Shown in pieces: positions 1 to 51,585 of a stretch of 51,585 nt of DNA. Position 1 is the stretch's first letter, and each line of letters begins with the position of its first letter. The notes beneath the pieces were generated by a model. The model was not told the DNA's origin. It saw only the letters and a list, made by a program, of their open reading frames with translations, and ran no database searches. Source of the DNA: Bacteroidales bacterium (GTDB lineage: Bacteria > Bacteroidota > Bacteroidia > Bacteroidales > P3); the NCBI GenBank assembly GCA_017454015.1, contig JAFTDW010000044.1, positions 1 through 51,585 of the forward strand, given 5' to 3'. Position numbers and translations under genes: made by a program.

Positions 1-321
1 GAGTTGGAAATATTCAGGCAGGCGCATTGAGTCAGCTGTGTATCTGTAGTGCTCGGGGGCCGCTGCGGACGGTATCTCCTTCGAGGGTATCCCCGCCACT
101 CCTATGACTCGTAGAGAGGTGTCTATATAGCAATATCTGGCGAATATGACCGACGCATCATATTTAAATACCCACCCCTGTGCGTTACCATAGCAGTCGG
201 CCCAGTGGTTGTCCCAATAATAATAGGTGGGTTCGCGCTGGCCCCACTGCAAGGTGTATACCTGCGAAAAGGAGGTCGTGGCAGACATCAAGGCTATTGC
301 TATTATTATGAGTTTTTTCAT
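1..321 (-). CDS. Secreted hypothetical protein, C-terminal part beyond window edge
   Basis: Reading leftward from an ATG at 319-321, the frame stays open for 107 codons to the window edge, so the C-terminus is missing. The first ~20 residues (MKKLIIIAIALMSATTSFSQ) look like a signal peptide with cleavage near Ser-Gln, so the protein is exported. The mature part is rich in Tyr, Trp and Asp and has two Cys in the visible section. I do not recognise a domain. The gene lies 125 bp downstream of another small secreted protein on the same strand and could share its transcript. Many Bacteroidales proteins of this look carry a T9SS tail, but the end is not visible here, so that remains a guess. Confidence 0.6.
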   Translation of the reverse strand, partial: MKKLIIIAIALMSATTSFSQVYTLQWGQREPTYYYWDNHWADCYGNAQGWVFKYDASVIFARYCYIDTSLRVIGVAGIPSKEIPSAAAPEHYRYTADSMRLPEYFQL

Positions 322-446
322 TATTCTATGGTGATGGGTGATGAAAACAATCAGAGCGGGTACAGCTACTTATCTTAACATACTTGGGGTGTCGGTATAA
401 TGGGATGGAGAGCTATTATGTGTATGGTTTGGTTTTAATATTGGGG

Positions 447-893
447 TTAGTAGGCTCCTGTGCCTCCGTCGGTGCGGATGAAGGTTTGTTGTACGGAGTA
501 TACTCCAAGGTAGGCGCGTTCCGACGACGGGGTGCGGAAGTATATGGTTAGGTCGCCATTGGGCACCTGGAAATCCCAGAAGTTGTATGCGTAGTAGCTC
601 AGCGTCTCAAGGTCAACGACAAAACTCTGGTCTAAGTTGTTGCCGGTCTGCACACTGACGAGGTCGCTGATATTGTAGATGGTGGCACCAACGGGTACGG
701 TGTCGGTTACGAAAAACGAGTTGGCAGAGTAACGGCAGTACCACTGTATCTTCTCCTCAGGCATGTTGTTAAGTATGGTTTGGTTGTAGCCTGTGTGGGG
801 CAGCACTATCTGTCGGCAATCGCGCATTTGAGCCTGTACAGAGGCGAAAGCAGCTGTTACTATCAGAATACACAGTATGACTCCTTTTTTCAT
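447..893 (-). CDS. Small secreted hypothetical protein (148 aa)
   Basis: Complete frame with a clear N-terminal signal peptide (MKKGVILCILIVTAAFASVQ, cleavage around AQA/Q), so it is exported to the periplasm, outer membrane or outside. The mature ~125 residues are rich in Tyr, Asn, Thr and aromatic residues, with two Cys, and look like a small beta-rich domain. No lipobox, transmembrane segment or recognisable T9SS tail is present. It lies where rnfA would be expected after rnfE, but it is not a membrane protein and has no similarity to RnfA. A TAnnTTTG-like -7 box lies just upstream at 932-939 on the same strand. Function unknown. Confidence 0.7.
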   Translation of the reverse strand: MKKGVILCILIVTAAFASVQAQMRDCRQIVLPHTGYNQTILNNMPEEKIQWYCRYSANSFFVTDTVPVGATIYNISDLVSVQTGNNLDQSFVVDLETLSYYAYNFWDFQVPNGDLTIYFRTPSSERAYLGVYSVQQTFIRTDGGTGAY

Positions 894-931
894 GGCAATG
901 GTTCTTTAATATTCCTTTTCTTATTATAGAG

Positions 932-960
932 CAAAGCTACCGTTGTTTGGTTACGGTAGC
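932..960 (-). terminator. Hairpin ending the rnf operon, overlapping a -7 box
   Basis: A perfect 8-bp inverted repeat, GCTACCGT (936-943) / ACGGTAGC (953-960), with a 9-nt loop lies 20 bp after the rnfE stop. Read leftward, the 3' arm runs into TTTGCTC, a weak T-tract, so it could be an intrinsic terminator of the rnf transcript. The 3' arm also contains TAGCTTTG (932-939 on the minus strand), which fits the Bacteroidota -7 consensus and is placed to drive the 148-aa secreted gene. No -33 TTTG is found at the right distance. Confidence 0.5.
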
Positions 961-980
961 CATGCATTTTTAACATTTTG

Positions 981-1577
981 TCACGCTTTCTCCGCTTTGC
1001 GGCGCAGGTGGGCTATAAGTGCCATTAGCAGTCCGAGGCAGATGAATCCGCCCGGGGGGAGTATGAAGAGAAGCATGCCGTCGTTGCCTCCGATGAAGTT
1101 GTACCCAAATATGGAGCCACTGCCTAGCATCTCGCGCACCATGCCTACAAGTGTCAGTGCCCAGGTGAAGCCCAGGCCCATGAACAGGCCGTCGAGCAGG
1201 GAGTGCCATACGTTGTTCTTCGATGCAAAAGCCTCGGCGCGTCCGAGCACTATGCAGTTGACAACGATAAGGGGGATGAAGAGTCCGAGCGACTCGTTGA
1301 GGTCGGGCAGGTATGCCGCCATGAAAAGCTGCACCACGGTTACAAAGGTGGCAATAACCACTATGAATGCGGGTATGCGCACCTTGTCGGGTATCACCGA
1401 TTTGAGCAACGATATAACGATGTTCGACATCATTAGCACAAAGGCCGTGGCCAACCCCATGCACATGCCGTTGACTGCCGAGGTGGTGGTGGCAAGGGTG
1501 GGGCACATGCCAAGCACGAGCACCCATGTGGGGTTCTCTGATATGAGTCCGTTCTTGATTATCTGTGTGGCTTTCAT
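981..1577 (-). CDS. rnfE: Rnf complex membrane subunit RnfE
   Basis: RnfE is an integral membrane subunit of the Rnf complex, which couples ferredoxin:NAD+ oxidoreduction to ion pumping across the inner membrane. The 198-residue protein has the RnfE/NqrD signature SENPTWVLVLGMCPTLA near residues 14-30 and six hydrophobic segments; the length is normal for the family. RnfE and RnfA are homologous, but the SENPTWV opening marks this one as E rather than A. It is the last gene of the leftward B-C-D-G-E run, 31 bp after rnfG. The usual following gene, rnfA, is absent: 87 bp downstream an unrelated secreted protein begins on the same strand. Confidence 0.93.
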   Translation of the reverse strand: MKATQIIKNGLISENPTWVLVLGMCPTLATTTSAVNGMCMGLATAFVLMMSNIVISLLKSVIPDKVRIPAFIVVIATFVTVVQLFMAAYLPDLNESLGLFIPLIVVNCIVLGRAEAFASKNNVWHSLLDGLFMGLGFTWALTLVGMVREMLGSGSIFGYNFIGGNDGMLLFILPPGGFICLGLLMALIAHLRRKAEKA

Positions 1578-1608
1578 TTGTTGTCTGCTTCTTTTTTGGG
1601 GTGGTTGG

Positions 1609-2169
1609 TTATTTGCCTTTCTCGAAGGTTTCGTATGCGTTGTTCACTGCCTCGCAGAATGCGCGCGAGGTGATGGTCGAGCCGCTTATGGCGTCAACCT
1701 CTCCGCCGTCTTTCTTCACCGACAGTTTGGTCTCGCCCGGGTTTTTGCCAATGATGCAGCCTTTGCCGTCTTTCTGGAACCAGTCGGCGGCCTTGGCTCC
1801 GAGTCCCGGGGTCTCGTTGGTCTGGAGCACTTCGTAGCCGTACACTTGCCCGGCAGCGTCGAACCCTACCATGACGCCCAGGCGTCCGCCGAAGCCTTTC
1901 TCGCTTGACGACTCAACGGCGACACCAACCAACTCGTTGTTGGCGTCGTAGCCGTAGTTGCAGTTTATGCCGTCGATAGTCTTCTCTTCCAATGTGGCAA
2001 ACTGAGGTAGTACTTTCTTGATTGCGGCCTCTTTCTTTGCCGCTTCAGCGGCGGCTATGGGCTCTTTGGTGACTGCACTGACTAAGGCCAGCACGGCGGC
2101 GGCCACTATGGCTATCACCGTGAGTGACAATAGCATGTTTACCAATGTGGATTGTGCTTTCTTTGCCAT
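1609..2169 (-). CDS. rnfG: Rnf complex FMN-binding subunit RnfG
   Basis: RnfG carries a covalently bound FMN on the periplasmic side of the Rnf complex. The protein has one N-terminal membrane anchor (from about MLLSLTVIAIVAAAVLALV) and an FMN-binding domain ending in ISGSTITS, where Thr165 (186-aa numbering) is the expected flavin attachment residue of the S(G)xTxS motif. I chose the ATG at 2167-2169 (MAKKAQSTLVNML). The open frame reaches 2277, but the extra 36 residues would overlap rnfD and do not resemble a family N-terminus. About 80 bp separate it from rnfD and 31 bp from rnfE, consistent with a single operon. Confidence 0.92.
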   Translation of the reverse strand: MAKKAQSTLVNMLLSLTVIAIVAAAVLALVSAVTKEPIAAAEAAKKEAAIKKVLPQFATLEEKTIDGINCNYGYDANNELVGVAVESSSEKGFGGRLGVMVGFDAAGQVYGYEVLQTNETPGLGAKAADWFQKDGKGCIIGKNPGETKLSVKKDGGEVDAISGSTITSRAFCEAVNNAYETFEKGK

Positions 2170-2249
2170 CTCTATATGATGTTTACGTTTTTTTTGTGTG
2201 AGTGTTTTATGTTCGTTGGTTGCGTGATAGTAACGTATGCCGGAATCAA

Positions 2250-3245
2250 CTATTTGGCAAACCGGGCAGGCTTGCACCAGCGGTTGAGCAGCGGTGTCAC
2301 GGAGTTCATGAGCAGTATTGCAAAGCTTACGCCTTCGGGATAGGAACCCCAGTTACGTATTATTATAGTAAGGAGTCCGCAGCCGCAGCCGAATATCAGT
2401 TGGGCGCTCTTCGACATTGGCGAGGTTACCATGTCGGTGGCCATGAAGCAGGCTCCGAGCATGATACCACCGGTAAGTATGGTGGTCAGCGGGTCGATGT
2501 ACTGGTCGGGGTTTACAAGCCAGAGTATGCCGGCAAACACAAAGGCACTGCCTATAAACGACACTGGTATGTGCCAGCTTATAACCTTGGTGCAGAGCAG
2601 GTAGATGGCCCCTATGAGTATTGCCAGCGCCGAGATCTCGCCAAGCGAGCCGCCCATGTGGCCGAGGAAGATCTCCCACAGCGAAGGCAGTCCGTTCTCG
2701 GCTATCACGCTTTGCACGGTGGCTCCCTCATGGGTCAACCCCTCCTTGATGATGCCCAGCGGCGTGGCACCGCTGACGGTGTCGAGCGACATGGGAAACC
2801 ATTTGCCCACTGTAGGCCATGTGGTCATCTGTACGGGAAACGAGATGAGCATGAACACACGCCCCACCAGTGCGGGGTTGAACGGGTTTTTGCCCAGGCC
2901 GCCGAACGCCATCTTGCCTATACCCATGGCAACGAGCGCACCAATGGCCACTATCCATATCATTTCTGCTGTGGCAGGCACGTTGAAGGCAAGCAGTAGG
3001 CCTGTTACAACAGCCGACCCGTCGCAGATTGTGGTGGGGGTCTTGAGCATGAACTTCTCTATCAGCCACTGCACCAGCAGGCACACTCCTACCGATACGG
3101 CACTGATAAGTAGCGCATTAAGCCCATAAAAGGCTATGGCGACAAGCAACATCGGCACCAATGCCATGTTGACACGCCACATAATCTTCTTTGTCGATTC
3201 GTCGCTATGCACATGCGGCGAGCCCGATACCTTCAACAACTTCAT
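2250..3245 (-). CDS. rnfD: Rnf complex membrane subunit RnfD
   Basis: RnfD is a polytopic membrane subunit that binds FMN covalently. The 331-residue protein starts with the typical SGSPH(V/I)HS stretch, has many hydrophobic helices, contains DGSAVVTGLLLAFNVP (residues 75-90) and GKNPFNPALVGRVF (118-131), and has the flavin attachment motif VSGATPLG with Thr161. Length and motif order are normal for the RnfD/NqrB family. It lies between rnfC (about 70 bp gap) and rnfG in the leftward rnf operon and should act with them in ferredoxin-linked ion pumping. Confidence 0.94.
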   Translation of the reverse strand: MKLLKVSGSPHVHSDESTKKIMWRVNMALVPMLLVAIAFYGLNALLISAVSVGVCLLVQWLIEKFMLKTPTTICDGSAVVTGLLLAFNVPATAEMIWIVAIGALVAMGIGKMAFGGLGKNPFNPALVGRVFMLISFPVQMTTWPTVGKWFPMSLDTVSGATPLGIIKEGLTHEGATVQSVIAENGLPSLWEIFLGHMGGSLGEISALAILIGAIYLLCTKVISWHIPVSFIGSAFVFAGILWLVNPDQYIDPLTTILTGGIMLGACFMATDMVTSPMSKSAQLIFGCGCGLLTIIIRNWGSYPEGVSFAILLMNSVTPLLNRWCKPARFAK

Positions 3246-3314
3246 ATATCTTGTTTTCAGTAAGTTTTGTTCAACATTATTAATGATTGTAGCCTAATCA
3301 CAAGTGACGGGGCA

Positions 3315-4673
3315 CTATTTCTTTTTTGCCGCCATGATCATGCGGAGTTTGTTTTTGCCAAGTCTAATCTCGTCGGTCAGCGGCTTGTTGGCGGGGCAGC
3401 TGTAAAGGCAGCAGCCGCACTCTATGCAGTCCAGTATGTTGTTGGCGCCAGCCTCCTCGTACTTGCCGTTGTTCACAAGCGACGAGAAGAGATAGGGCTC
3501 AAGCCCCATGGGGCAGGCGTTCATGCATTTGCCACAGCGTATGCAGTTGCTCTCCTCGCCACGGGTGGCTTCGCTCTCGTCTATGATAAGCACGCTCGAC
3601 GCTCCTTTCACTGTGGGGCCGTCGAGGTTGCTCATGGCTTTGCCCATCATCGGGCCGCCGCTTATCACCTTGCCGGTGGTGGGGGGCAGCTCGCCTATTG
3701 CGTGGCGTACTATCTCGCCGTAGCTTATGCCTATGCGTACCTGGTAGTTGTGCTGCTGCTCTTTGGTGAGCATCTTGCCCGTAACGGTCAGTATGTTCTC
3801 TATCAGGGGCTTGTTTTTCTGTATTGCCTCGTACACCGCAAAGGTGGTGCCTACGTTGCTTACAACACAACCCACGTCGATGGGCAGCTTGCCGCTCGGC
3901 ACCCTCCGGCCTGTTATGGCGTTGATGAGTTGCTTCTCGGCACCTTGTGGGTATTTCATCTTCAGCGGCTCTACAATTATGCCCTCGAAGTTCTTGGCCA
4001 TCTCCTGCATCACGCGTATCGGCTCGGGCTTGTTGTTTTCAATGCCGATGTATGCGTTGGGCACTCCCAGTGCCTTGCGCAGTATGCTGATGCCTATGCA
4101 TATCTCCTCGGCATGCTCCATCATGACGCGGTGGTCGGAGGTGAGGTAAGGCTCGCATTCCACGGCGTTGATTATCAGATATTCGGCTTTCTTGCCTTCG
4201 GGTATGCTGTATTTTATGTGGGCAGGGAAGGTGGCTCCTCCAAGACCCACAATGCCTTTCTCTTTCAGTTTGGCAACAATCTCGGCAGGTGTGAGGTCGC
4301 ATTCCTTCTTGATGTCGGGGGTGCGGTCTATATCGTCCATCCACTCATCGCCCTCCACATCGATGTATATGGCCGGTTTGGCAAGCCCGAAGGGGTCTTT
4401 GCAGGGCTCTATCTTGGCCACCGTGCCGCTTACGGGTGAGTGTACATTGGCACACATAAAGGCTTGCGCCTCACCGATAAGCTGACCGGTTTTCACCTTG
4501 TCGCCTTTGTTGACTATCGGGGTGGCAGGGGCTCCAAGATGTTGGTTCATAAGCACTACCACCTGCTTGGGCAGCGGGAACTGCTCTATGGCTGCGTGGG
4601 TGGATATCTTGTTGTCATTCGGGTGAACACCACCCATGGCGAATGTCTTCATTGTCTGCTGCTTAAATTTCAA
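3315..4673 (-). CDS. rnfC: Rnf complex iron-sulfur/NADH-binding subunit RnfC
   Basis: RnfC is the peripheral subunit that binds FMN and NAD(H) and carries two [4Fe-4S] clusters. Seen here: a barrel-sandwich start (MGGVHPNDNK), the glycine-rich GLGGATFPAHIK region typical of the NuoF-like flavin/NADH domain, and two ferredoxin-type cysteine sets near the C-terminus (C377, C380, C383, C387 and C416, C419, C422, C426). The 452-residue length is normal. The ATG at 4673 gives seven extra residues; an internal ATG at 4652 (MKTFAMGG) matches family N-termini equally well. The gene starts 14 bp after rnfB. Confidence 0.95.
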   Translation of the reverse strand: MKFKQQTMKTFAMGGVHPNDNKISTHAAIEQFPLPKQVVVLMNQHLGAPATPIVNKGDKVKTGQLIGEAQAFMCANVHSPVSGTVAKIEPCKDPFGLAKPAIYIDVEGDEWMDDIDRTPDIKKECDLTPAEIVAKLKEKGIVGLGGATFPAHIKYSIPEGKKAEYLIINAVECEPYLTSDHRVMMEHAEEICIGISILRKALGVPNAYIGIENNKPEPIRVMQEMAKNFEGIIVEPLKMKYPQGAEKQLINAITGRRVPSGKLPIDVGCVVSNVGTTFAVYEAIQKNKPLIENILTVTGKMLTKEQQHNYQVRIGISYGEIVRHAIGELPPTTGKVISGGPMMGKAMSNLDGPTVKGASSVLIIDESEATRGEESNCIRCGKCMNACPMGLEPYLFSSLVNNGKYEEAGANNILDCIECGCCLYSCPANKPLTDEIRLGKNKLRMIMAAKKK

Positions 4674-4687
4674 CGGTTAAATGATGA

Positions 4688-5557
4688 CTATTGGTTTACG
4701 GGAGCTGCGGGCTCGGATGCCTCTTTCTTCACCGGCTGCGGGAAGTTCACGGCGTGTATGCTGCCCGACGGGCATTCGGCGACGCATTTGCGGCACATCT
4801 TGCACACATTGTAGTCTATGTATGCAAGGTTGTTCTCAACTTTTATGGCGCCAAACGGGCAGGTCTTCATGCACTTGCCGCAACCTATGCAGGCCACGGA
4901 GCACGACTTCTTGGCTATGCTGCCTTTCTCCTTGTTGTTGCAGGCTACATATACCCTGCGGTTCTGCTTGCCCTTGTTGCGCAGCTCAATGACGCCGCGG
5001 GGGCAGGCTTTGACACAGGCGCCGCAGGCAACGCATTTGTCCTCGTCGACCTCGGCTATACCTGTCTCAGGGTTGACCTTTATAGCGTCGAACTGGCAGG
5101 CTTTCACGCAACTGCCAAGACCCAGGCAGCCAAAGGCGCAGCCGCTCTCGCCAGCGTAGAGGCTGTTGGCGAAGGCGCAGTCCTGAAGACCGTCGTATGA
5201 GTTCTTGGATGTGGCTTTGTCGCAGCTGCCACCGCAACGCACCACTGCCACCTTGGGCTCAGCGGCTTCGGCGGCGCAGCCCAGCAGTGCGGCCACCTTC
5301 TGGGCCACAGCAGGACCACCGGCAGGACAGCTCAGGCCGTCCATGTTGCCTTGCTTCACAAAAGCCTCGGCCATGGCTCGGCAACCGGCTTTTCCGCACC
5401 CGCCACAATTGGCACCGGGTAGCACCTCGGCTATCTCGTCTATCAGCGGGTCTTCTATCACTTTGAATTTCTGTGCCACAAAGTACAGAACTACAGCAAA
5501 TACCGCGCCGGTGACTCCCAGCACGAGCACTGCAATGAGAATGGGGCTAAAACTCAT
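4688..5557 (-). CDS. rnfB: Rnf complex electron-entry subunit RnfB
   Basis: RnfB accepts electrons from ferredoxin. The 289-residue protein has one N-terminal membrane helix (residues ~5-28), then the (Fe-S) domain with C51, C54, C59 and C77, then several ferredoxin cluster motifs (including CVACGACVKACP, CIGCGKCMKTCP and CKMCRKCVAECP), giving an unusually cysteine-rich C-terminal half as in anaerobic Bacteroidales. It is the first gene of the leftward rnf operon. A RseC/SoxR-reducer gene, which often precedes rnfB in this group, is not present; upstream there are 183 bp of AT-rich DNA and then meaB. Confidence 0.95.
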   Translation of the reverse strand: MSFSPILIAVLVLGVTGAVFAVVLYFVAQKFKVIEDPLIDEIAEVLPGANCGGCGKAGCRAMAEAFVKQGNMDGLSCPAGGPAVAQKVAALLGCAAEAAEPKVAVVRCGGSCDKATSKNSYDGLQDCAFANSLYAGESGCAFGCLGLGSCVKACQFDAIKVNPETGIAEVDEDKCVACGACVKACPRGVIELRNKGKQNRRVYVACNNKEKGSIAKKSCSVACIGCGKCMKTCPFGAIKVENNLAYIDYNVCKMCRKCVAECPSGSIHAVNFPQPVKKEASEPAAPVNQ

Positions 5558-5680
5558 ATTGTATTACCTTAATTTGTGTTTTTTTTGTTGTCTTGCTAAT
5601 AACCCTGTTTTGGGCTATATGGTAGTGTTATAAATCGTTACGGCGTTTTTCGCCAGTTTTATATTTATATATTTAATATG

Positions 5681-5688
5681 CAAATATA
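5681..5688 (-). promoter_or_regulatory. Probable -7 box of the rnf operon promoter
   Basis: TATATTTG on the minus strand fits the Bacteroidota -7 consensus TAnnTTTG and lies about 125 bp upstream of the rnfB start in AT-rich DNA. No exact TTTG is found at the -33 distance. The leader it implies contains a short hairpin, GGCG-AAAAA-CGCC read leftward, near 5642-5655. Confidence 0.45.
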
Positions 5689-5740
5689 CGATTTTTATTT
5701 CAATCCGAAGAAAAACATTGAATTAAGTTTAAACAGTTTC

Positions 5741-6853
5741 TTAACTTTGTGGGGGCAGCAGGGTGGTCACAAGGTTCTCGGCGGCGTTGTAGGGCGACAC
5801 CTTGTTGTCGAGAATGTCCTGTTGTGCCTTCTGCATCATCTCGTCTATCCCTGGCAGCGAGAGGAATCTGTTTTTAAGGGTGTTGTCGATGGTCTCCGAC
5901 AGTATTCTGAGATTTTGGCGGCGCCTTTTCTCGTAGAAGTAGCCGCTTTCTTTGGTGAAGGCAACATACTGGGTTATAGTGTCCCACAAGTCTTTTAGCC
6001 CCAGCTCGGTGTATGCCGAGCAGAGTTTCACCTGTACGGGAAATCCCGACTCTGGGGTGGGGAAGAGGTGCAGCGCATTGCGGAACTGGGTGGCTGCCAG
6101 TTCGGCACGCGTGGGGTCTATGTCGGACTTGTTGATGGCTATGGCGTCGGCCATCTCCATGATGCCTCGCTTTATGCCTTGCAGCTCGTCGCCTGTGTTG
6201 GCAAGCTGCAGCAGCAGGAAGAAGTCGACCATGGAGTGCGCCGCAACCTCCGACTGCCCTACACCTACTGTCTCTATGATGACTATGTCGAAACCGGCAG
6301 CTTCGCAGAGAGTTATGATTTCGCGCGTCTTGCGGGCGACCCCGCCGAGCGACCCTGCCGTGGGGCTTGGGCGTATAAAGGCTTTGGGGTCTACCGACAG
6401 CTTCTCCATGCGCGTCTTGTCGCCAAGTATGCTGCCCCCCGAGCGTTCGCTCGACGGGTCGATGGCAAGTACCGCCACATTGTGGCCTTGGCTGGTGAGC
6501 ATCTTGCCCAGGGCTTCTATCGTGGTGCTCTTGCCAGCCCCGGGAACGCCAGTTATGCCCAGCCGTATCGACTCGGTGGCATGTGGCAGACAGCGCGTGA
6601 TCACTTCTCGCGCCTTTTCGCTATGTGCTGGTAATGTGCTCTCAACCAGTGTTATGGCTCTGCTTAGCGTGGTGCGGTTTCCTTCTATAATGCCTTTAAC
6701 AAGTTCATCTATAGAGGGTTCGGCGTGTTTGGCTTTTTTCATGCGTTGCAAGTAGGCCGAATTTACCTGAGAGGGTTGCGAAACACCTGCTTGAACACTG
6801 AGTGCAGGGGTGTAGTCGAAGTTGGAGTAGAGTTTTTTGTCGTCGGATGCCAT
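5741..6853 (-). CDS. meaB: Methylmalonyl-CoA mutase-associated GTPase MeaB
   Basis: MeaB (ArgK family) is a G3E P-loop GTPase that guards and reloads adenosylcobalamin-dependent methylmalonyl-CoA mutase, a key enzyme of the succinate-propionate pathway of Bacteroidales. The 370-residue protein has a Walker A motif GVPGAGKST at 102-110, an AIDPSSERSGGSILGDKTRM stretch diagnostic of the family, the ETVGVGQSE switch region and the base-specificity motif NKSD. It has an N-terminal extension of ~45 residues before the helical arm. The mutase genes themselves are not in the window. The gene is divergent from the tRNA-Met gene and follows nothing else, so it is probably transcribed alone. Confidence 0.95.
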   Translation of the reverse strand: MASDDKKLYSNFDYTPALSVQAGVSQPSQVNSAYLQRMKKAKHAEPSIDELVKGIIEGNRTTLSRAITLVESTLPAHSEKAREVITRCLPHATESIRLGITGVPGAGKSTTIEALGKMLTSQGHNVAVLAIDPSSERSGGSILGDKTRMEKLSVDPKAFIRPSPTAGSLGGVARKTREIITLCEAAGFDIVIIETVGVGQSEVAAHSMVDFFLLLQLANTGDELQGIKRGIMEMADAIAINKSDIDPTRAELAATQFRNALHLFPTPESGFPVQVKLCSAYTELGLKDLWDTITQYVAFTKESGYFYEKRRRQNLRILSETIDNTLKNRFLSLPGIDEMMQKAQQDILDNKVSPYNAAENLVTTLLPPQS

Positions 6854-6906
6854 AGTGCGCTGGTTGTATGTGTGTTGAGTGTTATTTTTGCTATGATTTT
6901 ATTATG

Positions 6907-6914
6907 CAAAGATA
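6907..6914 (-). promoter_or_regulatory. Probable -7 box of the meaB promoter
   Basis: TATCTTTG on the minus strand fits TAnnTTTG and lies 54 bp upstream of the meaB ATG. No good TTTG -33 element is seen. It sits back-to-back with the tRNA promoter, forming a divergent promoter pair. Confidence 0.5.
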
Positions 6915-6933
6915 CTGCTATTTTGAAAAATAT

Positions 6934-6965
6934 TTTGTGTGTATGGGGAAAAATGTGTATCTTTG
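6934..6965 (+). promoter_or_regulatory. Promoter of the tRNA-Met gene
   Basis: TTTG at 6934-6937, then a 20-bp spacer, then TATCTTTG at 6958-6965, matches the Bacteroidota -33/-7 promoter (TTTG-N19-21-TAnnTTTG) very well. The predicted transcription start is about 15 bp before the tRNA 5' end. Confidence 0.75.
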
Positions 6966-6986
6966 CAGCGATTTTCGATTGTTTGA

Positions 6987-7060
6987 GGCGGGATAGCTCA
7001 GCTGGTTAGAGCGCTGGATTCATAACCCGGAGGTCATCAGTTCAAGTCTGATTCCCGCTA
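6987..7060 (+). tRNA. tRNA-Met (CAU anticodon)
   Basis: A full 74-nt cloverleaf can be drawn: acceptor 6987-6993 with 7053-7059, D arm GCTC/GAGC, anticodon loop TTCATAA, variable loop AGGTC, and T arm ATCAG/CTGAT around TTCAAGT. CCA is not encoded (the discriminator A is followed by CAAG). Pair 1:72 is a G-U wobble, and the bottom of the anticodon stem has an A31-C39 mismatch. The D stem has C11-G24 and the initiator-type C1 x A72 is absent, so elongator Met is more likely than initiator. A lysidine-modified tRNA-Ile(CAU) cannot be excluded. Confidence 0.9.
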
Positions 7061-7071
7061 CAAGTCAAGAG

Positions 7072-7104
7072 GAGAATGCTGAGTAAGTGTTCTCTCTTTT
7101 TTTT
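7072..7104 (+). terminator. Intrinsic terminator after tRNA-Met
   Basis: GAGAATGCT (7072-7080) pairs with AGTGTTCTC (7086-7094) over 9 positions, two of them wobbles, around a 5-nt loop. Eight consecutive T follow at 7097-7104. This is a classic rho-independent terminator 12 bp after the tRNA, separating it from hemW. Confidence 0.8.
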
Positions 7105-7183
7105 GTAACTATGTTTCTCGCAGACACCGCAGAAATTATTTCAGCCAACCTGTCAACCCAATAACGTTCACCCCAACAACCCT

Positions 7184-8299
7184 ATGGTGTACATACACAT
7201 ACCCTTCTGCCACCGCCGATGCACTTACTGCGCGTTCTATTCGCAGACGCAGATGGGGTTGATTGACGATTATTTGGCCGCCCTTGACCTTGAGCTGAAG
7301 GCGCGGGCCGACGGCCATGCTGTCACCACGCTCTATATAGGTGGCGGAACGCCTACGGCTCTTGGAATTAATGGTTTGAGCAGGCTGCTGAACGCTGTCG
7401 CCAGCCGTTACGACCTGTCGGATTTGAAGGAGTGTACCGTTGAGTGCAACCCGGAGCATCTTACCGGCAAATTCCTGTCGGAACTGAGAACACTGGGGGT
7501 TGTCAATAGGCTGAGCGTTGGTATTCAGAGTTTTGACGACAAGGTGCTGCGCTCTGTCAACCGTGTTCACGACAGTGCCACGGCACTGCTGGCGTTGCGG
7601 CATTGTGCCGAGACGGGGTTTGACAATATCTCTGTCGACCTTATATATGGACTTCCCAACCAGCGGGTTGACAGTTTCGTAGGCGACCTTGCCATTGTGT
7701 CGGGTATGATTGCCGACGGGGTGGGCATACATCACCTCTCGGCCTATGCCCTCTCTGTGGAGGATGGCTCGATGTTGAAGCGGCAGCTGGATGAGGGTAG
7801 GGTGGTACTGCCCGACGAAGATGTTGTGTCAGAGGATTATAGGCTGCTTCAGGAATGGCGCAATGCCGAAGGTATGCTCCATTACGAGGTCTCTAATTAT
7901 TGCCATGGCGGGTTTGAGTCCAAGCACAACAGCCGTTATTGGGACAGAACCCCTTATTGTGGCTATGGCGCCGGAGCACACTCGTTCAGCGGGCGTGTGC
8001 GTAGATGGAATGTGTCTGATATCAAGCAATATATAGCAGACATGGCGTCGGGCGGAAGATGTTACGACGAAGAGCTGCTGGATGGCAAGGATGCATTCAA
8101 CGAGACTGTCATGACGGCTCTGCGGACTCGTAAAGGGCTTGACAGCAGGGCCGTAGAGAGCCAATACCTGTCGCATCTCGAAAGCGGGATGCGCAGATTT
8201 GAGGAGCAAGGGTGGGTAATGAAAGAGGGCAACAGCTACAAGCCCACAGAAGAGGGTATGCTCTGGGCCGACTATATGGCTGCCGAGATGTTTTTGTAG
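7184..8299 (+). CDS. hemW: Radical SAM heme chaperone HemW
   Basis: HemW-family proteins (often mislabelled coproporphyrinogen III oxidase) are radical SAM proteins that deliver heme to target enzymes. The 371-residue protein begins almost directly with the cluster motif C9-x3-C13-x2-C16 (IPFCHRRCTYC), followed by YIGGGTPTAL, the NPEH strand and SVGIQSFDDKVL, then a C-terminal winged region. The family tail is present, so it is complete. The ATG at 7184 is the only sensible start, since in-frame stops occur just upstream. It stands alone between the tRNA terminator and a convergent lpxH-like gene. A true HemN would carry a longer N-terminal part. Confidence 0.92.
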   Translation: MVYIHIPFCHRRCTYCAFYSQTQMGLIDDYLAALDLELKARADGHAVTTLYIGGGTPTALGINGLSRLLNAVASRYDLSDLKECTVECNPEHLTGKFLSELRTLGVVNRLSVGIQSFDDKVLRSVNRVHDSATALLALRHCAETGFDNISVDLIYGLPNQRVDSFVGDLAIVSGMIADGVGIHHLSAYALSVEDGSMLKRQLDEGRVVLPDEDVVSEDYRLLQEWRNAEGMLHYEVSNYCHGGFESKHNSRYWDRTPYCGYGAGAHSFSGRVRRWNVSDIKQYIADMASGGRCYDEELLDGKDAFNETVMTALRTRKGLDSRAVESQYLSHLESGMRRFEEQGWVMKEGNSYKPTEEGMLWADYMAAEMFL

Positions 8300-8311
8300 T
8301 CTAAGACTTTA

Positions 8312-8369
8312 AGAAACTGTTTTGATTTTATTGATAAGAAAATCATTGAATGAAATCAAAACACTTTCT
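8312..8369. terminator. Long stem-loop between convergent hemW and lpxH
   Basis: Two 17-nt arms, 8312-8328 and 8353-8369, are reverse complements with one mismatch and enclose a 24-nt AT-rich loop. The structure lies just after the hemW stop and covers the last codons of the convergent lpxH-like gene, so it could terminate transcription from either side. Neither side has a long T-run, and the stem is mostly A-T apart from a few G-C pairs. Confidence 0.6.
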
Positions 8370-9092
8370 AAGAGAGACCTCGCCGTTGGCAATTACAGCG
8401 TAGTCGCGGTTGATGAACCAGTCGCCGACATTGACGTATAGGCAGTTGTTGTGCAGAGGGTGGGTCATGGCGAGGTGCCTGTGTCCGAAGATCATATAGT
8501 CGTAGTGTTTCGTTGCCGACAGTTTCATGCAGTATTGGAGCAACTCTTCGTTGTCGTCGCCAAGGTATGACAGGTATTTGGTACCATGCGATTTACGGCT
8601 CTGGCTGCTCCATGCGTGGGCTATGGGGAATGAGAATGCCGAAGGGAGTGTGGCAAAGAGCCGTTGGTTTATCCGGCACCGGAATATGCGTTTCAGCATC
8701 GGGTAGCTGCCACGGGTTACGCCGAGGCCGTCGCCGTGTCCGAAGAGTATCGATTTGCCGTCGATAGTGAGTTCGGTAGGGGCGGAGTGCATTATGGCGC
8801 CTATCTCATGTTCAAAATAGTCGAACACCCACATGTCGTGGTTGCCTATAAAGTAGTGTATCTCAGTGCCCTTGTCGGCCATTGTGGCGAGTTGTCCGAG
8901 GAGTCTGGTGTGCCCGCGGGGCACCACTTGGCGGTAGCTGAACCAAAAGTCGAACATGTCGCCAAGCAGTACGAGCCGTCCGGCGTCGGCCTCAATGCTT
9001 TTGAGCCATGCCACAAGCTGCTGCTCGCGCAGTAGGCTTTCGGGCGAGTTGTCGAAGTGTGAGTCGGATACTATGTAGGTGTTGTTCGCCAT
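8343..9092 (-). CDS. UDP-2,3-diacylglucosamine hydrolase family (LpxH-like) metallophosphoesterase
   Basis: This family cleaves UDP-2,3-diacylglucosamine to lipid X in lipid A synthesis at the inner membrane surface. The 249-residue protein has the calcineurin-like metal-binding motifs in order: SDSHFD (D10, H12), GDMFDFWF (D45), GNHD (N84, H85), HGDG and GHRH. The FDFWF variant and length are typical of the LpxH-like enzymes of Bacteroidota. It is the last gene of a leftward run with the DUF4369 lipoprotein 42 bp upstream. Its last codons form one arm of the hemW/lpxH stem-loop. Substrate is inferred from family only. Confidence 0.85.
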   Translation of the reverse strand: MANNTYIVSDSHFDNSPESLLREQQLVAWLKSIEADAGRLVLLGDMFDFWFSYRQVVPRGHTRLLGQLATMADKGTEIHYFIGNHDMWVFDYFEHEIGAIMHSAPTELTIDGKSILFGHGDGLGVTRGSYPMLKRIFRCRINQRLFATLPSAFSFPIAHAWSSQSRKSHGTKYLSYLGDDNEELLQYCMKLSATKHYDYMIFGHRHLAMTHPLHNNCLYVNVGDWFINRDYAVIANGEVSLRKCFDFIQ

Positions 9093-9134
9093 CAGTAGTG
9101 ACTGATTCCCAATGCAGATAACGTGTATTGTCCT

Positions 9135-9899
9135 TTAACCGCCTATCTCAAACTGGGCGGCTTGCGCTTTGGGCTCGTATTTGTGGCGCAGTATCTCCAC
9201 GGTGTTCTTGAAGTGTATGGTGTGTGGGTTGTCGGGCAGTTCCTTTTGCAGGCCGTCAAGCACCAACTCATAGTAGGTAAAAGAGGTCTCCGGTGGCAAG
9301 AGCGGCATGTTTGCGTTGAAGGGTTTGTAGAGTGCTATGAGTGTGCTGAGCGAGCCGAAGTTCTCGTTGATGAAACGCCCAACATACTCTTGCTGCATGC
9401 GGTAGTTCTCGATAAAGATGGAGTCGGTCTCTTGCTTGGCTATGGCATATTGCTTCTCGCTGAGGGAGTCCTGGTTCTTACGGTCTCTCTCGGCAAGCTC
9501 CCGCACTGCATTGTTGCCCATGTTGGAGTAGTCCTGCAGTTGCCAGAGCAGTATGCTTTCGGGAGAGCCGGAGATGTTGTAGGTCTCTTGCAGGTTGTCG
9601 TAGTTGCCAGTGATGGCTATCTTTTCTTTAGGAGAGGGTAGCAACACTATGTAGTTGAATTGGTTGACGTGAATGTTGTAGAATGTCTTGTACGGCATCT
9701 CGTGCGAAAAGGTGAAGTGGCCTTTGTCGTCGAGTTGTAGGGAATCGATAAAGAGAGGCTCTTCGTCGGGTATGATCTCCTCTATATATATGTTTTTGTT
9801 CTCACCACCGACGAGCGTTCCCTCCACGGTGAAGGTGTTTTTGTTGGAACAAGCTGCAAGCAAGATTGTTGCAAATACCGATAAAATGATTTTTTTCAT
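9135..9899 (-). CDS. DUF4369 lipoprotein lacking the usual thioredoxin domain
   Basis: An N-terminal lipoprotein signal (MKKIILSVFATILLAACSNK, lipid-modified C17) precedes a DUF4369-type beta domain (ending near YNISGSPES) and a helical linker. In most relatives this is followed by a TlpA/AhpC-TSA thioredoxin-like domain opening with FEIGxxAPxI. Here the frame ends with AQFEIGG and a stop exactly at that border, and only 42 bp remain before the next gene, so no CxxC motif exists. It is therefore either a genuine two-part form or a truncated derivative. It is 16 bp after aroC and presumably co-transcribed. Role unknown; a disulfide reductase function cannot be assigned without the missing domain. 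Confidence 0.8.
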   Translation of the reverse strand: MKKIILSVFATILLAACSNKNTFTVEGTLVGGENKNIYIEEIIPDEEPLFIDSLQLDDKGHFTFSHEMPYKTFYNIHVNQFNYIVLLPSPKEKIAITGNYDNLQETYNISGSPESILLWQLQDYSNMGNNAVRELAERDRKNQDSLSEKQYAIAKQETDSIFIENYRMQQEYVGRFINENFGSLSTLIALYKPFNANMPLLPPETSFTYYELVLDGLQKELPDNPHTIHFKNTVEILRHKYEPKAQAAQFEIGG

Positions 9900-9915
9900 C
9901 GTTTTGACGAGTTTG

Positions 9916-10911
9916 TTATTGAGTTATCATTAAATCTGCTATGGTCAGGGCTGTCATGGCTTCCACTATTACAGCGGTGCGGGGTACATGGCAAGTGTCG
10001 TGGCGACCTTGTGGCTTGACAACGTGTGTGTTGCCGTCTCGGTCGAGACATGGGGTCCCTTGTGCAATGGTGCCCACGGGGTGCAGCGCAAGGCGGATGG
10101 TGACAGGGTTGCCGTCGGATATTCCGCCAATGATTCCGTCAGTATGTTCTTGTGAATATGCTATATATTCGCTGCCTGTGAGGTTGGGGGCCGAGGAGCC
10201 CTGTCCGAATTCAAAGGCCCTCACGGTGGGTATTGACATGAGGGCGTATGCGAGGCGCGACTGGAGCCTGTCAAAAGTGGGGTTGCCAATACCGGCAGGC
10301 ATGCCCTCGACGGTACACGTGATGGTGCCTCCGGCGGTGTCGCCTTTCTGTTGTATGTCTGCGAGTATTTGGCTGGCTTGGAGGGCCGTGGCGTTGTTGG
10401 AAATTTCAATGCCAGCTAACGACTTGACGGTGGCTATTACGTTGATGTCGTGTGTTTTGAGTATTGATTTCGCCACTACGCCAGCCACCACGCGGGCTAC
10501 TGTCTCGCGTGCCGAGGCGCGACCGCCGCCGCGAGGGTCGCGGCGGCCGAACCGTTGCTCCCATGTGCGGTCGGCGTGGAGTGGGCGGTAGAGGCTTTGC
10601 AGCACGTTGTAGTCGGCTCCGTTTGTGTCAGAGTTGTTGATAACGAAAGCTATAGGGGTGCCCAGGGTGGTGCCGTCGAGTATTCCAGAGAGGAATGTCA
10701 CATTGTCCGGTTCGTGGCGCGGTGTGGCGAACTGTTCAAAAGAGACGCCATACAATGTGTCTCCCACCTGTCGACGCTGTATGTCGCTGCGCAGCAGTTG
10801 CTCGTCAATAGGAATGTTAGCAGTACAGCCATCGAGAATACCTCCGATGGCTGTGCCGTGTGATTCGCCAAATGTGGTGAGTCTTAATGTGTTGCCTATG
10901 CTGTTGTACAC
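9916..10911 (-). CDS. aroC: Chorismate synthase AroC
   Basis: AroC converts 5-enolpyruvylshikimate-3-phosphate to chorismate with reduced FMN, the last step of the shikimate pathway; the preceding enzyme, AroA, is also in this window. The 331-residue protein has GESHG (15-19, catalytic H18), the HAD...RRDPRGGGRASARET region with the second catalytic His, and the FEFGQGSS and GRHD motifs of the C-terminal part. It is somewhat short and more divergent than typical. The start is a GTG (10909-10911) placed directly after the TAA of the FKBP gene with no base between, suggesting translational coupling. Confidence 0.93.
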   Translation of the reverse strand: MYNSIGNTLRLTTFGESHGTAIGGILDGCTANIPIDEQLLRSDIQRRQVGDTLYGVSFEQFATPRHEPDNVTFLSGILDGTTLGTPIAFVINNSDTNGADYNVLQSLYRPLHADRTWEQRFGRRDPRGGGRASARETVARVVAGVVAKSILKTHDINVIATVKSLAGIEISNNATALQASQILADIQQKGDTAGGTITCTVEGMPAGIGNPTFDRLQSRLAYALMSIPTVRAFEFGQGSSAPNLTGSEYIAYSQEHTDGIIGGISDGNPVTIRLALHPVGTIAQGTPCLDRDGNTHVVKPQGRHDTCHVPRTAVIVEAMTALTIADLMITQ

Positions 10912-11760
10912 TTATTTGGGTGTTACAATGTCGAGCAATTCTACATCGAAGATAAGGGCGGAGCCTGGCGGGATTATGCCTGCGGGCTGTTCGCCGTAGC
11001 CCAGTGTGTAGGGGATGTAGAGAATGTAGTGGGAGCCGATATCCATGAGCTGCACGCCTTCGGTCCAGCCGGGAATAACTTGGTTGAGTGGCAGTTCGAG
11101 CGGCTCGCCGCGGTCGTAGGAACTGTCGAACTTGGTGCCGTCGATAAGGGTGCCGGTGTAGTGTATGCGTACCACGTCGGTCTCTTTGGGCTTTTTGCCG
11201 TTGCCTTTCTTGATGATTTTGTACTGGAGGCCGGACTTGGTGGTGAACACCGACTTGTTGTTCTTGTTCTCTGCGAGGAATTTCTCGCCCTCCTCTATGG
11301 TCTTGGGCATACGCTCGCGCATCTGCTTGTCTTTCTCCTGCTGGCGGCGCTCGAACTCCTGCTGGAAACGCTGGAGCAGCGGGTTCATTGTCTGCTGCGT
11401 GAAGTTGTTTTTGCCGTTGGCGCAGTCTATCAGCGAGTGGCCAACAACCTCAACATCAATAGGCAAGCCCTGCATGGACCAGTTGTTGAAGAGGTCTCTG
11501 CCGATAGCGTAGGACGAAGAGTCTGTGAAGTCTTGTAGCTTGATGGTCATTGCGTTGCGTGCGGCAGTGAGCTGATTCTCATAGTTCTGGGTGGTCTTCT
11601 TGAGTTCCGCTTCGAGTTTGTCGGCTTTGGCGGCTTTCTCCTGAAGCTCTTTGAGGTAAGCCTCTGAAACAGTGCATTTGCCTTTCTTGCAGGTTATCTC
11701 CTGGGAGAATGCCGTGCAAGCAAAGAGAATTGAAAAAGAAAGAAGGATGGCTTTTTTCAT
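10912..11760 (-). CDS. Secreted FKBP-type peptidyl-prolyl isomerase
   Basis: A signal peptide (MKKAILLSFSILFACTAFSQ) sends the protein to the periplasm. A coiled-coil-like region (~30-75) and an FKBP N-terminal dimerisation domain (~75-175) follow, then a C-terminal FKBP domain (~185-280) with IHYTGTLIDGTKFDSSYDRG, VIPGWTEGVQLM and YGEQPAGIIPPGSALIFDVE, the normal active-site outline of FkpA/Mip proteins. Length 282 is usual. It should speed proline isomerisation in exported proteins. The gene runs leftward and abuts aroC. A 95-bp gap separates it from the butyrate kinase gene upstream. Confidence 0.92.
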   Translation of the reverse strand: MKKAILLSFSILFACTAFSQEITCKKGKCTVSEAYLKELQEKAAKADKLEAELKKTTQNYENQLTAARNAMTIKLQDFTDSSSYAIGRDLFNNWSMQGLPIDVEVVGHSLIDCANGKNNFTQQTMNPLLQRFQQEFERRQQEKDKQMRERMPKTIEEGEKFLAENKNNKSVFTTKSGLQYKIIKKGNGKKPKETDVVRIHYTGTLIDGTKFDSSYDRGEPLELPLNQVIPGWTEGVQLMDIGSHYILYIPYTLGYGEQPAGIIPPGSALIFDVELLDIVTPK

Positions 11761-11855
11761 TGTTATTAAAAGAGTTGTTTTCGCAGGAACAGTGTCGTTT
11801 GCGGTAGGTGTGGTAGTACCGGCAAGGTTGGCAGTACTGCTATTATTAGTAAGAA

Positions 11856-12947
11856 CTATTTATAGATCTTGGCAGGTTTGCCGTCGAGTATCTCTTTGCC
11901 GCATATGGCAAGGGCAAGCATCTCGTTCTCACCTTTGTAGACTTTCACTGGGGCTATCCAGTCAATGTATGAAGAGATCTGGGCCATCCAGGGTTTGCTG
12001 TATGCTATGCCGCCGGTGAGGATGATGGCATCGACTTTGCCCTTCACCACGGCAGCGAGACGGCTGATTTCAAGAGCCACCTGATAGCAGAAAGCGTCGA
12101 CGAGGAGCTTGCATTTGGGGTCGCCGGCAATGGCTTTCTTCTCCACCTCGTAAGCGTCGTTGGTGCCGAGATAGGCCACGAAGCCACCTTCGGCGGTGAC
12201 CATCTTCTTGACGTCGGCCATAGTGTACTTGCCACTGAAACAGACCTCTATGAGCTTGCTGGCGTTGATGCTGCCCGAGCGGGTGGGAGAGAAGGCTCCA
12301 AGTCCGCAAAGGGCGCGGTTGACCTCAACAGTGCGGCCGTGGTTGTGGATACCTACGCTGACACCGCCGCCGAGGTGGGCTATTATAAGGTTAAGGTCTT
12401 CGTAGTTCTTGCCTACTTCGCGGGCGTAGAGCTTGGCGGTCATTTTCTGGTTGAGGCAGTGCCAGATAACACCTTCGCGGTGGGGGTCTAAGTCAAACAC
12501 AGGGTGCCCTGTGATTCGTGCGTAGTCGGGGCGCTCGTCAACGATGCCGGGGTCGGCGATGTAGGCTTTGCCGAGGCCAATCTCTTTGGCTATACTGTCG
12601 GCAATGAGGGCGCCGAGGTTGCATGCGTGTTTGCCCTGAATACCATCATGACACTCCTGACGCATTAGCTCGTTGACCTCGTATGTACCTGATTCGCAGG
12701 GGCGGGTAAGACCGCCGCGGCCCATTACGATGGCAATTTCGTCGGTGCTGACATTGTGCTTCTTCAGCATGTCGAGGATAGTGGCTTTGCGATAGTCGAA
12801 CTGGTCGGCAACCTCTTTGAATTGTTGTATCTCTTCAATGGGGTGCTTGATGTTCTCGGTGAAGACTTCGTTCTCACCTTCGTAGATGGAAGCTTTGGTG
12901 GATGTGGCACCAGGGTTGATGACCAATGTGTACTTTTTTGTGTCCAT
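11856..12947 (-). CDS. buk: Butyrate kinase
   Basis: Butyrate kinase interconverts butyryl-phosphate + ADP and butyrate + ATP. The protein (363 aa from the ATG at 12945-12947) has the acetokinase-family ATPase fold: N-terminal INPGATSTKASIY, the IAHLGGGVSVG phosphate motif, FSPTRSGS and ILTGGIAYS. It matches butyrate rather than acetate kinase by the ESGTYEVNELM stretch and length. The frame extends to a GTG at 12977, but those ten residues (QTTSRIIKL) look like leader. The usual partner phosphotransbutyrylase (ptb) is not adjacent. A related branched-chain acid kinase activity is possible. Transcribed from its own divergent promoter. Confidence 0.92.
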   Translation of the reverse strand: MDTKKYTLVINPGATSTKASIYEGENEVFTENIKHPIEEIQQFKEVADQFDYRKATILDMLKKHNVSTDEIAIVMGRGGLTRPCESGTYEVNELMRQECHDGIQGKHACNLGALIADSIAKEIGLGKAYIADPGIVDERPDYARITGHPVFDLDPHREGVIWHCLNQKMTAKLYAREVGKNYEDLNLIIAHLGGGVSVGIHNHGRTVEVNRALCGLGAFSPTRSGSINASKLIEVCFSGKYTMADVKKMVTAEGGFVAYLGTNDAYEVEKKAIAGDPKCKLLVDAFCYQVALEISRLAAVVKGKVDAIILTGGIAYSKPWMAQISSYIDWIAPVKVYKGENEMLALAICGKEILDGKPAKIYK

Positions 12948-12990
12948 TAGTTTGATAATTCTGCTTGTTGTTTGCACTATTTTGGATATG

Positions 12991-12998
12991 CAAAGTTA
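12991..12998 (-). promoter_or_regulatory. Probable -7 box of the butyrate kinase promoter
   Basis: TAACTTTG on the minus strand fits TAnnTTTG and lies 44 bp before the buk ATG. The nearest upstream TTTG is only 12 bp away instead of 19-21, so the -33 element is poor. Confidence 0.5.
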
Positions 12999-13147
12999 TG
13001 AAAAAATCTTCAAATGGCGGTAATAATCTGTAGGCCGACGCTAAAAAAATATACATTTTATTGTTGAAAACTTATAGATTGTCGTTGATATTCTTTTTGT
13101 TACGGTTTGATAGATTTGTGATATATTTGTATCGTGTCCGTAGGGTT

Positions 13148-13178
13148 TTTGTTGTAAGAGAATAATTTTGTAATTTTG
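13148..13178 (+). promoter_or_regulatory. Promoter of the lytic transglycosylase gene
   Basis: TTTG at 13148-13151, a 19-bp spacer, and TAATTTTG at 13171-13178 match the Bacteroidota -33/-7 consensus exactly. The predicted start lies ~30 bp before the ATG at 13219. Confidence 0.8.
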
Positions 13179-13218
13179 CATTTAGTTATATATAGATACT
13201 ACGACAAGTTTTTTAGGT

Positions 13219-14799
13219 ATGAATAATGCAAGAATGAGCTATGTGGTGGCTCTCTTTTTAGGGGTGTTTGTGTGGGCAATACCGCAGGTGAACGGACAAG
13301 GCAACTCTGAGGTTGACCCTATGTTCGTTGTTATCGACAACGCCAACTACGACAGTTTGTTGAATAGCTATTATATCAAGAAGTCTGTTAAGAACGTCGG
13401 AGGGCATTACCTGCGCGAGGCCACCATGCGCGACATGGGCTTCGACAATATCCCCGATTCTATACTAGCTTGGCGGTTGAGGGCTTTGCCTACCATAATC
13501 CCCATGACGTATAATCACGATGTGCGTGCTTATATCAAGATGTATGTGAACAAGATGCGTACACGTATCGATGTCACGCTGGCACTCTCCGAGTATTATT
13601 TCCCAATGTTTGAGGAGGTGCTCAACCGCTACGGGGTGCCCGACGAGCTGAAGTATCTCACCATAGTGGAGTCGGCCATGAATCCTCAGGCAACCTCCCG
13701 CGTCGGTGCGGCTGGCTTGTGGCAGTTCATGTACAAGACTGGCAAGAACTACGACTTGCAGCTCAACTCGCTCGTCGACGAGCGAAGGGACCCTATGCGT
13801 TCCACAGTGGCGGCGGCACGCTATCTGCGCGACCTGCATGGTATTTTCGGCGACTGGACGCTTGCCATCGCCGCGTACAACTGCGGCCCTGGCAATATCA
13901 ACAAAGCTATTGCCCGTTCCGGTGGCAAACGCGACTTTTGGCAGATATACAACTATTTGCCTCGTGAGACGCGTGGCTATATACCAGCCTACATTGCCGC
14001 TACGTATATTATGAACTATTACCATGAGCATGGCATCAAACCCAGCAACATTGCGTTGCCCATCAATGCCGACACGGTGGCGTTGAAGCAAGACATGCTG
14101 CTCTCTGTCGTTGAACGTTTCACCGGTATAGAGCTGGCCGAGCTGAAGGCTCTCAACCCCCAATATCGCACCGATTTGGTTCCGGGCTCTTCGGGCCGAT
14201 GTGCCATCACCCTGCCAGTGGTCAGGATCCAGACTTTCATCGCCTATGAGGACTCGATATACAAGGTCTCCAAGGATACTATCGACAAGAAGTCGATGTA
14301 CCAGGTGGCTCAGCAAGAGACCGAACGTCTGGTACATAAAGTCAAGAAAGGCGAGACGATAAACAAAGTTGCTTCGCGCTATGGCGTCACCGTGAGCGAT
14401 ATAAAACGATGGAACAAGAAGCGTAGCAGCACTTTACAGATTGGCGAAAGACTTGTCATTTATAGGCGCAATCCCAATTATGTGCCGCCCAAGAAGCCTG
14501 TGGAGAATGTTCCGGCAACGGATAGCACAAGCAAGGTCAGCGTAGGCGAGAGCGACTCGATAATTTCAATGTCGGGCGATCGGGAGGCGGTGATCTCTTC
14601 GGTGTCCAATTCCGGGCGGGTTGCCGAGAGCAGGCCGGCTACACAGGAGCGCGTGGTGCATACCGTGAAAAAGGGAGAGACACTGTCGTCTATCTCAAGG
14701 AAATACGGCATACCGGTAAGCGATATAAAGAAGCGTAACAATCTAAGGTCAGACAATCTGCAGATAGGGCAGAAGTTGACAATAAGTCATAGTAAATAA
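13219..14799 (+). CDS. MltD-like lytic transglycosylase with two LysM domains
   Basis: This protein cleaves peptidoglycan glycan strands in the periplasm. A signal peptide covers residues 1-~26 (cleavage near VNGQ). The SLT (family 1) domain has the catalytic Glu151 in ESAMNPQATSRVGAAGLWQF, plus the AYNCGPGNINKAI motif. Two LysM peptidoglycan-binding modules follow at ~374-417 and ~481-523, separated by a Ser/Thr-rich linker. The order signal-SLT-LysM-LysM and the 526-residue length are those of MltD-like enzymes of Bacteroidota. The next gene (FtsB/DivIC-like) begins 28 bp downstream, a pairing consistent with cell-wall growth and division. Confidence 0.93.
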   Translation: MNNARMSYVVALFLGVFVWAIPQVNGQGNSEVDPMFVVIDNANYDSLLNSYYIKKSVKNVGGHYLREATMRDMGFDNIPDSILAWRLRALPTIIPMTYNHDVRAYIKMYVNKMRTRIDVTLALSEYYFPMFEEVLNRYGVPDELKYLTIVESAMNPQATSRVGAAGLWQFMYKTGKNYDLQLNSLVDERRDPMRSTVAAARYLRDLHGIFGDWTLAIAAYNCGPGNINKAIARSGGKRDFWQIYNYLPRETRGYIPAYIAATYIMNYYHEHGIKPSNIALPINADTVALKQDMLLSVVERFTGIELAELKALNPQYRTDLVPGSSGRCAITLPVVRIQTFIAYEDSIYKVSKDTIDKKSMYQVAQQETERLVHKVKKGETINKVASRYGVTVSDIKRWNKKRSSTLQIGERLVIYRRNPNYVPPKKPVENVPATDSTSKVSVGESDSIISMSGDREAVISSVSNSGRVAESRPATQERVVHTVKKGETLSSISRKYGIPVSDIKKRNNLRSDNLQIGQKLTISHSK

Positions 14800-14827
14800 C
14801 ATTATTGCAAATAATCTCCGAATATTC

Positions 14828-15229
14828 ATGCAACAAAGTGTAGATAGCTCAGACTCCATGCGCGATACGTTTGATGGTGTCGATGTGACTGGTGAGGGCA
14901 ATGCCGAGCAAAACGCCCCGCAGCCCAAGCAGGTGCCGCTATGGTTAAAAGTGTGGCGTGTCGTCAAAAACAGATATGTGGCCACTATACTTATATTCCT
15001 GATACTGTGGCTCGGCGTCTCTAAAAACAACCTTTTTGTGTCGTTGCGTCTGCACAAGCAGGTGAAGGAACTGGAGACTACCGAGAAGCTGTTAAAGGAG
15101 GAGATGTACCGCGACAGCGTGGAGAGCGAGTTGCTTAGGCACAACAAAGAGGCTCTCGAGCGCTATGGCCGTGAGCACTACTATATGAGGGGCGAGAAAG
15201 AGGATGTGTTTGTTGTAGTCGAAGAGTAA
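14828..15229 (+). CDS. FtsB/DivIC-like septum formation initiator
   Basis: A short bitopic membrane protein of 133 residues. An acidic N-terminal cytoplasmic part (~1-45) is followed by one transmembrane helix (~57-75, ATILIFLILWLGVS) and a coiled coil (~80-115, LHKQVKELETTEKLLKEEM), then a REHYYMRGEKEDVFVV tail that matches the (R/K)E.Y.M...E.VY ending of the DivIC/FtsB family. Such proteins stabilise FtsL and the divisome. It follows the transglycosylase gene by 28 bp and ends head-on against the nlpC gene with no bases between the two stop codons. No terminator is seen at that junction. Confidence 0.85.
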   Translation: MQQSVDSSDSMRDTFDGVDVTGEGNAEQNAPQPKQVPLWLKVWRVVKNRYVATILIFLILWLGVSKNNLFVSLRLHKQVKELETTEKLLKEEMYRDSVESELLRHNKEALERYGREHYYMRGEKEDVFVVVEE

Positions 15230-15847
15230 TCAGTACTTTGTTTGCACCGATTTGTGCCGTCCGCCTTTGTAGAAATGTGATGCCCAATAGGAGTTGCTCA
15301 TTGGGCTTATCATTACGCCTTTTGATGTGGAAGAGTGGACAAACAGTCCGTCTTTCAGATAGATGCCTACATGCGACACTTTGCCGTTGCTGTTGGTGAA
15401 GAACACAAGGTCGCCCTCGCGCAGCTTCTCGCGGCTTATGAGCGAGACATCTTGCAGCATGTCGTTGGCAGTGCGGTGTAGCTGTATGCCATACACCGAC
15501 TGGAAGATGTTGTTTACGAAGCAGGAACAGTCCACGCCGGTGGTGCTGCAGCCTCCAATTTTATAGGGTGTGCCGTACCATGACTCTATGGCGCTGTATA
15601 GCTTAGGGTTGTCTTTCGGGGTGATTTCTATACCTATGTTGCCCTTGGCTTTGCCTTCGTTTTTCTGGTTTTTGGCAGGAGGAGCCACGGCGACAGTCTC
15701 CTCAACATACTCGTCGGCATAGAGTGCCCCTATTATATAGTCCTCGTCCTCAAGGTCTTTGCTGAGAAATGTCTTGAGACCTTTGCACGAGGTGGCGCAG
15801 AGCAGTATGGCGAGGCAGGCGAAGAGTATGTGGGATTTGTTTTTCAT
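15230..15847 (-). CDS. NlpC/P60 family cell-wall peptidase lipoprotein
   Basis: A lipoprotein-like signal ends at C21 (LCATSC). The C-terminal NlpC/P60 (C40) domain spans ~85-200 with catalytic Cys107 in VDCSCF, His159 in SHVGIYL and a third polar residue His171 in VHSS. Such enzymes cut peptide stems of peptidoglycan. The residue after DCS is normally Gly (DCSG) but is Cys109 here. A low-complexity linker (~45-75) links anchor and catalytic domain. The gene follows the lipid kinase by 76 bp, a gap holding short tandem repeats. Likely last gene of the long leftward series. Confidence 0.88.
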   Translation of the reverse strand: MKNKSHILFACLAILLCATSCKGLKTFLSKDLEDEDYIIGALYADEYVEETVAVAPPAKNQKNEGKAKGNIGIEITPKDNPKLYSAIESWYGTPYKIGGCSTTGVDCSCFVNNIFQSVYGIQLHRTANDMLQDVSLISREKLREGDLVFFTNSNGKVSHVGIYLKDGLFVHSSTSKGVMISPMSNSYWASHFYKGGRHKSVQTKY

Positions 15848-15852
15848 GCTAT

Positions 15853-15884
15853 TTATTTCGTTATCACGTTATTTCGTTATTACG
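15853..15884. repeat. Short tandem repeat upstream of the nlpC gene
   Basis: Two adjacent 16-bp copies (TTATTTCGTTATCACG and TTATTTCGTTATTACG) differ at one base. On the minus strand they resolve further into 8-bp steps of the form NNATAACG. They fill much of the 76-bp leader between the lipid kinase stop and the nlpC start. Confidence 0.75.
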
Positions 15885-15923
15885 ACTTTCATTGTCACGA
15901 CATTTCGTGTGGGTTCCTTAGGG

Positions 15924-16865
15924 CTATCTTATCTTTTTCAGAGCCCCCTCTATCTCGCTCTTTATCAGTTCTGGAGCTGGGGTAGGGGAGTGGGATATTA
16001 TTTTGAGGCTGTGGGGTTGTATGGAGAAGTGCAGTTTGTCACCCAGCTCTTCGCCCTCACCGTCGATGTTTACCCAAAGGTCGTCGTTGTTGTTGATAAT
16101 AACATCTTTGGCTTTGAATATCTCCACATGTTGCGAGAGTTCAAAGTGGTTGGCATAGACCAACTGCATTGTTATGGGGAGATGGGTTATGGGGATTTTG
16201 TCAACGATACATACGTCTAAAAGTCCGTCGTCGAGTTTGGCGAGAGGGGCTATGGCCGTGTTGTACCCAAACTGGTTGGAGTTGGCAAGGCTGATGAACC
16301 ACGCCTTGCGCTGCATGGGGACTCCGTCGACTATGATGTTGTATGTGTGCTCGTTGTAGTTAGGGTAGGTGGATAGCATTATCTTTGTGTAGGCTTGCAG
16401 TCCGCGAGTCTTGGCCTGTTTCATCTCGCGTGCCACGAGGGCGTCGAAGCCCACTCCGGCTATGCTGACAAAAAGGTGTCCGTTGACATCAACGGTGTCG
16501 ATCTCCTCCACATGAAAGCGGTTGATGTGGTGTACCGCGAGCGATGGCTTGAGAGGTATTTTCATGTTGCGTGCCAGGCCATTGCCTGAGCCGCAGGGTA
16601 TGATACCCATCACCATGTCGCTGCCGCGCAGGCCTGCGGCAACGTCGTTGACGGAGCCGTCGCCACCTACGGCAATGACGGCATCGTAGCAGTTCTTAGC
16701 TACCGCCTCGGCGGCAAGCTCTGTGCCGTGGTGTATATACTGGGTGTATTGTACCGCATAGCGGTATTGGGAGTGGTCTATGTATTCGAGGAGTATTTTC
16801 TCGATACGCCGTTGCCGCCCTACACCGGAGATGGGGTTGACTATGAAGAGTAGGCGTTTTTTCAT
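15924..16865 (-). CDS. YegS/DgkB-type lipid kinase
   Basis: Diacylglycerol-kinase catalytic-domain proteins phosphorylate diacylglycerol or related lipids with ATP at the inner membrane. The 313-residue protein has INPxSG-like IVNPISGVG at the start, the nucleotide-binding GGDGSVNDV (67-75), CGSGNGLARNMKIP and the SIAGVGFDA motif, and a normal C-terminal beta domain. It overlaps the upstream sulfatase gene by 4 bp (ATGA), implying coupled translation. Since LTA-synthase-type enzymes release diacylglycerol from phosphatidylglycerol, a lipid kinase beside one makes sense as a recycling enzyme; that link is inference. Confidence 0.9.
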   Translation of the reverse strand: MKKRLLFIVNPISGVGRQRRIEKILLEYIDHSQYRYAVQYTQYIHHGTELAAEAVAKNCYDAVIAVGGDGSVNDVAAGLRGSDMVMGIIPCGSGNGLARNMKIPLKPSLAVHHINRFHVEEIDTVDVNGHLFVSIAGVGFDALVAREMKQAKTRGLQAYTKIMLSTYPNYNEHTYNIIVDGVPMQRKAWFISLANSNQFGYNTAIAPLAKLDDGLLDVCIVDKIPITHLPITMQLVYANHFELSQHVEIFKAKDVIINNNDDLWVNIDGEGEELGDKLHFSIQPHSLKIISHSPTPAPELIKSEIEGALKKIR

Positions 16866-18778
16866 GGAATCAAGTTGTTATGCTCCATGCGGTCGTAGTA
16901 TTGGCGCATGTATGAGTTTATGAAGTCGGTGTTTTGATTGTCATGTCCGTATTGTTCTATGCGCTGCCCTTTGACAACCGTCAGGCTGCCTTGTTTGGAG
17001 AGCTGTATGAAGCCGTCGCCATAGACTATGTGGAACCCCTCGGTCTTGTCGCGGAATATGCTGGAACCGAATGCTATGAACTTCTTGTTGATGCAGAGCA
17101 TATCGATTACCGAAGGCATGATGTCGGTCTGTTGCATTATGCGGTTGCTTCTATGTGGTGTGGGGTCCGACGGGTCGAAGATAATCATGGGCACGGCATA
17201 GCGCATGTCGTAGCTGTTGTATTTGCGGGAGAGGGGCTGCGCAGGGTGGTCGCCGGTTATAATAAATATGGTGTTGCGGAACCAATCCTGTTTCGATGCT
17301 GTCTCAAAGAAACGCCGTAGGGCGTAGTCCGAGTACATGACACACTCAAGTATAGGGTGTTCCCCTTTTTTGAAGTCTCCTATGTGCTGTTCGGGTATTG
17401 AGTATGGATGGTGGGCCGATATGGTGAATACACCGGCAAGGAACGGCTGTTTGAAAGTCTCAAGTCGCTGGGCTGTAAACTGTAAGAAGGGCTCGTCGTA
17501 AATGCCCCATGTGCCGTCGTAGTCTTTCATGTCTCCATACTCGTTTTTGCCGTAGTACTCCTTGAACCCGGCTTTGCGGCAAAAGGTGTCGAACCCCATA
17601 GTGCCGTTGTATGAGCCGTGGAAGAATGCTGTGTGGTACCCCTCGTTGGCAAGTATGGTTGGCAGGGCGTATATGTCGTTGTTTTTGTATTTTGAGAGTA
17701 TGAAAGGTTTGTCCATCAGTGTCGGTATGGATGCAAACACGGCGGGTATGGCCTCTATGGATTTCTTGCCGTTGCTGCGGCCCTGGTATAGGGTTGAGAT
17801 TGTGGCGAGAGAGTCGAGAAACGGGGTGTACGATGTCTCAATATCAGGATTGTAGCAACCCATGTACTCTTGCGAGAAGCCTTCGAATATTATTACCACC
17901 ACATTTTTCTTTGTGGGGATTTCTTGCCTGATGGAGTTTGTGGCGGTGGAATCTGCCAGGGCTGTGAGGGTGTCCACCGGTGTCTCTATCGTTCGGTAGA
18001 GAGGGGTGAAAAGCGGGTTGAAGGTCTGTGAGGATGACTTTGTCGCATTGATGTCGGGAGTCTGTATCTCAGGCAGAAGCAGGGTCTGGAGTATGTTGTA
18101 TGCGGAGTTCTCAACAAGGGGCGTCTCTTTGGCAATGGCATATCTGGCTGAATCGCAGGGGCGTATCCAGTGTCGCGCGAATCCGCCGCGCATGAGCAGC
18201 ACTGTCACGGCTATTCCAAGAACAAATCCTACTATGTCGTTGACGGTATGGCTTGCGTAGGGGCTGCGGCGGTCGAGGTGCGTAATGTTTTGCATTACAA
18301 CAAGTATCGCAATTAATACAATGCTGCATACCGTAGACGGCCAATAGTCTAACAGGAACTTGGGCAAAAGGTTGCCCATGTCGCCGCCAATGGTGAGGTA
18401 CTGGAATATCTCGCAGCTGAGGCGTCGGTATGTGAATTGGAAGTAGGAGGCATCAATAATGGTGGGGATTACAACTATCAAGGTAAGAATGATATACAGA
18501 GCCTCTGTGATGCCGTGGTATATTTTGTTCCAACGCAGCTCGCGCGAGGGTATGAGGTTCAACAGAATGTACGGCGAGAGGAAGGTGCATACTGTGGCGA
18601 GTCCAAAGCGGATGTTGCCCCATAATATATTGACACAGTTCCTTACCCCCGTAGGCTGGAATAACGATGTGTTGCTGAGATAGAAGAATAGTTGCGCGCA
18701 AAGCAAGAGCCCCAAGGTTGTGAGGCACTTTATGGCAAGGTACGCGTAAATGTTGCTTGTGTGTATCCCCTTTTTCAT
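16862..18778 (-). CDS. LTA synthase-like membrane sulfatase/phosphotransferase
   Basis: A 638-residue protein with five predicted membrane helices in the first ~215 residues and a sulfatase-fold extracytoplasmic domain (~290-600). Motifs: VVIIFEGFSQEYMG (metal-binding Glu), NGKKSIEAIPAV (likely nucleophile Ser of the family S/T position), HTAFFHGSYNGTMGFD, AHHPY and IITGDHPAQ. This is the LtaS/MdoB/EptA-like superfamily, which moves glycerophosphate or similar head groups from phospholipid to an envelope acceptor. Gram-negative Bacteroidota lack lipoteichoic acid, so the acceptor here is unknown. It starts 5 bp after gldB and overlaps the lipid kinase by 4 bp. Confidence 0.88.
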   Translation of the reverse strand: MKKGIHTSNIYAYLAIKCLTTLGLLLCAQLFFYLSNTSLFQPTGVRNCVNILWGNIRFGLATVCTFLSPYILLNLIPSRELRWNKIYHGITEALYIILTLIVVIPTIIDASYFQFTYRRLSCEIFQYLTIGGDMGNLLPKFLLDYWPSTVCSIVLIAILVVMQNITHLDRRSPYASHTVNDIVGFVLGIAVTVLLMRGGFARHWIRPCDSARYAIAKETPLVENSAYNILQTLLLPEIQTPDINATKSSSQTFNPLFTPLYRTIETPVDTLTALADSTATNSIRQEIPTKKNVVVIIFEGFSQEYMGCYNPDIETSYTPFLDSLATISTLYQGRSNGKKSIEAIPAVFASIPTLMDKPFILSKYKNNDIYALPTILANEGYHTAFFHGSYNGTMGFDTFCRKAGFKEYYGKNEYGDMKDYDGTWGIYDEPFLQFTAQRLETFKQPFLAGVFTISAHHPYSIPEQHIGDFKKGEHPILECVMYSDYALRRFFETASKQDWFRNTIFIITGDHPAQPLSRKYNSYDMRYAVPMIIFDPSDPTPHRSNRIMQQTDIMPSVIDMLCINKKFIAFGSSIFRDKTEGFHIVYGDGFIQLSKQGSLTVVKGQRIEQYGHDNQNTDFINSYMRQYYDRMEHNNLIP

Positions 18779-18783
18779 AAATA

Positions 18784-19842
18784 CTAATGTCTAAAGGTCT
18801 TGTTAGGTTTGTATCCAGAGAGTTTGAGGATTTTTTGTGAGTCGGGTTCTTTCAGCAGGTCGGCGATGTCGCAGTTGTTGCGTTTCATGTATTGATTTAC
18901 AATCTGCCAGCCTATATATTGTGTTGTCCTGGGTGCTGAGTTCTTGAATGCGTTGGTTTTAGGGGCGTCGTCGATAAAGTTGTGAAACCGCATGTAGTCG
19001 GTCTCATAGAGTAATTGGTTGTTGACGAAGTAGGCCCAGATGTCCTGCTCGTTGCCGCGCACCCATTCATATTGCTCCTTGGTGTAGCGTATCTTGATGC
19101 TGTCAGGTACCGAAGGGAGCACTCTGTCTGCAAAGTACAACGCCTTGCCTTCGCATATCATGTAGTCGAGCAGTGTGAGTGGCTGCTTGGGTGTGGTTAT
19201 GTGTTGTTTGGCAATGGCTATAATGCAGTCGGAGAGTATCTGCTGGCTGTTGCACATGTTGACAATGAAGAGGGGCAGCCCGAAATATCCGAACTTGGCA
19301 AACGATGGCAGTGCATAGATATCCAGTGCAATACGCAAAGAGCTGTCTTGTGCCACCACGCGGCTGTCGTAGTCAAAATCGGCAAGCACGCAGGTGTATG
19401 CGTTTTGGTAATTCACCACGGGGCAGAGCTCATGGGCTCGTTGCAGTGCAGGGAATAGTTGTTTCTCAAGCCAGCCCAGATCTCTATAAAGTTGTTGTAC
19501 GGTGTCGTATATCTCTCTTACTGTGGGGTCTGCCACAAATCCGTAGATAAGCTGCATGTAGTCTTCGTCGTCGGGGCGTATGCGCAGCGGTATGTCGGGG
19601 TGCTTCTGCAGGGTCTGGCGCAATCTCGACTGTATGTCAATGTCGGATTGTTCAAAGATAATCTGCTCAAAGCGTGTTATGTGCTGCCCGTCAGACGCTT
19701 GGCCGGTGTCGCTGTTGTTGCGGCATCCGGCAAGTAGTATGACAGCGAATAATGGCAATAGCGCCCACCTTGACAGATGGGCGCTATGTCCTGTATGTGA
19801 TTTGTTATTCGCTGTCCATGTTTTTATTTCATAGGTGCTCAT
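18784..19842 (-). CDS. gldB: GldB-family gliding motility lipoprotein
   Basis: GldB is a lipoprotein needed for gliding in Flavobacterium and is conserved across many Bacteroidota, gliding or not. Here a lipobox (AVILLAGC, C40) is preceded by an unusually long ~25-residue polar N-terminus. The body matches the family: a repeated Asp/Ile-rich N-terminal half, DLGWLEKQLFPAL, the LPLFIVNMC segment, MICEGKALYFADRVLP, EQYEWVRGNEQDIWAYF and the RTTQYIGWQIVNQYM C-terminal block. 352 residues. It lies 11 bp after the DUF349 gene and 5 bp before the LTA-synthase-like gene. The true start may be later; a hairpin lies within the first codons. Confidence 0.85.
   Translation of the reverse strand: MSTYEIKTWTANNKSHTGHSAHLSRWALLPLFAVILLAGCRNNSDTGQASDGQHITRFEQIIFEQSDIDIQSRLRQTLQKHPDIPLRIRPDDEDYMQLIYGFVADPTVREIYDTVQQLYRDLGWLEKQLFPALQRAHELCPVVNYQNAYTCVLADFDYDSRVVAQDSSLRIALDIYALPSFAKFGYFGLPLFIVNMCNSQQILSDCIIAIAKQHITTPKQPLTLLDYMICEGKALYFADRVLPSVPDSIKIRYTKEQYEWVRGNEQDIWAYFVNNQLLYETDYMRFHNFIDDAPKTNAFKNSAPRTTQYIGWQIVNQYMKRNNCDIADLLKEPDSQKILKLSGYKPNKTFRH
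19760..19785. other. Perfect inverted repeat within the start of gldB
   Basis: AGCGCCCA (19760-19767) and TGGGCGCT (19778-19785) form an 8-bp GC-rich stem around a 10-nt loop. In the assigned gldB frame it falls at codons ~20-28, directly before the lipoprotein signal. It could be an mRNA structure acting on gldB translation or a remnant of a terminator. No T-run follows. Confidence 0.5.
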
Positions 19843-19853
19843 GACCTTAGTTG

Positions 19854-22082
19854 TTATTCAGCATTGGCCTCAGGTGCATTGGCTTGTTCGGGCTCGTTGT
19901 TGGTAGCCTCTTTGGGTTCGTTGGCCGGTTCGGCCTCCGGTGCGGGGGCGGGCTCGGAACCTTTGCCTATCTTGTCATTCTTCGCTGCATCGTTGAGTAT
20001 GCGCAACTTGGTTTCGAGCAGAGCCAACTGCTGACGAGCCGACTGCACTTTGTGCTCAAACTCCTCTTTGAGTATGTTGGCCTGTTTGGAGTTGGAGAGG
20101 AAACCGAGGTTGTTGTCCCACAGGTTGATGTCGGCTTTCAGTCGGGAAATCTTGTCGGTGAGGTCGGCGCGTTCGTCGTTGGCGAAGCGGGTCACGTTGC
20201 CCACCACATTCCTGATGCGTTCGCGGTAGGCCGACTCTTCGGCTTCGCGAGCAGAGATTTTAAGTTGCTCAAAATGTGCGTCGAGCACTTTGCGGAACTC
20301 GTTCTTGAGGCGCTCTTTTTCCGAGACGGGAACATAGCCTATCTCCATCCATTGGCGCTGGAAGTCCTTGATAATGCGGAGGTTCTCTTCTTTGTCGTCG
20401 CCGAACTTGTACTCCTTGAGTTGGGCAATGATGGCCTCTTTCTTGGCAAGGTTCTCGCTCTCTTCGCCGCGGAGGTTTTTGAAGTGCTCGCTCTTGTGGG
20501 TGAAGAACTCGTCGCAGGCTGCGCGGAACCGCTGCCATATCTTCTCGGAGGTCTTGCGATTGACGGCGCCTATCTGTTTCCACTCCTCTTGCAGTTTGAG
20601 CATCTCTTCGGTGGCCTTCTTCCAGTCTTGCCGTTTGGCTATGGCCTCGGCGCGCAGGCACAGGTCTATCTTTTTGTTGTAGTTCTCTGTCTGCTCGTCT
20701 CTTATCTTGTCAAAGTATTCTTTCTTCTGTGCGTAGAACTTGTCAAGGCACGACTTGAAGCGGTTCCATATCTCGTTGTTGGCTTCGCGGGAGATGGGAC
20801 CTATTGATTTCCAGAACTTCAGCAGGTCGTCGAGGGCTGTCGACTTCTCGTTCCACTCTTTTATTGAGTTAGGCAGGGTGGTGGTGAGTTCTTCGGCTTT
20901 CTCGCAGAGAGCCTGTTTGGCCAGCAGGTTGTTCTCGAATTCCTTCTTTCGCTGCTCGAAGTATTCGCGGTGGCGGGCCTCAATCTGGTCGCAGGCATTG
21001 CAGAAGCGTGCCCATATCTCGTCGTTCTTCTCCACCGGCACGGGACCTATCTCGCGCCATTGTTCGCGCAGTGACTGCAGGTTCTTGAAGGCGGTGTTGA
21101 TGGAGGGCTCCATGATAAGCTCTTCGGCTTTCTCGCAGAGCACCACTTTCTGTTCCATGTTGCGCTTGAGGTCGAGCATACGCAACTCCTTGCTGATGCG
21201 TAACTTGTCGAAAAGTTGCTCAACGAGGAAGTGGTACGACTGCCACAGGTTGTTCATCTCTGAACGCGGCACGTCGCCTATGGTTTTCCAACGCTCTTGT
21301 ATGGCGTTGAAGCCGTCGTGCAGTTTCTTGATGTTGCCGTCGGAGTCAAGCAGGGTTTTGAGCTCGGCAAGTATTTCCTGCTTCTGCTTGAGGTTCTGTT
21401 GCTTCTGAGCCTCAACGGCATCAATGTGTTGCTGGCGTTTCTCGCGGTAGATGTTGTAAAGTTTGCGGAACTGCTGCGACACGGGGTCGTCGGGCTGTTC
21501 GTATTTGTCTTTCTCGCCGCCAGCGGCTATATACTCGTCGTAGGCTGCTTTGCGGAACTCTCTGTCGGCATTGGCAAAGAGGTTCTTGATCTGCGCTACG
21601 CGGTTTTTTATTGTTGTTATCTCATTCTGCAGCAACTCTTCGAGTTTGTCGACCAGTTGCTGACGGTCAAAGTTGGAGTAATCCTCTTCGGGCTCCACCC
21701 ACTCTGCTTTTTCAGGCTGCTTGGCAGGCTCTTCGGTGGGTTGCTGAGCAGGCTCTTCGGTGGGTTGCTGAGCAGGCTCTTCGGTGGGTTGCTGAGCAGG
21801 CTCCTCGGCGGGTTGCTGGGCAGGCTCCTCGGCGGGTTGCTGGGCAGGCTCCTCGGTGGGTTGCTGAGCAGGCTCCTCGGTGGGTTGCTGAGCAGGCTCT
21901 TCGGTGGGTTGCTGAGCAGGCTCCTCGGTGGGTTGCTGAGCGGTTTCTTCTACAGGTTGTTGAACGGTTTCTTCCACAGACTGTTGGGTGTTTTCTTCCA
22001 CAGGCTGTTGAGTGGTCTCTTCCATTGGCTGTTGAGTGGTCTCCTCAATGGGCTGCTGGGAGGTTTCTTTGAGTTCTTCCAT
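19854..22082 (-). CDS. DUF349 repeat protein with Glu/Gln/Pro octad tail
   Basis: A 742-residue cytoplasmic-looking protein with no signal peptide. Residues 5-124 are 15 tandem octads of the type EEPAQQPT. Residues ~130-640 form a long helical region with five DUF349 units, each marked by a W-x2-IG-x-(V/I) turn (WKTIGDVP, WREIGPVP, WKSIGPI, WKQIGAV, WMEIGYVP). A further coiled coil (~650-705) and a second low-complexity Ala/Glu/Pro tail end the protein. DUF349 proteins of Bacteroidota have no firmly established role. The gene is set apart from aroA by 245 bp with its own promoter box and is followed by gldB after 11 bp. Confidence 0.88.
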   Translation of the reverse strand: MEELKETSQQPIEETTQQPMEETTQQPVEENTQQSVEETVQQPVEETAQQPTEEPAQQPTEEPAQQPTEEPAQQPTEEPAQQPAEEPAQQPAEEPAQQPTEEPAQQPTEEPAQQPTEEPAKQPEKAEWVEPEEDYSNFDRQQLVDKLEELLQNEITTIKNRVAQIKNLFANADREFRKAAYDEYIAAGGEKDKYEQPDDPVSQQFRKLYNIYREKRQQHIDAVEAQKQQNLKQKQEILAELKTLLDSDGNIKKLHDGFNAIQERWKTIGDVPRSEMNNLWQSYHFLVEQLFDKLRISKELRMLDLKRNMEQKVVLCEKAEELIMEPSINTAFKNLQSLREQWREIGPVPVEKNDEIWARFCNACDQIEARHREYFEQRKKEFENNLLAKQALCEKAEELTTTLPNSIKEWNEKSTALDDLLKFWKSIGPISREANNEIWNRFKSCLDKFYAQKKEYFDKIRDEQTENYNKKIDLCLRAEAIAKRQDWKKATEEMLKLQEEWKQIGAVNRKTSEKIWQRFRAACDEFFTHKSEHFKNLRGEESENLAKKEAIIAQLKEYKFGDDKEENLRIIKDFQRQWMEIGYVPVSEKERLKNEFRKVLDAHFEQLKISAREAEESAYRERIRNVVGNVTRFANDERADLTDKISRLKADINLWDNNLGFLSNSKQANILKEEFEHKVQSARQQLALLETKLRILNDAAKNDKIGKGSEPAPAPEAEPANEPKEATNNEPEQANAPEANAE
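21711..22070 (-). repeat. In-frame 24-bp tandem repeat encoding 15 octads
   Basis: Fifteen tandem 24-bp units encode octads. The first six are diverged (KETSQQPI to EETAQQPT), the next eight nearly identical (EEPAQQPT, with two EEPAQQPA), and the last reads EEPAKQPE. The near identity of the central DNA copies suggests recent slippage or unequal exchange, so copy number probably varies between strains without changing the frame. Confidence 0.9.
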
Positions 22083-22163
22083 TGTAAAATGTTTGGTTGA
22101 GATAACTCTATATTACTGGAATATAGATTGATAAATAAATATTGATTTGGTAGGTATCGAATG

Positions 22164-22171
22164 CAAAGATA
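22164..22171 (-). promoter_or_regulatory. Probable -7 box of the DUF349 gene promoter
   Basis: TATCTTTG on the minus strand fits TAnnTTTG and lies 82 bp before the ATG of the DUF349 gene. A -33 TTTG is not found at the expected distance. Confidence 0.45.
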
Positions 22172-22227
22172 CAAAAAAATAGTGATTTATATATATAGGG
22201 CACCTCCAATAATCAAACTTAACATTG

Positions 22228-22312
22228 ATTGCTATATAATTAATGATTATTTAATAATTGATTATCAGTCTATTGATTGATATTTTTAACGAATAATTTA
22301 TGGAAATTAATG
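22228..22312. repeat. Diverged copy of the AT-rich core of the end-of-window repeat
   Basis: ATTGCTATATAATTA at 22228-22242 matches ATTGCCATATAATTA of the terminal array (first copy at 50968-50982) with one mismatch. TTAACG...TTTATGGAAATTAATG at 22286-22312 matches TTAACG...TTAATGGAAATTAACG of the same unit. Order and spacing are similar, so this is probably an old copy of the same intergenic element, lying between aroA and the DUF349 gene. Confidence 0.55.
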
Positions 22313-22327
22313 TTTTTTAGATGTAAC

Positions 22328-23554
22328 CTATAGTTGTTGTGGATTTGCAATCAGTGTTTTTACAAAATTTGGGAATGACTTTGACACGTGCTCATTCACA
22401 ATGTGTTGGTCTTTTGTGAGAATGGTAAATGCCATTATTATGCGGTGGTCGTTGTATCCGTTTATATTGCATCTGCAGTTGGGGGGCAGTCCGATTTTTG
22501 TATTGCCAGAATGTTCTACATATATATTGTCGCTGTCGGCTTTTGCCATATATCCCAAGGCAGAGAGGTTGCTTGCTATGGCTTCAATGCGGTTGCTCTC
22601 TTTTGTGGTTAGGGTGTGGATGCCCGACAGGTGTGTCTCTATGCCGAGGGCTGCTGCTGTGCAGGCCAGGGCGGGGGCTAAGTCGGGTGTGTCTATAAGG
22701 TTTGCATTCAGCTTTTTGATGTGTCTTCCGGTGGAGGTTATGACAACCCCTTCGGCTGTCTGTCGTGATTCAACGCCGAGTTGTTCGAATAGTGTCGCGG
22801 TTTGGCTGTCGCCTTGCAGCGACTCAAGGGTTAAGTCACGCAGTAGCAGTGTGGTGCCTGTGTGTGATGTGGCCACGGCTTGGTAGCAGAAAGCCGCCGA
22901 GCTCCAGTCTCGTTCCATCAGTTGCCAAAGGCTCTCGCAGTTGTAGTCTCCTTGCAGCACTGTTATTGTGTCGTCTGTGCGGTTCCATTCTATGCCCATC
23001 CGCTGCATCAGTTTGAGGGTCATTTCGATATACGGCTTGCTTGGATACTCTCCGTGGTTGGCTATCTGCAGGTTGAGTCCGCCTTTTATATAAGGTGCGG
23101 CGAGGAGCAGTGCGCTGGCATACTGCGAGCTTTCCGAGGTGTCGAGGTTTATGTCGTTGGCAAACAGGTTGGTGCCTGTTATGCGGCATGGAAGATAGTC
23201 TCGTTCTGCTTCAATGGCTGCACCGCCGTGCCTCAGGGCTGCGAGGAGCCCTTTCATGGGGCGTTGTCGCAGGCGAGTGTCACCGTCAAGGATATGTGTA
23301 CCAGGGATTAAAGCAAGCAGTGCGGCCATGAAGCGTGCCGCTGTGCCGCAATTGTCGCAGTAGTAGGTCTCGGTGTCATCCGTTGTCGTTCTGGCGGTTG
23401 CTTCCAGTTGCTGCAACAGCCGGTGCAGCAGTATGCTGTCGTCGGCATAATAGCCGTCGTTGGGCAGCAGGGCTGGCAGCTTTCCAGCGAGGTGTTGTGC
23501 AACGAGCAGCCGGTTGACGATGCTTTTCGACCACGGTAGGGTGAGGCTATGCAT
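22328..23554 (-). CDS. aroA: 3-phosphoshikimate 1-carboxyvinyltransferase (EPSP synthase)
   Basis: AroA joins phosphoenolpyruvate to shikimate-3-phosphate, the step before chorismate synthase. Seen in order: LPWSKSIVNR with K10 and S11 (phosphate binding), DNCGTAARFM (equivalent of the NSGT loop), RQRPMKGLLAAL, ESSQYASALLLAAPYI, YPSKPYIEMTL, DTPDLAPALACTAAALG with the catalytic Asp, TKESNRIEA and YNDHRIIMAF. The 408-residue length is usual. The DNCGTA and LPWSKS loops are variants of more common forms, as often in Bacteroidales. The start overlaps the end of the sigma-54 activator by 8 bp, so the two are co-transcribed. Confidence 0.93.
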   Translation of the reverse strand: MHSLTLPWSKSIVNRLLVAQHLAGKLPALLPNDGYYADDSILLHRLLQQLEATARTTTDDTETYYCDNCGTAARFMAALLALIPGTHILDGDTRLRQRPMKGLLAALRHGGAAIEAERDYLPCRITGTNLFANDINLDTSESSQYASALLLAAPYIKGGLNLQIANHGEYPSKPYIEMTLKLMQRMGIEWNRTDDTITVLQGDYNCESLWQLMERDWSSAAFCYQAVATSHTGTTLLLRDLTLESLQGDSQTATLFEQLGVESRQTAEGVVITSTGRHIKKLNANLIDTPDLAPALACTAAALGIETHLSGIHTLTTKESNRIEAIASNLSALGYMAKADSDNIYVEHSGNTKIGLPPNCRCNINGYNDHRIIMAFTILTKDQHIVNEHVSKSFPNFVKTLIANPQQL

Positions 23555-24809
23555 CTATGTCGTAGTCCTTTATCTTGCGGTAGAGGGTGCGTTCCGATAT
23601 GCCGAGTTCCGCGGCGGCTAATTTGCGTTTGCCGTTGTGTCGGGCCAGGGCTTTGATAATGGCTGTGCGTTCGCGCGAGGTGAGCGCAAGTGGCTCGTCG
23701 TCTATCACTTCCGACTCTTGAATCTCTTCATCCCAAGTGGGTTGCAGGTGTCCGCTGGGTTTGTGTACTTGCAGGTGCGTTATCTCGGGGGCTGCGCCGG
23801 CAGCGGTGGCGATAACGGCGTTGCTGTTGTCTATATGCAAGGTGTCGAGTTTTCCGCCCGCCATGGTGGCAACAAGGGTGCGAAGGTCTTGTATCTCGTT
23901 GCGCAACTCGTTGATCATCTGTCCCATGGAGAGTGCCTTGAGTAGCAGTTCGCGGTCGCTTATGGTGTCGGCGGTCTGGCTTGTGGTGCTGACTAGGGCC
24001 GGCATCTTCTCTTCGGGCACATATTGCAGGTAGCTGAGCAGTATGGCTTTGCTTATGTTGCGCTCCTGTTCCACCACGGCAATCTGCTCTGTTATGTTCT
24101 TGAGTTCGCGAATGTTGCCGTACCACGGGTAGTTCTTCAGGTACTCTTTGCCGTCTTCTGTCAGGCGTATGGGGATCATGCCGTAGCGCTCGGCCACGTC
24201 GGCGGCAAACTTGCGGAATAGCAGTGGTATGTCCTCTTTGCGCTCACGCAGGGGCGGTATGTAGATAGATATCTGGTTGAGGCGGTAGTAGAGGTCTTCG
24301 CGGAATTTGCCTTCGCGCACGGCTTTAAGTATGTCTATGTTGGTGGCAGCCACCACTCTTACGTTGACTTTGCGTGGCAGCGAGGCTCCCACCGGCGTTA
24401 TCTCGCCGTTTTCAAGCACGCGCAGCAGTTTCACCTGTGTCGAGAGAGGCAACTCGCCCACCTCGTCGAGGAATATGGTGCCGTCGTGTGCCTCTTCAAA
24501 GTAGCCTTTGCGGTCTTTGTCCGCGCCGGTATAGGCTCCTTTCACATGTCCAAAGAGCTCGCTCTCAATGGTTCCCTCGGGTATGGCACCGCAGTTGACG
24601 CTCACAAGGCCTTGCCCTTTCTTGGCATTGCGTTGCAGGCTGTTGTCGTGTATTATATGCGAGAACACATCTTTGCCTACGCCGCTCTCGCCGGTGATGA
24701 GTATGGAGAGGTTGGTGGGAGCCACCTGCACGGCCTTGCTCAGGGCGAGCATCAGCCGTGGGTCGTCGCCAATGATGTTGTAGCGGTCTTTTATCTGTTG
24801 TATGTCCAT
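23547..24809 (-). CDS. Sigma-54-dependent transcriptional activator without a sensor domain
   Basis: This is an enhancer-binding AAA+ ATPase that opens sigma-54 promoters. The AAA+ domain starts almost at the N-terminus (~10-240): Walker A GESGVGKD (40-47), GAYTGA sigma-54-contacting loop (91-96, the accepted Tyr variant of GAFTGA), Walker B IFLDEVGELP, and an R-finger/sensor region REDLYYRLN. A ~130-residue linker with Ala/Thr-rich stretches is followed by a Fis-type helix-turn-helix (LAAAELGISERTLYRKIK). There is no receiver, GAF or PAS domain, so activity must be set by level or partners. It sits 1 bp after dnaG and overlaps aroA. Targets are unknown. Confidence 0.9.
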   Translation of the reverse strand: MDIQQIKDRYNIIGDDPRLMLALSKAVQVAPTNLSILITGESGVGKDVFSHIIHDNSLQRNAKKGQGLVSVNCGAIPEGTIESELFGHVKGAYTGADKDRKGYFEEAHDGTIFLDEVGELPLSTQVKLLRVLENGEITPVGASLPRKVNVRVVAATNIDILKAVREGKFREDLYYRLNQISIYIPPLRERKEDIPLLFRKFAADVAERYGMIPIRLTEDGKEYLKNYPWYGNIRELKNITEQIAVVEQERNISKAILLSYLQYVPEEKMPALVSTTSQTADTISDRELLLKALSMGQMINELRNEIQDLRTLVATMAGGKLDTLHIDNSNAVIATAAGAAPEITHLQVHKPSGHLQPTWDEEIQESEVIDDEPLALTSRERTAIIKALARHNGKRKLAAAELGISERTLYRKIKDYDIDA

Positions 24810-24810
24810 G

Positions 24811-26835
24811 TTAGCAAATTACTCGGTTTAGTTTGGAGGCAATCTTGTTGCGTATTCCCTGGTATTGTATTTTTTTTGCAAGGAGAATGTCTATGTCGTC
24901 GGGGTTCGTAAGGGTTCGCAATTCGTCGTCGGTGTTCTTTATCTTGCGTTCTATGATGCTCAGTTTGTATGTGTTGATGGTTTCGTATACATCTGGCAGA
25001 AGCATCTCTTGTTCGGTGGGTATGTGCATGCCTTTCTCGCGCCACAGCTCGCTGAGCTTGTGCGGGTCTATCATGAGCGATATGGCGAGTTCGCTTATCT
25101 GCGGGTCGGTGGAGTTTACGAAGTAGCTGGCGTCTATCAGGTTGTTGTCGAGCAGGTTCTGTTGGTATATGTCGAATATGTATTTGCAGAGAGGGTTGCA
25201 GAGGGTAATATCGTCGTTGGCAAGCTCACCGATAACAAAGGCGGAGACATAGTATTCTTCGCAAGGGGCTTTGGGGTCGTCCGATGTGTTGACATTGATT
25301 ATCCTGTCGCCATAGTTGAGTAGCAGCTGTATGATTTTAAGTTCGTTTTGGTCTATGGCCGACAGCTTCAGCCGTTCCAGTTCCTGCTCCTCGGTAGGGG
25401 CCACTCTGTTTGCCACCTGTTCGGCAGTCTCGCCTGTCGGCTGTTGAGTGTCGGGGTGTTCTTGTCCGTCACCGTTTGCGGAGTCCTGGGCAGCTGCGCC
25501 GGTGTCTGCATTCCGGGCAGCGTTGCGTTTGTTGGCCAGTATGGTCTTTGCCAGCTCGTTGCCCAGTGTCTGTTCGGGCATCTGCATCAGCGAGGCGCAG
25601 AGGGCTACGTACTCGGTGCGCTCCAGCATGTCGGGCACGAGGGCTATGGTGTTGATTATCTCGCGCACCGCCTCGGTCTTGCGTATGGGGTCGTTGCGGA
25701 AGCCTTCGGCCAATGTCTTGGTGCGGTATACTATGAAGTTGTCCTCGTGCTCGTCAAGGTATTGCTGCAGGGCGGTGGAGCCGTGTTTCTGGGCGTAGCT
25801 GTCGGGGTCGTCGTCGTCGGGGAAGAGCACCATGCTCACGTGCATGCCCTCTGCAAAGAGCAGGTCGGTGGCGCGGTTTGTGGCTTTGATGCCGGCTTTG
25901 TCGCCATCGTACACCACTGTGATGTTCTTGGTGTATCGTTTTATGATGCGTATCTGCTCCACGGTGAGCGAGGTGCCGCACGACGCCACAGTGTTGGTTA
26001 TGCCCGACTGGTGCATCGACACCACGTCGATGTTGCCCTCTACGAGGTAGCATTTGTCGGCTCGCGTGATGCTGTTCTTGGCTTGGTAAATGCCGTATAG
26101 GGTGTGCCCTTTGTCGTAGATGTCCGAGTCGGGCGAGTTGACATATTTGGCAGCCTGTTTCTCTTTGGAGAGTATGCGTGCCGAGAATCCCAGCACGCGC
26201 CCGCTCACGCTGTATATAGGAAATACCACGCGCCCGCGGAAGCGGTCGTATTTCTTGCCGTCCTCTTTGAATATTGTGAGGCCGCTTTTTTCAAGCACCT
26301 GGTCGGAGTAGCCGTCGGCGCGGGCTTTAAGGGTGAAGTTGTCCCACTGCTCAAGGCAGTAGCCGAGGCCGAAAGCCTTTATTATCTCATCGCTCATGCC
26401 GCGCTGGTGGAAATAGCTGAGACCTATGTTTCTGCCATCCTCGTTGTTCCACAGCAGGTCGGCGAAATATTTCTGTGCGTATTCGGTTACGTGGAAGAGG
26501 GCGTCGCGCTCGTTGTTGCGTTCTATCTGCTCGTCGGTGAGCTTCTCCTCCTGTATCTCTATGTTATATTTGTTGGCAAGGTAGCGCAGTGCGTCGGCGT
26601 ACGAGTAGCGTTCGTGCTCCATCAGGAAGGTGATGGCGTTGCCGGCTTTGCCGCAGCCAAAGCATTTGTAGATGCCTTTCGACGGCGAGACATAGAACGA
26701 GGGGGTCTTCTCGTTGTGAAACGGACAGCAACCTATGTGGTTGGCTCCACGTTTCTTGAGAGACACGAAGTCGCCAATGACGTCCTCAATGCGGACGGCA
26801 TCCATTATCTTGTCCTTTGTCTCGTGGGTGATCAA
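24811..26835 (-). CDS. dnaG: DNA primase DnaG
   Basis: DnaG makes RNA primers at the replication fork. The 674-residue protein has the CHC2 zinc ribbon (C37, H40, C58, C61), the RNA polymerase core with the FxGRVVFPI motif (RFRGRVVFPIYSVSGRVLGF), and a Toprim domain with VEGNIDVVSMHQ (catalytic Glu) and VYDGDKAGIKA (metal-binding DGD). The C-terminal region (~430-674) is a helicase-binding-type domain preceded by a low-complexity Ala/Gln/Thr insert. Length is normal for Bacteroidota. The sigma-54 activator starts 1 bp after its stop. Upstream, a 192-bp structured spacer separates it from miaA. Confidence 0.95.
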   Translation of the reverse strand: MITHETKDKIMDAVRIEDVIGDFVSLKKRGANHIGCCPFHNEKTPSFYVSPSKGIYKCFGCGKAGNAITFLMEHERYSYADALRYLANKYNIEIQEEKLTDEQIERNNERDALFHVTEYAQKYFADLLWNNEDGRNIGLSYFHQRGMSDEIIKAFGLGYCLEQWDNFTLKARADGYSDQVLEKSGLTIFKEDGKKYDRFRGRVVFPIYSVSGRVLGFSARILSKEKQAAKYVNSPDSDIYDKGHTLYGIYQAKNSITRADKCYLVEGNIDVVSMHQSGITNTVASCGTSLTVEQIRIIKRYTKNITVVYDGDKAGIKATNRATDLLFAEGMHVSMVLFPDDDDPDSYAQKHGSTALQQYLDEHEDNFIVYRTKTLAEGFRNDPIRKTEAVREIINTIALVPDMLERTEYVALCASLMQMPEQTLGNELAKTILANKRNAARNADTGAAAQDSANGDGQEHPDTQQPTGETAEQVANRVAPTEEQELERLKLSAIDQNELKIIQLLLNYGDRIINVNTSDDPKAPCEEYYVSAFVIGELANDDITLCNPLCKYIFDIYQQNLLDNNLIDASYFVNSTDPQISELAISLMIDPHKLSELWREKGMHIPTEQEMLLPDVYETINTYKLSIIERKIKNTDDELRTLTNPDDIDILLAKKIQYQGIRNKIASKLNRVIC

Positions 26836-26891
26836 TGAGGGTTAAATGGTTATAAGGTTATGAGGTTGATGATTGCCCGTTTTATTTTGAA

Positions 26892-26996
26892 AAGCCTCGG
26901 AGAGGCTTACTCTCAACAGCCCCTGACAAGAAAATCTTATGATTTTCGCAGTCTGGGGTATCTATGTCTGCCCCGAAATGCGTCCGTGAAGGACGC
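26892..26996 (-). terminator. Structured spacer with hairpins between miaA and dnaG
   Basis: Three stems occur in ~105 bp: GCGTCC/GGACGC (26980-26985 with 26991-26996, 5-nt loop), GAAAATC/GATTTTC (26930-26936 with 26941-26947, 4-nt loop) enclosed by CCCCTGAC/GTCTGGGG (26920-26927 with 26951-26958, one mismatch), and AAGCCTC/GAGGCTT (26892-26898 with 26902-26908, 3-nt loop). Read leftward, the last stem is followed by TTC and A-rich sequence, so it could terminate miaA transcription before dnaG. Alternatively the whole is an mRNA leader of dnaG. Confidence 0.5.
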
Positions 26997-27027
26997 GCTC
27001 TCATATCTGTCTGCACATTGCGGATAA

Positions 27028-27897
27028 TCATATATTTATGGTGGTTATTGGTAGTTCGTTGGATTGCTTTTTTAGCCAGGTCATCTGTTTCTTGGCGTAT
27101 TGCCATGTGTGGTTTTTTATCTGTTGTAAGGCATCGTCGAGCGACAGCCGTCCGTCTATGTAATCAAACAGCTCTTTGTATCCCACGGTGTTGAGCGGCT
27201 GCAGGTGGCGGTAGGGTAGGAGGGAGCGCACCTCGTTGAGCAGCCCGAGGTCCATCATCTGCTCCACGCGCCGCTCTATGCGTTGGCGCAGGTCGTCGCG
27301 GTTGCGCGACAGTTCAATGACGGTGGTCTCAAAATTTCTTGTGCCGCCCCCCTTGTCATGGGTTGAAAAACTGCTGTAGGGTTTGCCAGTGGTGAGGCAC
27401 ACCTCAAGGGCGCGTTGCAGCCTTGCGTGATTGGCAAGGTCCACCTGCCGGTAGTATTTGGGGTCGAGTATCTTGAGCTGTGAACGCAGGCTCTCAATGC
27501 CTTCGTCTCTAAGCTGTTGCTGTAGCGATGCACGCAGCTCGGGGGTGGGGTCTGGGAGGTCGGGCACTCCGCCGAGCAGTGCCTGTAGGTAGAGCCCCGA
27601 GCCGCCTACCGCCACCACCTCGTCGTGGTGCTGGTGCAGGTCGGCTATGATGTGCAGGGCATCCTGCCCGAAGTCGTAGGCGTTGTAGGGGTGTTGCACC
27701 GAGCGGCACGCCACAAGGTGATGTTTCACAGCCCTCAACTCGTCGGGTGTGGGGCGGGCAACGCCTATGTCAAGCTCTGAATACACCTGCCGTGAGTCGC
27801 ACGACACAATCTCTGTGCCATGCTTGAGTGCAAGTTCTATGGCGTAGGCTGTCTTGCCCACGGCGGTAGGTCCTACTATGATTGTCAGGTGTTTCAC
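27028..27897 (-). CDS. miaA: tRNA dimethylallyltransferase MiaA
   Basis: MiaA transfers a dimethylallyl group to A37 of tRNAs reading UNN codons. The protein has IIVGPTAVGKTAYAIELAL (P-loop), the VSCDSRQVYSELDIG region with the catalytic Asp, the VGGSGLYLQALL motif and a helical swinging domain, with Thr/Lys/Arg-rich tail MTWLKKQS. I prefer the GTG at 27895-27897 (289 aa): GTGA overlaps the cca stop TGA by 4 bp, and the next residues (KHLTIIVGPT) match family N-termini. The open frame reaches 27963, but the extra 22 residues are polar and lie inside cca. Confidence 0.93.
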   Translation of the reverse strand: MKHLTIIVGPTAVGKTAYAIELALKHGTEIVSCDSRQVYSELDIGVARPTPDELRAVKHHLVACRSVQHPYNAYDFGQDALHIIADLHQHHDEVVAVGGSGLYLQALLGGVPDLPDPTPELRASLQQQLRDEGIESLRSQLKILDPKYYRQVDLANHARLQRALEVCLTTGKPYSSFSTHDKGGGTRNFETTVIELSRNRDDLRQRIERRVEQMMDLGLLNEVRSLLPYRHLQPLNTVGYKELFDYIDGRLSLDDALQQIKNHTWQYAKKQMTWLKKQSNELPITTINI

Positions 27898-29330
27898 TGT
27901 TGCTTGTCGGTTTCCACTGGTTTCAGTCCCAGCTTTTTTGCCTCGTCCAACATCATCTGCCACGCAGCTTCGCGGTCGTTGGGTATCACGCCGTCCAGTA
28001 TGGCGTCTTTTATGGCGTCTTTTATAATGCCTATCTCGCGGCAGGGGCCAATGCCGAAGGTGGTCATGATGTCCTCTCCGCCTACCGGCGGCTGGAAGTT
28101 GCGTATGCGGTCGCGCTCCTCCAGCTCCACCAGCTTGGTGCGTACCAGCTGGAAGTTGGCGAGGAATCGCCTCACCTTGGCTTCGTCTTTCGACGTGATG
28201 TCGGCTTCGCAGAGGGTCATGAGGTCGTCAACATCGTCGGAGGCGTCGAACAAGAGACGTCGCACTGCCGAGTCGGTGACGCACTCTTCGGCAAGCACTA
28301 TGGGTCTCAGGTGTAGCTGCACCAGCTTTTGCACGTAACGCATCTTGGCGTCCATAGGCAGCTTGAGGCGGCGAAATATGCGGGGCACCATCTTTGCGCC
28401 CCGGACCTCGTGGCCGTGGAATGTCCACCCCAGGTGCTCGTCGTAGCGTTTTGTGGCGGGCTTGCCAACGTCGTGGAGCAGTGCTGCCCAGCGCAGCCAC
28501 AGGTCGTTGCTTTTCTCGGCAACATGGTCCACCACGGTCAGCGTGTGGTAGAAGTTGTCCTTGTGTGCGCGTCCGTCTACGCTTTCCACACCTTTGAGTT
28601 GTGCTATCTCGGGCAGTATGACCTGCATGAGGCCGCTGTTGTAGAGCAGTTTGAGTCCCACCGACGGCTTGGGGGAGAGCAGTATCTTGTCGAGTTCGGT
28701 GGCTATGCGCTCCTGCGACACTATCGACATACGGCTTGTGTTGGCTTTGATAGCCTCAAAAGTGTTGGGGGCGATGGTGAAGTTGAGTTGCGAGGCGAAG
28801 CGTATGGCGCGCAGCATGCGCAGGGGGTCGTCGCTGAAGGTTACTATGGGGTCGAGCGGCGTGCGTATGATGCCTTGGTCAAGGTCGCGTATGCCGCCAA
28901 ACGGGTCTATCAGTTGCCCGAAGTTGTTGGCGTTCAGCCCTACAGCCATGGCGTTGATGGTGAAGTCTCGTCGGTTCTGGTCGTCCTCAAGGGTTCCGTT
29001 TTCCACTATGGGTTTGCGGCTGTCGCGTCGGTACGACTCTTTGCGGGCCCCCACCATCTCTATCTGCCACACGGTGTCGTCGTTGCGGTAGTTGAACGAG
29101 GCTGTTCCGAAGTTGCGAAACACATGGACCTGTTTGTCGGGACGTATGGCGTGAGCCACCTCCAGCGCGAGGTCTATGCCGCTGCCGAGGCACACTATAT
29201 CGATGTCGGTGCACGGCCGTTGCAGGAAATAGTCGCGTACCACGCCGCCCACCGCGAAAGCCTGCACTCCCATGCGGTCGGCAGTCTCTCCAATGAGCTG
29301 ATATATAGGATTGTCAAGTCTTACGTCCAT
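27894..29330 (-). CDS. cca: CCA-adding enzyme / poly(A) polymerase family nucleotidyltransferase with HD domain
   Basis: A 478-residue class II tRNA nucleotidyltransferase. Head domain: GGVVRDYFL (28-36), TDIDIV with metal-binding Asp42 and Asp44, then RRDFTINAMA and RILRAIRFA-like RMLRAIRFA. HD domain: HTLTVVDHV and LLHDVGKP. The tRNA-Met gene in this window lacks an encoded CCA, in line with a need for this enzyme. It overlaps miaA by 4 bp, making a tRNA-maturation pair, and starts 107 bp from the convergent-side ywqK-like gene stop. Some family members are poly(A) polymerases; the sequence alone does not separate them fully. Confidence 0.92.
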   Translation of the reverse strand: MDVRLDNPIYQLIGETADRMGVQAFAVGGVVRDYFLQRPCTDIDIVCLGSGIDLALEVAHAIRPDKQVHVFRNFGTASFNYRNDDTVWQIEMVGARKESYRRDSRKPIVENGTLEDDQNRRDFTINAMAVGLNANNFGQLIDPFGGIRDLDQGIIRTPLDPIVTFSDDPLRMLRAIRFASQLNFTIAPNTFEAIKANTSRMSIVSQERIATELDKILLSPKPSVGLKLLYNSGLMQVILPEIAQLKGVESVDGRAHKDNFYHTLTVVDHVAEKSNDLWLRWAALLHDVGKPATKRYDEHLGWTFHGHEVRGAKMVPRIFRRLKLPMDAKMRYVQKLVQLHLRPIVLAEECVTDSAVRRLLFDASDDVDDLMTLCEADITSKDEAKVRRFLANFQLVRTKLVELEERDRIRNFQPPVGGEDIMTTFGIGPCREIGIIKDAIKDAILDGVIPNDREAAWQMMLDEAKKLGLKPVETDKQQ

Positions 29331-29437
29331 AAGCCTCTTTTCTTATCGGAGCATTCGTAGCAATAACAAATGAATTCATAAATGCCATTTAAGGGCAAAA
29401 TAAATTTTGGTATGACATTTAGCAATCATTATCACAA

Positions 29438-30169
29438 TCATTTGTCGAAGTCTTTGGTATATGCCACGGCTCCGTTCTCGTCCAAAAACTCCCACGTACC
29501 TGCCCGCTTGCCGCCTATGTATGCTCCGTGGTAGTAGGGCACACCGTTGTCGCGGTACACGGTGTAAAGGCCGTTGAGCACTCCGTCGGCATATATAGCT
29601 TCGGTCTGGGGCTGTCCGTTGGGGTAGAAGAAGGTGCAGTGTCCGTTGGGTTGCTTGTTGAGCGTAAAGCCGTGGTATCTAATGCTGTAGTCCTCGTAGA
29701 AAAGGTACACCTCGCTCTCTGAGCCGTAGTGGTAGCTAACTCCGGCAGGTATATGTTCGTCGAGCCATTCAACCTTTACGGAATCCGTCTTGCCGGGTGC
29801 CAGCTCCTTGCCGTCGGCACTCCAGAATTGGTAGTTGTAGCCGTCGGGGTGCTTGTCGTCGAAACTCACCTTGCCAAATGGTTTGCCCGAGGGGTAGTTG
29901 TATAGCCATTCGCCTGCTGGTTTGCCATCGCTGAAGTGCTTCTCCCAGCGCGTGTTGCCGTTGTCGTAGTAGGCTCGCTCGCCCACAATCAGGGGCTTGT
30001 CGCCCTTGCCCTGCAACAGGTATGCCAGTTTAGGCGACCCGTTGGGGAAGGTCTGCACAACCTCTTCCTGGTAGTTGTTGCAGCCGGCGGTGAGTAGCAG
30101 GACCGCTGCCGCTATGGTCAACTTGAAATATGATATTAATCCGTGTCTCATGTTTCTGTGTTTTTTCAC
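29438..30169 (-). CDS. YwqK/MORN-repeat-like lipoprotein
   Basis: The lipoprotein signal ends at C30 (AVLLLTAGC), so the protein is membrane-anchored. The body contains MORN-variant units of the YwqK family: YYDNGNTRWEKHFSDGKPAG, FFYPNGQPQTEAIYADGVLNG, YRDNGVPYYHGAYIGGKRAG and FLDENGAVAYT, i.e. repeated G-x-W/Y...G turns. YwqK proteins were labelled antitoxins in Bacillus by association, but the lipoprotein forms of Bacteroidota have no proven role. An alternative start is Met7. It is divergent from the giant gene across a 180-bp spacer holding two hairpins. A function in toxin-antitoxin action should not be assumed. Confidence 0.82.
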   Translation of the reverse strand: MKKHRNMRHGLISYFKLTIAAAVLLLTAGCNNYQEEVVQTFPNGSPKLAYLLQGKGDKPLIVGERAYYDNGNTRWEKHFSDGKPAGEWLYNYPSGKPFGKVSFDDKHPDGYNYQFWSADGKELAPGKTDSVKVEWLDEHIPAGVSYHYGSESEVYLFYEDYSIRYHGFTLNKQPNGHCTFFYPNGQPQTEAIYADGVLNGLYTVYRDNGVPYYHGAYIGGKRAGTWEFLDENGAVAYTKDFDK

Positions 30170-30182
30170 AGTGCTAAACCTT

Positions 30183-30222
30183 CTGCCGGACTTGGCAGGG
30201 GTGAATTTGGTGTCCCACCAAA
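30183..30222. other. Two hairpins in the ywqK-like/giant gene divergent spacer
   Basis: CTGCC (30183-30187) / GGCAG (30194-30198) and TTTGGTG (30206-30212) / CACCAAA (30216-30222) form two short neighbouring stems. They lie downstream of the leftward gene's likely promoter region and ~80 bp before the -7 box of the giant gene, so they may be operator or leader structures. Confidence 0.4.
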
Positions 30223-30299
30223 AACGGAAAAAACCGCAGTGTTATTGTGTCTGTTGGTATTTTTTTGGCGCATAATCGCTTTATATAAATATAATTGTT

Positions 30300-30307
30300 T
30301 ATATTTG
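30300..30307 (+). promoter_or_regulatory. Probable -7 box of the giant surface protein gene
   Basis: TATATTTG fits the TAnnTTTG consensus and lies 43 bp before the ATG at 30350, in an AT-rich stretch. A TTTG occurs at 30264-30267, but the spacing (32 bp) is too long for a -33 element. Confidence 0.5.
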
Positions 30308-30349
30308 CAATTTGAAACATTGTATCAGAACAACTAATATTATCTCAAT

Positions 30350-33300
30350 ATGGTTCACAATTACAGTAAATTACAGTCATTTGCAGTGGTCTCGGCTTTA
30401 GCCCTTGTTTTGACCATGTCGGTTCCTGCTGCGTCGCAGACGGTAACAACATTGCAAGACTACAATTTCAGTACAGGTGTCGACGCCTCCAAGTGGATAC
30501 CGCTCACTAACCCGACAGTTATCAGGGCAAACACTTATGAAGACGACTACGGCTATTCTTTGCAGCCAATAGGCTTTACCTTTAATTTCGTTGGGGTTGA
30601 TTACACCCAGTTCTCAACAAAATCCAATGGTGAAGTAAAACTGGGACCACCTCAGTGTTCAAATTATAGCCCGTATTCTCAGCCTTTCAGCTCTTCCAAT
30701 GCCAATAGCAATGCGCCTAAAATCATAGGTATAGGCAAAGATTTGGCTGTTACAAACGGTGGTTATATCCGGTATCAACTTTTTGGAACTGCGCCGAGCC
30801 GTATTCTTGTAGTGGAGTTTAAAATGCCGCATCATTATAGTCCTTCTTCAAATACACCTGATTTGAATTGGGAAGTCCAACTTTTCGAGACTTCCAACAA
30901 GGTTCAGATTGTCTATTCCAGTGTTGTGCCGAGCACATTGCCAACACCAGGTTTTCAGGTCGGCATGTGTATTGATGCCAACGATGTTGTAACAGTTAAT
31001 CCAATAACCCACACCATTTCTTATGGTACAACATCAACGGTATATCCTAACGTGTGGCCAGGTGCCAACCGCTACTACACTTTCGAGGTCAACTGTCCTG
31101 CACCTACCCAGTTCACCGCCTCCAATGTCACCCACAACTCCGCCGACTTCTCGTGGGTCGAGATAGCCGGTGCCACCCGTTGGCGCTACACCGTAACTCC
31201 GCCGCTCCCCGGCGTCACATATCCGCGAGCCCAGAGCCGCAACCCCTTCACACTTACAGGCCTTCAGCCCAACACCGACTACACAGTGTGCCTCGAAAGC
31301 CGCTGCGATCCAACAGCCTATCCAGCCAACAGCTACAGTGAGCCGGTATGCGTAACATTCCATACCGACTGCGCCCCTATAGCAACATCCAGCCTGCCCT
31401 ACACCGAGAATTTCGACAGCTACGACACCGTGCCCAACGCCACACTGGGCCCATGTCTGTATAAGTACTTCTACGACCACGGCACTTACACCCGCGACAG
31501 CTTCCCCTATCCCGTGGCAAATCCCCATGCCGGCAACAGTGGTCGCTCCATGGTTTTCTACAGCGAGGGACAGCAGATAACCAGCTACCTCGCTCTGCCG
31601 ACTTTTGCCGACCCCGTCAACACACTCGCTGTAACTTTCGACCTCTACCGCTCCACAATGGCCTACTTGGACTATGGCTCCATTCAGGTTGGCGTGATGA
31701 CCGACTACAGCGACCTCTCCACCTTCACCCCCGTGCAGGTGGTGCAGATTCCGGCAGCCGGAGAGTGGCGCACATACGAGGTGCCCCTGCGCGCCTATAC
31801 CGGCGCCGGCCGCTACATAGCGCTGCGCGCCACTGCAGGCGACAGCAACTACGTCTATCTCGATAATCTGAGTGTCAACATCGCCCCTACCTGTACTGCT
31901 CCGCAGGACCTCACGGTATCCACTCTGCTCGACAATTCCTTTATCCTCACCTGGACCGAGCGCGGTACCGCAACCCTCTGGGAGGTGGAGTACGGCTCTC
32001 GCGGCTTTGCACGCGGAACAGGTACGCGCCGCATTGTCAATACCACAAGCTGCCAAATCACAGGCCTCAATGCCAGCACCGCCTACGATGTCTATGTGCG
32101 TTCTATCTGCGGCGCGGGCGATACCAGCAACTACAACAATCGCACCGTAACTACGGCCTGCGCTCCCATACCACATAGCGCACTGCCATACGTTGAGCCG
32201 TTTGACAGCTACCCTGCACGCCCGCTCACTCGTATCGACCCATGTTGGCACACCGGCACCAGCTATCCTTCGGGCTTCCCGACGCGTGTGACGACCACAG
32301 CAACCATTCCAAGTTATAACGGCAGCTACTCTTACCAATTCAGGGGCGATGCCAACAACTACAGCTATGCAGCCCTGCCTCTCTTTGCCGACAATGTCAG
32401 CACACTTATGTTGTCGTTCATGATGCGCAAGGCTCCTGGCAGCAACTCCGACAACGGTGTGGTGCGCATAGGTGTCATGAGCGACCCTACCGACTTCAAC
32501 ACCTTCCAGCTGGTGCAGACGTTGAGCGTTACATCGAGCGACTGGGAGTCGTTCGACGTGCCGCTCACAACCTACAGCGGCAGCGGACGCTACATCACCA
32601 TCGCCTCGGGCAATACCGGCTACGGCAATACATATATCGACAATGTGGAGGTCTCGTCGGCTCCCAGCTGCCTGCGCCCCCAGCTTACCAGCCTCAGGGC
32701 ATCGGCTGTGCTTGGCAACAGTGCCACCATCACATGGCGGCAGCTCAACCGCACCAACATGTGGTATGTCGAATACGGCATATCAGGAGCCCCCTCTTAC
32801 ACCTATCGCGCCATGAGCGTCTCCACACCGGTGGCCTACCTCACAGGGCTCACGCCCGACACCACCTACACCGTCTTGGTGCGAGCCATCTGCGGCTACG
32901 GCGACAGCAGCGCCGCCGTATCTTTCAACTTCCGCACGGGCTGCACCCCAATACCGCACAGCCAGCTGCCTTTTGTCGACGGTCTGGAGAACTATGCAAA
33001 TAACCCCCGTCCCACGCCATGCTGGCACTACGGTACCAACCAGGCTGCCAACTCTCATCCTAAAGTCGAGAACCGCGCAGCCATAACAGGTAACAGGGGC
33101 TTGACATTCCTTGCCTCCGACACGCTGTACAGCTACGTCACATTGCCCGAGATAGCCCCCCCGCTGCAAAACCTTCTGGTCTCTTTCCAGGTCAAACGTG
33201 AACTTTTGCCATCTTCAAGCAACAGCTCACACATTTATCTGGGCGTGATGCCCGACCCCGAGGACTACAGTACCTTTATACGTGTTGCCGACATAAATGA

Positions 33301-36300
33301 TCATACCACCACTGCTCAGTCCTATTCCATGATGCTCAACCGCTACAGCGGTCCGCAGGGCTGTATAGCCATAGTCTCTGCCGACGCTTTGCGTGGCGGA
33401 GCTCTCAACTACACCTTTATCGACGACATACGGGTCGAGCCGCCACGCTGCCCAATGCCCGACTCGCTCTTCGTGTCGGTGGGCGACAACTACGCCGATG
33501 TGTCGTGGACCGAACTCGGCAGCGCCACCCGTTGGGCTGTGGAGTACGGTCAACCTGGTTTCGCCCGCGGCACGGGCACACGCCGCGTGGTCAACGACAC
33601 CAGCTACCGTATCACCGGCCTTACGCCAGCCACTACCTACGACATCTATGTAGCCTCCATCTGCGGGCCGCGCGACACAAGCACCTACCGCTTATACACC
33701 TTTACCACGGCATGCGCTGAAATCGACAGCAACCGCATGCCGTATACCGAGAATTTTGAAGGGTACACATCGTCAGATCCGCGCCAATATTATACAATCA
33801 CAATTCCCTGTTGGCACCGCGGTTACTATCTGCCGTCTACTGGTTCGTTGGTTTACGATGCCAGCGCATATTATCCGCAGATAGCAGACAATGCCGGTTG
33901 CAACAGCCGGAAAGGCTATGTGCTCATCTCGGGCAACGATGGTAGCTATTCCTATTTCACATTGCCGCTCTTCCAGCTCAACGTCAACCGTCTGATGATC
34001 GAGTTCAAGTGCAAGTCGTCTGTCTCCACCTCCTCCCCCTTGGTAGTCGGTCTCTCGCCCGACCCCTATAACCTCGCCAACTTCGACACCGTTAAAGTCT
34101 TCCGAAATCTCTCCATGCAGTGTCAGGACTATATGTTCTGCATACACCGCCATTCCCCACAGAACCGCTATGTGGTGTTTATCTCCGACCGCCAGCGTAC
34201 CGATGCAGGCAACCAGACTATCACAATCGACGACATCCGTGTGAGCCCCAAGCCTACCTGTCCTGGCATTATCGACATAAACCTCGTGTCGCGCTCCTAC
34301 CATAACGCAATAATCACTTGGGACGACCAGCCTGACATTATCGACGGTCACCCTGCATCCTATGAACTCATAATAAACAATTTTACCGGTATCCAGCGAG
34401 ATACTTTCTATACCTCCAACCGCTATTTCGCATTCTCCAACCTCTATCCCAACGACAATTACACCGTAAATATTCGCGCCAATTGCAGCAGCACAGACAA
34501 TGGCGCATGGGCTACCTTCCAATTCCACACACAGGACAACCTCTGCCACTCCGAAATAGCTACCCCGACCAACCCCACACAGTACCTCCCCGTCAACAAT
34601 CCAGCCAACTACTCGTTGACGCAACAGCTCTATCGCCCCAACGATGTTGGGGGGGCAGGCTATATCACCAATATTGCATTCTACAGCACAGCGGCACAGT
34701 CCGCCAAGACCAACTGCGTTGTCTATATGGGGCACACCACCGACACCACTCTCGACCGCATGCTCCCGCTAAGCGGAATGCAGCAGGTCTATAGCGGTCC
34801 GCTCACCACGCTGGCAGCCGGTTGGGACACTCTCATTCTGTCAAATCCCTTTGCCTACAACGGCAGTGAGAGCCTCGTGATAGCTGTGGTCGACAACTCT
34901 GGCGTCAGCGACCCGTCGGGCGCCAACTGGTACTCGCATCCGGCAGTCAATATGTCGCTCTCCTGCTACAACAACAATTCGCCATACAACGGTGCCCCCT
35001 CGGGTACTGTCAACCGCCACAACTTCCGCAGCAACATCAGGTTTATCTTCAACTGCTACACTCCTCCCTGTCTGCCTCCCAATGTCTATGTGGCTCGTGT
35101 CACCGCCGACACCGCCGAGATAGTGTGGGGCGCTGGCAATGTCGAGACGGCTTGGAATGTTGACTATCGCAAGCGTGGCGAGACCAACTGGGTCACCGCC
35201 GCCTCGGGCACCACCACGCGGGCTTGTACCATCGCAGGACTCGACAGCAGCTGCACCTACGATGTGCGTGTGACCTCGCTCTGCTCCAACAACAGCTCCT
35301 CGTCGGTCATCTCGCGCTTCAACACCCTCTGCCGCCCAATTCGCACTTTGCCCTTCGTTGAGAATTTCGAGAGGTACGATGCCGACACGGCAGCCACGCT
35401 CGACCCCTGCTGGACTAAGTACTATGTCGACGGCGCCACTTTCAGGCAGACCAACTATCCCTATCCCACCTCTGACTACGCCTATTCGGGCTCCAATTCG
35501 CTCTACTTCTTCTGCAACGGTGTCAACCGCTACAGCTACGTGGCACTGCCCGAGTTTGGTATGCCCGGCAACCAGTTGCAGGTCTCCTTCAAGGCTTTCC
35601 GCAGCAACAACGAGAACGCCAACGGCTACATCTCTCTCGGTCTTATGTCCAACCCCGACGACTTCTCCACTTTCCGTACCCTCCAGACATTCCATCTTGA
35701 GAACAGCGGCGTCTGGACCTCGTTTGACCTCGACTTCGCCAACACTGCCGACACTAACCATTTCATCGCTTTTGTTGCCTATGCCACATCGGGCAACAAC
35801 TACATCCGTATCGACGACATAATGGTTACGCCGACTCCCACATGTCCCCGCCCAATCAACTTCAATGTCTTTAATATAACCGACACTTCGGCCACCTTCA
35901 CATTCATGGATCGTGCCGGCGCGTCGCGCTGGTCGCTCGAATACGGTCCCGCGGGCTTTACCGAGGGTACGGGTGCAGTGGAGTACATCACCGCACTCCC
36001 CGCCACCCTCACCACGCTGAGCCCCAACACCCACTACGACGTCTATCTGCGTGCTCACTGCGCTGTCGACGACAGCAGCACCACCACCCTCATCTCATTC
36101 ACCACCGAGTGCAGCGGCCTCACGCCTGCCGACTTGCCCTATCGTGAGAATTTCGACAGCTATGCCTTTGGTGGTACAGCCTCCATCAGCCCCTGCTGGA
36201 AGAAAGGCACCAACTACACCTCCGCCACCAACCTCTACCCATACCCCGAGCAGATGTTGCGCGGTTCCGACAGCACCAATGCCCTCTTCTTCTCTGGCTC

Positions 36301-39300
36301 CACCAACAACTACAGCTATGCCGCCATGCCAAGCTACAGCGGCAACATACGCGACCTCATGGTCTCCATGAAGCTCTACAAGCCCTCCACCTCGGGCCGC
36401 TATGGCTACCTTCGTATCGGTGTCATGACCAATCCTGCCGACTTCAACACATTCCAGGAGGTCGCCACCATCTATGCTGTCAACGCCGCAACATGGGAAA
36501 ATCACGAGGTGAGTCTTGCCGCCTATACCGGCACGGGTCGCTATATAGCCTTCGCGTCGGACAACATCAGCTCCTGCCTCACCTATGTCGACGATATAGT
36601 TGTGGACCGCGCCCCGTCGTGCATGCGTCCCTACAATGTCTATGCCACCGCCGTCACCGGCAACTCCGTATCCCTTACATGGAGCGACAACGCCTACTCA
36701 CCCCTTGGCTGGGTTGTCGAGGTGGGTCGCAGCGGCTTTATGCCGGGTCACGGCATGAAGCTCGGCACCACTACACAGTCGATAACGGTCAATGGCCTTG
36801 CTCCGCAGACCAACTACGATGTCTACGTCTACACCCGTTGCAACGGCACCGACACCTCTGCCGCCAGTCAGCTCTACAGCTTCACCACCGGCTGCGGTGC
36901 CATACGTCACAGCGACCTTCCCTACACCGAGACTTTCGACAGCTACGCTACAGGCGCCGGCGCATCCATCAACAGCTGCTGGACCAAGTCCTATTACAAC
37001 GGACTCTTCACTAGCCGCAACTACCCCTACCCGGTATCCACCAACGCCTACACCGCTCCCAACAGCTTCCTCTTCTATGCTGGCGACAGCACCTACTACG
37101 CCTATGCCATACTTCCCGAGTTTGAGGATGCCGTCTCCGCTTTGCAGCTCCGCTTCAAGATGCAGACCAACGACCTCGCCGAAGGCACCCTCAAGGTTGG
37201 CGTCACCAATTCGCGCAGCGGCAATGCGCAGGACTTCGCAGGCTTCACGCCTGTCGCTACCATAGCCTGCACCGAGGCCGACGCATGGCAGGAGAAGACA
37301 GTGAACTTCTCCAGCTACGGTGGCACGGGCTACATCATGTTGCTTTACCGTCCCTCTTCGTCGGGTGCCAACGTCTTTGTTGACGACCTCGTTGTGGAGC
37401 CTGCAACCTCGTGCAACGCCCCCGACGCCCTCTATGCCGAGTCGCAGGAAACATCCGCCACAGTCCACTGGACTCCTGCCGCAGGTAGCACCGTTACCCG
37501 TTGGCTTGTCGAGTACGGTCAGCAAGGATTCCTGCCAGGCATGGGAACACGCACCACAGTGTCCAACGACACCAGCTATACCATAACGCAGCTTGCCGCA
37601 GGCTCCTTCTACGATGTATACGTCAGCGCCCTCTGCGGCACACGCGACACCAGCCCGTCGCTGCTCGTGAGTTTCAGCACGCAGTGTCCGGCCCTGCCTC
37701 ATTCCGCCTTGCCTTACTCCGACGACTTTGAGAGCTATGCCACCGGTACCGCCGCAGGTATCAACCCCTGCTGGCAGCGCTACAGCAACTACACCACCGG
37801 CAACTACCCCTACGCCACGGCTGCCGTGGCCTATGCAGGGTTCCAGTCCCTGGCTTTTGTCGCCGACACACAGCACTACTGCTATGTGGTGCTGCCTCGC
37901 TTTGTCGACACCGTGACGTCGCTCGAACTCTCCTTCCGCCTCCGTCGCTCCGCCGTGGGCATGAGCGGCACTGTGGTGGTGGGCGTCATGGATGTGGCTT
38001 CGCAACGCTCCACGTTCCACCCCTACCAGTCGTGTACTCCCGCAGGGGTGGGCACCGACTTCGAAGAGGTTACCGTCGACTTCTCGGCCTATTATGCTAC
38101 AGGCCACCAGATAGCGCTCATGATGTACGAGGGGGCAGACAACGCCGCCTTCGTCGACAATATAGTGGTGCGCACCATCCCCAACTGCCAGCGTCCGGTC
38201 AACATAGTGGTCACCGACCTCCAGAGCAATCAGGCCGGTTTGGCTTGGGATCGCGGCACCGCTTCGTCGTGGCGTGTCGAGTATGGCCGCAGCGGCTTCA
38301 CGCGTGGTCATGGCATTATTGTCAACACCTCGTCGCCCTCCATCTCCATCACGGGCCTGCAGCCCTCGTCCACCTACGACCTCTACGTCCGCTCCACCTG
38401 CAGCGCTTCGGACACCAGCTACTTCTCGCATATAACCTTCACCACCTCCTGCGCAGCCATCGCCCATGCCGACCTGCCTTATAGCGAGTCCTTCGAGGGC
38501 TACGGCACCACCTATTCGTCCATTATCAACCAGTGCTGGTACAAGCAGTACTTCGATGGCACGGTGTTTACCACCAGCGGCTACCCCCACGCCGCCGTAG
38601 TGGCCTACAGCGGAAGCCGCAGCCTTGAGTTCCGCTCCAACACCGCCGACGGCACCTTTGGCTATGCCGTGCTGCCCGAGTTTATCGACAGCGTCAACCA
38701 GCTTGAGCTCTCCTTCCGTATGAGCCGCGCCACGGTTACATCGGCTAGCCGTATAAAGGTTGGTGTCATCACCAATCCTACCGACATAACGACCTTCCAT
38801 CTGGTTGCCGAGCTCTGCTCCCCGCAGACCTCCTCCTCCTTCGACCTCTACAATGTCTCCTTCGCCCCCTATTCCGGTCCCAACGGGCGCATTGCCCTGC
38901 TTGCCGACCTCGACGCAGGCGACAACAATCTCTATGTCGACGACGTGGTGGTGTCGGCTGTCGACATCTGCCCGCAACCGGCCAACATAGTGATCTCTGC
39001 CACCAGCACCACTGCCAGCGTGAGCTGGACAGCCATAGGCTCCACCTCCCACTGGACGGTTGAGTACGGTCCCTCCGGTTTTGTCTATGGCACGGGCACA
39101 CGTGTCACCGACAGCACCGGCAGCGTGTTGCTCACCCAGCTGCAACCCTCCACCACCTACGACCTTTATATATACACCCTCTGCAGTTCGGGTGTCAACA
39201 GCACTCCGCTGCATACAACGTTTACCACAGCCTGCGCTGAGATAGCCACCGTGTCGCTGCCCTATATAGAGAACTTCGACAGCTATGTTGCAGGTGTCGG

Positions 39301-42300
39301 ACAAAGCATCTCCCCCTGCTGGTACAGGGCCTACTACAATGGTACCTCGTTTATCACCACCTCCTATCCCTATCCCTCTGCCGACTGTTCCGTGGTGACC
39401 GGTGGCAAGAGCCTTGCTTTCTACGCAGTCTCCAACACCACCACACCGTCGGCGGCCACCTACAGCTATGCTGTGTTGCCGCTCTTCGAGAGTCCGCTCT
39501 CCGATCTCTCCTTCTCCTTCAAGGCTCTCCGCGGCTCCGAGCAGGAACCCGGCCGCCTTGTGGTGGGTGTCATGTCCAACCCCACCGACGCTTCGTCGTT
39601 CGACACCATAGGCTTTGCCAACATCTCGCAGATTGGCCAGTGGGAGGAGTTCTACTTCACCTTCGACAGCGTGCCGTCCAACAAGCGCTACATAGCTATC
39701 TTCAACCACGGCAACGGCATGGCTTCGAGCCTTGTCTATGTCGACGAGGTGCGTGTCCGCAGGGCATCGCCATGCGCCGACATATACAACCTCCACGCCG
39801 ATGCGGTCTCTATGCGCTCCATAGTAATATCGTGGAATGTCTCCTCGGAGGCCAACGTCTCCAGCTACAGGCTGCGTCTTATCGACCAGTCGGGCTCCGA
39901 TCGTTCATTCTCCTCCAACCAGCGCAACTATATCTTCGACAACTTGGTCGAGAATTCGCAGTACACCATACTGGTGGCGGCCTACTGCGGCAGCAACGGC
40001 CCGTGGGATACCCTCAGGGTGCGCACAGGCTACTGGCCCTGCGTTACCGAGGTTGGCACAGCCGACACTTCGTCCGATGTCTTGCCCGTTTCGTTCAACA
40101 ACTACTACTCGGCTTCGCAGCAGCTCTATCTCGCGTCCGAGATTGGAACGGCAGGCACCATCAACGCTATTGCCTACTACTATATCGGCTCTTCGCCCAT
40201 GACAGCCAAGACCAACTGCTCTATCTACTTTATGCCCACATCGCAGCAAAGCATCAACTCCTTCACCGGCCTCAGCAGCGCCCAGCTGGTCTACAATGGC
40301 AGCATCAACGCCACGACTCATGGTTGGCACCGCATTGAGTTCTCGTCGCCTTATATATATAATGGTACCGATAATATATTAGTAACCGTCATCGACAACT
40401 CTGGCGACGCCGAAGGCAATGTGTCGGCCTTCCGTACCACTCTGGTCAACGGCAGGGCTCTTTACGCTGTCTCCGATACCGGTGCACTGCCAAGCATTCA
40501 GCGTGTGCCCGTAATGCACTCCAATCAACTCAACCAGGTGCAGTTTGTCAAGGCTTGCACCGCCTCGGGCTGCGTGGCACCCTCGCTCGCAGTGCTCTCC
40601 ACCGCCACCGACAGGGTGTCGCTCGCTTGGACCCGTGGCAACAGCGAGTCCTCGTGGCGCATCGAGTATCGCAATGCCGACGACACTGTATGGACCACCT
40701 TCAACCCCAACATAACACAGACCACCGCCACCGTCACAGGCCTCACGGCAGGTACAGACTACCAGTTCCGCGTGCTGGCCAACTGCACAGGCGCCCAGGC
40801 CGCCGACACTGCAACGGCCTCCACCACTTGCTCGCCAATCGCCTCTCTCCCGTATAGTGAGAATTTCGACAGCTATAACTCCGCCGTCGATGCACGCATC
40901 AGCGGCTGCTGGGATAAGTATTTCTTCAACGGCGCCACCGCGTCGACCAACAACTACCCCTATCCCACGTCGGCATTCCGCTACGGCTCCAGCGGCAACG
41001 CGCTCCGCTTCCATGCCAGTGCCACGGAATATAGCTATGCCGTCCTGCCCGAGACCAACGTGCCCGCCTCGTCGCTCGCTGTGTCGCTCAAGGCTTTTGC
41101 CACCACTCAGGGCGAAGGCCGCTTCAGCATAGGCGTCATCACCGACCCCGCCGACCTCGCCACCTATACCCCCTGCGGCAGTTTCCAGGTCTCCGAAGTC
41201 AACCAGTGGCAGTCGTTCAGCCTCTCGCTCTCTGCGGCGGGCAATGGCCGTATCGCAATAGTTGCCGCCACAGGCGCTGAATGCAATCTGTATATCGACA
41301 ACGTGGTTGTCATGCTTGCAGCTTCTTGCCCGGCACCCGACTCGCTGGTGATAGCAAGTGTCACCTCCAATAGGGCCACCTTCTCGTGGCGCGAGAATGG
41401 CACCGCCCGCCAGTGGCGCGTAGAGTATGGCCCGCAAGGCTTTGTGCCCGGCACAGGTACGCCGACAACAGCCTCCACCAATACCAACTTCACCCTGAAC
41501 GGGCTCTCCGCCAATACCGTCTACGATGTATATATCCGCGCCCTGTGCGCCACCAACTCCTACAGCGCCCCCTTGGCAGGTTCTCTCTACACCGACTGCT
41601 CGGCCATAACCGCTGCCGACCTGCCCTATAGCGACAACTTCGACAGCTATGCCTCTAGCGCCGATGCCGACATCAACACCTGTTGGCGTCGCGGCGGCAA
41701 TGTGGCAGGTGGCGTCAAGCCCTACATCACCACCACCGCCGCCTCCTCGGGTGCCAATGCGCTCTGCTTCGACGGCTCCGACAGCCGCTACTGCTATGTC
41801 GCTCTGCCTCGCTACGACGGCACGGTCTCTCAGGTCGGACTCTCTTTCGACCTCTACCGTCCTGCCGACGGCTTGCACAACGGTACCGTTCTTGTTGGTG
41901 TCATGACCGACCCGTCCGACCCCTCTACCTTCCAGCTTGTCCGCACAGTCTCCGCGCTCTACACCGGCCATTGGGAGACCTACGACGTGGAGTTCGCCTC
42001 CTATCGTGGCACAGGCCGCTATGTGGCAGTATTCGCCAACAACAGCTCGGCTTCGCAGGCTTCTGCCATAGTCGACAACATGCAGCTGCGCCTTACCCCG
42101 TCCTGCACGCGTCCCACCAGCCCTGTGATACTCTCCGCCTCGGCTCACAGCGCCACCGTCAGCTGGGTGCAGCAGTATGGCAGCCCCTCTTCGTGGCAGA
42201 TAGAGTACGGTCCCACGGGCTTCACTGTCGGCTCGGGTACCATAGTCACTTCTTCGACTACAAGGGTCAACCTCACGGGTCTCAGCGCCGACTACGACTA

Positions 42301-45300
42301 CGATGTCTATATCCGCGCCGTCTGTGGCTCCTCGTCGACCAGTGAGCCGGCCTATATACGCCTAAGCACACAGTGCGGCACCATAGGCCACAACGAGCTG
42401 CCCTACACCGAGAATTTCGATGCCTATGCCGCAGGCCCGACAGTTCCTATCAGCCCCTGCTGGTACAAGGTCTACTACACCGGCGTGAGCCAGTTCAACT
42501 CCTATCCATATCCCACCGGCGACGTGGCCTCCTCGGGTCTCCGCAGCCTCTGCTTCCACAGCACCGCAAGCTACTACAGCTATGTGTCGCTGCCAGCTTT
42601 CGAGGACAGCCTCAAATCCCTTGCCGTCAACTTCAAGCTCCGCAAGACCTCGGCCGCCAATAGCGGCAAGCTGCTCGTCGGCGTAGTGCCCGCCCCGTCC
42701 GACTATGCCAACTTCGTCCTCGTCGACTCCGTGGCTCCGCGTCCCGACAACATCTCGGGCTGGCAGCGCTATGCCGTCTATCTCGACAATTACACAGGTC
42801 CCGAGGGCTTCATCACCCTGCTCTGCGACCGTGGTGAGGACAACACTCTCTATGTCGACGACCTCAATGTCGATGTTATACCGAGCTGCCCGCAGCCGCA
42901 GCATTTCACGGCTACCACCGGCGCCGACACCGCCAACCTCCATTGGACCAACTACAACAACTACAGCTCTCTGGTGCTCGAATACGGTTTCCGCGGCTTC
43001 CAGCCGGGTACAGGTATCCGCGTGCCGCTTGCCGCCACCGATACAGCGGCGACGCTCCGCAACCTCCGCGAGGGTACCGACTACGATGTCTACCTCCACG
43101 CTGTCTGCTCGGCGACCGACAGCAGCCTCGACGCCTACGCCTACTTCACCACCGACTACATCATCTGTCCCATGCCGATAGTTTCAACCTTCGAGGATTC
43201 CACCGACAACGAGCGTTGGCATTTCTCCAACACTCTCTCGGGCAACCGCTGGGTTGTAGGCTCCAACGCCCATAACGGCGGCGGCCACGGGCTTTATGTC
43301 TCCAACAACGACATCGTCAATAACTATAACACCGATACCGCCACTGCTGTCTATGCATGGCACACCGTCTACCTCGATGCCCCCGGCACCTACCTTGTCA
43401 ATTTTGACTGGCGTGGGGTAGGAGAGGGGACCGACGACTACCTGCGCGTATTGCTTGCCCCGATGAGCGACCCGCTCGTCGCTGGTGAACTCTACAGCGG
43501 CCTTACGGCTGTGACTACCCCCACAGGCTGGTACGCTCTCGACGCAGGCCAGACACTCTCCGGCGCTCAGCAATGGCAGCATGTCGACCTCCGCGCCCAG
43601 GTCAACGCCTCGGGCAACTACCGCATCATCTTCGCTTGGGTCAACAATGCCACAGGCGGAACCCAGCCTCCGGCAGCTGTCGACAACCTGCTCTTCCGTC
43701 GCATAACCTGCTTCGAACCCACCAACTTCCAGGCTGTCTCGACCTCCGCCAACTCGGCGACTCTCAGCTGGACGCCCGGCGCCAACGAGCCCCAGTGGCT
43801 TATCCATGCCGTGCCTCTCAGTGGCGGCTACACCGACCTTTGGCAGACGGCTAACACCAACTCCAACTTCGTCCTGACGGGTCTTATGCCAAGTACTCTC
43901 TACGAGGCCACCATCTACAGCTACTGCGGAGGCTCCGACACCTCGTTTGCCGGTCCCACCATACGCTTCACCACCTCGTGCGGCACCCTCGTGGCACCCT
44001 TCTACGAGAATTTCGAGAGCTACAACCACGGCATCTCGGCCTCGCTCTCCGCTCCCTCGGAGTACCCCAACCACGACCTTATACCTTGCGCCGACTACAT
44101 CAACATGAGCCGCTCGCGCGCCTCGTTCCCGCATGTGTTTATCACATCCGCACCGCAGGCTATCGACGGCAAGTCGCTGCTCTTCGTCTCCAATAGCGAG
44201 ACAACGCCGGTCTATATGGTGTTGCCGCGTTTCGACGTGCGCCTCGACTCGCTTAGCATTGTCTTCCAGTATCTCAACACCGACACCTCCACGGGTACCT
44301 TCACCCTCGGCTACATCCCCTCCAACGGCACCGTTGCCGACTTTGTCGCTCTGCGCCAACTGCCGCGTAGCGCCACGGCACGCCGCCTCTCCTACAACTT
44401 CAGCAATGCTATGCTTACCGATACCAACAGCCGCATTGCCATCCGTCTGGTCTCCAATAACCCTGCGGCCTACAACTTCATCGACAACCTTGCCGTTACC
44501 CTCGGCCCCGACTGTCGTCGCGTAGTGGCCATCAATGAGTTGTATGCAGGCGACTCTGTCATAGCCCTCGACATAACTTCCAACGGCGGCTCCGAATGGC
44601 TCGTCGAGTATGGCGCCAGCGGCTTCACACGCGGCAGCGGCAACTTCCTCCGCACTGCCACCACAAGTCCGGTTATCAGTGGACTCTCGCCCGATATGAG
44701 CTACGATTTCTATGTCTACACTCTCTGTATGACCGGCGACACCGCTGAGCACCTCATGGCTACGTTCAGCACTCTTTGCAGCCCGTCGGCAACGCCCTTC
44801 GCCGAAGGGTTCGAGTCTCCACAGGCTCCTCATTGCTGGTTGGCTCCTTCGGTGCCAGGTGCTGCGTGGAGCTTCCGCTCCAGCCTGGGCTCTGTGCGTC
44901 CTCACGACGGCAGCTACATGGCCTGCTTCTCCGCCTCGCAGCCCGACAGCTCGGCAATGCTCATCTCGCAGATGGTCGACATCACCTCCACCCAGAACCC
45001 CACTCTTGTATTCTGGTATGCAATGCCTTCGGCAGCAAGTTCAGATAAGTTCAACGTCTACTATCGCACCACCTACACCTCGCCGTGGACGCTGCTCGAC
45101 AGCCTCACGGCTGCAGTGCCCAACCAATGGGAACGCGTTGTGCTGTCGTTGCCCTCCGCCTCGCTGCGCTACCAGATAGCCCTCGAAGGTGTGGGCGCCA
45201 ACGGCGGCGGCATCTGCGTCGACGGCCTCTGGATCGACACACTGCCGTACTACAACATCCATGCCGTGCCCAACGATTCGGTGCGTGGCTATATCTCCGG

Positions 45301-48300
45301 CACGGGTCGCTACAGCCTCGGCCAGCGCGTCACGCTCACCGCAGCGCCCAACTACGGCTACAACTTCCAGTACTGGCCCGACAGCATCAACACCAACCCG
45401 GTGCTCTCCTTCTTGGCCGATTGCGACACCACCTTCTCGCCGGTCTGCTTCGGGTTGAACCAATACAGGCTCACGGTGCTCTCCGATGTCGATGTCTCCA
45501 ACAACCCGCTGGGTGTGGTGACAGGTACCGGCACTTACGACTACCTCACCGTGGTGCCTGTGACTGTAACGCCGGGCATTGGCTACTACTTCAGCCACTG
45601 GAGCGACGGCGTGGGAACCGCCTCGCGCAGCGTGACACTCCTCTGCGACAGCACCATCACGGCCTACTACGACACCATACCTACCTTCTTTATCAGCGTT
45701 TTGCCGAACTACAACGATCGAGGCACCACCACGGGTGGCGGCGCCTACCGCGAGAATGTGGTGTTCAATATCTCGGCAACGCCTAACTACGGCTACCACT
45801 TCACTTCGTGGAGCGACGGCGTGACAACCAACCCGCGCACCGTCACCGCCGTGGGCGACAGCCTCTTCGTGGCTATCTTCAACAAAGACACCTTCTCCGT
45901 CACCGTCAACAACCTCAACCCGGACCGTGGCACCGTCTACGGCTCCACCACGGCACTCTATCTCGACACCGTGGTCATCGGTGCCGTGCAGGCCTCCGGC
46001 TACCACTTCTCCGGTTGGACCGACGGCGACACCACCAACCCGCGTGTCTTGGTCCTTGAACGCGACAGCACCTTCACGGCAACTTTTGACTACAACTACT
46101 ACAACATCACAACCTCCTCCAACGACAACGTTATGGGCTACACCCTCGGCGACACCCTCGCAGCCTATCTCGACACCGTACAGCTTACCGCAGTGCCTCG
46201 CTTTGGCTACCGTTTCGTCTGCTGGAACGACAGCGTCACCGATTCGGTACGCTTCGTAACTGTCATGCAACATGCTCATTACATCGCTAACTTTGTTCTC
46301 GACACATGCCATGTCACCACCTTCAGCGCCGACACGGTCATGGGCTACACCATAGGTGACACCACAGCCTACTATTTCGATACCGTAACTATCGAGGCAA
46401 TAGCTAGATACGGCTACAACTTCGCCCGCTGGATGGATGGCGACACCAACAACCCGCGCCGCGTGGTTATGATGGGCAACATCACCTATGTTGCTTATTT
46501 CTACAGCGAAGGCTATACACTCCATACTGCGACGGATAACTCTATGATGGGTTATACCTCGCCCGACACTACGGCTCGCTACCTCGACACCGTCTATCTC
46601 GAAGCCTACCCCAACTATGGGTTCCACTTCACCCACTGGAGCGATGGCGACACCAACAACCCGCGGTGGCTCGTACTCACCAGCGACACCTTCCTGACTG
46701 CTTACTTCGACTATAACCTCTATCATGTCACCGGCCTCGCCTCCGATCCACACATGGGTTATGTCGACCGCGACACCGACGACTATTACCTCAACACCGT
46801 CTGTATCACTGCTGTGGCAGGTCGCAATTACCACTTCCTCTACTGGTCCGATGGCGACACCAACAACCCGCGCTGCTTCACCCTCCTCTGCGACACCACC
46901 TTCACAGCCGTATTCGATTATGACCTGCTCTCCGTTGTGGCTGCTACTCAGGATTATTCCATGGGCCGCGCCTATGGCGACACCCTGGCACCCTATCTCT
47001 CCGAGGTGCCTCTGCGTGCCGAGGCCAACCGCGGATACTACTTCGTGGGCTGGAGCGATGGCTACATCACCAACCCGCGCACTCTTGTCGTTACCTCCGA
47101 CATTGTCATAGTGGCTATGTTCCAACCCAACCGCTACACCCTCTCCACAGCCTCTGCCGACACCTTGCTGGGCTACACCTTGGGCGACACCGTTGCCTAC
47201 ACCGCTTCGGTGTTGACTGTCTCGGCTACAGCCCGTTCGGGTTATCGCTTCAGCCACTGGAGCGACGGCAACACCCGCAACCCGCGTCAGGTTATCCTCT
47301 ATAGCGACACCCTCTTCACCGCTCACTTCGTACCCGACGACTACACGCTTCTTGTCGCTATCGACGACACGACCCACGGCTATGTCGCCGGCGACACTAC
47401 AGTGCCATACCTCGGCTACGCTACAGCCTATGCCTATCCGCACTATGGCTACCACTTCAGCCATTGGAGCGACTACTCCGTGGCTAACCCCCACACTATA
47501 CAGCTCCACGGTGATACCACCCTCACCGCTTACTTTGTCCCTAACGATTATACAGTCAGTACTATAGCCGATACTATGGGCTATGCCATAGGCGACACTA
47601 CGGCACCCTATCTGTCGCAGGTGACTCTCACCGCGGTACCGGCCTACGGCTACCGCTTCGTGGCTTGGAGCGATGGCGACACCAATAACCCGCGCGTCAT
47701 CACCTTGCTCGGCGACACCACGTTGACTCCCACCTTCACCGAAGCGCTCTTCCATGTCACCGTCACCGCCGCCGACCCCGTCATGGGTCTCGGCTCGGGC
47801 AATTCCAATAACTACTACCGTAACACCCATGTTATCATGGCTATAGCCAACCCGGGCTACGTCTTTACACATTGGCAGGATGGCGACACCAACAACCCGC
47901 GCACATTCACCGTAATGGGCGACACTACCTTCGTGGCTTACTTCATCGGTGCAGTCTACTCGCTGACTCTCAGGGCCAACGACCGTACTCTGGGCTCCGT
48001 CTCGGGTCCCTCCAGAGCGGCTCACGGCGACAATGTGTGCCTCACGGCTACTCCTACCGCTGGCAACCGCTTTGTCCTCTGGGATGACGGCTCGTTCAAC
48101 CCCAACCGTTGCATCACCGTCCTGTCCGACACCACAGTGACAGCTATCTTCGGAGGTCAGGGCATCTACATCGCGGCTCTCCCCGACAACAATGCCCATG
48201 GCTATACTTCTGGTTCGGGCCTCTATAACCTTGGTGACACGGCAACAATCATGGCTACAGCGGCTTATGGCTATGTCTTCACATCCTGGAGCGATGGCGA

Positions 48301-50758
48301 CAGCACCAACCCGCGCCGCGTGGTGGCCACTGTCGACACCCTCTATACCGCTCTCTTCACTCCTGTCGACCTCACCCTCTCGGTGAGCTACGACTCACTG
48401 CAAGGCTTCGTCTCCGGCGAGGGCCAGTATCCCTACGGCACCCTTGTGACGCTCACCGCGCAACCCTACATCGGCTACCACATCGCCGGCTGGGACGATG
48501 GCTCCACGGCTCTCGTCCGCCAGTATCGCCTCCTCTCCGACACTACCCTGCGCGTGGTGTTCCACCGCAACAGCTATGTTCTCAGTGCTTTGGCTACCGA
48601 AAGCACCACCGTTGCAGGCGCCCCCACCACTGTCGTGGGCTCTGTGCTGCGTGGCAACGGCGGCCAGCTCGCCTCGGGCAACTACCTCCACGGCGATTCC
48701 GTGATGCTCTTTGCTCAGCCAGCCTATGGCTGTCAGTTCATTGGCTGGGCCGATGGCTCCACTCTCAACCCGCGCCCCTTGGTCATAACCTCCGACACCA
48801 CCGTCGTGGCTCTCTTCGAGCGTATCACACACTCTGTCGTGGTTCGCACCTCCGATGCCAATATCGGTACAGCCTCTGGCACAGGTCTCTTCGGCTATGG
48901 TGTCTACGACACTCTTGTGGCTACACCGGCGGCAGGGTGCCGCTTCCTCTCGTGGGATGATGGCGACACTACCAATCCGCGTGTCATAACAGTCATCGCC
49001 GACACCGTCTACACAGCCCTCTTCGAGGCTCCGCTCTACACCGTCAACGTAGTGGCAGGGCAGGGGAGTGGCTCCGTCTTCGGCGGTGGCACCTATCGAG
49101 CTACAACACATCTTACTATCAGCGCATTACCCAATACGGGCTACCATTTCGACTACTGGCACGACGGCGACACTAACAACCCGCGCTTCATCACCGTCTC
49201 CGCCGATACCACCTACACCGCCAACTTCTCCGTCTCGGTATTCACCGTAGCGCTCCACGCCGCCTATGGCACTGTGTCGGGTGCTGGCACATACCCCTAC
49301 GGCTCGTTGGTGACAATAGCTGTTGCCCCCTATGCTGGCCATGCCTTTGTGGGTTGGAGCGATGGCAACACCACCAACCCGCGCCAGTTCCGCATAACCT
49401 CCAACATGGATCTCACCGCCATCTTCGATGCTCCGATGGCTCATCTCGACGCCTCGGTCAACAACCCGGCGTGGGGCTCCGTCAGTGGCGTGGGCTTCTA
49501 TCCCGTTGGTTCCATGGTTAATATCGATGCTGTCGCCGTCCGTGGCAGCCACTTCAAGCACTGGCTCGATGGTGTCCATACCCCCTCGCGTACCATCACG
49601 CTTGAGGGCGACACGGTGCTCTATCCCGTCTTCGCTCCCGACACTCATGTCATCATGGTCTCCACCAACACCCCCGAGCGTGGCTCTGTCTACGGCAACG
49701 GAGTCTATGTCTTTGGCACGTCGCCCGTCATCAGCGCCACAGCCAATGCAGGCTACCGTTTCCTCTCATGGGACGATGGCAATACCGACAACCCGCGTGT
49801 CGTCTCCGCCGACGCCGACTACCGCTACGTGGCCTCCTTCGTGACCCTCGACTATCTGGTCACCGTCCGCTCCTCCGATATCAACCGCGGCTCGGTATCC
49901 GGCACGGGTGTCTACCCCTACCTTTCCTCGGTGATTATCTCCGCCAACGCCATGCCGCATTACCACTTCACGGCATGGAACGATGGCAATACACAAGCCT
50001 CCCGTACCGTCACGGTGCTCTCCGACGTGGTCTACACCGCCAGCTTCGAGGCCAATGACTATAGCGTCACCGTCACTCCCTCCAACGCCTCCTATGGCTC
50101 TGCCTCGGGTAGCGGCACCTACGCCTACGGCACCTTGGCAACCATTACTGCCACCCCACGCTCAGGCTACCGCTTCGCAGGCTGGAGCGATGGCAACCGC
50201 GACAACCCGCGTCAGCTCCTCGTTACTGGTAACATGCAACTTACGGCCATGATAGAGCCTATTTACTTCACTGTGGCACTGAGCACCTCTTCGGCTCATG
50301 CCGGTCAGGTGGTAGGCTCAGGCACCTATAGCTGCGGCCAGCGTGTGACCATCATGGCTATCGCCAACCAGGGCTACCGCTTCGACGGCTGGAGCGACAA
50401 CCAGACCAGCGACACCCGTACCTTCACCATCTCCTCCGACGTGATGCTCACGGCCTACTTCAGCCCCTTGACGTCGCCGTTAGGCATCGACGATGTGGCA
50501 GCCGACACCACCGACAACCTCTTCCATGTCTATTCCGTCGATGGACAGATAAGAATCATGGTATCAGGTGCTTCAGAGCCTTTGGCAATCCAAGTCTACA
50601 ACAATGCTGGTCAGCTCCTGCAGACCTACAACACCAATGCCGACGGCCACGCCGATCCCACGGCAACCTATCGCTACACCTACACGCCGCAGGCCTCTGG
50701 CATATATATAGTGAAAGCCACCGGCCGTCCCGCCAAGCGTGTGGTAGTGATAAAATAG
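30350..50758 (+). CDS. Giant T9SS-exported multidomain surface protein (6,802 aa)
   Basis: One uninterrupted frame. Residues 1-~30 are a signal peptide (cleavage near PAASQ). ~31-248 is a beta-rich N-terminal domain. ~249-4965 alternates fibronectin-III modules (about 18, most with WxVEYGxxGF and TxYDVYVR) with about 16 jelly-roll blocks of the choice-of-anchor/cleaved-adhesin type, each opening near LPYxENFDSY...CW. ~4967-6705 holds 25 InlB-B-like repeats of ~70 residues (GYxFxxWSDGDTNNPR). ~6706-6802 is a T9SS type A sorting domain ending GIYIVKATGRPAKRVVVIK. This architecture fits a long adhesin exported by T9SS and anchored or released at the surface; cleaved-adhesin blocks recall gingipain/HagA of Porphyromonas. 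Ligand unknown. The gene stands alone, divergent from the ywqK-like gene and followed by a strong terminator. Confidence 0.93.
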   Translation: MVHNYSKLQSFAVVSALALVLTMSVPAASQTVTTLQDYNFSTGVDASKWIPLTNPTVIRANTYEDDYGYSLQPIGFTFNFVGVDYTQFSTKSNGEVKLGPPQCSNYSPYSQPFSSSNANSNAPKIIGIGKDLAVTNGGYIRYQLFGTAPSRILVVEFKMPHHYSPSSNTPDLNWEVQLFETSNKVQIVYSSVVPSTLPTPGFQVGMCIDANDVVTVNPITHTISYGTTSTVYPNVWPGANRYYTFEVNCPAPTQFTASNVTHNSADFSWVEIAGATRWRYTVTPPLPGVTYPRAQSRNPFTLTGLQPNTDYTVCLESRCDPTAYPANSYSEPVCVTFHTDCAPIATSSLPYTENFDSYDTVPNATLGPCLYKYFYDHGTYTRDSFPYPVANPHAGNSGRSMVFYSEGQQITSYLALPTFADPVNTLAVTFDLYRSTMAYLDYGSIQVGVMTDYSDLSTFTPVQVVQIPAAGEWRTYEVPLRAYTGAGRYIALRATAGDSNYVYLDNLSVNIAPTCTAPQDLTVSTLLDNSFILTWTERGTATLWEVEYGSRGFARGTGTRRIVNTTSCQITGLNASTAYDVYVRSICGAGDTSNYNNRTVTTACAPIPHSALPYVEPFDSYPARPLTRIDPCWHTGTSYPSGFPTRVTTTATIPSYNGSYSYQFRGDANNYSYAALPLFADNVSTLMLSFMMRKAPGSNSDNGVVRIGVMSDPTDFNTFQLVQTLSVTSSDWESFDVPLTTYSGSGRYITIASGNTGYGNTYIDNVEVSSAPSCLRPQLTSLRASAVLGNSATITWRQLNRTNMWYVEYGISGAPSYTYRAMSVSTPVAYLTGLTPDTTYTVLVRAICGYGDSSAAVSFNFRTGCTPIPHSQLPFVDGLENYANNPRPTPCWHYGTNQAANSHPKVENRAAITGNRGLTFLASDTLYSYVTLPEIAPPLQNLLVSFQVKRELLPSSSNSSHIYLGVMPDPEDYSTFIRVADINDHTTTAQSYSMMLNRYSGPQGCIAIVSADALRGGALNYTFIDDIRVEPPRCPMPDSLFVSVGDNYADVSWTELGSATRWAVEYGQPGFARGTGTRRVVNDTSYRITGLTPATTYDIYVASICGPRDTSTYRLYTFTTACAEIDSNRMPYTENFEGYTSSDPRQYYTITIPCWHRGYYLPSTGSLVYDASAYYPQIADNAGCNSRKGYVLISGNDGSYSYFTLPLFQLNVNRLMIEFKCKSSVSTSSPLVVGLSPDPYNLANFDTVKVFRNLSMQCQDYMFCIHRHSPQNRYVVFISDRQRTDAGNQTITIDDIRVSPKPTCPGIIDINLVSRSYHNAIITWDDQPDIIDGHPASYELIINNFTGIQRDTFYTSNRYFAFSNLYPNDNYTVNIRANCSSTDNGAWATFQFHTQDNLCHSEIATPTNPTQYLPVNNPANYSLTQQLYRPNDVGGAGYITNIAFYSTAAQSAKTNCVVYMGHTTDTTLDRMLPLSGMQQVYSGPLTTLAAGWDTLILSNPFAYNGSESLVIAVVDNSGVSDPSGANWYSHPAVNMSLSCYNNNSPYNGAPSGTVNRHNFRSNIRFIFNCYTPPCLPPNVYVARVTADTAEIVWGAGNVETAWNVDYRKRGETNWVTAASGTTTRACTIAGLDSSCTYDVRVTSLCSNNSSSSVISRFNTLCRPIRTLPFVENFERYDADTAATLDPCWTKYYVDGATFRQTNYPYPTSDYAYSGSNSLYFFCNGVNRYSYVALPEFGMPGNQLQVSFKAFRSNNENANGYISLGLMSNPDDFSTFRTLQTFHLENSGVWTSFDLDFANTADTNHFIAFVAYATSGNNYIRIDDIMVTPTPTCPRPINFNVFNITDTSATFTFMDRAGASRWSLEYGPAGFTEGTGAVEYITALPATLTTLSPNTHYDVYLRAHCAVDDSSTTTLISFTTECSGLTPADLPYRENFDSYAFGGTASISPCWKKGTNYTSATNLYPYPEQMLRGSDSTNALFFSGSTNNYSYAAMPSYSGNIRDLMVSMKLYKPSTSGRYGYLRIGVMTNPADFNTFQEVATIYAVNAATWENHEVSLAAYTGTGRYIAFASDNISSCLTYVDDIVVDRAPSCMRPYNVYATAVTGNSVSLTWSDNAYSPLGWVVEVGRSGFMPGHGMKLGTTTQSITVNGLAPQTNYDVYVYTRCNGTDTSAASQLYSFTTGCGAIRHSDLPYTETFDSYATGAGASINSCWTKSYYNGLFTSRNYPYPVSTNAYTAPNSFLFYAGDSTYYAYAILPEFEDAVSALQLRFKMQTNDLAEGTLKVGVTNSRSGNAQDFAGFTPVATIACTEADAWQEKTVNFSSYGGTGYIMLLYRPSSSGANVFVDDLVVEPATSCNAPDALYAESQETSATVHWTPAAGSTVTRWLVEYGQQGFLPGMGTRTTVSNDTSYTITQLAAGSFYDVYVSALCGTRDTSPSLLVSFSTQCPALPHSALPYSDDFESYATGTAAGINPCWQRYSNYTTGNYPYATAAVAYAGFQSLAFVADTQHYCYVVLPRFVDTVTSLELSFRLRRSAVGMSGTVVVGVMDVASQRSTFHPYQSCTPAGVGTDFEEVTVDFSAYYATGHQIALMMYEGADNAAFVDNIVVRTIPNCQRPVNIVVTDLQSNQAGLAWDRGTASSWRVEYGRSGFTRGHGIIVNTSSPSISITGLQPSSTYDLYVRSTCSASDTSYFSHITFTTSCAAIAHADLPYSESFEGYGTTYSSIINQCWYKQYFDGTVFTTSGYPHAAVVAYSGSRSLEFRSNTADGTFGYAVLPEFIDSVNQLELSFRMSRATVTSASRIKVGVITNPTDITTFHLVAELCSPQTSSSFDLYNVSFAPYSGPNGRIALLADLDAGDNNLYVDDVVVSAVDICPQPANIVISATSTTASVSWTAIGSTSHWTVEYGPSGFVYGTGTRVTDSTGSVLLTQLQPSTTYDLYIYTLCSSGVNSTPLHTTFTTACAEIATVSLPYIENFDSYVAGVGQSISPCWYRAYYNGTSFITTSYPYPSADCSVVTGGKSLAFYAVSNTTTPSAATYSYAVLPLFESPLSDLSFSFKALRGSEQEPGRLVVGVMSNPTDASSFDTIGFANISQIGQWEEFYFTFDSVPSNKRYIAIFNHGNGMASSLVYVDEVRVRRASPCADIYNLHADAVSMRSIVISWNVSSEANVSSYRLRLIDQSGSDRSFSSNQRNYIFDNLVENSQYTILVAAYCGSNGPWDTLRVRTGYWPCVTEVGTADTSSDVLPVSFNNYYSASQQLYLASEIGTAGTINAIAYYYIGSSPMTAKTNCSIYFMPTSQQSINSFTGLSSAQLVYNGSINATTHGWHRIEFSSPYIYNGTDNILVTVIDNSGDAEGNVSAFRTTLVNGRALYAVSDTGALPSIQRVPVMHSNQLNQVQFVKACTASGCVAPSLAVLSTATDRVSLAWTRGNSESSWRIEYRNADDTVWTTFNPNITQTTATVTGLTAGTDYQFRVLANCTGAQAADTATASTTCSPIASLPYSENFDSYNSAVDARISGCWDKYFFNGATASTNNYPYPTSAFRYGSSGNALRFHASATEYSYAVLPETNVPASSLAVSLKAFATTQGEGRFSIGVITDPADLATYTPCGSFQVSEVNQWQSFSLSLSAAGNGRIAIVAATGAECNLYIDNVVVMLAASCPAPDSLVIASVTSNRATFSWRENGTARQWRVEYGPQGFVPGTGTPTTASTNTNFTLNGLSANTVYDVYIRALCATNSYSAPLAGSLYTDCSAITAADLPYSDNFDSYASSADADINTCWRRGGNVAGGVKPYITTTAASSGANALCFDGSDSRYCYVALPRYDGTVSQVGLSFDLYRPADGLHNGTVLVGVMTDPSDPSTFQLVRTVSALYTGHWETYDVEFASYRGTGRYVAVFANNSSASQASAIVDNMQLRLTPSCTRPTSPVILSASAHSATVSWVQQYGSPSSWQIEYGPTGFTVGSGTIVTSSTTRVNLTGLSADYDYDVYIRAVCGSSSTSEPAYIRLSTQCGTIGHNELPYTENFDAYAAGPTVPISPCWYKVYYTGVSQFNSYPYPTGDVASSGLRSLCFHSTASYYSYVSLPAFEDSLKSLAVNFKLRKTSAANSGKLLVGVVPAPSDYANFVLVDSVAPRPDNISGWQRYAVYLDNYTGPEGFITLLCDRGEDNTLYVDDLNVDVIPSCPQPQHFTATTGADTANLHWTNYNNYSSLVLEYGFRGFQPGTGIRVPLAATDTAATLRNLREGTDYDVYLHAVCSATDSSLDAYAYFTTDYIICPMPIVSTFEDSTDNERWHFSNTLSGNRWVVGSNAHNGGGHGLYVSNNDIVNNYNTDTATAVYAWHTVYLDAPGTYLVNFDWRGVGEGTDDYLRVLLAPMSDPLVAGELYSGLTAVTTPTGWYALDAGQTLSGAQQWQHVDLRAQVNASGNYRIIFAWVNNATGGTQPPAAVDNLLFRRITCFEPTNFQAVSTSANSATLSWTPGANEPQWLIHAVPLSGGYTDLWQTANTNSNFVLTGLMPSTLYEATIYSYCGGSDTSFAGPTIRFTTSCGTLVAPFYENFESYNHGISASLSAPSEYPNHDLIPCADYINMSRSRASFPHVFITSAPQAIDGKSLLFVSNSETTPVYMVLPRFDVRLDSLSIVFQYLNTDTSTGTFTLGYIPSNGTVADFVALRQLPRSATARRLSYNFSNAMLTDTNSRIAIRLVSNNPAAYNFIDNLAVTLGPDCRRVVAINELYAGDSVIALDITSNGGSEWLVEYGASGFTRGSGNFLRTATTSPVISGLSPDMSYDFYVYTLCMTGDTAEHLMATFSTLCSPSATPFAEGFESPQAPHCWLAPSVPGAAWSFRSSLGSVRPHDGSYMACFSASQPDSSAMLISQMVDITSTQNPTLVFWYAMPSAASSDKFNVYYRTTYTSPWTLLDSLTAAVPNQWERVVLSLPSASLRYQIALEGVGANGGGICVDGLWIDTLPYYNIHAVPNDSVRGYISGTGRYSLGQRVTLTAAPNYGYNFQYWPDSINTNPVLSFLADCDTTFSPVCFGLNQYRLTVLSDVDVSNNPLGVVTGTGTYDYLTVVPVTVTPGIGYYFSHWSDGVGTASRSVTLLCDSTITAYYDTIPTFFISVLPNYNDRGTTTGGGAYRENVVFNISATPNYGYHFTSWSDGVTTNPRTVTAVGDSLFVAIFNKDTFSVTVNNLNPDRGTVYGSTTALYLDTVVIGAVQASGYHFSGWTDGDTTNPRVLVLERDSTFTATFDYNYYNITTSSNDNVMGYTLGDTLAAYLDTVQLTAVPRFGYRFVCWNDSVTDSVRFVTVMQHAHYIANFVLDTCHVTTFSADTVMGYTIGDTTAYYFDTVTIEAIARYGYNFARWMDGDTNNPRRVVMMGNITYVAYFYSEGYTLHTATDNSMMGYTSPDTTARYLDTVYLEAYPNYGFHFTHWSDGDTNNPRWLVLTSDTFLTAYFDYNLYHVTGLASDPHMGYVDRDTDDYYLNTVCITAVAGRNYHFLYWSDGDTNNPRCFTLLCDTTFTAVFDYDLLSVVAATQDYSMGRAYGDTLAPYLSEVPLRAEANRGYYFVGWSDGYITNPRTLVVTSDIVIVAMFQPNRYTLSTASADTLLGYTLGDTVAYTASVLTVSATARSGYRFSHWSDGNTRNPRQVILYSDTLFTAHFVPDDYTLLVAIDDTTHGYVAGDTTVPYLGYATAYAYPHYGYHFSHWSDYSVANPHTIQLHGDTTLTAYFVPNDYTVSTIADTMGYAIGDTTAPYLSQVTLTAVPAYGYRFVAWSDGDTNNPRVITLLGDTTLTPTFTEALFHVTVTAADPVMGLGSGNSNNYYRNTHVIMAIANPGYVFTHWQDGDTNNPRTFTVMGDTTFVAYFIGAVYSLTLRANDRTLGSVSGPSRAAHGDNVCLTATPTAGNRFVLWDDGSFNPNRCITVLSDTTVTAIFGGQGIYIAALPDNNAHGYTSGSGLYNLGDTATIMATAAYGYVFTSWSDGDSTNPRRVVATVDTLYTALFTPVDLTLSVSYDSLQGFVSGEGQYPYGTLVTLTAQPYIGYHIAGWDDGSTALVRQYRLLSDTTLRVVFHRNSYVLSALATESTTVAGAPTTVVGSVLRGNGGQLASGNYLHGDSVMLFAQPAYGCQFIGWADGSTLNPRPLVITSDTTVVALFERITHSVVVRTSDANIGTASGTGLFGYGVYDTLVATPAAGCRFLSWDDGDTTNPRVITVIADTVYTALFEAPLYTVNVVAGQGSGSVFGGGTYRATTHLTISALPNTGYHFDYWHDGDTNNPRFITVSADTTYTANFSVSVFTVALHAAYGTVSGAGTYPYGSLVTIAVAPYAGHAFVGWSDGNTTNPRQFRITSNMDLTAIFDAPMAHLDASVNNPAWGSVSGVGFYPVGSMVNIDAVAVRGSHFKHWLDGVHTPSRTITLEGDTVLYPVFAPDTHVIMVSTNTPERGSVYGNGVYVFGTSPVISATANAGYRFLSWDDGNTDNPRVVSADADYRYVASFVTLDYLVTVRSSDINRGSVSGTGVYPYLSSVIISANAMPHYHFTAWNDGNTQASRTVTVLSDVVYTASFEANDYSVTVTPSNASYGSASGSGTYAYGTLATITATPRSGYRFAGWSDGNRDNPRQLLVTGNMQLTAMIEPIYFTVALSTSSAHAGQVVGSGTYSCGQRVTIMAIANQGYRFDGWSDNQTSDTRTFTISSDVMLTAYFSPLTSPLGIDDVAADTTDNLFHVYSVDGQIRIMVSGASEPLAIQVYNNAGQLLQTYNTNADGHADPTATYRYTYTPQASGIYIVKATGRPAKRVVVIK
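34541..35060 (+). other. Inserted ~170-residue domain, first copy (giant gene)
   Basis: Residues ~1398-1570 (from CHSEIATP to FIFNC) form a domain unlike the FN3 or anchor blocks: a TQQLY strand, ITNIAFYS, a KTNCVVYMGHT strand, GWDTLILSNPFAYNGSESLV and VVDNSG. It matches the second copy near 40037-40557 position by position. I do not recognise a named family. Confidence 0.7.
40037..40557 (+). other. Inserted ~170-residue domain, second copy (giant gene)
   Basis: Residues ~3230-3402 repeat the domain at 34541: SQQLYLASEIGTAGTINAIA, KTNCSIYFMPT, GWHRIEFSSPYIYNGTDNIL and VIDNSG. It is bracketed by the same two atypical FN3 modules as the first copy, so the whole three-part segment was duplicated. 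Confidence 0.7.
45248..50463 (+). repeat. 25 InlB-B-like repeats in the giant gene
   Basis: Twenty-five consecutive ~70-residue units share a Y-x-V opening, GxxxGxGxY, a (V/L)xxTAxPxxGYxFxxW centre and SDGDTNNPR...DTTFTAxF ending, as in divergent InlB B-repeats (small beta domains). Two subfamilies are visible: units 4-13 mostly carry MGYxxGDTxAxYLDT in place of the G-x-V-x-G-x-G-x-Y stretch found in units 1-3 and 14-25. Count made by eye from the WxDG motif. Confidence 0.85.
50464..50758 (+). other. T9SS type A C-terminal sorting domain
   Basis: The last ~97 residues contain a linker (GIDDVAADTTDNLFHVYSVD), the IQVYNNAGQLLQTYN strand and the terminal GIYIVKATGRPAKRVVVIK. This is the Por_Secre_tail pattern that targets proteins to the type IX secretion system and is removed on export. 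Confidence 0.9.
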
Positions 50759-50772
50759 CCCTCGCGCGCAGA

Positions 50773-50788
50773 GGGTGCCCGAGCACCC
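50773..50788 (+). other. Short hairpin just after the giant gene
   Basis: GGGTGC (50773-50778) and GCACCC (50783-50788) pair around a CCGA loop 15 bp after the stop codon. It may add stability to the mRNA 3' end ahead of the main terminator. Confidence 0.5.
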
Positions 50789-50820
50789 CCAATCGCCAAA
50801 GAGCTAAAGCATCCCCACCC

Positions 50821-50851
50821 AGCGAGGGCACTCCCCAAGAGTGCCCTCGCT
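50821..50851 (+). terminator. Terminator of the giant gene
   Basis: AGCGAGGGCACTC (50821-50833) and GAGTGCCCTCGCT (50839-50851) form a perfect 13-bp GC-rich stem with a 5-nt loop (CCCAA), followed by the T-containing GTCATATATTTG. It lies 63 bp after the stop codon and is the strongest hairpin in the window. Being symmetrical, it may work in both directions. Confidence 0.8.
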
Positions 50852-50930
50852 GTCATATATTTGATTCCATGATAAATAAGACACGAATTCCCCACCCCCA
50901 GATATGTCTCGCAGAAACCGCAGATAATAT

Positions 50931-51585
50931 AGACCACGAATAACACTAATCCAACGAATAAAAATTAATTGCCATATAATTATCCATTAATAAAAATTAA
51001 CGGTTCAATTAATGGAAATTAACGTAAAACAAAAGTGCAGCGAGAATCAAAATTCGTGCCCATTCGTGCAATTCGAGGTCAAAACAAATTCGAGGTCAAA
51101 ACAAATTCGTGGTCAAACAATCCGCGTGAGATAGACCACGAATAACACGAATCCAACGAATAAAAATTAATTGCCATATAATTATCCATTAATAAAAATT
51201 AACGGTTCAATTAATAGAAATTAACGTAAAACAAAAGTGCAGCGAGAACCAAAATTCGTGCCCATTCGTGCAATTCGTGGTCAAAACAAATTCGTGGTCA
51301 AAACAAATTCGAGGTCAAAACAAATTCGAGGTCAAAACAAATTCGAGGTCAAAACAAATTCGTGGTCAAACAAATTCGAGGTCAAACAATCCGCGTGAGA
51401 TAGACCACGAATAACACGAATCCAACGAATAAAAATTCGTGCCCATTCGTGCAATTCGAGGTCAAAACAAATTCGTGGTCAAACAATCCGCGTGAGATAG
51501 ACCACGAATAACACGAATCCAACGAATAAAAATTAATTGCCATATAATTATCCATTAATAAAAATTAACGGTTCAATTAATAGAA
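50931..51585. repeat. Intergenic inverted-repeat array with 17-bp tandem arms
   Basis: No gene is visible between 50759 and the window end. Units start with AGACCACGAATAACAC at 50931, 51133, 51402 and 51499 (lengths 202, 269, 97 and truncated). Each carries a 5' arm GACCACGAAT-x-ACGAAT-x-ACGAAT and a 3' arm ATTCGTG-x-ATTCGTG-x-ATTCGTGGTC that are near reverse complements, with an AT-rich insert (including CCATTAAT/ATTAATGG) in units 1, 2 and 4. The 3' arm end is amplified as a 17-bp repeat (AAATTCGTGGTCAAAAC, T or A at one site) in 3, 7 and 2 copies. Units end with AATCCGCGTGAGAT. Confidence 0.85.

Follow-up and report, generated by a model that had tools for sequence, protein, structure and literature searches.

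The window, that is, the whole stretch of 51,585 nucleotides that was analysed, encodes a giant modular protein of 6,802 residues which, with a probability of roughly 60%, is a surface fibre exported as a type A cargo of the type IX secretion system (T9SS). The protein would be anchored to the cell with a stalk of InlB-B-type repeats near the membrane and an array of putative binding modules on the outside. It is a real protein, since a second species carries the same chain module for module, yet one of an already known kind. This explanation draws on the frame, the modules, a syntenic orthologue, the constraint on the sequence and the T9SS genes, all of them established below, and on the conservation of a promoter-like element. 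Counted against it are the scores of the tail, which lie under the cut-off of PF18962 and, when a long piece is searched, under that of TIGR04183, as well as the low conservation of this tail, the absence of significant matches between the J or B profiles and solved structures, and the rarity of the protein within its genus.

The gene and its modules

The gene occupies 30350..50758 of the plus strand as a single ATG-to-stop frame with neither an inner stop codon nor an N, and its product has, before processing, a mass of 739.7 kDa and a pI of 4.9. The longest open run in any of 50 equally long Markov sequences was 444 codons, against the 6,802 residues found here. An earlier sequence-only reading had described one frame of about 20.4 kb for 6,802 residues, and its coordinates, frame, and length were all exact. 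A promoter-like element, TATATTTG, lies at 30300..30307 (+), 42 nt 5' of the ATG, and is common to this gene and its orthologue; the -7 consensus of Bacteroidota is TAnnTTTG. Lysine makes up 0.8% and arginine 4.2% of the residues of the protein. Lysine is also scarce (0.6-2.5%) in 31 other fetched frames of more than 1,300 residues, and accounts for 3.4-9.3% of the proteins of eight neighbours in the window, versus the 0.8% of the giant protein.

The chain, all of whose features lie on the plus strand, opens with a signal peptide (30350..30436, residues 1-29), whose cleavage point was judged by eye, and an N-terminal domain (N; 30437..31099, residues about 30-250). They are followed by an array (31100..45253, residues 251-4968), delimited with Pfam, NCBIfam, and our own profiles, which starts with an FN3 module (F) and continues with alternating choice-of-anchor-J-like (J) and F modules, interspersed with two copies of a module termed S, each directly after a divergent F. 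The array then runs through a J-variant (43163..43714, residues 4272-4455; MAM at E=0.072, below cut-off), an F, a J and a further F to a closing MAM-type block (44780..45253, residues 4811-4968), matched by PF00629 at 40.7 and 41.5 bits (cut-off 26.4). Next come 25 repeats of the InlB-B type (PF18998; B; 45296..50482, residues 4983-6711), and finally the T9SS type-A-like sorting tail (T) with the stop codon (50483..50758, residues 6712-6802). As read by a broader profile, which does not detect the J-variant, the module string is NFJFJFJFJFSFJFJFJFJFJFJFSFJFJFJFFJFJ, then B 25 times, then T.

Profiles iterated from the protein itself count 14 J, 18 F (two of them divergent), 25 B, and two S; the 14 J, together with the J-variant and the MAM-type block, make up 16 J-like blocks. 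Pfam, NCBIfam, and these profiles reproduce the 18 FN3 modules, 16 anchor-type blocks, and 25 InlB-B repeats counted previously, the signal peptide being recognised by eye. The FN3 family PF00041 scores 138, 208.4, and 57.3 bits in three pieces of the array (cut-off 25), and NF038128 (choice-of-anchor J) 100.7 and 112.5 bits in the first two (cut-off 30), while 12 of the 16 J-like blocks, searched singly, match choice_anch_J of NCBIfam at E<=0.01. PF18998 reaches 557.8 bits over 24 stretches in Pfam, the twenty-fifth repeat being added by our own profile. The description of the array as cleaved-adhesin-like fared worse: PF07675 matches one of the 16 J-like blocks at E<=0.01, and its best score is 18.6 bits under a cut-off of 21.4. 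Searched against solved structures, a J-F-J profile retrieves fibronectin (E=2e-15), the J profile has no significant match (best E=0.014), the B profile has none at E<=1, and the J, S, and B profiles find nothing trustworthy outside the FN3 flanks. No catalytic domain scores above its cut-off in the Pfam search of the protein.

The N-terminal domain and the two copies of S are components that had been overlooked. The former has no match at E<=1 in Pfam or NCBIfam. S is a module of about 177 residues, whose copies in the giant protein (34538..35065, residues 1397-1572, and 40037..40567, residues 3230-3406, both located with our own profile) are 28% identical to each other and have no Pfam or NCBIfam match above the curated cut-off. 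DUF4082 matches the second copy at E=0.04, which is below its cut-off and a lead only, and PHROGs returns nothing at E<=0.01 for the N-terminal domain or the first S copy. At E<=1e-5, S has matches in 102 of the 247 genomes sampled from the order, which cover 80 of its 174 sampled genera, and the matching frames are often long (for example 6,091, 6,058, 5,701, and 5,407 residues). As S is both widespread and unnamed, many of the large proteins in the order could be explained by its structure and ligand.

A cysteine ends J in 151 of 152 cases where F follows and in none of four where B follows; F ends in one in 150 of 154 cases before J and in none of three before B. The cysteine at the end of F is, however, also present in 42 of 46 cases where S follows and in 30 of 37 where another F does, which speaks against a simple pairing rule. 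The orthologue conserves 38 of the 40 cysteines in F modules and 35 of the 46 in J modules. One disulfide per J and per F module may be formed.

Export, anchoring, and alternative fates of the protein

In the proposed mechanism, Sec would deliver the chain to the periplasm, the SprA translocon with PorV would move it across the outer membrane by means of the C-terminal tail, and the sortase PorU would cut off this tail and link the new end to lipopolysaccharide. The genome to which the window belongs encodes SprA (515 bits), PorV (394 bits, with the family found at three places), and PorU (921 bits), all above cut-off. A lack of T9SS genes, named in advance as grounds for abandoning the idea, therefore did not materialise, and T9SS export is plausible given a type-A-like tail and these three proteins in the same genome. 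The sorting tail had been called intact. It is real according to TIGR04183 (cut-off 23), which gives the final 103 residues 28.3 bits and the final 152 residues 26.9 bits, but it is divergent: on a piece of 1,852 residues the same model falls to 21.2 bits, and PF18962 gives 15.7-17.2 bits under a cut-off of 27. Of the 56 matches to PF18962 in this genome, 52 are above cut-off, and the tail of the giant protein is not among them. Profiles iterated from the tail recover those of other proteins with B repeats, along with some tails that PF18962 detects too.

Type A cargo is described as being anchored to A-LPS via PorU (PMC9143113). By the rules set out there for such cargo, the C-terminus would be located at the membrane, so that the 25 InlB-B repeats would form a stalk next to it, and the J/FN3/S array, together with the N-terminal domain, would be the outer, binding part. 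Some sixty modules of a few nanometres each, by our own estimate, would span about 0.2 micrometre when fully extended. In many extracellular proteins, FN3 modules are spacers and J-like and MAM-like modules are binders. The array may act as an adhesin, with glycans, plant fibre, or other cells as possible targets.

Within the stalk, the O-glycosylation motif D-[S/T]-[AILVMT] occurs 42 times, against 11.4 +- 3.1 in 1000 shuffles, and 36 times in the orthologue, against 12.4 +- 3.1. This excess was not taken to indicate glycosylation of the stalk, since the common descent of the repeats makes shuffles an unfair null and the D falls at recurring repeat positions.

Rather than being displayed whole, the array might be processed proteolytically following export, with the resulting adhesin fragments reassembling at the cell surface in the manner of the gingipain/HagA complexes of Porphyromonas gingivalis, although this is judged unlikely. 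HagA, RgpA, and Kgp are, as is proposed for the window protein, exported by the T9SS to the surface and built with repeated adhesion domains (PMC11500903), and the genome holds two C25 (gingipain-type) peptidases besides PorU, in frames of 1,310 (G000:C17) and 733 residues (G000:C56), both with a match to a type A tail, above cut-off in the former and below it in the latter. The arginine content of 4.2% would suit such cleavage, whereas 0.8% lysine leaves few sites for a lysine-specific protease. The J modules are only distantly like the Cleaved_Adhesin domain of these proteins (PF07675), which is nowhere above cut-off in the giant protein, and the alternation of FN3 with J, followed by a stalk of 25 InlB-B repeats, sets the window protein apart from them.

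Release from the cell, as a non-anchored adhesive or matrix-forming polymer, is a distinctly improbable outcome. Cargo of the T9SS can be either anchored or released (PMC9143113), and the divergence of the tail would be in keeping with the latter; PorU is nevertheless present, and the tail fits the model of type A, a class whose cargo becomes anchored in P. gingivalis.

It is very unlikely that the protein is an SprB-like gliding adhesin, moved along tracks by a PorP/SprF-type partner. SprB from Flavobacterium johnsoniae, an adhesin exportable by the T9SS, is likewise giant and repetitive, its 669 kDa being close in size to the window protein (PMC9143113), a GldB homologue is encoded in the window at 18784-19842, and type B cargo is present in the genome. 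The tail of SprB, however, is of type B (PMC9143113, PMC10994853), and SprB uses the carrier SprF, while the tail of the giant protein follows the type A model. The genome has 13 matches to the type B model (TIGR04131), of which ten are above cut-off; the tail of the giant protein is absent from them, and none lies on the contig of the gene (C25). SprB and HagA come nearest by their route of export; to each of these narrow families the window protein either does not belong or is not proven to belong. If the fibre is displayed whole, the T9SS would be exporting a type A cargo that exceeds SprB in size, a point of interest for the way in which the translocon copes with very long chains.

The orthologue and the constancy of the array

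A search of genome contigs with residues 1-345 led to one relative, JAGCUZ010000001.1, from the yak-rumen Bacteroidales MAG RGIG10147, which appears to be genome G011, where the gene lies on the minus strand of contig C4 from 21039 to 625 and encodes 6,804 residues. Upstream, five neighbours keep the same order: a MORN protein (51% identity), a CCA-type nucleotidyltransferase (80%), DnaG (68%), a sigma-54 regulator (75%), and an EPSP synthase (48%, incomplete at the end of the locus). This comparison covers the five upstream neighbours, three more neighbours in the window lying outside the fetched flank; in the locus of the orthologue, additional open frames are found between the CCA enzyme and DnaG.

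Both proteins have the identical module string, and their alignment comprises 4591 identical residues out of 6756 (68%), with a largest indel of nine residues. The substitution estimates are pN 0.210, pS 0.538, dN 0.246, and dS 0.95, giving a dN/dS of about 0.26, where dS is near saturation overall and infinite for the N-terminal domain. Identity by class amounts to 0.77 for N, 0.73 for F, 0.71 for J, 0.63 for B, 0.61 for S, and 0.60 for the J-variant with the MAM-type block; the tail is the least conserved part, at 0.38 (30 of 78 aligned residues). These data support the view of the array and the stalk as one constrained protein.

Within the window protein, the copies of a module share on average 31% identity for J, 31% for F, 36% for B, and 28% for S, whereas for all 14 J, all 18 F, 24 of the 25 B, and both S the best match is the copy in the corresponding position of the orthologue. 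The duplications therefore took place before the two species diverged, and no module has been gained or lost since in this pair. That the order of modules is constant between two species while J, F, and B copies average 31-36% alike is a new observation. The usual picture of repeat adhesins is one of rapid copy-number change; here, on the contrary, the array keeps number and order while its sequence drifts to 68%. Slippage is not expected between copies so dissimilar in DNA, so that a constant number alone is no proof of selection on length. It is a tentative and rather doubtful idea that every module is non-interchangeable in a display of fixed length and fixed order, in which each J, F, or S site would have a separate partner, the 25-repeat stalk would set an exact reach, and S would be a Bacteroidales-wide binding domain absent from family libraries.

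An assembly artefact with collapsed or wrongly joined repeats is hardly credible, even in a 63-contig assembly whose contig ends only 827 bp past the gene, because the longest exact repeat within the frame is 25 bp (11 of 20,371 distinct 21-mers recur) and a separate assembly holds a syntenic orthologue of nearly equal length with an identical module string. Neither the collapse nor the stop codons that had been envisaged as fatal to the reading appeared. At the end of the contig (50929-51534) are intergenic tandem repeats with units of 202, 97, and 17 bp and an exact repeat of up to 133 bp, which are the likely cause of the break in the assembly. The contig of the orthologue likewise stops 624 bp past the gene, and does not show the same sequence by eye. 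Elsewhere in the window, a gene on the minus strand that encodes a DUF349 protein (19854-22082) contains 24-bp tandem repeats (21724-22069).

Relatives and known systems

Residues 1-345 find matches at E<=0.001 in 71 of 99 genomes of relatives (57 of 59 within the genus, and 14 of 40 that belong to other families), part of which are FN3 matches, as this query includes an FN3 module. With residues 25-253 at E<=1e-60, two of 120 genus genomes remain, that of the window (G000) and G011, several of the others being incomplete. The protein accordingly does not count among the core functions of the genus.

For the wider survey, 37 regions were taken, non-randomly, for long frames with module matches, and 36 were scanned, yielding 90 frames of at least 400 residues in addition to the window protein, its orthologue, and G011:C65. 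Five other frames combine J or F modules with at least three B repeats and a related tail: G000:C51 (1,930 residues, 15 B) and G000:C47 (1,375 residues, 13 B, without J) from the window's own genome, G028:C41 (1,960 residues, six B), G043:C30 (2,254 residues, six B), and G041:C178 (2,246 residues, three B). The union of an array and an InlB-B stalk in one T9SS cargo, earlier held to be unusual, is consequently not unique. The module-built T9SS frames of the genus share the N-F-(J-F)-S grammar of the window protein, but the five with InlB-B repeats stop at 1,375-2,254 residues and 3-15 B, as opposed to 6,802 residues and 25 B. The window protein is thus an extreme case of this grammar. In a second set (G018:C24, G027:C36, and G021:C58), one module string extends as far as the contigs reach, with identities of 65.7%, 65.9%, and 97.3%.

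Long multi-domain T9SS cargo is also described in the rumen Bacteroidales Candidatus Paraporphyromonas polyenzymogenes, where it consists of cellulases and other CAZymes (PMC5831590), in contrast to the window protein with its lack of catalytic Pfam domains above cut-off. Proteins of more than 5,000 residues number 41,000 in UniProtKB (PMC11573180). Among titles and abstract openings of the open-licence literature, no paper was found on this kind of protein, including under choice-of-anchor J/FN3/T9SS or InlB B-repeat/type IX secretion.

The genome of the orthologue contains a still longer frame, at 31000-59000 of G011:C65, with 8,794 codons (8,734 from the likely ATG). This frame is rich in CDSYTW/AAGCDS repeats and has four J matches and a T9SS-type tail.
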